Assembly (NCBI GenBank): GCA_947172415.1
Contig: OX359198.1
Coordinates: forward strand, 6,169,401 to 6,233,400
Direction: 5' to 3'
Length of the DNA stretch: 64,000 nucleotides
Origin: Chondrosia reniformis
Taxonomy: Eukaryota; Porifera; Demospongiae; Chondrillida; Chondrillidae
The first letter of the stretch is position 1; each line of letters begins with the position of its first letter. Of the stretch, positions 1-64,000 are shown piece by piece. The notes beneath the pieces were generated by a model, which was not told the origin of the DNA, ran no database searches, and was given only the letters and a program-made list of their open reading frames with translations. The position numbers were made by a program, and so were the translations under genes.

Positions 1-2967
1 GGGATTACCCGCTGCATCAGTTATAAATCCTCCACCTAGCCTTATCCAGCAATCAGCTCTACCTCGACAAAGGGAATTCACATCGTATTCTGTCTTTAGG
101 GTATTTAAATCATCTTCACTTAATTGTAAAACGAGTCGTGGTCCATTTGTAGAGTTTGGATAGCCGCCAGTGAGTGGAACAATGGTGGATCTCAAGATGA
201 CATCTTCATGCCAGTTTGTTAGATTGCCTGCTGTTGGGGATAGATTACTGACATCAACAGTTTCAGAAAAAAGCATAACAAGCTGCCCACTATTGAAATT
301 AAGTATTTCAAATTCCACCAATGAAGGCATTGTTGAATCCACAGTGTAATTGTCAACCTGTAAGAGAATATTCGGTGGCACATTAAATCCATTTCCAACT
401 GTATCAGACACTAGGCTATCTGTGAAGTTGATGTAACAGGAGCTAAAATCTCTACAAATAGGCAAAGCGTTAAGCTGATTGGTGTCTTCTTGAGATAGAG
501 CAATTCTCCACACTTCAGTGTTAATCATTGGTAGAATAGCATTTTGAATGGTAAACTGCACTGAAGGATCACTGGGATCAAACAGAACGATCTGACTCAG
601 GTTAAAGGTGGCCATATTCACTGGCTCTGAGAACAGAAGTGTCAGTACATTGGTGTTCAGATCCAGGTAGGTCATTCTAAGTTCAACATCAGTTGTATCA
701 GCTGTGTAATTGTCAACAATTGGTGCTTCTTCAGGTAGAATTGGGAAGCTAGGATTTTCTACATTATCCTGGACCAAATCCTCAGCAATGGAAAGGTAAG
801 TTGTTGTATTACTGACAGCTAACTCCTGGTTTGCCTTGATACTATTCAGGTCATATTCTGTGAGCTCTAAAATGACTACTGAGAAATCAGAAATTCTGAA
901 ATTCTGGTAGTCACTAAGTGTGACGCTGTTATTTGTGCTGTTTGGTGTACTGATGATTGTTATTTTAGTAGGATCAAAGGAAGCTTCATCAACTGTTTCA
1001 GAGAAGCTTAGAGTCAAAACTCCATTGTCGAGGTCAAGATCAAAATTTTCAAGCCTTGGTCCACTTCTGTCATTCTCAAAGAATGAAGCAGGAATGGGCA
1101 CATTTATCTCTGGAGCAGGATTGCGATACACATCTCTTACAGTGTCATATTCATATCTGATAAAGGTGGATGATCCATTAGTAGCCAAGTTTACATCGGC
1201 CTTGAGTGCATTTAAATCTCTCAGATGGAGGTCAAGCACAACCAGTGACCTTGGCGAGAGGTCAGCAGGAAGAGTGGTATATTCAAGAGCGAATCTGGAT
1301 GCAAAGATGTCTATACTGGCTACTATCTCTATCAGATTGATCTTAAGAGTGGAAGTGTTGACTGCCTCATTAAACTGCAAAGCGAGCTGTGCAGAATCAA
1401 GGCTAAGGTTGAATGATTCCAACATTGGTCCACTCTGATCTCTGATGAGTACTCCAGGGAATGGCTGGCTAGATGCATTGACTGGATTGGAGCTGACGTC
1501 AAAAACTGCAGCTTCAGCAAGCTGAATGAAGGTGTCCAGTTGTGACGTGGCAACACCCATCTCAATATCTATAGCTTCCTTATCATCAATGGTGATGTTA
1601 ATGGTAATGATATAGTCTGTTTCACTAGCAACAACAGATGAAGACAATGAAACTGAAGCATTTCCTGATGTGTCTGTCAAAGAAATGAGGCTAGGTGATA
1701 TGAATGAGACATTGATAACTTCATCAAATGTAAGATGGAGCTGAGGAGCATCCAAATCTAACTGAAAGTTTTCAAGGAGTGGGGCTGTTGTATCAGAAAT
1801 GATTCTGGAAGCTGGTTGAGCACCAGTGGATGGTATAGCAATCAACTTGTTGTTAGAAGTATCGCTAGCAAAATCCTCACTGGCACTAAAGTATGTATTG
1901 CTGTGGTGTACTCCTAGATTGGAGCATCTCTGAATGGCAAACAAATCTGCTGATACTAAGGGAAGAGTGGCAAGATTCAGGTCATAGATTGGAGTACCTC
2001 CAGTCAGTTGTACCACTTCACAGGGCATTGTGTCATTGGTGTTACTGATGTACTGAAGCTGTCCTTCAGATAATAAATCAAGCTTTGTACATTCAGTGAA
2101 AGTGAAGACAAGTGTTCTGCTGTTCAAATCTAAATGGAAAGACCTCAGCGATGGTTTCACTTCATCTGGAATTACTTCAGAAGCAGGTTGGGCTTCCTCT
2201 GTGAGTATTGCCTGCACGGGTCTGCTGTTCATGTCTTCAAAGGCTAAGGAGCTGATAGTTAAAAATGTGTTTCCAGTAGATGTTCCAAGATCAAGTATAC
2301 ACTTGATGCTGTCACTATCTGTAGCCAGTAACCCTAGAGTCACTGTAGGACCATTTTGATCACCAAGGACAACTCCTCTAATGGTGTAATTGGATGTTGT
2401 TTCGGCAGTTATGGCTGCATTCTGTAGTGAGATACTGAATGTGGAGTAGCTTCTAACATTGATGGTCTCATCAAAGTCCAGTATAAGTCGACTTGAATTC
2501 AAATCCAGAATGTAGGACCTCAATACTGGACCTGTTGTATCTGCTATAAAGCCACTAGTACCTGTTGGCAATGCCATATTGCTTGGTATACCAATCAGTT
2601 GGTTCCTAGCAATGTCTTCAGCTGTTTCATTTAATGCAGACAGAGCAGTAGTTGAGGTGCTGATTGCTAGAAGTTCATTTCTTTTGATCTCATTGAGATC
2701 CTCTTCAGTCAAGGAAAGTTCAATAACTGCTGGATTATCAGCCGACCTGGACAACGTTCCATTGGTCAAGGTGAAAGAATTATTAGCAGTGGCCTCAATG
2801 GGTGTAGCCTGAAGTGTAATGCCAGTCACATTGAAGGTATCTATTCTGACTGAGTCAGAGAAGGTGAGATATAGGATTCCTTCGTCCATGTCCAAAATAA
2901 ACTGGCTCAATTCAGGTGGTGTGGTGTCTTCAATTACAAGAGAAGCTTGAACAGCTCTACCATTAGT
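1..2967 (-). repeat. Start of 23-domain block 8 (D162 signature to D170, truncated)
   Basis: It holds the first eight domains after the signature. The first cysteine pair sits exactly where the period predicts: D169 CRDFSSC (436-456) and D170 CRGRADC (49-69). The array therefore continues past the window edge with the same register. Confidence 0.85.
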
Positions 2968-5900
2968 AACAGCGAGCACATCCTCGAACCTATGATCATC
3001 AATGGCATCAGCTCTCATTGTCATAAAGGTATTGTTCAGGCTGGTTGCTAGGCGCTCAACACTCTTCACTCTTACAAGCTCCAATGGGTCAAGGTACACC
3101 ACAACTGTATAGTCATCATAGGTGGTAAAGTTGGTTGCCTGGCTGAGGCTATACCTCAGGCCATTTTCATCAATTAAGGGATTTCCTTGAAAGTCAAAGG
3201 CTGAAAAGTCAAAGGTAGTGATCTGAATGACATCAGTAAAGGTGAGGTTAAGTTCTCCAGTATTGGTGTCAAAGGTGAATGTCATTAGAGTTGCTCTAGT
3301 AGTGTCTGGAATGAATACAGTGGCTACAAGATTGATGGTAGGATTAGCCATATTTCCTGAAGTGTCTGCCGCAATACCTGAGCTAGTTGACAGGTAAGTG
3401 TTCATTGTGGATGTTGCCAGGGAACGATTTAACTTCAACACTGCAAGATCACTGGGATCCAACGCAATAGTGATGACACTGTCTCCAAGTCTCCCCTCAT
3501 TCATAATAACAACAGTATTTGTCAACATTAATGACACATCTCCCACCGTGGATGAGGAGAGTGTTACATCTGTCACATTGAAGGTGTCATATAAAACTGG
3601 CTCACTGAAAGAGAGAATGAGTGTGCCATTGTTCAAATCAAGTGTGTATGCAGCAATATAGGGTGGCTTAGAATCTGTGATAACCTCACTTGCCCTAAGT
3701 CCATCAGAGCTGGGTATAGGGGACACTTGGTTAGGCATGTTGAGAGCTGTATCAAATATTAGGTTCTCTGTGATGAAGATATAAGTGTCATTGGCATCAG
3801 TACCAAATGGTAGTGATTTGATGGCATCCCTGTCAACTGGAGATAGTTTGATAACAACAACATCTCCATTGCCACTTGATGAGCTACTGCTCTGAAGACT
3901 GTAACTCATAGTCTCATTATCTGAGCTGTTGGATCTGCTCTGGAGTGTGAGAGCCATCACATTAAGTGTAGAAACATCCACGGCTTCAGAGAATGTAAGC
4001 ACCAGTAAGTCATCATTTAGATTCAGAGTGAAGTTAAGAAGCTCTGGTCTCACTTCATCTGGAATGAATTCTGAAGCCAAAAGTGCTGGTGTGGTATCAG
4101 TAATGGGCTGTAGCTGATTATCATAGACATCAGCAATGAGATTACTGCCAGTTATTAGGTAACAGGAGCCATGGGTAGAACATACATCTGTAGAAGCCTG
4201 GATTCTTACTAAATCTTCTTTTGTTAGAGTGAAGCTGACAACATATCCATCTTCGACAGTGAGTAGAATATCATAGCCAGTCAGACAGATTCTTCTGTAT
4301 GGTTGATAGTAGAAACTCTGGAGGCACAAGGCTGTCAGATTAAGACTGTTGAGCATCACTGCTTCAGAAAAGTAGAGTGTCATGCTGCTTGCATTCAGGT
4401 TGATTTGGAAACCTGTGAGTCTTGGTAACACATTATCTGGAATAACAGACCTAGCACGAAGTGCCTCTTCAATTGGTTGAGCAATAACTTCCATTCCAAC
4501 TATATCTTCAACTAGATCTTTACTATGACTGAGGTAACAGAAACTGGAATTTCTACAGAGACGCAAGGACTTGATGGTAGCAGCATCGTCCAAGGACAAT
4601 TGCACTCTGATAGTGGGTCCTGATTCCCCAATAGGGCTACTTGACATTAGAGTATAGTTAACAACTGTTGTCATATTGCTCCTGCCCTCTAATAGGGTAA
4701 TGTCAATTGTCATCAGTGTGGAAATGTTGACCGTTTCATTGAACACAAGTACTAGTTCGTCATTGGCTGCATTGTAATCAAAATCTGATAGGTAAGGTTG
4801 GTTGTCATCACTTATAAAGCAGATAGTTCCAAGACCTGATCTAATGGGTACCAGAGCATTTCCACTGGTGTCCTCAATGAGCTGGGCAGTGGCAGTGATA
4901 AAAGTGTCGTCAACTGAGGTGAAGAGGTTTGTCATCGATGTGACTGTATCTATGTCTGCTTCACCCAGAGTAAGCATGACTGTGACCAGATTGATTAGGG
5001 TGGATGGGGCACCTTCAGAGAGAGTGTATGTCACATCTGGTGAATCTCTTTGGTTTTGAAGGGTCAGTTGTTGAGATTCCAAAGTGGAAATTCTAACAGA
5101 CTCCGAGAAAGTCAGAACTAGAAGACTACTATTGATGTATACACAGTAACCTATTAATTCAGGTCTTGTATAATCAGGTGTAAAAAGATCCACCTGTCTA
5201 GCATTGTCAACTGGAACAAGATTTGATGGGTTGTCACCGTTTCCTCGGATGGCTCCACTTTCGGCTGATAGCCAGGTGTTGTCGGAAGATGTTGCTAGAT
5301 TAACATCAAACTTTAGTACGTTTAAATCAACATCTGAAAGCAGTATTCTGACTGATTTGGAATCAACCTGGATGGCATCCTCAGATTGTAAGGTGTAGGA
5401 TGCATTTGGGCTGGACTGGGAGCTCTGAAGTGTTATGTAAGAGGCCTGTAGAGTATCAACATACACTGAGTCGGTGTAACTGAGTGTCAAAGTGCCTTCA
5501 TTGAGATCCAGGTCAAACGTTGTCAGGATTGGAGTTTCTAATCTTGGTGGAATTTCTCCTGCTTGCAATGCTGAGCTATTGCTGATTCGTAACCCTTCAT
5601 TGTTATTCATGTCTCTGAAAGCATCATCAGTTATACTCAGAAATGTTTCATTTAAATCTTCAATTAAAGGAGCTCTGAATCTAATGTTAGAGAAGTCTAT
5701 TTCAGTAATGTTGATTGCTATGGTATTGGAGTTCTCCATTTGAACAGCACCACCAGTTAGAGTGTAGAACTGATCAGCTTCGGAAATGTTTCTAGCAGTC
5801 TGTAATGTGACCTGGAAGGGATCAACTGTACTCGCATTCACTGCTTCATCAAAGATCAAGGTTAGGACCAATGGAAGACGATTGTTTGTCAATAACACTG

Positions 5901-8900
5901 TGAAGTCAACAATGGATGGCCTTTTCATATCAGTTTCAAATTCACAAGGCCTAAAACAATCTGTTTCAGAGATGTACTCCATCACAGGTAGGCCACTTGT
6001 GCTTTGGATGGTGAAACTAGCAATTGTCAGACAGGTATTGTTTTCAGATGTGGCTAGTATTGTGTCTAGCTTGATGAAATTCAAATCCTCAGGAGCCAGT
6101 TCAATGATCATCACTGTACCACGTGGGCTAGTAGTAAAGGAAGACTGAAGAGTGTGACTGTTGGTAGAGTTGGGAGCTGACAGTACCATAATACCAGAAA
6201 CATTTAGTATTAGTGGGTCAACTGGCGAATCAAAGGTCAAGCTAAGCATTCCACTGGTGAGATTCAGAGCATAGCAAACAAGACTAGGCTGTATCGCATC
6301 ACTAATTACTACACCACTCACATTACTGCTAGGAGTAGAGGGAAGATTGGAGGCATCGCTGACAGCACCACTCAGTGTTGATATGTATGTTGTATCAAAG
6401 AAGGCAGATTTGATGGTGTTTGTGTCATACTCTGATAAGTTGACAGTGAGCACTGGGGAAATTCCAGGAATGATAGTTGACATTGGTGACAAAGTGTGGT
6501 TACTGTCATTAAGGAATGACAGAGTGACAAATGTAGTATCCAGAGTGTATGATAAGACAGTTTCAGAGAATGACAAAGTGAGCAGGTTGGAAGTTAGATT
6601 GAGAACAAATGTAATGAGCTCTGGTTGAGTAGTATCATTGAAAACAGCGCTGGCCCTAATAGGAGGACTGTTGGTGATGGGTACACCACTTGCATCTGCT
6701 ATTGAACCATCCAAGATACTTACAAAAGTGTTGGAAGGTTCTGTAGCCAAATTCAACTGAGCCTTAAGCCCATTTAAGTCATCTTCTGTCAATCTAACAT
6801 ACAAGATATGATCTCCTTCAATCAGGGATGTTGTAGTGATGTTTCCACTTGATAGCAGATACATAGCATCTGGTGTTACAGGAGAGTTTTGGAATAGTAC
6901 ACCACTTGCATTTAGAGAAGTTGAATTAACTGTTTCTGAAAACTCCAATACCAGGAGTCCGTTGTTGAGGTCTAGTTGAACATCAGTCAACAGGGGCGGT
7001 GTCATGTCCAGATTAAACTGTGATGCTGGCTCGGGTGCTTCTGATGGAATCATAGCAGCAAGGTTGTCACTAGTATCCACGACAAATCCATAACTAGCAG
7101 AAAGGAAGCTGTTGGTTACAGAGGTAGCCAGGTCTTGTAGTCTAGTAATTGTGTTCAAATTATCCATTAGGAGAGTTATTATAATTTGGTTGGAAACTGT
7201 ACTGTTAGGTTGGATGTCTCCACCAGTGAGGGTGAAGGAGAGACTGTTGTTATTATTACGGTTCTGAAGAGTGAGGGAAGTCACATTCAATGAATTAACC
7301 TCCACTACTTCATCAAATGCAAGAATGAGTTGTCCTTCATCAAGATCCACACTGAAAGTTCTAATGGTTGGTGAGGTGGTGTCTGGGATTACATCATCAG
7401 CTTGGAGTATAGATGGATAGACAAATTCTGCAGCAATGTCTTGAATAGCATCATTGGCTAACTCCAGGAAAGTGTCATTGATTGTTCTCCCCACATTGCT
7501 CCTTGCTTTAATAGCATTCAAATCCATTTCTGATATCTGCACCGTGACATCAAAGCCATCATTGGTTGTAGGAACAGTGGTGCTAGTTAGAGAATAAGAT
7601 TGAGTGGCAAATAGAATGATTGAGTCATTTCTAAACCTGAAGCTGGGACCTCTAAAGCTAGCTGCACTCATTACATCATCAAAAGTCAAATTGAGCAAAC
7701 CAGTGTTGAGATCTAAAGTGAAACCTTCAAATGATGGTCTTGTGCTGTCAGTAACAAGAAGCTGCAATTGTAGAGCTGCTGTCGTAGGAAGAAGTTGGTT
7801 ACCTGTTAAATCTCTGACTGAATTTGCACTGACACTGAGGAAGGTATCGGCAGTTGTGGTTGCTATTCCTTCAGTTGTTCTCAAGAAAACCACATCTTCT
7901 CGTGTCAAATAAATAGTGTAGACAGTTGGATTACTTGAAACAGATATATTGGTAGATTCAAGAACTTGCGACAAACCCATTGATGGGTCATTTAGTGAAT
8001 GGATAGTGAAACCACTTGCCTCAAATGAAGGCAGTTCAATTGGTTCAGAGAATTCAATGGATAGTGTATGAGAATTAAAGTCCAGAGACAAAAATTCTAC
8101 AACCGAAGGACGTATCTGATCTTCGGTCACAGTAGTGGCTAGGATGCCATTAGTCTCTTCCTGTACACTTTGCTCAGCAATATCCTGCACTAGGTCCTCA
8201 GTGAATGTGATGGCAGTGTTGTTTCTGTCTAGTCCAATTCCAAGAGATTTCAAAGCATTCACAGCAACATCTGTGAGACGGAACTGCAGCATTGAGGATC
8301 TAGCATTAGTCAGCCTTGTTGCACTCATCAAAGTGTAAGTTATGTTGGAGTTCAAACCTCTCCTAAAGGTCAGAGCAGTTGGTGTGAATGTACTGGGGTT
8401 GATAACCTCATTAAACTCCAAAGTAATGATGCCATTGTCCAAATCCACATGCAAATCATTGACTATAGGTCCAGTACTATCAGTGATGACCATTGATGGA
8501 AAGTAGTTGGTGTCACCTGCACTTGAGGGTTGAGCAGCAAGCACACGATTGTCTGTCAAATCTCTTGCAAAGTCTTCAGTAAATACAACCCAGCAAGTAA
8601 AGGCTGAGGCAGTACACAGTCTGTCATCACTTTTGATGATATCAAAATCTGATTGTGCCAATGTAATGTTCACAAATGTGTCACCTACGACAGCTCTTCC
8701 ATCACTACTGAGTGTCAATGAGGTTAGGCCCAAGCTTATGTCCCACCAAGCTTGTAGTGTCAGCTGTGTTAGGTCAATTGATGCTCGACTGATTGGCTCA
8801 CTGAACTGCAGACTTATTGTTCCAGTATTCAAATCATATCGAACCACCTGGATAAGATATGGACGAATCTGGTCTCTAACGTATTCATTGACTTGTACAA

Positions 8901-11713
8901 CATCTGAATCATCTGCTGCAGCCAAATAAACATTGCCACTGATATCTACTGTCAGATTATCCAATGCAGTGATGTAGCAGGATGCTCTATTGGCACAAAG
9001 GGCTGTATTGAGGTTTATTTCATTCACATCAGAGACCAGTAAATTGACTTGCAAGGTATCAGGTGCAAGAACACTGAAATTAGCTGGACTAAGAGTAAAG
9101 TTGACTGGTGATACACTTGAACTGCTATTCAGTAGAGTGAGGTAGCCTGGTGTGAAGGAGGAGCTCATGACTGGTTCGGAAAACTGCAAAGTTAGGGTGT
9201 TGTTTAGTAGATTAATGTCAAAGCTTGAAATGGTTGGAGGAGTGGTGTCTTCGGTCAAACTGGAAACTTGCAATGCATTATTAATCGGTATCTCTGTCAC
9301 ATTCATGTCTCGCAAATCAAATATTTGTCCACCAGGGATAGACAAGAAGGTGGTTTCTCTGCTAACTGCTAAGAGAATCTCAGCATGAAGGCTGACAATA
9401 TCATCAGAGGACAGTTGAAGGAGTAAACTCCTCGTGTTCTCTACATCATAAATACCATCTGAGAGTGTCAATGATACATTATCACTGAATCTGCTACTTT
9501 GGATGGTTATAAGAGGAGCAGAGAAGGTGGAGATGTTGATACTCTTAGTAAATGTAAGAGCCAGGGTATTGGTATTGAAATCCAGTGAGAAAGCATACAG
9601 CTCGGGTCTGGTCAAATCCACAAAAACATCATCAGCCATAACACCAACTACGGCAAACATGGGATTGCCAGCTACATCTGCTACGGCGCCTTCCATTATA
9701 GACAAGATTGTATCATTAATGGATTCTGCGAGGTCAGTCATCAGCCGCAGCTGGGTTTCATCAAAGGAGCTTAGTTGGATGGTTAAGACCAAAGAGTTTG
9801 GCAGTAAACCGATACTACCTCCTGTTAGGGAGTAGGCAGCTACTGGCGATGGTACGTTGCTTTGAAGGGTAATAAAGGTTGGCTGAAGGCTTTCAGCATC
9901 TACTGTCTCATTGAACGTGAGTAGTAATTGGCCCATGTTGACATCAAAGCTAAAACCAAGCAATTCTGGTCTATTCATATCTTGTGCTATATTTTCAATT
10001 GGATATGACTGTTCTGTAAACTGATTTCCAAATTGATCAATTAAAGCTCCACGGGTAATGTTAACAAAGGTGGTATTAAGGAACCCAATGCCAGACGTTC
10101 CCTTAATGCCATTAAGATCATCAGTAGACAACAGTACATCTAGCACAGTATCATTAGTGAGGATGAAGGAACTGGTAGATGTCAGTGAGTAAACACTGAC
10201 TGTAGAGTCATAGGTTTCCAGATTTTGGAGCAGTATCCGGGTAATATTTATACTGGTCTCATTTACTCTTTCATCAAAAGTGACAACAAGTCTGCCTTCT
10301 TCAAGGTCTAGCATAACAGCAAGAATTCTAGGTGATGTCAGATCTGGAGTAAATTCAGAGACTGGCATTGCTGAATTAGTAGGTATAGGAGCTATAGGAT
10401 TCTCAAAATAGTCAGTGATAAAGTTAGCTCCAATTGAGAGGTAGATGTCATTGCTTGATGTTGCAATCTCGCTAGACTCTCTCAAAAAGTTGGCGTCTTC
10501 AACACTTAATGACACCAAGATGGTTCTTGTGTCCGTTAGAGATAATTCAGGATTAGTTAGCTGTAGGATGGTGGCATTATCAAAGGCTTGATCTGGAGTA
10601 GACTGTAGTTGTAGCTCATTCAGTATTACTGAGGAAAGATTGACTGCCTCTGAAAATCTTAACACTACAATTCCTTCGCCAATGTTTACATCAAAAGAGG
10701 ATAGCATGGGAGATGTTTCATCTGGTAACACGGCAACAGCTTGAAGGGCATCAGTTCCTGAAATGACTATAACCGGATTTCCACTTGTATCTGCAAAAGC
10801 TCTAGCTGCCATGGCAATAAAGGTGTCATTTGTTGAGGTTCCAATAAATGGATTGGAGATGATTCTACCAAAGTCATCATTAGTGAGACCAAATCCGATA
10901 GCAGCTCCACTTGTGGATGGTAAAACGGCAGATGAAAGTGTAATCAGAACAGCATTTGCATCTCTTCTGTCATCAGTACTTTGTAATGTAAGACCAGTTG
11001 GATCGGTCAAATCAATATCTATTGCTTCAGTAAAGGAAAGTCTGAGTAGAGCTTGGTTTAAGTCTAATATGAAAGAGACCAGACTTGGCACAGAAGTGTC
11101 TGGAACTAGAGTAGTTGACGGTAAAGGTTCAGTTGAAAGGATAGGAGGCATTTCGTTGTTGAAACTGTCATAAACAGCCCCAGCTGTGACACTGATGTAG
11201 GTTGTGTCAATATCAATGCTCAGTTTCAAGTTGGATTGGATGCCATTGAGGTCATCTTCAGAGACGTCCACTCGTATGATGGTTCCTGGTGATAGTCTAC
11301 TGGCTAAGGATGAGTTAGTAAAGGTAAATTGTGCTCCGCTACCATCAGCATTTCTGTGAAGTGTAAAGCCGGTGATGTCAAAGGATGTCACATCAATAAC
11401 ATCATTGAAAGTCAGCTCTAGGATGCCAGTATCAATGAGAAGGGCATACTCTATCAAACTTGGTGGGGTTTCATCTCTGATGATGGCCGTAGCTTGAAGG
11501 GCTTTTGAGTTGGTAATGGGAACAACGTCTTCTCCAGTAATGTCATCAATCAAGCTTCCTTCTATAGTGATAAAGGTGGTATTGAGGTAATGTGCAATCT
11601 GTCTGGCACTCTTTATTGCTAGAATATCACGGTTCAGGGAAATACTCAGAGTATAGCCTGTATAGGCATCAATGGTACTAGCAGCTGACAGACGTGCCCA
11701 ATTGTCACTGGTT
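1..11713 (-). CDS. Exon 6 in window: domains D139-D170 (3' end outside window)
   Basis: 11,713 coding bases, open to the window edge, where the last codons read TDAAGNP in the middle of D170. It begins TSDNWARLSAAS after the acceptor. Thirty-one linkers (D140 near 11450 to D170 near 305) could be followed at about 370-nt spacing. Block markers are in register: cysteine loops at 8977-8997, 8592-8615, 4537-4557, 4162-4182, 436-456 and 49-69; the enlarged hairpin of D155 near 5835-5900; the DTALNMPN variant near 3755; the VTNGRAVQA signature at 2965. No stop codon or polyadenylation signal was seen in frame, so the protein continues beyond the window. Confidence 0.94.
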
Positions 11714-14700
11714 CTGTAAAAGGAAAATGAAAAGAGAACACATTAAACTCTGTAAGGGATTCAACTCTTCAATTAATCAGTGATATTAAAAATACTGTTC
11801 ATTTATAAGTGGGTCATCTTTGTATATCTACATATGTACAAACTAGCTACATACGTATATTGTATATACGTACTTAGTATTAGAGGGGAAACATGAGTGG
11901 AGAATTACTGTGGTAATGGTAGCTTAGTAACAGAGCATTTGTGGTTATGACCAGCTGTTCTGGTTTAATTTCTTCTCTCGTGTTTTTCCCTCTTCATGAA
12001 GTTTGAGAATGATTAATTTATTATTCATGCATGCAATCGCTTGTTACCTGTACTAATACTTACCTTGTCACTGCTGACTGAAGTACCACTGCATTGGGGT
12101 TGAAAGTTGATGGATCAATAATGTCACTAAAGGTCAGATACAATATCCCATCTGACATGTCCAAGCTAAATCCTGTCAATTCAATTGGAGTGGTGTCAGT
12201 TGTAACACTGATAGGACGTAGAGAAACAACTTCTCTGAGTGGATTTCCACTGGTGTCATCAAGAGCTTGTGGAGTCACTGATAATGCAGTGTTAGTAGTT
12301 GTGGCAAAAGCACTCATAGAGTGTTTCAAAGTTTGAATGTCAGAGGCATTGAGCCTAAAATGAACTGCATGAGTAAATGTGAGAGAAGACGAGGTTAAAG
12401 TACCTCTTCGAAGTTGACGAGTCACACCAGCAACAGTTAGAGTAAACTCAGTCAAGTCTAGGCTCTCAAGATCAATTACTTCATCAAATGTTAACATCAG
12501 CATATCTGTATCCAAGTTCAAATTGTAGGATGTCAAACGAGGAGATGTAATGTCACGTGTGAGGTTGCCACGCATCCCATTCACTGTCTGAACATTGTTA
12601 GGTTCTAGAGCCAAATCTGTAATTGTGTTTGAAGACAAGGAGATGTAAGTAGCCATTGTCATTCTAGTGGCAAAGGTAGTGTTTTTCAGTTGATTGGCGT
12701 CTTCTCTCGTGAGTTGTACAATGATTTCTTGTCCCTTTGTGCTGGATGTTGAGCCATCTGTAAGTGTATACATTTCTGTAGGTACAAGAGCATCTTGCAG
12801 AGTGATTCCCTGATAAGTAAGGCTTTCAGGATCTACTGGTTCACTAAATGTAAGTAAGAGCTCTCTTCTGTTCATGTCTAGAATGAAAGAAATCAACTCT
12901 GGCTCTATAGCATCAACTACAAAGGTTTGAACAATTGTGTTGGGCATATCTGTTACTGCAGAGATGGACAGATCGGCAGGGTCACTAATGCTTCCTTCAG
13001 AAATAGCAATGTAACAATTTCCTCTCCATGTACAAAGATTTGGATCAGTAATGATTGCGAGAGCATCTGATTCTGATAATGAGATAGCAAGCTGATCTCC
13101 TTGGCTAGTAGGGATGCCTCCTGTCAGAGTAAAGTTGGAGATGGATTCAACTGAGAAAAGTGATTTCAAGGTAAAACCACTTGGTATAAATGATGTGGCA
13201 TTAACTGGCTCTGAGAATGAGATAATAATTTCCCTGTTTGTAAGGTCAATCTGAGTAAACTCAACAAATTCTGGTCTAACGGTGTCAGCTCTATAATCAG
13301 TTACCTGAACAGAGCCTCCATCTGTTCCCAGCCTTCTTGTGTCGTTGAAGGAGCCCTGTGCAAAGCCTAGATAGCAGTCTAGCATTGAGTCACACAGGTC
13401 AATGATTTTGATGGCATTCAGGTCTACATCAGTGAGGAAGAGCCTGAAGAATGACACATCTTCACTTGGTATTATGTAATCAGACTGTAGCATGTATGTG
13501 GTAGAGGCATTTTCCGCTGAGTTCTGGAGTGTAAAGTTGTCCAATGTAATAGTAGAACCAATGACGGATTCATCAAAACCAACTTCAAATAAGCCTGAAT
13601 TCAGGTCTAGAACCACTCTGATAACACTAGGTGGTGTGGTGTCTGTGGCAAGTGATTGAACCTGTTGTACTGTAGCTTCAATGGGGTTTCCATCTCTGTC
13701 ACTTACTGCTCCTGTTGCTATGGAGATGTAGGTATTAGAGATGCTAGTTGCAATGGATGAGTTAGCCAAGATTTGATCACGGACCTCAAATGGAAGGTAA
13801 ATGTCAAGAGTATCGCTGCTTTCTGTGATGGGATTTGCCATAGAGAAATTAAATCTCACTGTTGGATTAGTAGCAGAGTTCTGAAGAACTATCTGATCTA
13901 ATTGAACAGATGTATCTAGGACAGTTTCTGAGAACTGCAAACTGATTGGTTGGCCTGGATTGAAGTTTACATTGAAGAAAAGCAGTTTAGGTGGATCAGA
14001 TTCAATCACTAAATCATCAGCTTGCAAGGCAGCTGTTGATAAAATAGCAAATGAATTGTGGCCATCCTCATCCTGAACAAGACCCTCAAATGGAGCAGCA
14101 AATGTTTTATCCAGTGAGGTGGCAACCTCAAGGACCCCCTTAATGCCATTGATATCTCTTGAGTCCACATTCACAGAGATTGTTGTAATCGTGCTTGAAG
14201 CAACAGTGCCATCATACTGGAAGATGTAACTGTTCATAGGATTAATCTCATCATCTTGAAGGACTAAGTTAGTTAGATCCAATGTAGAGACATTGATGGC
14301 CTCTGAAAAGGTGAGTGTAAGTTCACCATCTATCATATCAAGTGTGAAGTTTAGTAGGGCTGGAGGTTGTAGATCAATCAGAGGACCTGTCACAGGGAGT
14401 GTGATTGGATTTACTTGATTTCCTGAAGTATCTGTTAAGCTACTATTGCTCAAAGTGAGGAATGTGCTAGTAAGATCTACAGCTACTGGTGCAGCTCGGT
14501 TAAAGAGTTCAAGATCATCATTGATAAGAAGAATTGAAACCCTTCTGCTGTTGGATATTGGTAGTGGACTACTAGAAAGAGTAACCATTTCACCTGAGCC
14601 ATTAGAAAACTGATGCAAGACAATCTGGTCATACTGGAAAGATGACACATCAACAGTTTCACTGAATTCCAGAACAAGAGCGGCCGGTGCTTTCCCACTG

Positions 14701-17700
14701 TTGGTGAATTCAAATGCAAATGAATTCAGAGAAGGAGAAACTGCATCTCTGATAATTGAAGATGCCCCAACTGTCTGATCTTCAGTGATGGTATTTCCTC
14801 TGATGTCACTCACAATTCCATGACTTAGTGTTAAGAAAGAGGTGGATTCTTCGACTCCAACACTAGCAAGTGCTTTGATTGCATTCAAATCATTCTCAGA
14901 AACAAACACTTCGATAGTCTGGTCAGTGATGGAAAAGTTACCTTCTTGAAGTCTGTAGCCATTAATGTTTTCTGGGGTACCATGCAGGTTGATGTAGGAA
15001 ATATTGAACAAATCTGCAACAATAGATTCAGAGAATGTCAGCAATAGGTTTCCAATGTTCAAGTCGATGGAGAAGGATTGGAGTTGAGGTGGAAGATTGT
15101 CACTTATGAGAACATCAATTAAGATGTCTTCAGTGCTATTGAAAGGGTTTCCAAGAATATCTTCTATCAGATTTCCTGAGATTGTGAGGGAAATTGATTC
15201 AAGGTTACTGTCACTATTCAATGCATTAAGATCATCAGTGGAGACGAAGATGAAGAATTCTCTACCACTTGTAGAATTAGTAGTAGCATCAGCAAGGTTT
15301 GCAAGAACCAATTCACTATCTGCATTCTTAATGTAGATGGAGCTCAAGTTAAGAGTGTCAGCTTGAGAATACTCATTGAAAGTGAGCTTAAGCAATCCGG
15401 AATTCAGATCAAAGGAAGAAGATTCAATCACTGGTCCTAGAGTATCAGCTATTACTTCATCAACAGGACGAGAAGAGGGTGTTGATACAAGTTGCAAGCC
15501 AACAAAGTCAGTGACTTCGTTACCCTGGAAATTGACATATGTATCATTGATGGAAGTACCGATGGAAGTATTTAGCTTAATGAAATTCAAAATAAGATCT
15601 GATGGTACAATCTGGACCAAGCTACTGCCTTCAGGAGCAACTACAGTTGCTGTTGAGAGGTTAATATCAAGTCCATCTCCATTATGAAGCTCAACAAGGG
15701 ACAAGAAGCCTGTAGAGTTAACAGGCTCAGTGAAGTCAAACACCAAGGCTCCATCAACAAGATCTAGTGAAATGGAATTGAGGAGAGGTGGAATCATATC
15801 AGCATCCAAGGAGGCTGCCTGTCTTGCCTGAGATGGAGGTACAGGCACGATAGAGTTACCAGCAGTATCAGCAATAGCTCCTTCAGCCAAGGACAGGAAT
15901 GTGTTAGTAAGATCTTCTGCCACTCCAACTGTCATCTTCAATCCGTTCAAATCATTGTCTGAGAGTGTTACTATGACCATGTAAGTCTGTGGTGGTGAGA
16001 CTAAGGCTGCTTCTCCACCAGTCAGAGTATATGACTGTCCAGATGTATCATTAGACATGCTCTGCAATGTAAAGCCAGATGGAGTGAAGGTTGCTGGATC
16101 TATAATTTCATCTGTATATAGGGTAAGAGTGGCATTATTAATGTCCAAAGTATAGTTGAGAAGAGTGGGAGCAATCTGATCTTGAATAAACGTAGTAGCT
16201 TGGAATCGGTTGACTGAAACAACACCAAGATTTGCATAATCTCTAACAAAGCCAGTTGTTGTTGATACAAAGGTGTCATCTAAAGATGTTGCAATGTCTG
16301 GATTCAGCCTTAGCTGGTCTACATCACTAGGGATAAGTAGAATAGCCATCACAAATCCATCTGGTGTTAGAACTGTCCCACCCTGCAATGGATATTCTGC
16401 ACCATTTAATCCTTCTAGTGTCACATCTGTTGATATAAAGGTGCTGGCAAGCATAACATCATCAAATGTAAGACTCAATTGGGTTGTATTCATGTCCAAT
16501 GTAAATCCAGTGATGGTTGAGGGTGAGGTGTCAAGAGTAACACTGCAGAAAAAGCAGAGAAGTAATGATAAAACAAATTAGTAATTAAAAGCTTTGAGAA
16601 TAAAGTTAGTACATGTATTCACACAGAAATATACAGTACTTAAAATTTCTCTATAAATTACGTATATACATATATTACTAACCTGCTTGCTTGGATGCCT
16701 TGGTTGGTTATAACCACTAGTGGATTATTGCTAAAATCAGCAACTGCTGCATTCTTCAACACAAGGAATGTATCTCCAGTACTGGTTGCTAGCATGTCAT
16801 TATCTCTCAAAATAACAACATCTTCAGCAGCTAAGTAGACTCTCAAAGTATTGAAAAGATTATCAGATGGACTCAATTCAGCATTTCCACCAGTCAAATT
16901 GTAGCTAAACAATAAACAATACATAAATCATAGCTGACTCAAGTCAAATATACAAAACCTGAAATCTAATTATACAAACATACTGTATGTACATATGTAT
17001 GCTTGCTATTGAATGTGCATAATAAATAAAACATTATCTGATCTTTTGAGCCGCTAAAGACATTGTTTTAGTTAATCCTTTATCAAAAAGTTTCAATCTT
17101 AGGGGTTTTTAGTGAATTAATAACCAACAAAAGACTAAACCAAAATAGTGTGTTTAGATGCTCAAAAGAACCAAAAAAATGAATCCTTTTGTAAACTCAC
17201 CTGATTGATCCTACACCAGAGCTTGATGATTGGAGTGTAAAGAGTGCAGCAGTGTAACTGAATGGATCCACAGGTTCTGTAAACAGAATCTCTAGGAATC
17301 CACCATCAAAATCCAAGCTAATGAATCTGTTCAATTCTGGGCTGGTAACGTCAATTGCAACATAGTCAGCTTGCAAAGGATTTAATCCATCCTGACGTGG
17401 TACTGCATTCAGTGAACTGGTATCAACAGCCATAGTATCAGGATAAATCAGGAAGGTGTTATTCACAGATTTAGCTATGCCTGCCATCGCCTTTAGTGAA
17501 TTTACATCAATCATGTCTAAGGTAATGTTGAGAGATGATTGAGGTGATGTCAGGGGTGGGTAATCAGTAGTCAAACGATAGCTTTTAGTTGCATTCAGAG
17601 CATCTTGAAAGACGAGGACATTTGATCTGAATTGGTTTACCACCTCATCAAAGAACACCACAAGTGTGTTCATGTCGAGGTCCAGTCTGAATGATGTAAT

Positions 17701-20700
17701 ACTAGGCCCAACAGTGTCGTCAATAAATACAGTCACGGTAGGCACTAATGTACCTTCTGCAAAGTTACCTCCATAGTCAGTGATGAAGCTGTTAGTTATT
17801 CTGACTCCACAGAAGAAGGCACCTGTACAAAGGATGCCATCAGCCTTGATGCTGTTGAGGTCATAATTGGTCAGTTCAAGTTCCAGGATTGGAGCATTAT
17901 CTGACAAGACCCTTCCACCTGTTAATGGTACTGCACGTCCTCCAATAATCAATGTCAGTTCACTGAAACTTACTGATGGAACATACATGGTTTCAGAGAA
18001 TCTAAGTTGTAAGATTCCAGTATTTCTGTCAAAACTGACAAATTCTTCTAGAGTTGGAGCACTGAAATCAGTTCTGATGGAACTAGCCATTAAGGCATTT
18101 TCTGATGTTCTTTCAGGAGATGACTGCCTCAGTCGATCAAAGACCAGGCCTTCAGTGTGAGCAACGTAGCATTCATTTGTAGAATTACATAACTCTGCTC
18201 CCTTGACAGCATTAAGATCATTACTTGTTAGTGTTACCATGACAACTGTTCCATCACTTAGGGAAGATGGCATGGTTGCAGTTGTGAGAGAAACTGTTGC
18301 ACTCAAAGAGGATGCATTTTTCAGAATTCTCACTGTAGTCAGGTCAAAGGTAGAGATATTGACAGTTTCATCAAACTGAAGGGTTAAGTTGCCAGTGTTC
18401 ATGTCTAGGAAGAAGCCAAGAATCATTGGACCGAGTGTGTCCCTGACAACAAGAGTAGCAGGCTGTCCTGCAGTGTTGGGTATAGCATTAATGGGATGGC
18501 CAGAAGTGTCTTGAACAGTCAAGCTGGTCAAAGTGATGTGGGTGTCCAATGGTGAAGTAGCCATCAATCCAGCTACAGAGAGATCCTTCAGCATGTTGGC
18601 ATCTGTTGGTAGCAAAGACACAACAACAGTACTAGTGTCTTGAAGGGTGTAGTAACCTCCCTGAAGCTCCAAATACATGACGGAACTCATTCTGTCTCTA
18701 TTTTGTTGCAGAGTAACCTGAGTGAGATCTAGTGTGGATATACTGATAGTTTCAGAGAAACTAAGTGTCAGTTCACTTCTAATGAGATTTAGAGTGAATC
18801 CCATGAGGTATGGTGAGGTTAAATCTGGGACAACCTCATTAGCCTGGATGGCAATGGATGGTGCTACTAAAACGATGCTATTTCCTGCTGGGTCTGAAGC
18901 AAAGTCTTCTGTAATACTGATATAAGTGTTGTTAATGTTGGTTGCCAAGTTGGCTATACCCTTAGTAGCTGCAGCATCAGTGCCTATAAGATGGACTTCT
19001 ATCACTCTTCCACTAGGATTAAGAACTGAACTGCTATCAGTTAAGCTATATTCTACAGCCATCATGGATCTATTACTTAATAGAGTTGCTTCAGGAAAGT
19101 TGAAGGATGTTCCATCTATAACTTCAGAAAAGGTGAGGAGAATGATCTCACTGCCAAGATTGAGGGAGAAGCTTAGGAGACTTGGTCGTTCTTGATCCCT
19201 AATGTACTCTGTTACCATGACGGGATCAGATGGGATGGTCACTGAATTGTTCAGTGCATCTGCTGCAGCTCCACTGGTCAGTACAAGGTAGGTTGTTTCA
19301 TTGCTTGTAGCTAAATCAAGTGCTTCATTCAGGGCGTCCAAATCTGACAAATTAAGCTCAATAGCTACAACATTATCACTTTGGCTGACAACAGTGCTAT
19401 TGAATAATTGAACTGTGGAATCACCTTGGCTGTCGGAGTTCTGAATAGATATTCCATTGGCTGAGAAACTAGTCAAAGGTTCGTCAAATGTGAGGTTGAT
19501 GTAACCAGTGTTTAGATCTAGCACAAATGTGGACACTCTTGGGGCTACTGTGTCAGGTAAGATATCTCTAACTTGAAGAAGTGTAGCAGCTGTTAATCTG
19601 ACATTTAAATCCTCAGCTAGGCCAGCAAGGACATTGAGATAGGTGTCACTCATTGAGGTCCCAAACGTGGTTAAATCTCTCAGTATGTTCGCTTGTATGT
19701 AGGACAAATCAAGGACAATCACAGATCCATCCCCACTCTCTGTGGTGGCATCTGTCAGAAGGAATGACTCAGATGGTGTTGTATCATGATTTTGTAAAGT
19801 TGCAAGACTCAGCTGAAGACTGCTAATCAAAATAGGCTTGCTAAAATCCAGAGTGACTGTTCCAAGACCCAAATCAACATTGAAAGCTTCCAGTACAGGA
19901 CTAGATAGATCATCAATAACTTCAGAGGCCTGCACGGCAAAATCACTGGATACTGGAGCCACTGGGTTACCGGCCATGTCAGTAGCAGAGGCAGATGTTA
20001 ATATGACATATGTATTCTCTGGGAATTCCGCAAATGTAAGCTGTCTAATCACAGGAACAGATAACTGAAGTTCCAGACTTGAAGATGGCATGTTGTCAGC
20101 AAGAGTGCTGCCAGTTAGGTCAACAGTAGTTGCTCGGGTGATCCTGGCATCTCTTACATCTTGTATAGCTATTTCTGATGGGTCAACCGAGAGTGGATCG
20201 ATAACTTCAGTAAAGTTAAGTTGAACTGTTCCACTATCAAGGTCTAGGATAAATGTCCTTAGTACTGGCACAGTATTATCAGGAGTGAAGGACCTGACGT
20301 TGATACCTTGGCCATTTAGAATGTCCTGTACACGATTACCTGAGACATCAGTTGCAGCATTGGAGTCTACCGTCAAGAATGTGTTGTTAGCACTGCTAGC
20401 CAGACTTCTTATACTCTTGATAGCATTCAGATCAGTATTGGTGATTTCCAGGGTGATAGTAGTGCCGTCAGATATCACTGAATCAGAGCCAGTGAGTGTA
20501 TATAGATTACCTGAAGCAGATAAAGCAGCATTTTGAAGGGTGAATCCTCCTTCGTTCAGTGAGCTAGTTCTTATGCTATCTGAGAATTCTAAACTTAGTC
20601 TACCAGAGTCTAGATCTAGATCAAAAGCATTGATTTCTGGTCTTCTGAGATCAAATGTTACATTCGCAGCCTCCAGTGCCTTACCATCTGTGATGGCAAT

Positions 20701-23700
20701 CACATCCTTACCATAACAATCATCAATTGTACTTGCAAGCATTGTCAAGAAAGTATTGTCAAGAATAGCTTCATTCAAGCGGATGTTCTCAGAGTCTGTA
20801 CCTAAATCTATAGTAAGGACATACCCAAATTGAGGGTTGATCAATGTGCTGGAGGAAGTGAGGGTGACAAATTCTCCTGGCACACGGGTAAGATTTCCCT
20901 GAAGTGTAATGCCAGTGGGGTCGAAGGTAGATGGGCTCACTACATCATCAAATGTCAATCTCAGTTGGTTTATTGTAAGATCTAAGCTGAATGATTCAAG
21001 CTCTGGTCTTATGGTGTCTGGCTGTAACATGGTCACAGGAGTGTCCAAGGCCAGAAGTTGATTACCTGCAATATCAAAAGCGGAAGAACTGGAGACTTCT
21101 AGGTTGGTGTTACCTGTTGTAGTTCCAATTTCATTACTGGATTTTAGAGCAATGATAGCTTCTTCACTCAGGTCCAGAAGGATAGAAAATTGTTCTCCAT
21201 TTGTTGTAGAAAAGATATTAGAACTGGACAATGTAGTGTTAGGAACACCAGGACTACCTGAATGAATGGTTAAGCCATTTAGGGATAATCTGTCTAGGTC
21301 CATTGGTTCTTCAAACACCAGTTCCACTGTGTTTCTATCAAGGTCCAAGTTGAACTCATCTAGAGCTGGGGATGTCATGTCGCTTATGTAGTAGCTTGCC
21401 ATTTGTGAACTGTTGGAGAATATAGACTTTAGGTAGTTAGGAGCCAGGGCAAGATCACGAGTTGTGCCAGATGTTGCTGTCAAGAAAGAGTCTGCTATTG
21501 AGTTAGCAAATGGTGCCAGCTTTAGGGTATTGACATCAAAGGCTGACAGGGTGATGTTGATAAGGCGACCGCTATCACCAGCAACCATGGTACCACCGGT
21601 AAATGGTACAGCACCACTGCTATCATTGGAGCTTCCCTGAATAGCCAATTCTGATATTTCAAAGACTTCAACTGTAACAGGTTCACTAAAGGTCAATGCT
21701 ATCACACCAATATTCATATCGAGTGTGAAGTTGGTGAGTTCAGGTCTTTGACTGTCTGTAATGAATGTCTGAGCTATCAGTCCTTCTGGTGAAGGAACCA
21801 ACCTGTTACCCTGGACATCTGTGAAGGTGATGTTTTGAAGAGAAATATAACAGCTTCCACGTGATGCACATAAAAATGGGTTGAGCTGTATAGCAGTCAT
21901 ATCTTCCTGTGACATTCGTAAGGTAACTGTTGGTCCATTTCCACTAATGAGATTGGCATCCTGTAAGGTATGGGACATCCTTGGGGAGTCATAGATGGGT
22001 AGAAGAGTAATACCCATAGGCATAAAGGACCCTGCTTGTACAGTTTCATTGAAAGTGATGGTGATGATTCCCAATGTCAAATCAAATAAATCAAAACTGA
22101 TCAAGATTGGCCTGCTTGAGTCCCTGACTAGATTATTAACTTGTCTACCAATGTTAAGTTCTTCTGCAGGTTGATTAAAAACATCGCTAATTGCTGCAGC
22201 ATCATGACTTAGGTAACAAATGGATTCCATGGTGCAGATCTGTAAAGCCTTGATTGCATTTAAGTCATCATTGGATAGAGCGATATTGACCAGGTTAAAA
22301 TTAACCACATTAATGAGGTAGCTAGTTGAGGTCAGGGTGTAGTTGGCAGTTGGATTAACTGCAGCATTTTGAAGGGTGAAGGATTCAATCCTGAAGGAGT
22401 TTCCATTAACAGGCTCACTCATGACAAGTTGGAGAGTCTGTAGATCCATGTTCAGGTTGAAGGTGGTGACTTGTGGTGATTCATCATCAGGAATAACTGC
22501 ATCAGCTGGAACAGTTACAGCTGTAACATTTTCACCATCAGAATCTCTAAACACTCCTTCTTCTACGGTCAAAAAGGTGTTATTAACATCAGTAGCAATC
22601 TCTGGTAGAGTCTGAAGGACACCCTTGTCTGCTAGGGGAATGAAGACTTCAACTATGTTGCTGTTGGGTGAAACAATAGTTGCATTTGAAAAGTTAAATC
22701 TAAATGAATCATTGGAAGGGGAATTGACCAGATAGAGCAGTGATGGCATAAAGGAGTCTACAATGACTGTTTCAGAGAATGTCAGAATAATTGGATCCCT
22801 ACCACTGAGACTTAGGGTGAATCCCATAAGCTGTGGTGCCTCTCCATCTGGAGTGAAATTGGCAGCTCTTAGAGCATCATTTGATTGGATTGGTTTCACT
22901 GCTAAACCATATGTATCCAATACTAGGCCTCTGGATAGTGAAAGATAGGTGTTATTAGTCGATGTAGCCAAGTCTAAATCTGCTTGCAAACCATTAACAT
23001 CAGTTTCATCTAAATTCACCAAAATAACAGAATCATTGACTTGCATTGCAGTCCCACCAATAAATGTATAACTGATTTCACTGGAATTGACAGTGTTTTG
23101 GATGGTGATGTGACTTCCATCAAATGTAGCTGTGAGTACTTCAGCAGAGAAAGTCATTTGCAGGAGCCTGGCCTGTAGGTTAATCCAGTATGATATCAAA
23201 CGTGGAAGTACAAGACTTCGGGCACTTGTGACTGAGGGGCTAGGACCAAATTCAAACACAGGAAGACCTTGCATATCCAGTAAGGAGCCTTCAGGTACAA
23301 CCAGATACGTGCTATCATTAGTTAATCCTAATGGAGACATCATAGCTAAGTTGTCAGTGTCTTGATCATCCAGTGGTATTCTAATAACAGAGCTATACAG
23401 TGGAAGAGGTTCTGAGTATGCCAATGTATATGAGATGGTGCCATTGACATCAGATTGCAGAGCTAGATTGGACAGAACAATGGATGTATAGTTGATAGGT
23501 TCTGTGAAGAAGAGTGAAAGAGTCAACTGTCCTTCATAAGGTCCAAATTCAAAATACTGCAGGCGAGGTCTTTCATCATCAGCAATTAGAGCTGTGGCTG
23601 CAACTACTTCATCAACAACAGGGTTGAGGAAAGCATCGACAAATGAGCCTTGCCCAAGAGAAAGATGAGTATTGTCTGTAGCAGTAGCTGTGAAAGGTGT

Positions 23701-26700
23701 GCTCTTCACGCCTTCAAGATCCTCTTCAGATAGGGTGATATTGACTAGGGTGTTGCTGTCATAGTATTCAACTGTGTCAGGGTCATTGCTGAAGATGTAA
23801 CGATAGGAGGGGATTGTGTTATCTTGGAGTGATAAGGCAGTAAAATTATCCACCAGTACTGGTTCAGAGAATGATAAAATGAGAGAGCCAGTGTTTATGT
23901 TTATAGTATAGCCAACCACTTCTGGAGGTGTCATATCAACTGTGAAATTTGATACTAGAAGTCTCTCAAATGTGCCAAGTGGATTACCAGAAACATCTTC
24001 AACAAGAGAAGAGGAACCATAGGATGATAGATAAGTGTTCTCCATTCTTTCATTCAGAATTTCTTCTAACCTATTTATGCATCTTGGTGTAGTAACAAGA
24101 TGGCACAGGGCAGCTCTGAGCATATAATCAGCAAAGGACACAAATGGGGTAGTGGCAGAGATACTTCTGGTTCCATATTCTAAAACAGGTGTTTGCAAAT
24201 CAAGGATGAAAGAGTCAGAAGAGTTTCCTACCAGAATCTGAAGGGATGATGTCACAAAGGTAGCATTACTAATTGGTTCATCAAATTCTAGGTTGATTTC
24301 ACCTCTGTTCAAGTCTAGATTATAGGACTGAAGCTGTGGTGATGTTGTGTCTGGGAGAACAATTACACTTGCTGCTTCTTCTGGTGATGTAGCAGCAAGA
24401 TAGTGCCCATTTACATCTGACACAAGTGCTTCTTCAAAGGAAATGAATGTAGACCCATTTTGACCTAGGAACTGGTGAATCTTCAGTGTCATGAAGTCTT
24501 CAGGAGTCCTATCCAGAACAACATATGAGGAGATATTGTCACTCATATTGGTAACACTAACCAGTTGTTGGAATTCAAACACATAAGCAGTTGGAGAGCT
24601 AGCATTTGATTCTGTCTGCAGTCTTAAGCTAGTTACATTCAATGTAGTCAAATTAACAACCTCATTGAAACTCAGCCTAAGTTCTCCCATGTTGAGATCC
24701 AGAGTTACTTGTGTGAGCCTTGGTGGTGTTAGGTCTTGCAGATAGTTGGTTGGTGTCAAGGCTTCCATATTGGAAACAGAGTTGATTGGAGTGGTGCCAA
24801 AATCAGAAAAGGCAATGCTATTTGCTGAAAGGAAAACATTGCTGGGTAAGGTAGCTAATTCAGTCAATCTCTTCAGACCATTCAAGTCAGCTGTATTGAG
24901 ATTAATGTTGAGTTGATAGATAGAATCATTAGTCTGTTCTGCATTACCTCCAGTCAAGGTGTAAGATACAATATCCATTGAGCTAGCATTTGGACTGTTT
25001 TGCAGGGAAATTCCCTCAGGGTTGAAGGACGACGGGTCTAATGGTTCATTTGCTAGGATACTTAAAATACCACTGTTGAGATCTAAACTGAAAGCTGTAA
25101 TATTACCAGGAGTGGTATCTGGTATCAGTGCAGCAGCTTGAACACCCAAAGCAGTTTCAAACACATCACTTCCATCTGCATTCTGAGTGACAACAGAGGT
25201 GACAGTAATAAAGGTGTTATCAATACTTGAAGCAAGTCCAATGATGTATTTCAACATATCCAGATCAGAGGGAGTGATTTCAGCCTCAATGACAAATCCA
25301 AACTCATCAATACTGTTGCTAACTCCTCCAGTGAGGACATAGTTAGATGTTGGGTTGATGTCTGCATTCTGTATAGTTACAGCCGTAGCATTGTAGACTT
25401 GTTGTCTGATTATATCACTGAAGGTAAGCATCAGGAGGCCACTGTTCATGTCAATACTGAACTCACTCAACTCTGCTGGGAGTGTATCAGTGGTATATCT
25501 AACTGGTTGCCTAGCAGCATTGGTGGGTATTCCATTATCTAGAAGGTTTCCAGCTGTGTCTCTGAAGGCTTCTCTTTCAAAAGCCAGGTAGGTTGTACTT
25601 CTTGATATAGCTAAGCTATCATTATCCTTGATGGCAATCAGGTCAGTGTATGAAAGATACAACTGTAGTGTGTTTGGGTCGGTAATGTCAACTGTGGTCT
25701 TTTGTGTTGGGTCTGATTCTCTGAGGGTGTAACTGACTGCTGTACCAGCTGCATTTGATTGCAGTGTAATGAGACTGTAATCTATTCTACTAGCATCAAT
25801 TGGTTCAGTGAAAGAGAGAGATAGTATACCAGTTTCTAAATTGAAATCAGAGAAGGTAACAAAAGATGGAGGTGTCACATCAGGTTCAAACCTGCTAACA
25901 GGTAGAGGGTTTTCCCCATCAATTCTCTGGGTTGCTATGTTACCAAAGACATCTGTAACTACTGCCATTGTGTTAACAAGATAGGTGCTCTCACTAGAAG
26001 TAGCCAGCAGAGGATCTGCTTTAATTAAACCATTGTCAATTGCCACTAACCCAATCCTCATTCCAGTATCATTTGAAGACAGTATGCTTCCTCCTGTTAG
26101 GGTGTAGGTAGTATTGGCAAGGAAGGAATCTTGAAGGGTAATCTCCTGGACTCTGAAAACATTGATGTTAATAAGTTCATCAAAATCAACTTCAATAACT
26201 TCTGCTTCAAGATCAAGGTTGAAGGATGATATCAGTGGTCCAGTAGTATCTCTAACAAACATTCTAGGATAGTGAGTGCTATCTGGCTCAAGTGTGTTGT
26301 TTACAGGTTGGACTCTGTTACCAAAAGTGTCTTCAAGGAAGGCACTTGAGAATCTGACGTAACAGTCAAATGCTCTAGTACAGAGTAGAGTATCTGATTT
26401 GATGGCATTCAAGTCATTTCTGTCCAACTCTATAATAAGGATGTCACTTGTGGTACTCACAACCATACTACTTTGAAGTGTGTATTCAGAATAATCTCCA
26501 CTTATCCTCATATTCTGACTCTGGAATTTAAGGGTTGTCAACTGCACAGATGAAACATTTATGATCTCAGAGAAGGATAGCTCAAGGATACCACTATTAA
26601 TATCCATGATGAGAAATTGTGCTAGAGAAGGTCTAACTGCATCAATAGTAAAAGAGGAGGCATTGATGGGACCGCCTGCCACAGAGGGGTTGCCTGCAAT

Positions 26701-29700
26701 GTCATTCACTAGACCCTGTTCAATCATTACAAAACAATCTTCAAGGCTTCTACAAAATGATTGTAGATACAAACGATTGATATCTTCTGGGGAAAGAGTG
26801 ATCAATAGTCTAGTATCAACACTGGTAGCTCCCTCGTGTCCAGAAATGGTGAATATTGTCCCATTTCCAAAGATATTACTGTGGAGTGTTAGAAGGGACA
26901 CATTTACTGTAGCAGCATCAACCACTTCATCAAACACCAGTGAAATCATGGAGGTATTCAGATCAACTTCAAATCTAACAAGGGATGGGAGGCTAATGTC
27001 TGGAATAAACTCATCAACTTGTACAGCCTCATTCACAGGGATTTCTTCACCTCTATTTCCAATAAGGTCAGCCACAGTAAATCCACTATATGTCAGATAG
27101 GTATTATTTTCATTAGTGGCTAGGAAAGCCATTGAGTTCAATTCATTCAAGTCATTACCGCTGATGTCAATTACAATATCAGAGTAGTTTTCAAGCCTGT
27201 AAGTTGTTGAGGTAATAAAGACGTACTCTACATGACTTGCATCAGAAGGAGAGTTACGAAGTATGATTTCTGTGGTATTTAGAGTGGAAATGTCAACATT
27301 TTCATCAAAGTGTAGAATGAGTTCACCGGCATTCATATCTAAATCAAATCCAATCAAATCAGGCCCTCTTTCATCAGGTACTACAATATCAATTTGTCTT
27401 GGAAGGGTGATAGCCAAGAGTGGTAATCCTCCAAAGTCAGTAAAGCTTGAGTCTGAGATGGTGATGAATGAATTATTGACACTTGTCCCAAAATTCATTG
27501 CTTCTCTAAGTGGTCTTAAGTCTACATAAATAATTATGTATACAATTCTGCCGCTTCTGTATATGAGCATGCTTTCATTGGTGAGTCTGAATTCTGGAGT
27601 AAGGGATGAGGTGTTGTGTAAAGCTATGCTAGTAACTAAAGGTTGAGCATCAAGGTTGATGGCTTCACTGAATGCTAGGATTAGTTGACCAGAGCTCATA
27701 TTCAAAGTCACACTTTCTAACTCGGGGTTAACAGTGTCTGATATTATTTCTGTTGCTGGGACGGCTGCATGAAATCCAACAATGTCATTGCCAAAGGTAT
27801 CCTGGAGAGCCCGGTCACCAATAGACACAAAGGTATCATTGACAGAGTTGCCCAAATAGGAATTCAATCTAACTTGTTCAAATAGTCCAGCATTTAATGT
27901 GATATTCAGTTCATTCAAGTTGACGGAGGTTAGCAAGTTCTCATCTAACAGTAGCAACTCTGTAGAGTCAGCAGAACTGTTTTGAAGTTGGATCAACGTA
28001 AGATTCAGTGTGGTTGAATTGATGACTTCATTGAAGGCCAATTGAATGGTGGCAGTTGAAAGATCCAGTGTGAAACTGACCAGGAGTGGTCCAGTGTCAT
28101 CTGGTATGAATTGACCAATGAGATCGGCTGATAGAGATGGTAGGTTTTGGTAATCTGTAACAAAGCCATCAGCTGTCTGTAGAGTGATGTTTGGATCAGT
28201 AGAATCGACCACTTCCTGCAAGTTGTACAAGAACGGAGGTTGTATTGCAAACTCTGCAATAGTTCCATCAACGGAATTCAGAGGTGAAAGATCAAAGGTC
28301 ATCATTGGTAACCCTAAGAGGGTTGCCACGGAAGCATTGACACTAACAGATCTCACAACTTCACTGAATGTGATGACTAAAGATGATGTGTCCAAATTGA
28401 GGGTAAAGTTCAAAAGTTGTGGGGAGGTGGTATCTCTTGTAACACTAGCAGCTTGAGTAGCATTACTAGTGAAGACCTCAACTACAGCATTTCCAAATGT
28501 ATCTGTAATAAGGAGGGATGTAAAGGCCAGGAATGTGTTGGAGACATCAGTTGCTAAGGAAGACTCCAATTTCAGATAGTTCTGATCTTCTGCAGATAGA
28601 GCAATGATAACTGTTCTATTTCTATCCAAAGATGGTGATCCACCTGTCAATTCTCTTACAGCAACAATGTCTAGCTGTGACTGATTTCTGCCTCCTTGAA
28701 TTACGGTGGTGGAGATATTTACACTTTCTGGTAAAACAACTTCATCGAAAGTGAGAAGTAATACTCCTAGATTTAGATCCAGAATGAAGTCAATTAGCTG
28801 AGGAGAGGTAGTATCACGTGTAAGGACTCGTGCCATTAAGCTTCCATTGAGTGTAACAGAACCTCCTGCTACATCTACAAAGGCAGCTGGTCCAAGGGTG
28901 ATATAAGTGTTAGCTTCAGATGTAGCAATGTTTTCATTCATCAGTAAGGCATCCAAGGTAGAATCAGCAAGGTCTAACACAACCTGGAGTCCACTAAGTA
29001 GACTTCTTGCATCATCTACATCAACTGTAACACTGAAGAGATCAGTGCCATCATGAAAGGTAATCTGGGAGGAGTTCAAGCTTCCACTATCCACAGGGTT
29101 ATTGAATGTAAGGGCCAACTCTCCAGTGTTCATATCTAGCTCAAATGATATCAGTTCTGATCCATTGCTACCACTGATGAAATCAAAAGCTTGAAGTGCA
29201 TTTCCATCAGCTATTGGCCTGACACTGATTCCATCCCAACTCTGAATGGTTGTTGACTGTAAAGACAAGAAAGTGTTGGCAAGGGTAGATGCAACACCTG
29301 GAGTGTCTGTTAGATTCTGTCTGTCCGAGAGGGACAAATCAATAACAATCTCATAACCATCACTGCTTGCAGTTGTACTGGAGGTTGTCAAGGAAACAAA
29401 AAATGTACCCATCGGTGCATCCTGAAGGGTGATGCCAGTTGTATCAAGAGTTGACTGCAGAGCAATGTCATCAAATGTTAGTCTCAGCTCTCCAAGGAAG
29501 AGATCCAGGACAAAGGATTCCAAGATCATTCTAGATGTGTCAGGGATGAGGTCACCAGATATAGTCGCAGGAGTAAGGGCAATACCAGCCTGGTCACTGA
29601 TAGCATTAGCTAAGATGTCAAGGTAGGTATTGTCGGCAGTGGTACCAATAGTGCCATTCAATTTGAGATAGGCTATATCTGTAGAGGATATCCTAACATA

Positions 29701-32700
29701 AATCTCTATACAGCTCCCAATGACACAATAAATCTCAATAGAGGTCAAAGATAGCATATCACCTCCAGACCTAGCTGATTGAAGTGTCAACAAACTGACA
29801 TTAAGGGAACTTGCATTCATTGGTTCATTAAATGTGAGTAACAGACGGTTAGAATTGAGATCCAATGTAAATGATTCAATGACAGGAGGGACAGTATCTG
29901 GAGTGTATTGACTAACAGGAAGGCCAGTAATCAACTGGGCCTGTTTAGCTTCAGCTGATAGCTCCCTGATTGTTGATGGCTGGAGACTAAGGAAAGTTGA
30001 ATTCTGTGATTTGGCGAAGTCAGTGGCTTTGATTGCTGTGATATCTTGGTCAGAAAGGGCGATGGTCACATTTACAGCAAACATGGATGATGTGACATCG
30101 GCTCCTGTGAGCCGGTAATTAGGGAACTGCTGATTGGCTGTGGCATGCAGTGCAATACCACTTGCTTGGAAGGTCCTCATATCAACAATTTCATCAAAAC
30201 CTAGCTCAAGGATACCTAAATTCATGTCTAGATTGAAGTACTGAAGAGTTGGTGCACTGTCATCAATTATGAAATCCTGGGCAATGAAGCCTGGCTCACC
30301 AGGTGTACTAGGAAGAGATGGGTTTTCTGACATATCTAGAATGGCTTCCTCCTCTAGTGCAATGTAGCAGGTTCCCCTTCGGGAACACAGCAAAGGATCC
30401 AATTTCAGACGAACTGCATCCTCAACAGACATTTGGATGTAAACTGCAGTGCCATTACCAGTTGCTTCCCCACTTGAAAGTCTGAGCACATCGACAGGAT
30501 TGGTATAGAATGATTGAAGCAAGATGGCTGTGAAATTGAGACTGGTAGGATCTACTGCTTCTGAGAATATGAGATGGATTTCAGCAGAGTTTTGGTTAAA
30601 GTATGCAAATTGCACTAAAGATGGCGATGACATATCTGCAGTATAGTTTCGTATCCTTACAGCATCAGTAGAAACTTCTGGCTTCACATAGAGTTGGAAG
30701 GTGTCAGTAACTAGCTGTTCAGTAAATGAAATGAAGCATCTGTCTCTAATAGTACAAATTTGGGCAAACTTTAAATTGTTCAGGTCTTCATCACTAATTT
30801 GCACCTCTATAAGTCTGGAGACATCACTAAGAAGGATACCCTCAGTAAGAACATAGTCTGACATCAGTTGGGATTTGTTAGACTGGAAGGAGAGCTGTGT
30901 TATATTGAAGGAATCTACATCGACTACTTCATTAAATTCTAAAGTAAGAAGCCCAAGATTGAAGTCAAAGTCAAAACCAACAATGCAAGGTCTGATGGTG
31001 TCGTTGTTAAATTGGGAAGCTCTCAGGGCGTTGATGGAAGATATAGGTACCACAGCTTGACCACTCAGGTCTGATGCTGCAGTGGAGGGAATGGAGATAA
31101 ATGTGTTGAATGTCCCTGTTACAAGACTAGTACTTGTTTTCAAAGCTGATAGGTCTTCGTCTGTCAGAGTAATTTGCACAACTGATGAATTCATAATTGG
31201 ATAGCTACCTCCAGTGAGAGTAATCCTTTGAGTGGGTGTGGTTCTTCTATTTTGCAGAGTGACATCTGTCACTTCAAAGCTAGCAATGTCAATAGTCTCT
31301 GTGAACTGTAGAGTTAATGTACCAGTGTTTAAATTGAATTCAAAGAGTTCCAAGGAGGGCGGAGAGGTATCAGGTATGAAGCTAACAGCTTGGAGCCCTA
31401 CTACTGGAACAAGCTGGTTATTGGCAAAGTCTGTGATGGCATTAGCCGTCACAGAGAGGAAAGTATCATTGAGAGATGTGACAAGGTTGTTATCAGTGTT
31501 CAAAGCATCATAGTCCTCGGGTGAAATCTCCACTGTCAGGATGGTGCCATCGAGGGCCAAGCTCTGGTAGCTGGTTAGGCTGTAGTTGGCAGAGGGAGAA
31601 CTACTTAAATCTTGAAGAGTAAAAGCATTTGGTTGGAATGAGTCCACATTGATAGCCTCTGAGAATGTCAGGAGGATTCGACCCTGATTAAAGTCAAAAG
31701 TAAAGTTATACAGTTCTGGTTGCACAAGATCCACGGTGTATTCTGAGGCTTGCAGAGCACTCAGTGTTGGTATGCCCACCAATGGCTTTCTTGTAGAATC
31801 TTGGACTGCTCCATCAGTGATGGCTAGATAGGTTGTGCTAATGCTGGTACCAAGGGTTGTTCTACTTGACAGGGCATCAAAGTCAACTTGAGTTAAATTG
31901 ATTTGGACAATTTGTTGGTTGTTCAACAGGTAGTCTCCATCAGTTAATCGGAATATAAGTTCTGTAGAGACACCATCCATTGTGTCTTGTAGGGTAATTT
32001 GGTCAACTTGAAGAGTGGAAGTATTGATGACTTCAGAGAAAGTTAACTCAATAATGATTCCAGCTCTATCTGGTGGGGACAGGTAACGGAATGATACTAA
32101 TTCAGGTCTGTCCAGATCTCCAACAACACTTTCAGCTTGCAATGGATCAATTACAGGTATCCCATCAAAGTTGTTACCAGCACCATCTTCGAAAGAGAAT
32201 GCCGACACCACTAAAAAGGTGTCTGAAACATCATTGGCAAGTTCGGGTATGCTCTTTAGAGCAAATTCATCTTCATCAGATAGATCAATAATGACCATTG
32301 ACATTAGTTGTGTGATGGAGCCATCCGTGAGGGCATAACTAACTGGAGTGGATGCATTGTTAGTAATCAGCATTTGGGTAAAGTTGAAAGTGTTTTCATT
32401 CACTGGTTCACTAATATTCAGGTTCAGTAGACCAGTGTTCAAATCCAGAGTGAAGGAGTACAATCGAGGTACCGTCACATCACCAGTATAATTGCTGGCA
32501 CTGATAGCATTTGAGAATGACAGTTCTTCAGTAGGATTCCTGTAAATATCGGTTACAGCTGCATAGGTATGACTGATAAAGGTGTTGCTTAGCTCTGTTG
32601 CTAAATCAACATTTCTCTTCAGCTCAAAGATATCATCTTCTCCAAGAGCAACCATTAGAATGAAATCCCCACCAGTTCCAGTATCTTGACTAATGGCTCT

Positions 32701-35700
32701 GGCACTAAGAGTGTAGAATTGATCTGGAGATACTGAACGTCTATTAATGATAGTGAATTGGGTAGCATTAAATGTCTCTGAGAGAACAGGCTCGTTAAAG
32801 CTGAGATGAAGGGTGCCTACTTCCATATTCAGTGAAAATCCAAGAAGTTGTGGAGCAGTACTATCTACAGAAAATGTTCCAGAAAGAGCATTGTCTCTTG
32901 TAATAGCCACAAGACCCAGACCTCTAGTGTCTCTGACAGCATTGGCTTCTATGGTAAGGAAAGTGTCCAAATTAGACAGGGCAATCCTTGTGTCAGAATT
33001 CAGAGCGTTGACAACATCATCATTGAGATCAACAGTAAGGACATTACTGTAGGTATCAGTTGTGAGAACCATGCCGCCAGTTACCTCAACAGTAACGGTG
33101 GGTGAGGACATTCGGTTCTGGATGTCAATAGCATTCACCATTAGAGATGGTACAAGAACTGCCTCACTGAATGTCAAGTCTAACATTCCAGAATTCAGAT
33201 CTAGGAAGAAGGTTTCCAAAGTTGGTCGGCTTGTATCAGGGATATGATCCCTTGGAGAGATGCCAGCATCTGAAGGAATTTCTCTCAGGGGATTTCCAAC
33301 CATGTCACTAACAGTGCGATCAGTAGCTGTGAGGTATGTGGTAGTGTCATTGACTGCTAGTTGCATCATGGTCTTGATGGCATTAATGTCATCGGTAACC
33401 AAGGTGATGTCAATAGCTGAGGCTGGTTCAGAGGGAGTCAAAGAACCTTCTGTCAAGGTGATATTCTGACCAGCAACTGAAGAATTGGATGCACTTTGGA
33501 TGGACAGTTGTGTGATGTCAAATGCAGTCAGGTTAACAGGTTCCGTAAATGTGATGGAGAGAACCCCAGTGTCCACATCTAGGGTGTACACGGATATTTC
33601 AGGTCTTGTGGTATCAGGGATGAACAGACCGACTGGGAAGCCACTGGCAGTTGGTATGGGTCTAACAATATCATTCTTGTAGTCTCGAGCAGCACCAAAT
33701 GCTAAGGAGAGATAGGTTGATTCATCAGTTATTGCCAAATCAGTGAGTAGCCTTATGCTGTCAAAATCAGTAACAGAGAATCTGAAATTGATTACAAATC
33801 CACTCTGCATGCTGGTCAGTATGATGGTGGACAGAGAGTATGACTGGCCAATGGAGGCATCGGGGCCACTCTGGAGTGTAATGAGGCCGGGTTGGAGTGA
33901 ACTGAGTAACACAACATCATTGAATGTCAGGGACATTTCACCAGAATCCATGTCTAGTGTGAAGTTGGTTAGTGAAGCCTCAAGTCTATCTGGCACATAG
34001 GTAGCAACCTGCTCAGCTTCATTGGGTGGAACTGCGGTAAGTGAATTACCACTAACATCTTTGATGGCATTTGATGTGAGACTGATGTAAGTGTCAGTGT
34101 CTCGTGTACCAAGGTCACTATCAAGCTTGATTTCCACAACATTCTCATCTGATAACTCAATAATAATTCCCAACTGGTTGCTTCCTAAAACGTAGCTAGC
34201 ACTTCCAGCGCTTAGGGTAACAGAGGAGGCATTTTCAGAATCCAAGGCTTGTATGGTGATCTCTTCATACAGCAATTCTGATAAATCAACAGGTTCGCTA
34301 AAGCTTAGGATTAATGACTCAGTCTCCAAGTTGAACTCTGCAAAGCTAACCAGGCTGACAGGGGACATATCTAGAGCAAAGCTTGAGGCTATGGTAGCAT
34401 TGACTCCATCAATCAATGGCCGGGCATCATTACCACTTAGGTCATCCAAGAGACCACTTGTGAAGGAAATGTAAGTGTTATTCCTCCCAGTAACTAGACC
34501 ATCTGTAGCTTTAAGGGTATTCAAATCCTGAGCAGAAAAACTAAACTCTACTTCTCTAGTGGAGTCTGTACTGAGCCTTTGGCCTCCTGAGAGAGTATAG
34601 CTCAAAGTTGAGTTAAGAGCATCTTGGAAAGTAAGAGCAGTAAAGTCAAGAGTGTTTGGGTTGACAAATTCATCAAAAGTAAGGATGGTTCTGCCGGTGT
34701 TCATGTCAATAGAGAAACCAATAAGACTAGGTCCTGTTTCATCAGGCACAAACCCTGTGGTGTCTAATCTAAGGACACTGCCTGTAACAGGGTTACCGGC
34801 AACATCCAAAATAGCACCACTTGGGAGGTTGACATAACAGTTTTGGAATCCAGTGCACAATTGGTTATCATCCTTTATTCCATCACTGCAAACAGACTGA
34901 ATCATAACCTCAAACTCTGTCATTCCAAGTAATGTGTTGGTGGTAACACGAAGGGCACAGTTAAGACTAGTAGGGGGACTGAATTCAAAGGATTGGAGGA
35001 TTAGAGCATTCAGATCCAAAGTATCCAGCAATACAGGCTCTGAGAACTCCAACAGGAGAGTACCTCTATCAAGATCAAGCTCCCTGAATGCTACAATGGT
35101 GGGTTGTAGTCTGTCTGGTGTCAGTAGAGTAGTCTGTAAGGTAGTGTTATTTGGTGGTGGAGTTACTGCATTACTGCAGATATCTCTGACTAGGTCAGAA
35201 GTGTAATTTGCAAAACAGTTGGAAACATTTGTGCACAGTCCAGCTGCCTTGATCTCATTGAAGTCTTCATCATTTAATTGAAGAACAACTCCAGTTGGTT
35301 GTGAAGGATGTCTCTGGACTATCCCTCCTGTTAGAGTTATTCCAACATTTGGATTGATTTCAGTGTCTTGTAGAGTAAGACTAGTGCTATCAAAAGTGGA
35401 AACATCCAGGGGTTCATCAGCAAAGAAGCTGATTTCTCCGGTAGACATATTGACATGTAGCATGGCAACGGTTGGGTTCACAGTATCACAAGTGATGTTG
35501 GTGGCCACTGCTGATACAGCAGATGTCAGAGCATTTCCTGCTGTGTCTGCAATAGAGCTGGCTGCAATCTCTAAGGTAGTGTCTCCAAGCGGATTGTATG
35601 ACTTCAAGATGTTTAGATCAGTCATTGTAAGCTGTAAGGTCAGGCTTACCAGGTTGGCCGTGGCCATTGTTGAATTTGAGAGACTATACACTGGTTCACT

Positions 35701-38700
35701 TCCATTCTCTCTTAGGCCAAAACCAGTAGCCAAAAATGGTGTATCACTTACTGGTTCACTGAATGTTAGGATCAAATTACTGGTAGCTAGATTGATTGAG
35801 AAGGAGAGAAATTCTGGCGGGCTCTGATCTGGTACAATTTCAGTAGCCTGAATGGCCAGACCAATGCCAATTTCACCCAAAACATTTCCAAAGGTATCCA
35901 TTACAGTGCCAGCTTCAATAGTCAAGAATGTGTTATCAATTGTTTCTCCGACACCAACAGTTGCTTTCAGTCTGGTAAAGTCTCTGTAAGTCAAAGTGAT
36001 AGTTATAACATCCCTAAACTCATTGGTGTCAATAGTACCATCATCAAATGTGAAGGTTGTCGCTGGATTTTCAACACCTCTTTGACCAATAATGGCCAAA
36101 CCAGAAAGACTTAGGCTGTCTACATTAACAGGTTCATCAAAGTAGAGGAGAATCTGAGAAAGATTTAGGTCCAGTATGAACTGGGAGAGCATTGGTGGTT
36201 GGTTGTCAGGTTGGATTGCTGATGCTGGATAACCAACATCAAATGCTCCAATGTCGTTGAAACTGGTGTCCTCAATGAAGCCAGAGTCCAAGTATACATA
36301 GGTGTTGTTAAGCTGTTCAGCTAGTCCACTAATAGACTTAATTCTGTTGGCATCAGTTACACCAAGCTATAGTAAAGAAATGAAGGTGCATGGTAATAGT
36401 ATTAAAACCTTTGGACAAATTAAATTATAATATGTATACATATGTACTTATAAGAAAAATAAAGCATATTAATAATTTAATGTGCTCACTGTCAACTGAA
36501 TCCTTTTGTTGGGAGATCCTGTAGTTGTAGTACTTGATCCAGTTAAGGTGTACATTTGAGTGACATTTGTTGGGTCGTTCTGAAGTGTAAGCAGGGTAAT
36601 GTTCAGAGATGAAGGATTGACAGGCTCATCAAAATCCAAAATGGCTGTTGAGGAGGCAAGATCTAGTTCAAAATTCATCAAAATAGGAGATTCTGAATCA
36701 GGGATCAGTGTGGCAGCCCGAATTGCATCAGCATCAGAGAAGTTGAGAATGGGGAATCTGTTTAAGTCTAGTACACCAGATCCAGTGACTGTAACAAAGG
36801 TATTGTTTTCAGTGAAGGCAATCGATGGTATGAACAACTTGATTTCATCAATGAAGTCATCTGGAAGAACAAAACTGAATTGATCAGAGTTCATCCTTGA
36901 GACTGGACTAACAGATGGTAGACCCAAAGTGATGGATGCATTAATGGACTCAAGCAATTGGAAAGATGCTAGATCAATACTTCTGCCAAGTACAAACTCT
37001 GAGAAAGTCAAATTTAATGTACCAGTATTCATATCAAGTTCAAAATCTGCTAGTGAAGGTGGTGCTGTATCCAAAATTAAAGTGGAAACAGGGATGGATG
37101 CATTAGCAGATATGCCCAAGAAAGGATTACCAGCAATATCTCTGATGGCAGTTGGGAGGACAGAGAGGAAGGTCTGCCCAGTAGAGTCAGCAAGTCCGGT
37201 GAAAAGCTTCAGAGAATTGACATCACTTGCTGTTAGGTTAACAGTAACAAAGTAACTGCTCTGATCACTTGAGGATGGACTGAAAGTGAAGCTTTGATCG
37301 GATCCGGACTCCTAAGAACAAATAAATAAACACATAAATACTTGTACTATAATTTATATATGTATAAAGTAAATACTTTCAGTACAAGCATTATCTCGTG
37401 AGAATAAAGTCTTATTGAGCGTCAATAAGACTTTATTCTCATAATGATCGCAACAAGCACTCCTTATTTCTACATTATCTCTTATACATAACTATATATA
37501 AAAACCCATATTTAGCCATAAAATCACAATTACATATAACCTGCACATAAATACTGTAGATCTTATACGATGCATACGTATATTATAATATTAATGTAAT
37601 TTACATGTACGTACATGTATACATATAAAACTGACCTTGTTTCTCAGAGTAAATGAAGTAAACACAAGGGTTGCAACATCAACAGTTTCAGAGAATGTCA
37701 AGTTCATCAACCCCACATTAAGATCTAGATCAAAAGACAGCAAACTAGGACTGCTCTCGTCTTCAATAAATTGAGTCACTCCAAAGGCATCTTCAAAGGG
37801 TATGGTTGTGACGTTAAAACCAGAAAAGTCTGTAATCATTGTTTCAGGGAAGGACACAAATGTGTTATTGATGCTAGTTCCAATGTCAGGATTTAGCGTA
37901 AGAATGTCAAGATCTTCTGGTTGGAATACCAAAATGATAGAGAAACCATCTGATGATTGAGCAACATCGCCACCAGTCAGGGTAAGGGAGAATGTGGAAT
38001 TATCACCCATTTTGTCCATTTGAAGTGTTACTTCATTCAAATTGAATGTGGCCAAGTTAACAGCGTCATTAAACTCAAGCATGATTGAACCAGTGTTAGC
38101 ATCAAAGACAAATTCTGTGATGTTAGGTGGAGATATGTCAGGTGTGAACATATATGCTATCTGGGCCTTTCCATCAGTAATAGGCAAAACATCCTCTCCT
38201 AGATAATCATCTAGATAATCTGCTCTCATGATGAGGTACGTTGTATTCAGAGAGGTGGCTAGATTAGGTGTTGACTTAATTCCAAAGATGTCAGTTGGAG
38301 ATAGGTCAACTGTAATGAAGTGCCCATTTGATGAGGCTGAATAACTGCTGGTTAGAGTATATGTTTCTCCAATTCGGGCAGTCCTTCTGCTCTGAAGTCT
38401 GATAGCTGATGGGTATTGGGTGCTTACATTCATCACGTCAGTGAATGTCATGCTAAGACTACCAGTGTTCAAATCTAAACTGTATGCCAACAGTTCAGCA
38501 TGACTCACAGCACTGTCTGCAATATAGACACTGACTATCATTGGTGAAACAGATTCAATTGGATTTCCGAATATGTCTTCAGCGCTGCCAGCAGCTACTC
38601 CCATGTAGGTGTTATTCACGGAGGTGGCAATTAAAGGATTGAGCTTGATAGCAGATAAATCTACCTGAGACAGTTCAATAGTTATTGAAGTGCTAGCAAA

Positions 38701-41700
38701 GTCTGACTCTTGGATTGTTCCACCAGTAAGTGTATAGCTCAACTCTTCAGTTGAAGAGTTAAAGATGGTAAAGCCAGTCAAATTGACAGTACCAATCTGT
38801 ACTGGTTCATCAAAAGACAGTAGAAGGGTGTCTTGCTGAAGATTCAGGACGAACAAGAGTAGTTCTGGTGAGCTATTGTCAGGTGTTAGGTTCAGTATGG
38901 GAAGTAATCTGACAGTTTCAGCTGAGTTACGTATGTAGGACAGATCTGTGGTGTAGCCTCTTCTAGCTGAAATAAATATATCTGACAGGTTAGATGTGAA
39001 ACCTCTTAGCCTCAGTTGGGCTAGATCTTCATTATTTAAAGATATGGTGACAAGAGAGCCATTTCCTGAAACACTTGTGGTTGAGGTGGTGAGAGTGTAA
39101 TTTGTCAGCTCTGAACCATTCTCCATGCGATGTATTGTTAGAAAGGTTGGTTGGAATGCTGAATATTCAACTGGTTCATCAAAGAATAACATAATCTCAT
39201 CAGTATTATAATTGAGATCAAACCTCTCCATGATTGGTCCTTGGGTATCATCAATAAATGCTTGTACTATGAATCCGGGAAACCTTTCTACAACTGGAGT
39301 GATGGAATTGTTGAATGTGTCTCTCACAAGACTGTCGGACACCACAAGGTAGCAAGTTGATCTGGTTGTACAAAGTAGTTGGTCTCTCTTGATAAACATC
39401 AAGTCTTCTTCGTTAAGAATGACAGTGACTTCATTACCAACTTCATTAAAGTTGTACTCGCCTCCAGTCAAGTTATACCTAACCAAAGGTTCCTCAAACA
39501 AAGTCTGAAGGGTTATGGAAGTAGGCATAAAACTTTCAAAATTAACTGTCTCACTGAAATTGAAAGTGATGGTTCCATTGATAAGGTTAATTTCCACAAA
39601 GGTGGACAGAACTGGACTGATTGCATCAATGGTGAATGGGTCAGCCTGTAAAGCGCTGCCATCAAAGATTGGCTCAACTGGTAACCCGGAGGGATCACTC
39701 ACAGTTCCATTTTCTATTGTCACAAAACAGTTGGTAGTATCTTGGCATAATGGCAATTGCCTGATGGCTCCTTCATCAGTTGGGATCAAAGTAATGCTCA
39801 AATCAAGTCCTGATGCAACAATCCCGGCTGTACCAGTGAGTGTAAAATTGGCAGCAAAGGAACTGAAACCATCTTGCAATGTGATTCCTTCAGGGATTAA
39901 TGAAGTAGAATTAACAACTTCAGAGAAAGTTAGAATGACTTGAGAGGTGTTAGCATTAAAGGCAAACCTGACCAGGCTAGGATTTGCAGTATCAGCAGAG
40001 AAATTTCCAGCCGGAATGGCACTGTCTGGTCTAACTTCCATTGAGGGGTTGTTACTGGTGTCCCTGGCTGCACCTTGCAATGCAGAGAGATAGGTGTCTG
40101 AAATGCTATTGGCTAGATCAGGAAGCGAAGCCAAACCAACCAAATCGTCATTGTTAAGCTGGATATTAACAATATCCCTCACAGCTGGTATTACAAATGT
40201 TGACTGCAAAGGGTAGGATGCCGTTGGAGATATTCTATCATTTTGGATTGTGATTCTGGACGGTATTACTGAGGAAGAGTTAACTGTTTCTGAGAATGTT
40301 ACAAGTAGATTTAAAGTGTCCAAAGCAAGGGTAAAGTCAACAATTCTAGGTCCTGTTTCATCCCTAAGGAAGAGAGTGGCCTCTTGTGCATTATTTTCTT
40401 CAATCTGAACATTTATGTTTTCAGCTAAATCTTGTGTAGTACCCTCAGCTATTGCTAGATAGGTTGAAGTGCTAGCATCTCCAAATCCACTCTGCTCCTT
40501 GATCAAATTAAGGTCCTCGTTAACCAGTAAGACTTGTACTAGCTGTTCACCATAATAGCTAACATTTCCATCTCTCAATTGCAACTCTCTAGCAGTTGGT
40601 AGCTGAGAATTCCTAAGAGTCAATCCTGAAACATTAAACATGTCAACATCTACATTTTCAGAAAAGGTCAATATTAGGACTCCATCATCAAGGTCAAAGG
40701 TGAACATATCCAAGGTTGGTCTGATCAAATCAGCAGTGTAGTTGGATACTAAAAATGGCATACCTGTTGGTAAGTAGCCATTGCCAAATATATCTATCAC
40801 AACACTTGTGGTTATGTTGAGATAGGTCGTGCTGATGTTACGTCCAAGCACTGGGGCAGCTCTGATGTTGGCTAGATCTGCTTCAGATATGACAATCTCC
40901 AAAGTTGAAGGATTACTTGTTGGTCTAAGGGAGCTTGTAAACAGGCTTAAAGTTGACATTGGATTCAAAGGTGAATCTAACAACTGGATGGCTGTCAAGG
41001 TAAAATTGTCTTCGTTGACAGGTTCATCAAATAATAGCACTAAATAAAGAGGTAAAGTGCCATTATCCATCCTAAAATCAAACTGTTCCAGCACTGGTCC
41101 AGTGGTATCAGGTACCAATTCATCTACTATTTGAGGTGAAGAAATTGGGATTGGTAACACAGCATTACCACTGATGTCTTCAAAAGAATTCTCTAAAATG
41201 ACAAGTCTGGTTGTGATGTTACTACTTCCAATTACAGGATCCAGCTTGATTGCATTAAGATCATTCCCAGTCAGGGTTATCTGAAGAACAGTGCCTAGTA
41301 GAGTTGCAGTTCCTCCAGAGAGGGAAATCATTTTTGCTGAATTTGCAGTGTTGGTAAGAGAAACTCCACCGAACACTGCAGTGGACTCTTCAATAGGTTC
41401 ATTAAATGTCAGCAGTATCAAGCCATTGTTTAGATCTAATGTGAACATCTCCACTTGTGGGGGACTCTGATCGGGTAGAACACTGGTGGCACGGAGGGCA
41501 TCATCTTCTGAAACAGGATCTATGTACCTACCAGTGTAATCAGCAATAGCCATATCAAACACAACAAGATAAGTGTTTTCTATAGATGTTGCAAAGTTAT
41601 CAGCTGATTTGATTGAATTGAGATCAGCACTAGGTAGACCAATTTCTAGAAGGTTATTGTCAGGAGAAATGAAGCTTGGGTTGGTAAGCACTAGAGTAAA

Positions 41701-44700
41701 AGTTCGGACTGCTGAAGTGCGGCCATTTTGCAGCATAAATCGAGATATGTTCATGTTTTCATAGTCCATTGCTTCACTAAACGTCAGTATGAGTGTTGAA
41801 CTATTCAGATCCAGGGTAAACCCATTTAATTCTGGCTGTGTCATATCTGGAACGAAGGATCTTACTCTTCTAGCAGAGCCATCTGGTATTTCTTCTATAG
41901 GGTACATGCTAACATCCTGAACAGCACCTCCAAGCATCCTCAAATAGGTGTCATTTGATGTAGTGGCAATCAGTGTTCTTGATTTGATGGCATTGATGTC
42001 TGCATCTGAGAGACTAATGGTGATGTTAGAGCTAACAGACTCCTCAGAGGTTACAAGGGAGGTGCTGGTGAGACTGTAAAATGATGTTGCAGTACCTGCA
42101 TCTTGCAGTCTAAAGCTTGGCAGTTGTACAAAGTCTGTAAGGACTACCTCATCAAAAGAAATACTAAGTATTCCCCTGTTCAAATCTAGGTCAAAATCAA
42201 TTAATTCTGGTGGAAGGGTGTCAATCATATGTTCCGACACTGAGGTAGCATTGCTCCTAGGAATGACCCTAAGGGGATTCCCCGCAGGATCCTCCACTGT
42301 ACCTCTATCAGCTGCAAGGAATGTGGTGTTCACTTGTCCAAAGTTAGGGCTGGATTTTATTACATCTAAATCAGCTTGGATCATTGTAATATTGATGACA
42401 TTGAGTACACCCATAGGATTGATGGCACCTCCTGTCAGTCTTCTCACAGCTGTGGTTGACGATTCCATTTGAGAGCTCTGCAGTATAATGCCTGAGACAT
42501 TCAAAGTTGAGGTTACAACTACTTCGGAAAACTGCAAAGTTAGTATGCCAGAGTTGATGTCAAGATCAAATTGTCTAAGTTCCGGTTGTGTTATGTCACC
42601 AGTGAAGTTTCTTACTTGAAGAACAGTAGCTCTCAATACCTCACCAGCTAAATCAGATATTGTGAGTGAAGTTACTGATAGATATGTTGAATTCCGATCA
42701 TCAGCTAATCCAATGCTACTTTTCAGATTCTCAATATCTGCAGGTGATAGCTCAATTACAAGGACAAAATCAGGGGTAATAGTAGCTGGGTTCTGTCCAG
42801 ACATCAATGTATACATGGTCAGCGGTGCAATAGAGCTGTTCTGGAAGACAATAGTGGAGTAGTCAATGGTGCTTGGATCCATCACATCGTCAAAGTTGAG
42901 AGTCAGTGTTCCTCTGTCAAGGTTGAGATCAAATGATAACAGGTTAGGGTTGGTCGTATCTCTTATAAAGTTGTCGGCTGTGGCTACTTCTGTGACATTA
43001 AATATATTACCAAAAGAGTCTTCTACAAAACCAGCACTAAGGCGAACAGTATCCTGCCTGGACATTTCACTCAATATCTTCAGTTGACTCAAATCTTCTC
43101 TAGTCAAAGTTAAAGTAATTTCGCCAAGAGCTAAATCAGACTGATTTCCAGTGTAGGTAGAATAGGTGGAAGTGGTATCTTCAGAGAGAACAATCCCTGA
43201 GGTGTCAGATGGTGAGGACAGCAGAATGATGAGAGAGAAGTTAAAGGTTGTAACATTGACTGGCTCGGAGAAGGACAGAGAGATGGATCCTTGATCAAGA
43301 TCTAGTGCTGCGTAGGCCACCAGTGTGGGCGGAGTAGTATCCTGAACAACCTGCTGAGATTGAACACTACCTGGTATTACATTCTGTGGTATCTGTGCAA
43401 CATCCATAGCCAGATGTTCTGAGTAGGAGATAGCAATCCTTCCACTTGTTGAAATTAATCTTACAAACTCCTCAATAGCTCTAATATTTATGCTGTCAGT
43501 AGAAGACAGTACAAATCTGTGCTCAGTTAGAGAGATTTCAGTGGATGGCACTAGTGATAAGCTGTATGTGATAGTGGCATTTTCAAGCCTATCTTGAAGT
43601 ATCAAATCAGCAGGATCAAAGTTTTGGATGGGTTCATCAAATTCAACTACAAAGGTGTCAGTGTTCAAATTGATGGAAATGTTTAGGACAACAGGGCCAT
43701 CTATGTCTGGCAATATACTGTCAGGTGTTCTAATGAGAGTATCAGCAAAGCTACCTCCAGGCAGTGCCAATGAAGTGTTGCCCCCAAAATCTTCTACTAC
43801 ACCCTCATCAAGTTCAAGATAGCAACCTACTCGTGTACGACATAGTCCATTTTCCTTGAGGAAGTTAAGATCATCAGGGGATAATATGAAAGTTACAAAC
43901 ATTGACAAACTAGGTTCTGTTGATCCTCCAAACAATCTACGAGCAGTGCTTCCTACTTGGGTGAAGCTATTTACAAGAGTTACTGCTGAAGAATTGAATG
44001 ATTCACTTACAACACCTTTTGAAAACTCTAGCACTAAGGTACCTCTGTTGGCATCAAAGCTAACAAAGTTAGTCAATGATGGTGGATTTGGATCTAGCAA
44101 AACTTGATTCACTTGTGCAGCATTGGTTCGAAGCCTCTCATTAATTTCATTGCCTCCATGATCAGAAACTAACTGTGATGAAAATGTTAGATAGCAGTTA
44201 TCTTCATTAAAACATATTCTTAAATCAAAGATTTCACTCAGATCCGATGTACTTAATGTAACTTCAACAATATTACTGTCCAAAGCAGAAAAAGTGCTGG
44301 AATTGGTTAATCTGTAGGCGGCTGTAGGTCTGGCAGTACCATCTGTTTGCAGGACAATTTCTGTTACTCTGAATGTATCAATCACATCCACAATCTCACT
44401 GAATGTGAGCACAAGCAAGGCATCATCAGGTGAAAATGAAAATTGTGTCAGTCTTGGGTCTGTTTCATCTCCAATCAGTAGTGATGCAGGTAGTGGATTT
44501 GCTGACCTAATTTCAACCAGGCTATTTCCTGATTTATCCATAATTAAGAAGCTCTCTGCTATCAAGAAGGTATCATTAACACTTAGTGCAATGATATCAG
44601 AAAACTTGAGTCTATTGAGATCTTCAGGTAAAATTGAAGCTTCCAAGATAGTATATTCCCTTAGGATAGCACTACCAGCAGTCAAGGAAATGAACACTGT

Positions 44701-47700
44701 ACCATTAGGACCTTCTGTAAATGTCAATGCTGAAGCATTAAAAGTAAGCAAGTCTACAGTTTCAGAGAAAGTCAGTGAGAGAATACCAGTGTCAAGATCC
44801 AATGAGAATTCTGTTAGATTGATAGGAGTGGTGTCATTTATTATTTCAGTTGCCATGATGCCTGGTTCAACCAGCTCTTGACTTGGCACACCAATGGTAT
44901 CAAAAACAGTGGATGGTCTTAGAGCTATACGTGTGTTATTTATGGATGTGCCAATGGTATCCAAAGCTTTGATCGTGTTTTGAAGTTCTGCACTGAGAAG
45001 TATTTCAATCAAGGATGAATCATTCAAGGAAATAATAGTAGAATCCAGTAGATTTATCCTAACAGTGTTTGGTTGACCAATGAGATTGATTCCTGGCAAA
45101 AGTACCCTTGATGGCGGGGTAACATCAACTGGTTCAGAGAACTGTAAAGCTACAACACCTGTGTTGAGATCTAGAGTGAAACTCACAGCTTCTGGACCAC
45201 TCATGTCCATTATGACTATAGAGGCTTGCAAGGGTACCTCAGTCACGTAGCTGTTGTTGTTGAAATCAAGTAGGGATCCGTTAGACAAGATGATAAAGGT
45301 ATTATCAATGGATGTTGCAATTTCAGGGTTGAGCTTCAGCGCCTCGGCATCTTGGATGGATAGCTGTAGAGTGAATTGTGGTCCTGCTTCAGTAGTCCCA
45401 GGAGTTGATAAGAGAGTGTAACTGGTTGATGGCATGGTCACATTGCTCAGAATAGTAATACCCATTGGATTGAATGATGATGGCACGATTACTTCTGAGA
45501 ATGACAATGTTATTGTAGAGGTATCGAGGTTCAGTGAAAAACTCTCAAGTGATGTGGGTGTTGTGTCATCTACCAAAGTAGTAATAAAAATAGCTTCTAC
45601 AACTGGAATGGAAACAACAGAATTTCCTGCCATATCATCAGCTGCAGTTGAGTTGATACTCAACAATGTGGTAGCCATGGTGATAGCCAATCTGGTTCTC
45701 AGTTTAATTTCATTCAAATCAGAGTCAGAAAGAGTAACATTGATTTCTATGCCATTTTGAGTAACATTAGCATATGATGAAAGTTCAAAACTTGAGGAAG
45801 GCCTCATCGGATTGTTGACTAAAGTCATTCCAGATAGATCAATTGAACTTGAATCAATTGGTTCATCAAACAATAGGTTCAGAATACCAGTATTCATATC
45901 TAAACTAAAGTTCCTCAAGTTAGGCTGGGTTGTATCCATTGTATAGTTTATGGCCTGTAATACTCCAGGTACCAATCTGTTGCCATTGGTATCAGCAATA
46001 GTGATGTTACTGACACTAACAAAAGTGTTCCCCAGCTCTGTAGCTATCAGGATAGCTAGCTTGATGTTTACAATATCCATCTCAGTTAGATTAACAGTTA
46101 CTTCAGGGTGAGACTGCTGCATAAAGGTTCCATCTGTAATACTAACATATTCCATGTTATCACTGCTCACAAATGTAATTCCTGTCACATTAAATGATGA
46201 GATGGACACCGTCTCAGAGAATGTCACATCAAGGACACCCGAGTTCAAATCAAAAGTGAAAGACTGCAATTCTGGGGATGTCTGATCTGGTATAATGTTA
46301 TCCACACAAGTATTTGTAGCATTAAAACCATTTCCAGCTAAATCAATAATAAGATCTTCAATCAGCTGAATACAAGTGTTTAAGTTAGTGATGGCTACAT
46401 CAGATCTGCTCTTAATGTCATTCAAATCATCATTGCTCAAGATAACATGAAGTGTGAATCCATCAAATGATCTTTCTGCTGTCACATTTGTTAATTGCAG
46501 GGTAAAGTTTGGAGAAGACAGACTATTCACAATAACCACATCACTTTCTCTAAATGATTCCAGATCTACAAAGTCATCAAATTGAAGGGATAGCATTCCA
46601 TTGTTCAAGTCCAAAACTGAGTCTAAAAGTGTCAGCCTGGTAGTGTCAGGGGTGAAGCTGGATGCAGGCAAAGCGTTACTATCTGTGATTGCAATAACAT
46701 CTACTCCTCTGTAATCATTGAAAGCATCAGCAGCCATTGTGAGGTAGGTGTTATTTACAGAGGTTGCAACATTACGGAGCTCAGATATCTGTAGTCTATC
46801 AAAATCAGACAGTTCTATCATGATTTCGTGGCCAAGGACTAACATGACAGTTGAGTTTACAAGTTGATGGAAGCTGTCAGGTATTTCAGAAGTAGCACTT
46901 TGAATGACAAGGGCATCTGGCTGAAAGGTGCTTGCATTTACTATGTCAGTAAATTCTAGTGTCAATACACCAGTATTCATGTCCAAGGAAACTTCAGACA
47001 ATTCTGTTCTTGAGAGGTCATCATAGATAGTAGTTATCATGAGAGGTCCCTGTTCAGTTGAATTCCTATTTGCTACATCAACAACAGCATCCTCAGCAAG
47101 GAATATATAGGTGTTGAATTGTGAGGTTCCAATTGAAGAATTCAACTTCAGTCTTGAAATGTCCATTCTAATCAAAACAATATCCACTGTTCTGGAAATA
47201 TTAGCTGTAGTTTGGACTACAGTCAGTGGGTCAGACAGACTGAGTGATATGAGGTCACCAGGCATGTCAGATGACTGAAGTGTAACCATGGATACATTGA
47301 ATGTGTCAACTAGAACAGGTTCATTGAATGTCAAGGAGAGAGTATCAGTTCCCAGATCAAGTGTGAAGCTCAGCAAGACAGGACCTTCCATATCACTGAT
47401 GTACCTGGTAGCTCTCATGGCAAGCCCATTGTCAATGGCTTCATTAGGATTAGCTGGTAATGCCATATCAGAAATTACACCACTGCTAAGAGTTAAGTAT
47501 GTATCATTTACTCCTGTAGCAAAACTAGATTCTTTCAGCACATTGGCATCACTGGTGGAAAGAGAAATGACTATTTCCCGGTCTGGTGGGCTGGTTGTAC
47601 TGACGCTCTGCAACTGGTGCATTAAGGCATCCAGAGTAACATTAGATGCTGCTTGAATGATGATTCCACTTGCATTAAGCGTAAGTGGATTGACTGGTTC

Positions 47701-50700
47701 AGAGAATGTAAGTGTCAGCTGATTAGCTGTCAAATCTAGAGTAAATCCATCAAGCACTGGATTACTGTCATCTTCCACTAATTCAGTTATAATCTTCCCT
47801 GGTTCTTGATTGCTATCCATAGTCAAAGGTATCCCCATGGCATCTGTAATTAGAGAACTGTAGACAAATGCATAACAGTTCCCTCTTACAGTGCAGAGAT
47901 TATCTCTTCTCTTGATCTCCATTAAGTCAGTGTCAGAGAGTTGAATAGTCACATTTGTACTGTTCACAAATGCTATACCTGAGTCTGTAAGGTTGTACAC
48001 AGACAAAGCTGAAGCAGTATCATACAGTGAAACCAAGGCCAATCCAGAGGCTATGAAGCTTTCTCCATTTACACTTTCATTGAAGATAAGCATTATGACT
48101 CCACTGTTGAGGTCTAGCAATGCAAACTCCTCTAATGAAGGAGGATTGTTATCAGGAATCAGTAAGTCCACCAAAATGGCAGCAGATATTGGAAGACCTC
48201 CAATTGCACGGTTAGCTGCATCAAAAACCACTTCAGAAGTGAATGAAATATAGCAGTTTGTTTCGTTAAAGCACAAAGATGATTCCTTGATGGCATTCAG
48301 GTCTTCTTCATTGAGTATGATGACTAGGTCTGCAGTATTTAACACATCAAATATGCCTCCAGAGAGTCTTAAACTGTTGTCAAGGGAACCTCTAGTCATC
48401 AACAAAGTTATATTATTCACTTCTAGTGAAGATGCTTGAATAGCTTCATTAAAGTGGAGTGTCAGATCACCAGTGTTAAGATCAAGGTCAAATGAAGAAA
48501 GGGTTGGAGGAACTGTGTCATTTCCAACAAAGGATGCCTGGAGTGGATTTCTTGGAGAAATAGCTAAACTCTCAATTCCACTGAGGTCTGCAGCAAAGTA
48601 TTTAGCAAGACTTAGGTAGGTGTTATCAACACTGTCACCAAGGCCATTAATGGCTTGAATGGCATTTCTATCTTCATCAGTTAGTGTGAGCATTACTGTT
48701 TGAACCTGCACTTCAGATGATAGGTTAGCTCCAGTTAGAGTGTATCGAAGTGTGTCTAGGCCAGGTGCAGATTGAAGGGTAAGGAATCTTGGTTCTAGTG
48801 TACTCTGATTGATTACCTTTGAGAAGGTCAATGTCAGCACAGCTGGGTTGTATTGAAGGGTAAACTGTTTCAGATCAGGTGGTACTAAATTAGGTGTTAT
48901 TTCAGCTACTGGCTGTGCATTCAGTTGGGATCTCTCTAGAATAGCATGCCCAGTAAGATCAGACACAAATCCATAATCATAGCTGATGAACAAGGTACTG
49001 TTTGATGTTGCAATTCCTTGCTCTAAGAGGGAGTCTATAAAGTCTTGCGAAACAAGAAGGCTCACAACTCTATTGGAGAATCCAGCTTCAATTATGGTGT
49101 CGTTAGGTAGTTGTATCATGACAGAGTTATTTCGTGCACTGCCTTGCAGGTACACAGATGATGGTTGAATACTAGCCACCTCCACAGCCTCATCAAAAGT
49201 TAGCACAAAGGCTAAGATATTCAAATCAAGGGTGAAACTCTCAAGCTCGGGAGGGACAAAGTCTCCTTGGTATAGGTCAGCTGGGAATAGGTCTGTGATG
49301 TTCGGAATAGCATTTTCATACAGGTCTACTATATCAGGAAGGCCTGCAATGTATCCCAAATAGGTAGTGTTGATGCTTCTCAATAACGGGGTAAGTCTTT
49401 GTATACTGACTAAGTCCTGGCTACTTAGCGATATTGTGATGTCAGCTAGTTGACCAAATCTGGTAGTCTGGCTTGTATCGAGGACATAAGTGATGGATGA
49501 GCTCAAGTTGTTACTACTCGCCAAAAAGAATCTTCTTATAAGACTGCTATTATCTGCTAAGCTAATTGGTTCATCGTAACTGAGCTCAAGTCTGAATGGT
49601 ACAGGATGAGATGGATCAGATATAGCTTGGAATGACAGCAGTTCTGGTGGTGTAATGTCAGCGATGGGGTCTGAACTAGCTTGTATTGCTTCACTACCAA
49701 TCAACAAATTATCCAAAAGATCTCTCCCTGAATCATTGGCAACTCTGATATAACAAGTTGCCCTGGCTTTGCAGAGGGAAGGATGGACCTTGAGGCCCAC
49801 TGATGTGTCTCTACTTAAAATTACAGGTACAACAGATGTGTTAAAGGGTTGTGTTTCTTCATTGACAGTAAGATTCAAATCAATAATGCCAAATTCATCA
49901 GTCTTTAAACCAAATCCTGTAAAATCAAAGGAGTCTTGGGACACAATTTCATCAAATGTCAGATAGAGAATAGCAGTTGATGTGAGATCAAGATGGAAAC
50001 TAACAAGATTGGGTGGAGTATCATCTCTCACAATAATTCCTGTTAATGGTGATGTTAGATTAATCTCCTTGACTGGATTGTTATCCATATCAAAAACACT
50101 ACCATTTAGGAGGGTGAGAATTTCTGGATTTAGTCTGTCAAAGTAGGCTAGTTTCAAAATATTTGCATCTTCTGTGTCCAAATCTAGTATCACAACATTC
50201 AAATTAGATTCTGAAACTTCACCTCCATTAAGTACTAAAATGGAGCCATCTTCACTATGAAAGGTAATACCAGTTGGATCCAATGAACTACTGTTGATAG
50301 TTTCTGAGAAAGTTAGACGAAGGGATGGACTTCCATCAAGATCCAAAACAAAGGAGTTCAAGCAAGGTGGGGTTATATCAAATGTGTAATTATTCACAGG
50401 AATACCGGTGATCATTTCCATAGCAGTGTTACCAGAGGTATCTTGTATTACTGCATTTAAATGCCTTAAAAAGGTTGTTTCATTTGATATAGCAAGACCT
50501 TCCCTTTCTTTGATTGCATTGAGATCATCCTGACTCAGTGTAACTTGGAGAACAGTGTTTTGCAGCATGGTAGATGTACCAGTATCACTTAGCATATAGT
50601 AGTTTGTACTAGAAGTACGGCTGGATTGTAAGATCAGCAAATCAGCAAAAAAGCTTGCTAAATTTACGGTTTCAGAAAATGTTAATGTAAGTCTACCATC

Positions 50701-53700
50701 ATTCATGTCCAAGTCAAAGCTAACTAGCTCTGGTTCTGTAAGATCAATACCATGAGAGCTGACTGGGAGTGCCCTGTTAATTGGAATTTCAGTGAGTGGA
50801 TTAGAGTTGAAATCTTCCACTGCCCCTGGTAGCACTGATAAAAAGGTAGTCTGGTTACTCACTCCAAAGTTGGTATCAGCTTTAATCAAATTAAGATCTT
50901 CATCAAGCAAATCAACATTCAACACCAACAGAGAACTGCCTAGTTGGACCGTTCCACCACTAAGGGGAAGATTAGTACCTGTTCCTGTCGACTCACTGTG
51001 CAAGCTAAAGTAGGTGACATTGAAGGTGTCAACATCTACTGCTTCAGAAAAACTGAGAATGAGTTGCTCTGTGTCCAGGTTAAGATCAAAGGTTACTACG
51101 TCAGGATTTGTTGAATCTGGAATGAAAGCAGCTGCTGGTTGAACTGCAGGTAGTACACCTTGGCCAGCCAAATCTGAGATGAAATCTGAAGAAATTGAGA
51201 TGATTGTATTGTTGATATTTGTAGCCAAAGTTCTATCAGCTTTCAGAGAGTTGAGGTCATCCGGTATGAGATAGAGATCAAAACTGTAATCAGGTGTACT
51301 ATTGGTGTTTCCTATGATTGTGAGGCCACTGGTTGCATTTTCAGTAGCAACAAAAGTCAGACGATTCCTTGTGTAACTACTTGGGTCAATTACATCATTA
51401 AAGGTAGCTCTGAGTGTTCCAGTATTCATATCTAAACTGTAGTTTTGCAATCTTGGGGAAACTTCATCAGGCCTGAAAGTAATCACCATCAAGGCATTGC
51501 TCGTGTTGAGCCCTGGATGATAGTTATCTGCAGTGTCTTTCAGAGTAAATGGAGCAAGAATTAAGTAAGAGGTGGTGTCAGAAGTGCCTAACCCTGAGGT
51601 TAGTCTTAGAGATCGGTAGTCAGAATCTGTAAGAGTAATCTCAATTGCTCTCTTATCACTTACATCAGTGTGCATAATAGCACCACCAGTTAGTGTAAAG
51701 TTTACACCTCCAGTTGACATTGACTGCAATGTTATTCCCATCACATTCACTGCATCTGAAATTGGTTCATTTGCTGTGATAATTATTCTTCTCTCATGGA
51801 TGGCCAACTCAGTGAACTGGAGAATTGAGGGAGGGGTTGAATCTAGAGTGAAGTTTGCTGCCTGGGATGCATTCTCTACTGTGATGGAAGTAATGGAATT
51901 ACCACTTGCAGCTCCAGCTCCAACGTCTCTGATGAAACCACTGCCGTAAAACACAAAAGTGGTGCTCAAGTTAGTTGCTAGTTGTAGATTAGCTTTCAGG
52001 GCTATCTCATCATTGTTTCCAATAGTTATCTCCACAAAGGTTTCATCAGTAGTTGTGAGACGTGTTGAGTCAGTAAGTGTGTACTGAACTGTTCCATTGA
52101 TAGCATTGATGAAACTTAAATCAGTAGCACTTGTGGCAGCTGCATCAACAACCTCATCAAATGAGAACTGTACAATAAGAGTATCCATATTCAAGGAGAA
52201 GTTGAGCAGTCGTGGTGGTGTACTATCCTCTGTTATGGAACCAGCAAACTCACTTAAAACAAATGAGGATGACGTTGGTTCAATTGCGTTTCCTGATCTA
52301 TCAGTCAGCAAACCTTCTCCAAAATCAATATTACAAGTCAGAGGACTACGACAGAGCCTACGTTGTCGTTTCACAGCATTAAAGTCTTCATCTGATAAAG
52401 AAATAACAATAACATCACTGTCAAGAATTGGTAAATTGCCACCTGAAAGTCTAACTGATTGTCCATCATTAGTGAAACGTTCATTCAGAGTTACAGAAGA
52501 AAGATTAAAGCTATCCACACTGACAGTTTCTGAGAAGGACAGAGTTAATTCACCAGAGTTGAAATCCAAGTTGGTGAACTGCATTAGTTGAGGTCTTCGG
52601 GAGTCATTACTGAAAGAGTCAATCTGTTTCCCATCCAGGATGGCAATAATGCTATTGCCAGCTGTATCATCCCCTAGAAGCTGTGTGAAGGTGATAAAAC
52701 AGTTTGAAAGGTTGGTACAAAGGTCAGGCTGGGTCAATCTGATGGCATCTTCCACTGCCAGGCTGATAATGATGTCAGTGTAGTTAGATACCACAAAGGT
52801 AGATGCACTAGTCAATTGGTAGCTTTGACGGTTTTCCGTTCCTGCAGGTCCACTATGTAGCTCTATCTCTGTCAACAGCACTGTATCAGGGTCTACTGCC
52901 TCACTGAACACCAATGTCAGTATCCTCTCATCTAAATCCAAAGAAAATGTCTCTAGAAATGGATTAACTGTGTCTGGTTCAAGATATGATGCCTGCCTTA
53001 CGACATTATCAATGGGCCTTCCATTGGCATCATACAGAGCCCCAGCCAATAGCTGGATAAAGGTGTTGTTGACAATGGTTGCTAGGTTTCTGTTGGCTTG
53101 AATAGCACCAAAGTCAAATTTAGTAAGAGTTAGTTCAATTGTGTCTGTAAAGTTACTCATGGCTGTTCTCATACTTAGTGTCACAGAGGCATTTGGCATG
53201 GAATTATTGTCACTCTGTACAATCACCCTGGTTGGATCAAGGCTCATCACATTAACAGTCTCTGAAAAGAGAAGTGTGATTATTCCTGTGTTTAGACTGA
53301 ATTGGAAATCCTCAAGAACTGGCATTGTGGTGTCGTTGACGTAGACTGAGGCTTGAAGCGGACTGTTCTCAATGATACTATTTTGTGATGCATCCTGGAT
53401 GGCACCAGTTTGAAGAACGATGTAGGAGGTAGTTCTGTCCTTGTACAATCTGGGGAATCTACCAATGGCATTGAAGTCAACAGGTGAAAGTTCAATCAAA
53501 ACAGTTCCTCCACTGGAGCTATTGGTGAAGCTATTTCTTGACAAAACATAAGATTGTGGTTGGCTCATATCTCCATTTTCCAGTCTCACAAGTGTGACAA
53601 CTAAGGTTACTGTATCAACAGGCTCATTGAACTCTAAGAGCAAGGTGGAAGCTTGCATATCAACCTCTAGACTCATGAGTTGGGGTGGAGATGAGTCTCG

Positions 53701-56700
53701 TATGTACTGAGATACTGGAAGGACTGGGTCAGTGGCCTCAATTGCATTCCCATTAAAATCAAAGGTAGCACCAAAGCTCACATTAAGATAAGTGTTAGAA
53801 GAACTGGTAGCTAATAGTGGCTCCAACACAAGGCTGTTGACGTCTTCCACTCCCAGCTGCACGACTATGATGTAATTGTCAGCTGGTTCAGCTGCACTGT
53901 TACTAAGGGTTACGGATGGATCAGCAAAGGTGGCATTAGCTGATGGTTGGATGGTTAAGTATGAAACATTTAGTGTGGATCCACGGACAATTTCATCAAA
54001 GGTCAAAATTAGCTGTGAAGAATTCAAATTTAATGTAAAGTTTACAATTTGAGGGGGCTGACCATCGGGTATCACATTCTGTGCTTGTGAAGCATTGTCA
54101 GAGCTGTATGGTATGATTGGTATGTTAGCTGTGTCTCTGAAGGCATCCAAGGTGAAGGAGAGGAAGGTGTCATTAGTACTTGTGGCCAAATCAGTGATAA
54201 ATTTAATGGCATTTGCATCATCAAAGTCAAGAAGAAGTGGCAGTTCATACCAGTTATCCCGGAGGAATTCTCCTCCACGGAGTACCACAGAGCAATCTGG
54301 AGCTAATACAGAGCTGTTTTGAAGGGTAATTTCTTCAGGTCTGAAAGAAGTAACTAGCACAACTTCACTAAATGTGAATGTGAGAATAGTAGTCTCCATG
54401 TTCAAGGAAAGTAACAGCAGCTCAGGTGGTGTGTTATCAGGTGTAAAGGCATCAGCCCTTACTGCAACATCCTCTGGTATTTCCAGAACTCTGTTAGCAT
54501 TTGCATCAGTAATGGCAAATGGGAGAATACTTGTGTACGTTCTGAATCTAGATGTGGCTAAATTGAGGTTTGCTTGAAGTTGACTGCGATCTTCAAGATT
54601 CAGGTTTACTTCAAGTATAGTATTGTTGATAACAGATATAGTCCTACTAGTTAGAACAACTGTTTGACTTGTGCTCAATTCCGTAACATTTCTGAAATTC
54701 TGTAAGATAACACCACTAGCATTGAATGAACTTTCAAGGACTGTTTCTGAGAAGGTTAGCATCAAAACACCAGTGTTCATATCTAATTCAAAGCTCCTAA
54801 GCTCTGGGTCAGTGCTATCTGGTGTATAGTTGGCTGGCATTACCTGAACTTCAGGGAATACCATATTGCCTGCCAAATCTTCAATAGCGTTAGCAGTCAT
54901 ATTGAGCAAAGTATTATTCTGAGTTGTGGCAAGGTCAACTTGAGCTTTGATGTTGTTGAGGTCAAAGTCAGTGAATGTTAAGATGGCAGTAAATCCATCA
55001 TTAGATCTCTCAATTGAGTCCAGACCTGTTAGATCATAGAATGTTCCAGTTTCACTGTACAGAGTTAGTCCTTCAAATGATACACTACTAGCATTGATGT
55101 ACTCAGAGAAAGTTAGTAGTAATTGTCCTGCATTCATATCCAAGCTGTAACTGGCTAGTGATGGCCTAATATCATCAGATACAAAATCGTTAACCTGAAG
55201 TGCATTTCCATCAGTAACAGCTAAAACATCCAAAGCACTTGTATCATCCACTACATCAGCAGTGATGGTAAGAAAAGTATCATTTTTATCTGTTGCCAAG
55301 CCAGCAATGCTGTTCAGCTGCAAGAGGTCGTTTGGTGATAGTTCAACGACAAACAAGTTACCATTTTGGCTATTGGTTCCACTGCCAGAAGTGAGTGAAA
55401 AGTAGGGAGCAGAAGGGTTTGATCTGCGATCTATTACAGACTGAATAATTATGCAATTTGGACAAGCGGTAAAAGTCATGGAGTCAGCAATATCTGAAAA
55501 TGTCAAATTTAGAAGACCTCTGTTCATGTCAAAATCAAAACTGATGAGCCTTAATCTGGTAAGTGGAGATTGGTATACATCTGGTGGAATACAGGTCACA
55601 TTCCTTAGTAAATTTCCAAAATAATCAGTGACCGCTCCCGCAGCAACATGTAGTCTGGTTGTTTCAGCAGAGGTTGCCAAAGTAGTATCAATTTTGATGG
55701 TTCTGACATCATCTGAGGAGAGTTGCAGTCTCAGTACCATAGGACTGGAGCTGGCAAGTATTTCTGGATTAAGATCCACTCTAGATGAATTACAACTGGA
55801 ACTGATGGCAAATGAAGATCTCATTACTGTACTGGTATTGAAGGGCTCATCGAATGTGATCAAAAGTTCATTCACATCAATGTCCAAAGTATACATTACT
55901 AACATTGGTGGGGTGCTGTCTTGAATGTATGATGTAACTTGAGTGCCATTTGTGGCTGGAAGATTGGCATTGGGTATCAAGGCTAGATCAAAAACAGTTT
56001 CGTTTCCAAGGACAACTAATGTATCATCAACACCAGTACCAAATTGATCAATCTTGATGGCATTTACATCATCATCAGACAAAACAACTGATACTATGCT
56101 GGCTTCTCTCAATGATTTCCTGGCTTGCTGAGGTTGCAGACTTTTAGATGAATCTGCAGACTCACTTTGAATGGTAATTCTAGATGCATTGAAAGTCTCG
56201 ATGCTGATTGGTTCATCAAAGGTCAAAAGTAACATTCCTCTATTGAGATCAAAGGTGGAATTGAGCAGCTCAGGAGGTGATTGGTCAAAAATAAACATGT
56301 CTACCAACAACCCAGGAGATTCTTCAGAGACTGCAGAAGAAGGCATTCCAGAAGTGTCCTCAATAAGACCAACTGAAGCAGACACATAGCAGTCACCTCT
56401 GTAAACACAAACATGGACATCAGCTTTTACAGCAAAGAGATCCTCTTCAGCCAGCATGAATCTAAGAAGGGGACCAGAGGTTGAGAGTACCGTCCCTCCC
56501 ATGGTAATAGGAACTGTACTTAAGGGGTTGACAAAGAGACCTTGGAGGACAAGTCTGTCTGCACGGAAAGTTGAGTGATTTACAGACTCACTGTACATCA
56601 ATGTCAACAATCCTTCATCAAGATCGAATTGAACAAACTGCTCAATGTAAGGTGGAGTAATGTCATTGATAACTTCTGTCATCATTAAAGAGAAATCTAC

Positions 56701-59700
56701 AGATCCTCTATCTGCCATGTCAAGTGTGATATTTTCTGGAAGATCTATGTAGCAGTCATTGGAAGCATTGTTGGAACAGAGAGGTAGAGATTTGATAGCA
56801 TTCAAATCATCATTTGAAAGCTGTATGGTTAAGATAGGAGAGTCTATCATGACAACTTGACTGGAATTGAGAGTAAAGTTGGCAGTGGAGGCATAGGAGG
56901 CTTCACTGTACAGAGTTACTTGGAATACATCAAAGGCTGATGAATTTACAGTTTCATTAAACTGAATTGTCAGTATTTCTGCATTTAGATCCAAAGTGAC
57001 GCTTATAACACCAGGTCTGTCAGAGTCATCAGTAAAGTCATCCACAATCCTGGCTCCTGATGAGCTGATTGCCCTCAATCTATTTTCATTCATATCAAAG
57101 ACACTGTCTGCTGCTATAGTGATGAAAGTGGTATTCATACCAGCAGCTATTTCTGCTTCACTCTTCAAGGAATTCAGATCCTCATCAGTGAGTTCCAAGG
57201 TAACAACATCTGATGGCATTGTGGGTAGTACAGTTCCTCCTGTAAGGGAGACAGTCCCTGTAGGGTTTAAATAGGAGCCTTGGAAAGATATTAGTGAAGG
57301 ATCAAAGCTGGAAGTATTGACAGTCTCTGAAAAGGTCAGTGTGAGGATGCCAGTGTTCAAATCCAAGCCATAGGAACTGAGAGAGGGGCGGATGAGATCT
57401 TGCTCAAAATCAAAAGCTGGAAGGGCACCAGTCACAGGTATTATTTCATTTCCTAAGCCAGCCTTGTCTTGGATGAATCCTTGAGCCAGGGATACAAAGG
57501 TAGTCTCTAGGCTGATGGCTAAGAATGGTTCGGCCCTAAGGGCATTGGAGTCCGCAGGATCCAGCTCTAGTATCACAATGTTGGACTCTCTTCCAGTTAT
57601 TGTGAACACTCCGCTACTCAGAGTAACACTGATATTGGCACTGTCATTCCTGCTTTGAATTGTTAAGGATGATGCTTGAATATTGTTACCAAGCAGTTCG
57701 TCATTGAATGTCATAGTCAAGATGTTTCCGGTGAGGTCAAGGGTAAAGCTAAGGAGTTCTGGTGGCTGGAAATCAGCTGTGATGTCTCCTGCTTGTACAC
57801 CAACAGTTATTTCTTGAAGTGGATTACCCGAGGTGTCATTAATAGCTCCAAATGGAAGAATCATGTATGTCCTCTCTTGGTTCTGTCCAATAGGTGGCAT
57901 CTGTCTAATTACCTCAACATCTGAACTGTTGATTATGACAGTAATATCTGGTCCATTGCCACCAATAATCTGAGCTGTTGTTAGGGTATAGTTGGTTGTA
58001 GGTCCTATAGGTGCTGCTTGTAATGTGATGGCATCGAGATTCAGTGTGGAAGCCACTACTGTCTCTGAAAAGTGCAACAGAACTAGAAGGTCCTGACCTG
58101 AAGTGAACAAGTCAAATCCTTGCAAAACAGGTGAAGTAGTGTCATTAGTGAAATTAGACACTTGTATTGCAGAAGATATGGGGATTGATACAAGTGGATT
58201 TCCTGAGGTATCATTAGCAGCTTCGGAGGTGACTGAGAGGAAGGTATTGCTCATTTCAGTTGCTAGATCTGGTAAGTTCTTGATTTCATTAAGGTCATCA
58301 TTTGAGAGAACAAGAGTAATAATGTTAGAATCTGAACTTTCTAGCATGGCTTCAGTGGGCATGTAGCTAGCAACACCAGTTCTACTGTCCCTGAAGATGA
58401 ACTCAGATATGTTGACAGATTCAGCAATAATCACTTCAGAGAAAGTCAATTCTAAGGTACCAGAGTTGAGATCAAATGCAAAATCATCAAGGGTAGGACT
58501 GTTCATATCCAGCACAATTGTATCAGCTTGTTTTGCAGCAGTAGGGGGAATACCTATTACTGGTCTACCACTGGTGTCGAGAATGCTTCCTTCTTCAACA
58601 TACAAGTAAGTGTTGTCAATTGAGGTAGCTATTCCAGGAGTCCTTTGCAAAAAGAAGAAATCTTCATCCGTAAGCTGAACAGTCACCACTGGCCCATACT
58701 CTGGAGTAATGTTAGCTCCAGGTGTGAGTTGCCTGGGAACAAGGACAGTCCCTACTTGCAATGTGTTCATGGTGTTAAGCAGGGTTAGCTGACTGATATT
58801 CAAGCTTGAGGTATTCACTGTTTCATTGAAGGTAAGAAGAAGACGGCCATCATTCAAATCCAAGGTGAAGGATTGTAAATTTGGTCGGTTTGTATCAGGT
58901 GTTAATTCTGTCACAGGAATAGCAGCAGAGTTAGGCAGCTGCAAAATTTCTTGCCCGTTCAAATCTAGAACTGCAGCTGTACGGTAACTCATGAAGGTAG
59001 TCTCATTAGAAATTGCTAATGATATGTCCCCTTTGATTGCATTCAGGTTATCCAAAGTCAGTATAATCGAAACATCTGGTCCGTCCTCTACAGAAACTGT
59101 TCCATCTAAGTAAACATTACAGGTTGTAGAAGCTCTGCTTGCCAGCAAGCAAAATTCCATTGGCATCAATAAACTTGCATCCACAGACTCATCAAAGGAT
59201 AACTGTATAAGTCCATTATTTAGATCCAAATTGAAAGATGCTAAAGAAGGTGGAGATGTGTCAGGAATTTCCATATTTGCAGGTTGAGCGTTATCACTTG
59301 AAATTGCAGTAACATTGTTTCCAGCCATGTCCTGAATGGCTACTTCCGTTAAGGATAAGAAAGAGAGAGAAATTCTGTCACTGTTGTTTACAATGGAATC
59401 AGCTTCTTTGATAGTATTGAGGTCATTGTTGTCAAGGAAAACACTAAATGTCACAGCTGCAAAGGTTTCACTTGTGGTTACACTATTTGATAGAACGAGA
59501 GATATGTTTGAATTATTCGCTCTGTCTTGCAAGGTAAACTCTGATGGTCTGAGAGAAGCAATGTTAACAGTTTCAGAAAACACAAGTAGCAGTGCACCCT
59601 CATTAAGATCCAAGCTATGCTGTAGCAGAACAGGTGATGTTGTATCAGGAGTGTACATTTGGACTAGCTCACTTCGACTGGACACGATGGCATCAACTGG

Positions 59701-62700
59701 ATTGGAAAATCTGTCATCCAATGTTTCAGCTGTCATTGTCAGGAATGTATCATTCTGCATGGTAGCCAAGAGATGTAGTTCCTTGATCCTGTTCAAATCT
59801 ATGTCAGTGAGATTCAGGTCTAAGGAGTAGTAGTCCTGAGAAGTTCTACTACGCTCTCCAGTAAGAGTGTACGACTGATTAGCCTCAGAGGAAGATCTGG
59901 CACTTTGAAGTGTTATCTTTGTAATATCAAATGTTGTTATATCAATGACATCATCAAAATAGAGTGATAAGATCCCCAAATTCATGTCCAATTCATAATG
60001 TTCCAGTGATGGATTGGTAATATCAGACATGTAACTCTGTGCCTGCAGTATGCCAGCAATGATGTCATTATCAGCTGGATCCACAAAGGCTCCATTGCTG
60101 AAATTCAGGAAACTACTAGCTCTTCCTCTTGCAAAGTCATTTCTAAGTTTAATGACAGCTAAATCTTCCCTGGAGAGAGAAATGATCAACTCCAAATTTC
60201 TTGATCCAGACAATGCTGCTACCTGACTACCAACTAGTTGGTGAGCGAAGCCACCGGTTGCTTGGGACTGCATTAGTATCTCAGAAATGTTAACATCTTC
60301 AGCTAAAATTGGTTCACTAAATGATAGGTGAATTTCACCTTCATCCATATCCATGAGCGTGAAGATCCTTAATTCTGGTTTGATGGTGTCTGGGATAAAA
60401 TTATCTACTCTGAGAGAATTGACTCCGGTAACTCTAGCCACAACACCTTGTGCAGCTATATCAGTTATAGCATCAGAAGAAAGAATCAAGAAGGTATCAT
60501 TCTGTCCAGTGGCTAGGGTGGGGTCAGACTGTAGATTGATAATATCATCTGCAGTGAGTCTTACTGTAACTATTGAATCAAAAGTTGTATCCAGTATATT
60601 GCTGGGAATTAGGGGCTCCAAGGCTATGCTAAAGTTGGAATCAAAAGATCCCTGGATTCCAATAAAACCTGTTCTCAATCTTCTGTGATCCACAGTCTCA
60701 TCAAAAGTGAAAGATATTTGCATGTTCGTCAAATCTAAGGAGAAGGCCATTAGGTTTGGAGGAATATCATCCTCTATCAGATTGGATGGTGTTTCTGTTA
60801 AATCTGGTATACGTTTGTTAGTCACTTCACTGCTAGGGTTTCCATTCATATCCCCTATAAAATTTCCAGTTAAACGAATGTAGCAAGTAACTTGAGTAGA
60901 ACAGATTGCTGTTTCTGGTAAAGCTTGAGTAGCTTTAAGTCTGTCTAGATCTTCATTAGACAGTTGGATGGTGACCTCTGGTCCATTTTCTCCTATAGCC
61001 ATACTACTATTGCTAAGCATTAAGGATGTGAATGTAGGAATACTATCATCTGTCCAACTCTGCAAAATGATTTCACCTGGCTGTGCTGTACTGATATTCA
61101 CAGTTTCAGAAAAGCTAAGAGATAACGTACCATTGCTCAAATCAAGAACAGTAAACTGAACAAGGTCTGGTGCTTGACCATCTGGGATAAAGTTTGCAGA
61201 TTGGGAAGCATTCATAGATGACCTTTCATTGACTGGGTTTTGAAACACATCAACAAAGGCAGCTTCAGTGAAGGAGATGTGACAATTTTCAGCAGAATTA
61301 CACAAAGATAGTCTGAAAACTTCATTAAGTGATGTCATATCCAGTCTCAATTCCATTGATTTGGAATCTGCACTCAGTACTGTACCATTACTTATGGAAA
61401 CACTATATCCTGAGGAAATATTGGCAGTTTCCTGTAGAGTAATTGCTGAGAGGTCAACACCACTTGCAAGAATGGGTTCATCAAAATACAAAGTCAACAC
61501 GCCACGATTCCAATCTACATCAAAATATTCAAAATTAGGTCTTGTAGTATCTCTTGTATACACCAAAGCTCTCAAAGGAAGGTTGCTAATATCTAGAGCA
61601 TTTCCTGCTGCATCAGCTATGGCATCTGCTGTTAGAGAGACATACGTATTGGTAGAAGATCTGGCCAATGGAGGCAAGGCTTTGATGGTGCATAGATCTT
61701 CTTCAGGGATGGTGATCACAAAGGAAGAACCATTTCTCATTGTAGTAAGGTCTCCAGTAATTGTAAAGGTCTGTGTTGGCGTAGTCGCATCTTGTAGAGT
61801 CACCTTAGTAACATCTAGTGAAGTGTAAGCAAGGAATTCATCAAAACGGAGTGTCAACTCTCCGGTGTTGGCGTCAAACTGGGCACGGGTGAGTGTAGGA
61901 GCTACAAAATCAGGTCCTCCAGCAGTTCCTACTCTAATTGAGTTGAGTTGATTATCATTAAAGTCAAGCACAATAGCATTACTGATGGTCAAGGATTGAG
62001 TATTTCCGATGTCTGTTAGACTTCTAAATTCATCTGCACTCAGGGTAATCTCAATATCAGTCAAGGAAGGCGTGTAGGTAACATTTGACGGAATTAGCCT
62101 ATATGTGGAGGCATTGGATACTGTAGAGGCAAAAGTTACAGATGTAAGGGTATCAATGTTTATTACTTCATCAAAAGATAAAAATACCGTGGACTCCTCT
62201 ATGGTAAAACCAATAAGATTTGGTCCAGTTGTATCAGGTATAGTTTCATTGGCTTGGAAAATACCAGTCATGTTAAGGTTGACGTTAGTGTAATCCCTTA
62301 CTGTTCCTTCTTGGAGTTGAAAGAAAGTGTTAGATAAATCAGTAGCAATGTTGAGGTTCCTCTTCAAAGTATCAAAATCTAAAGCAAAAAGCTGCAAGTA
62401 GAGTTCAGTCTGGTCTGCTGATCTCCTATCATTGGCTGCTGGATTGGAACTCAAGGGGGTAGGTGTAGTCCCAGCACTATCACTGTATACAGTAACTTCA
62501 GACAGTGTAAATGTACTCAACTGAACTGATTCATCAAATGTAAGATTTAGATATCCATAATTCATATCCAAAATGGAATAAATTACAATAGGTGGAGTCA
62601 TATCTGGAACATGGTCTGCTGCTGGAAAGGCATCGGAGCTTGACTCTTCTAAAACATTAAACTCTCTGGTGTTTCTGAAAGTGGTTTCAGGGAAGGATAT

Positions 62701-64000
62701 CCAGGTGGTGCCAACATCTGTAGCCAAGTTAACATTAGTTTTCAAAGCATTCAGGTCAGCTGAACTTAACTGTATATTAATAAAGGCTGTGTTTTCACCA
62801 TTCACAGTTCCTCCAACAAGAGTGTAATAGCTGTCTGCTACTTGCATTGAACTGCTTTGGATGGTAATTTGATCATACAAGATGCTGTCAAGGAGGATTA
62901 CCTTAGAAAAGTTAAGGTTTAGGACTCCTGTATTCATATCTAAGGTAAACTGTCTTAGTGATGGTCTGGTTACATCAGCTGTGAATAAATCAGGTTCTAC
63001 TCGAATAGCACTAGTGTTTAGGATGGGTTGGGCATAGTTTCCACTGGTATCTTGGATGGTAAAAGAATTCATGGTTAGGAAGGTGTTGCGATAGGATGTG
63101 GTTAAAGTTAATTGCATTTGTATTCCAAACAAATCATTTTCCAAAAGAGATATCTCAACTATTGTTCCATCAGTTGACATACTGATGCCACCAGTCAAAG
63201 AGTAATTAACTGATGCTTCTAAAATAGTTTCCAAGTCTTGAAATCCAATTCCAGAAGCATCCAAAGTTGAAGTAGAAACAGTTTCATCAAACGTAAGAAC
63301 AAGGAGACCTTCATTCATATTAAGCTGGTAGTCCAATAGAATTGGTCCAGTTACATCTTCCATGAACATGCTGGCATTTAAAGGTTGGTCCATAGAGACT
63401 CCTACTACAGGGTTTCCCAACAAATCGGAAACACTGTTCTCAGCAACACTAAGGAAAACAGTAGAAGCATTCACAGCAAAGCTCCTGTCCAGTTTCAAGA
63501 AATTAAGGTCATCAGTGAGAAGCTCAATAAAGATGGTTAAACCATCAGTAGATGAAGTTACTGAAGTAGCACTAAGAGGCAATTGAGAGGGTGCTGCAGT
63601 CATTGGCAAACTTAACAGAATGAAATCACTGAACACTATGGTAGATGTGTTTACTGTGTCATCAAAGGTGACATTTAGAAATCCATGGTTCATATCCAGG
63701 CTAAATGACAATGGGTTTGGACGAGTGTTGTCAGCAGTGTAATTTCTAACTCTGATAGCTTTACCATCAGTAACTGCCAACACATCCCTACTCAAAGTAT
63801 CATCTACGGCAGAGGCTCGTATGGTAACATAGGTGTCGCTGGCCATTGTTGCCAAACCAGGTAGCAGCTTCAGACCAAAATGGTCTTCAGGAGATAGTTG
63901 AACAGTAAGAGCATACCCATTAGGACTGCCAGTCCTACTACCCGAGGTGAGCCTGTAGACTGAACCTCCCTCTGAATTTTCTCCAGGTTGGAACTGCAGT
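1..64000 (-). CDS. Giant tandem Ig-like-repeat protein, internal part of one gene (both ends outside window)
   Basis: Six exons join in one frame: 62,767 coding bases, 20,922 codons, roughly 2.2-2.3 MDa for this part alone. All of it is a single domain of about 123 residues in 170 consecutive copies. Each copy has a linker like PDTTPPxLxxF, then LDLNTGxLxLTFSEPV, xxSTFNxSxITLQ, YTLTGG, DLNAIK, LATSxxNTYLS and DxxGNPV. Alternating hydrophobic stretches suggest a beta sandwich, and the wording resembles SwmB or SbsA-type (Big_5) Ig-like domains; that family call is from memory of sequence style, not a search. NxS/T sequons are frequent and no membrane span or signal peptide is seen here, so an extracellular or cell-surface structural or adhesive role is inferred, not shown. 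Splicing order is 64000-37636, 37311-36490, 36366-17201, 16904-16683, 16542-12064, 11713-1. Start, stop, promoter and any anchoring domains lie outside the window. Confidence 0.93.
2968..11514 (-). repeat. 23-domain block 7 (D139 to D162 signatures), 8,547 nt
   Basis: Ends at VTNGRAVQA (2965). Cysteine loops: D146 CANRASC (8977-8997), D147 CTASAFTC with one extra residue (8592-8615), D158 CRNSSFC (4537-4557), D159 CSTHGSC (4162-4182). The enlarged hairpin of D155 reads NNRLPLVLTLIFDEAV (about 5835-5900); the D160 variant reads DTALNMPN (near 3755). There is no intron in the block. Confidence 0.9.
11714..12063 (-). other. Intron 5 (350 bp, phase 2)
   Basis: Donor AAG|GTAAGT (the consensus form), acceptor TTCATTTTCCTTTTACAG|A with a long pyrimidine tract. 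The split codon AG+A gives Arg in SAVTRTSDNWARL. This is the longest intron in the window and is AT-rich, with repeated TACATA/TACGTA words around 11820-11880. No coding potential or structured element was recognised in it. Confidence 0.93.
12064..16542 (-). CDS. Exon 5: domains D127 to D139 (first third)
   Basis: 4,479 bp, 1,492 full codons with one leading and two trailing bases. It starts VTLDTSPSTITGFTLDMN and ends VVLQSAVT plus AG at the donor AAG|GTAAGT. The Leu (TTG) codon at 16499 is internal, not a start. It includes the block-register markers: an enlarged first hairpin in D132 (near 14665-14715), the cysteine loops of D135 (13374-13394) and D136 (13014-13034), and the DLALEPN variant in D137 (near 12603). 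Several copies here (D129-D131) are a few residues short, and with other small losses this makes the surrounding 23-domain block the shortest one. Confidence 0.95.
16543..16682 (-). other. Intron 4 (140 bp, phase 2)
   Basis: Donor CAG|GTTAGT, acceptor CTCTGCTTTTTCTGCAG|T with a good pyrimidine tract. The split codon AG+T encodes Ser. It joins GIQAS to SVTLDTSPSTITGF, so the intron lies in the interdomain linker between D126 and D127. Confidence 0.92.
16683..16904 (-). CDS. Exon 4: C-terminal part of D126
   Basis: 222 bp encoding 73 full codons plus one base at the start and two at the end. It reads YNLTGGNAELSPSD, LAAEDVVILRDNDMLATS, DTFLVLKN, DFSNNPLVVITNQGIQAS, which is precisely the second half of one repeat. 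It ends at the linker between D126 and D127, making this the only exon boundary in the window that falls on a domain junction. Donor CAG|GTTAGT. An apparent extension to 16924 or to 16658 is intron sequence read through. Confidence 0.93.
16905..17200 (-). other. Intron 3 (296 bp, phase 2)
   Basis: Donor CAG|GTGAGT, acceptor TTATTGTTTAG|C. The split codon AG+C gives Ser, and the join GVGSIS to YNLTGG restores the YTLTGG motif of D126. An in-frame TGA follows the donor immediately. It is AT-rich with a TACATATGTA word near its acceptor side; no other feature was seen. Confidence 0.92.
17201..36366 (-). CDS. Exon 3: domains D74 (second half) to D126 (first third)
   Basis: 19,166 uninterrupted coding bases (6,388 codons plus two bases). 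It starts LGVTDANRIKSISGLAEQLNNTY directly at the acceptor; the apparent start nearer 36291 is an internal TTG (Leu) codon, not a real start. It ends SSSSGVGSI plus AG at the donor CAG|GTGAGT, phase 2. It covers about 2.3 of the 23-domain blocks. D96 is shortened, D92 has an extra YCVIGSC pair, and D107 carries an enlarged cysteine-containing insertion near 24060-24115 (CHLVTTPRC). All other copies keep the length and order of their block positions. Confidence 0.95.
20692..29211 (-). repeat. 23-domain block 5 (D93 to D116 signatures), 8,520 nt
   Basis: Ends at ITDGKALEA (20689). Cysteine loops: D100 CRSLEDC (26734-26754), D101 CTRAFDC (26362-26382), D112 CTMESIC (22216-22236), D113 CASRGSC (21850-21870). 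The enlarged hairpin of D109 is near 23500-23560, and DLALAPN of D114 is near 21435. D107 is enlarged by an insertion with its own two cysteines, while D96 is short; the two changes roughly cancel in block length. Confidence 0.9.
36367..36489 (-). other. Intron 2 (123 bp, phase 0)
   Basis: Donor ACA|GTGAGC and acceptor CTTTACTATAG|CTT on the minus strand. Joining IQLT to LGVTDANRIKSI rebuilds the normal IxLSxxDLNAIK segment of D74. It is very AT-rich and includes the palindrome-like TATACATATGTA. There is an in-frame stop soon after the donor if unspliced. Confidence 0.92.
36490..37311 (-). CDS. Exon 2: end of D72, D73, start of D74
   Basis: 822 bp, exactly 274 codons, phase 0 on both sides. 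It starts at the acceptor with ESGSDQSFTFSP and ends KRIQLT at the donor ACA|GTGAGC. It includes the linkers LDTAPPSLADFELDMNTG and PDSESPILMNFELDL, so the tandem period continues through it without a break. D73 is a divergent copy: its YTLTGG region reads ITLGLPSVSPVSR and its LATS region reads IAFTENNTFVTV. It is too short to be a natural domain module on its own, because it begins and ends inside domains. Confidence 0.93.
37389..37446. repeat. Intronic inverted repeat, 20-bp perfect stem
   Basis: Arms at 37399-37418 and 37422-37441 are exact reverse complements over 20 bp, separated by only three bases (GCG). A further 6-bp match (CATTAT at 37389-37394 with ATAATG at 37441-37446) extends the pairing past a small one-sided bulge. 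The transcribed pre-mRNA would form a tight hairpin in the middle of intron 1. It may be the remnant of a small foldback transposon or a chance or functional intronic hairpin; no flanking target duplication was established. Confidence 0.85.
37602..37619. repeat. 18-bp perfect palindrome near the donor of intron 1
   Basis: TACATGTAC followed by GTACATGTA, a self-complementary 18-mer 16 bp inside the donor site. Related TACATGTA or TACATATGTA words appear in all five introns: near 36435-36448, 16980-17000, 16610-16616 and 11830-11870. They look like a genome-wide simple-sequence habit of the organism more than a splice signal. Confidence 0.7.
37636..64000 (-). CDS. Exon 1 in window: domains D1-D72 (5' end outside window)
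   Basis: An uninterrupted coding stretch of 26,365 bases (8,788 codons after one leading base) that is still open at the window edge. The frame upstream of 63855 remains open and continues the same domain: it reads QFQPGENSEGG, then YRLTSG, then LTVQLSPEDHFGLK. It holds domains D1 (cut) to the first third of D72, and just over three 23-domain blocks. Its 3' end is the donor AAG|GTCAGT, with the last coding base at 37636 after FTLRNK, and the intron follows in phase 0. Reading on past the donor gives about 15 residues unlike the repeat and then a stop, which supports the splice. Extra cysteines outside the usual loop occur in D14 (59119-59151), D23 and D24 (near 55455). D39 carries an additional full CxxxxxC loop (49753-49773). 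Confidence 0.95.
38179..46686 (-). repeat. 23-domain block 3 (D47 to D70 signatures), 8,508 nt
   Basis: Ends at ITDGKAQIA (38176). Cysteine loops: D54 CFNEDNC (44194-44214), D55 CRTRVGC (43822-43842), D66 CQDTTNC (39727-39747), D67 CTTRSTC (39352-39372). The enlarged hairpin of D63 is at about 41022-41083 (NGTLPLYLVLLFDEP), and the DLALxPN position in D68 reads DLSYIRN near 38935. D48 has an unusual pair of cysteines 23 residues apart. Confidence 0.9.
46687..55215 (-). repeat. 23-domain block 2 (D24 to D47 signatures), 8,529 nt
   Basis: Ends at ITDSNALPA (46684). Cysteine loops: D31 CTNLSNC (52699-52719), D32 CRSPLTC (52333-52353), D43 CFNETNC (48253-48273), D44 CTVRGNC (47875-47895). It has one extra loop, D39 CKARATC (49753-49773), in a position where the other blocks have none. 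The enlarged hairpin is in D40 (49568-49632, PSHPVPFRLELSYDEP) and the DMALPANPN variant of D45 is near 47464. Confidence 0.9.
55216..63771 (-). repeat. 23-domain block 1 (D1 signature to D24 signature), 8,556 nt
   Basis: Bounded by the signature codons of VTDGKAIRV (63769) and VTDGNALQV (55213). Cysteine loops: D8 CNSAENC (61282-61302), D9 CSTQVTC (60883-60903), D20 with a longer CxxxxxxxC loop (56752-56778), and D21 CVYRGDC (56389-56409). The DLALIPN variant of D22 is near 55980. The enlarged first hairpin of D17 is at about 58051-58118. This block has the most stray cysteines of all (D14, D23, D24). The 229 bases from 63772 to 64000 belong to D1, the last domain of the preceding block. Confidence 0.9.
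56389..56409 (-). other. CVYRGDC loop: RGD closed by two cysteines (D21)
   Basis: The loop that in most domains reads LATSxxNTY here reads VCVYRGDCYV, with RGD at 56392-56400 between two cysteines six residues apart. RGD in a disulphide-closed loop is the classical integrin-recognition arrangement. The same block position in other blocks reads CTVRGNC, CTTRSTC, CSRRGTC, CASRGSC, CTWRGNC and CSTHGSC, so an Arg-Gly turn is typical of the position but true RGD is seen only here. Function is inferred, not shown. Confidence 0.6.

Follow-up and report, generated by a model that had tools for sequence, protein, structure and literature searches.

A giant predicted sponge protein with a 23-domain super-repeat in conserved order

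Giant proteins built as super-repeats are known mainly from muscle, where the register of the domains encodes the length of a filament. In the C-zone of titin, a pattern of 11 domains that spans about 43 nm occurs in 11 copies, whereas the D-zone follows a 7-domain pattern; deletion of two C-zone super-repeats results in a shorter thick filament (PMC5648799). Sponges also encode giant chains. For example, the glass sponge Aphrocallistes vastus has a protein of 49,014 amino acids, Avas.s016.g412.i1, that is encoded in one 147-kb exon (PMC10282587). Here, we describe a gene of Chondrosia reniformis (gene A), whose middle part fills the window, that is, the 64,000-nucleotide stretch of chromosome 10 that was analyzed. 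Like titin (about 300 domains), the product of gene A (335 domains) is one giant chain of beta-sandwich domains, and both chains have a fixed order at two levels with a constrained register. Unlike titin, gene A has few introns, no match to Pfam Ig or Fn3 models in the parts scanned, one domain family instead of two, and 14 copies of a 23-domain unit, and its product is predicted to be secreted rather than part of muscle, with a possible ruler function. What gene A and the intron-free Avas.s016.g412.i1 have in common is that both encode giant sponge proteins, a comparison that extends to length, mass, and exon structure. Given the 49,014 residues reported there (PMC10282587), we rejected the idea that gene A encodes the largest animal protein. 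A first-pass annotation of the window had stated that the two-level architecture, made from SwmB/Big_5-like domains, is not known to have been described; we found no description of it in the open-access literature, where the longer sponge protein is in print by its length alone. To our knowledge, the principle is known from titin, while the family, the place, the scale, and the depth of conservation are new.

Gene A runs past the window on both sides (Table 1). Its coding sequence of 124,299 nt is composed of nine exons joined in phase over eight GT-AG introns, and the part of exon 2 inside the window contains domains A110 to A179 complete. According to the spliced translation, the predicted product has 41,432 amino acids, a mass of 4.49 MDa, and a pI of 4.05, and consists of 335 similar, predicted Ig-like beta-sandwich domains in tandem, arranged as 14 units of 23 domains (A1 to A322) followed by a 13-domain tail. 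The stop codon (window coordinate -21300) falls within a domain, and an AATAAA was seen by eye approximately 150 nt beyond it. Because seven homologous fragments stop at the identical half-domain, the cut last domain is not a modelling error; P0001, P0003, and P0163 share the same last letters, TLTGN, at this end. No membrane anchor was found at the C-terminal end, and the product is predicted from its sequence to be secreted.

Table 1. Positions of gene A, its units and marker domains, and related or adjacent genes. Coordinates are those of the window (those below 1 or above 64000 lie outside it) unless they begin with C10, chromosome 10.
Feature	Position	Strand	Remarks
Window	C10:6169401-6233400		Chromosome 10; middle part of giant gene A, which is on the minus strand
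Gene A, exon 1	104814-104745	-	Signal peptide, judged by eye
Gene A, exon 2	37636..104324	-	66,689 nt; window edge at 64000; open frame, canonical in-phase splice sites
Gene A, exon 3	36490..37311	-	In-phase splicing
Gene A, exon 4	17201..36366	-	19,166 nt
Gene A, exon 5	16683..16904	-	In-phase splicing
Gene A, exon 6	12064..16542	-	In-phase splicing
Gene A, exon 7	-10302..11713	-	Window edge at 1; in-phase splicing
Gene A, exons 8 and 9	between -10365 and -21300	-	In-phase splicing
Unit 6 (A116-A138)	52981..61557	-	Domain cutting and register
Unit 7 (A139-A161)	44476..52980	-	Domain cutting and register
Unit 8 (A162-A184)	35494..44475	-	Two introns inside
Unit 9 (A185-A207)	27007..35493	-	Domain cutting and register
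Unit 10 (A208-A230)	18448..27006	-	Domain cutting and register
Unit 11 (A231-A253)	9256..18447	-	Three introns inside
Unit 12 (A254-A276)	706..9255	-	Domain cutting and register
Cys-loop doublet, phases 1-2 (A116-A117)	60778..61557	-	Opens the unit; Cys at columns 87 and 93
Cys-loop doublet, phases 13-14 (A128-A129)	56293..57033	-	Pair used for structure prediction
Phase-17 domain A132 (first-pass D24)	55183..55572	-	TDGKAL-type end
Gene B	105776-153724 and from 153936	+	127 domains, 15,993 aa, almost one exon
Small SRCR gene	about 154380-155541	+	Directly downstream of gene B
Gene C	C10:7520058-7567592	-	Open frame of 15,845 codons, 1.3 Mb from gene A

The first-pass annotation had proposed that a block of 23 domains is repeated in tandem at least 7.4 times, in a two-level order like that of titin super-repeats. 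The tandem register holds, and the copy number is corrected to 14 full units over the whole gene. In the spliced translation, the 170 domains of that annotation comprise 168 that lie complete in the window and two that are truncated, one at either end, and its D1 is A109 in whole-protein numbering. TDGKAL-type ends were recognizable in all eight domains where they had been reported (D1, 24, 47, 70, 93, 116, 139, and 162), with several being variants (TDGNAL, TDSNAL, TNSKAL, and TNGRAV), and the coding spacings between them (8556, 8529, 8508, 8520, 8520, 8391, and 8547 nt) were reproduced exactly. A second marker, DLALxPN, is present in D22, D114, and D137 and reads DMALPAN in D45; it has drifted away in D68, D91, and D160, where it had also been listed.

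Lag 23 and its multiples stand out both in the window alone and in the whole protein. For the 168 in-window domains, centred similarity at lag 23 was 6.70, compared with 0.10 +/- 0.53 (maximum 1.78) over 2,000 shuffles of domain order and with a largest value of 3.24 for any lag from 1 to 99 in 300 shuffles, excluding the outcome that domains 23 apart are no more alike than those at other lags. Across the whole protein, mean identity was 29.8% at lag 23 versus 26.1% over all pairs. Among all 324 lags (1 to 324), the first 13 ranks by identity are taken by 23 and its multiples up to 299; lag 322, which compares unit 1 with the off-register tail, is outside the top 25. When rare identities were weighted, the multiples from 23 to 253 made up 10 of the 11 strongest lags and the twelfth. 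Furthermore, leave-one-out assignment placed 158 of 335 domains in the correct phase (47.2%; 177 wrong), compared with 4.7% on average and at most 7.8% after 20 label shuffles, and for 87 of 322 domains the nearest domain belonged to their own phase, where 13 would be expected. Phases 7, 8, 9, 20, 22, and 23 have scant within-phase similarity, and no offset gave a good fit for the final 13 domains (best z, 3.5).

Within the unit, the clearest landmarks are pairs of cysteines. They occur at phases 1, 2, 13, and 14 of all 14 units, in agreement with the earlier statement that cysteine-loop domains keep the same register. At the exact profile columns 87 and 93, the pair is found in 13, 14, 13, and 14 of the 14 units for these phases, respectively, and in 2 of 266 other domains. 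The resulting doublets are alternately 12 and 11 domains apart. Outside their own class, phases 1, 2, 4, and 5 are closest to phases 13, 14, 16, and 17, and signals at lags 11 and 12 are present that are weaker than the signal at lag 23. Together with the doublets of every unit, these resemblances suggest that the 23-domain unit likely arose from an old 12+11 duplication. The highest within-phase similarity belongs to phase 17, the TDGKAL domain. Acidic residues are nearly invariant at profile columns 3, 27, and 104, and N-glycosylation sites are in excess in the protein.

To compare this order with that of other sponges, we relied on three protein searches, which gave 301 (120 listed), 58, and 12 matches, the third adding no new organism name. 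The organisms behind the named relatives are Ephydatia muelleri and Dysidea avara. Of the first 120 proteins, 23 contained short domain pieces, 29 in total, which were dropped. For 107 of these best 120 of 301, a single position was clear: 24 fall on gene A, 17 on its paralogue gene B, and 66 on gene C. On gene A, the 23-domain register was detected at z > 4 in 24 of 24 fragments and in none of the 24 with their order reversed. Over the full 120 proteins, the register appeared in 54 (1 of 120 reversed), a figure that we rejected as evidence because it mixes genes: besides the 24 on A, it includes 3 of the 17 that map to B, 21 of the 66 that map to C, and 6 of the 13 without a clear place. The gene C cases are N-terminal fragments with an opening Cys doublet like that of A; therefore, only the proteins on A count for the argument. 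Named fragments on gene A come from Ephydatia only, and those placed span approximately 100 of the 335 domains; the three named matches of Dysidea fall on B and C. With sources pooled, placed fragments from the first and second searches cover every domain of A (335), B (127), and C (121), and coverage of gene A is still 335 of 335 without P0141, the window's own protein.

The relatives correspond to gene A domain by domain. Over the 24 fragments, mean identity was 37.2% to the positional counterpart, 29.5% to the same phase in other units, and 26.3% to other phases, an order that held in every fragment. Similarly, in 23 per-phase trees, 1,250 of 1,464 domains from 44 relatives were nearest to the same-unit Chondrosia domain (about 105 by chance), in a test that is not fully independent because the fragments were first placed by whole-fragment similarity. 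The trees left out 36 of 1,500 domains that were gappy, and P0141 was set aside both here and in a domain-level alignment. That alignment, which is blind to losses near fragment ends, revealed no domain gained or lost internally among the 1,606 domains of 44 fragments on A. Two fragments, P0017 (Ephydatia) and P0136, pass from A2 to A4, so that A3 was either lost or missed by the gene model; this is the sole loss seen among relatives of gene A, and we rejected the stronger statement that no domain was ever lost. For genes B and C, the same alignment had 3 and 26 extra pieces, some of which may be domains split by the cutting, and none missing. Taken together, these comparisons of predicted proteins show that the units had diverged from one another before the lineages of the relatives split. 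Since domains are nearest to their same-unit counterpart and seven fragments have the equal half-domain end, the array is, as read from sequence, one that was amplified before that split and has changed little since.

Five long proteins (P0129, P0135, P0140, P0145, and P0157) have the 23-domain register at z 9.8 to 13.1 along with the 12/11 Cys pattern. Their ties to individual units are weak, and lineages that branched off deeper may be their source. Four of the 58 long matches (P0146, P0162, P0177, and P0178) carry the same domain with no 23-domain register. Because PF00020 is found in P0162 and P0178, the domain may also be present outside sponges.

The domains had been called SwmB/Big_5-like. 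The resemblance is one of fold (Big_5/SbsC-like) and not of membership, as every Pfam model stayed below its cut-off in the parts scanned, which were two stretches of 2,000 amino acids plus 57 single domains. In this sample, Big_5 (PF13205) reached at best 15.7 bits on a 2,000-residue stretch versus a cut-off of 23.6 bits, with weak matches in 5 of the 57 single domains at E <= 0.1 (best E, 0.0036), and neither SWM_repeat (PF13753) nor Pfam Ig (I-set) or Fn3 was matched at E <= 0.1. In a fold test, the modelled domain matched the SbsC-like bacterial Ig fold, at 12% identity to the bacterial S-layer proteins SbsC and SbsB (PDB 4uic, 4uj6, 2ra1, and 4aq1). A profile search of PDB sequences gave three weak matches, to proteins other than the SbsC/SbsB type (best E, 0.022), and the top Foldseek rows, mostly antibodies, were set aside at a TM of about 0.2. 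We know of no 23-type super-repeat in SbsC or SbsB. Among the matches listed in a scan of genome contigs, one bacterial relative of the domain was confirmed, a weak one encoded by a Methylococcales MAG (L025), with 32% identity over query residues 5 to 109.

What the sequence shows of the gene A product is its anatomy, namely a signal peptide, an acidic chain, its fold, a two-level order, and a near-frozen register. The fixed number of units suggests that, by analogy with titin, the protein could serve the sponge matrix as a ruler or scaffold. Specifically, we put at about even odds the proposal that the protein acts as a titin-like extracellular scaffold or ruler, a calcium-stiffened filament with periodic docking sites. 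At approximately 4 nm per domain, the chain, once secreted into the matrix, would form a filament about 1.3 micrometres long. Calcium binding is known for related bacterial domains, and acidic residues near the domain junctions (columns 3, 27, and 104), chosen by their conservation alone, could bind calcium and stiffen the filament. The Cys-loop doublets and the phase-17 domains would then serve as docking sites at fixed spacing (about 45 to 50 nm and 90 nm, respectively), where matrix or cell-surface molecules are the putative partners.

The main rival to the ruler or scaffold reading, which we regard as somewhat unlikely, is that the array is passively static: early unequal exchange of the 8.5-kb unit built it, divergence then froze the copy number, and the register by itself serves no purpose. 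Identity between in-phase domains is down to about 30%, and Tandem Repeats Finder (periods up to 500 bases) returned one trivial 14-base repeat only; without similarity at the DNA level, the usual route to changes in copy number would be switched off. Yet the Cys pairs, present in every one of the 14 units and in 81 of the 85 domains at equivalent positions in relatives, indicate phase-specific constraint, and the far greater similarity within phase 17 than within the rest argues for long-term constraint on particular phases.

Alternatively, the giant chains could function in cell-cell or self recognition in the manner of an aggregation factor, with repeats that provide avidity or reach rather than length. 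Calx-beta repeats and the Wreath domain typify the core protein of the sponge aggregation factor, and P0030, which is related to paralogue C, has both IPT/TIG and Calx-beta domains. A chain that is acidic, predicted to be secreted, and rich in N-glycosylation sites would also suit such a role. However, the scanned parts of gene A contain no recognized adhesion domain, including no Calx-beta among the Pfam matches, the C-terminal end is without a membrane anchor, and a fixed order is unnecessary for avidity alone. We consider adhesion unlikely.

It is improbable that the product is a polyprotein that is cut after secretion into working pieces of 23 (or 12 and 11) domains. A furin-like site does lie between A1 and A2, and P0136 and P0153 have similar basic sites there, but by eye it is absent from P0006, P0032, P0033, P0128, and P0017. 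Moreover, the 41,432 residues contain just three R-x-[KR]-R sites, in three different phases and with none recurring at unit borders, a distribution of furin-type sites that does not support such processing. The A1/A2 site (near window coordinate 103930, minus strand) may allow the first domain to be cut off in one lineage. Finally, an artefact in which separate genes or a collapsed repeat were misread as one gene, a thought raised by the annotation of the Ephydatia relatives as many gene models, is highly improbable in view of stop-free exons of 66.7, 22.0, and 19.2 kb with every splice junction in phase, and collinear fragments from independent sources, among them two entries of EukProt whose names are transcript-style (P0008 on A309-A335 and P0129 in the 23-domain register).

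Returning to the scaffold or ruler, a broader and more tentative possibility is that sponges possess an ancient equivalent of titin outside the cell: a secreted ruler of megadalton size whose register and number of domains became fixed before demosponges radiated and have been kept since. Along with two sister giants that are nearly constant in size (127 and 121 domains), it might form a hitherto undescribed animal matrix system of periodic, calcium-stiffened filaments longer than 1 micrometre. The titin principle is met here in a predicted sponge matrix protein that has another domain family, few introns, and domain-by-domain conservation. Whether the domain number of a giant protein is under selection becomes a testable question, as does what the matrix of early-branching animals contained beyond collagen.

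Genes A and B are arranged head to head, with start codons approximately 960 bases apart. Gene B encodes another giant protein built from this domain; a signal peptide is likely, and its super-repeat comprises 18 domains (lags 36, 18, and 54 at z 7.0, 6.3, and 4.3). In gene C, no super-repeat was convincing (best lag at z 2.5); its 121 domains are followed by sequence that by eye resembles the IPT/TIG and Calx-beta part of P0030. Domains that the cutting had split were rejoined, two in gene B and three in gene C. A search of the Chondrosia genome for the domain gave at least 137 matches, all on contig C10 (88 of 244 candidates scored). We considered SRCR and transmembrane exons as the C terminus of gene B and rejected them: the second exon ends ...NPIQGCRSLTPRPG, followed by a stop, and relatives in Dysidea (P0130) and Ephydatia (P0182) terminate like gene B. 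These exons form a small gene of their own, and its product combines an SRCR domain (Pfam E 3.8e-23) with a likely signal peptide, a hydrophobic segment, and a tail rich in proline.

The numbering of the genes indicates that the A/B pair is conserved in Ephydatia muelleri, where G018687, G018694, G018697, and G018699 map to A247, A89, A51, and A3, G018703 and G018704 correspond to B58 and B76, and the end of G018705 resembles that of B. From EMCRGX_G018687 to G018705, the giant gene pair is apparently annotated as many separate genes, which suggests that gene annotation breaks giant genes of this type into pieces. Elsewhere along chromosome 10, a minisatellite at window coordinates -72383 to -70723 is open in several frames, with HHPRTPSLQ and VLGWCCRL repeats.
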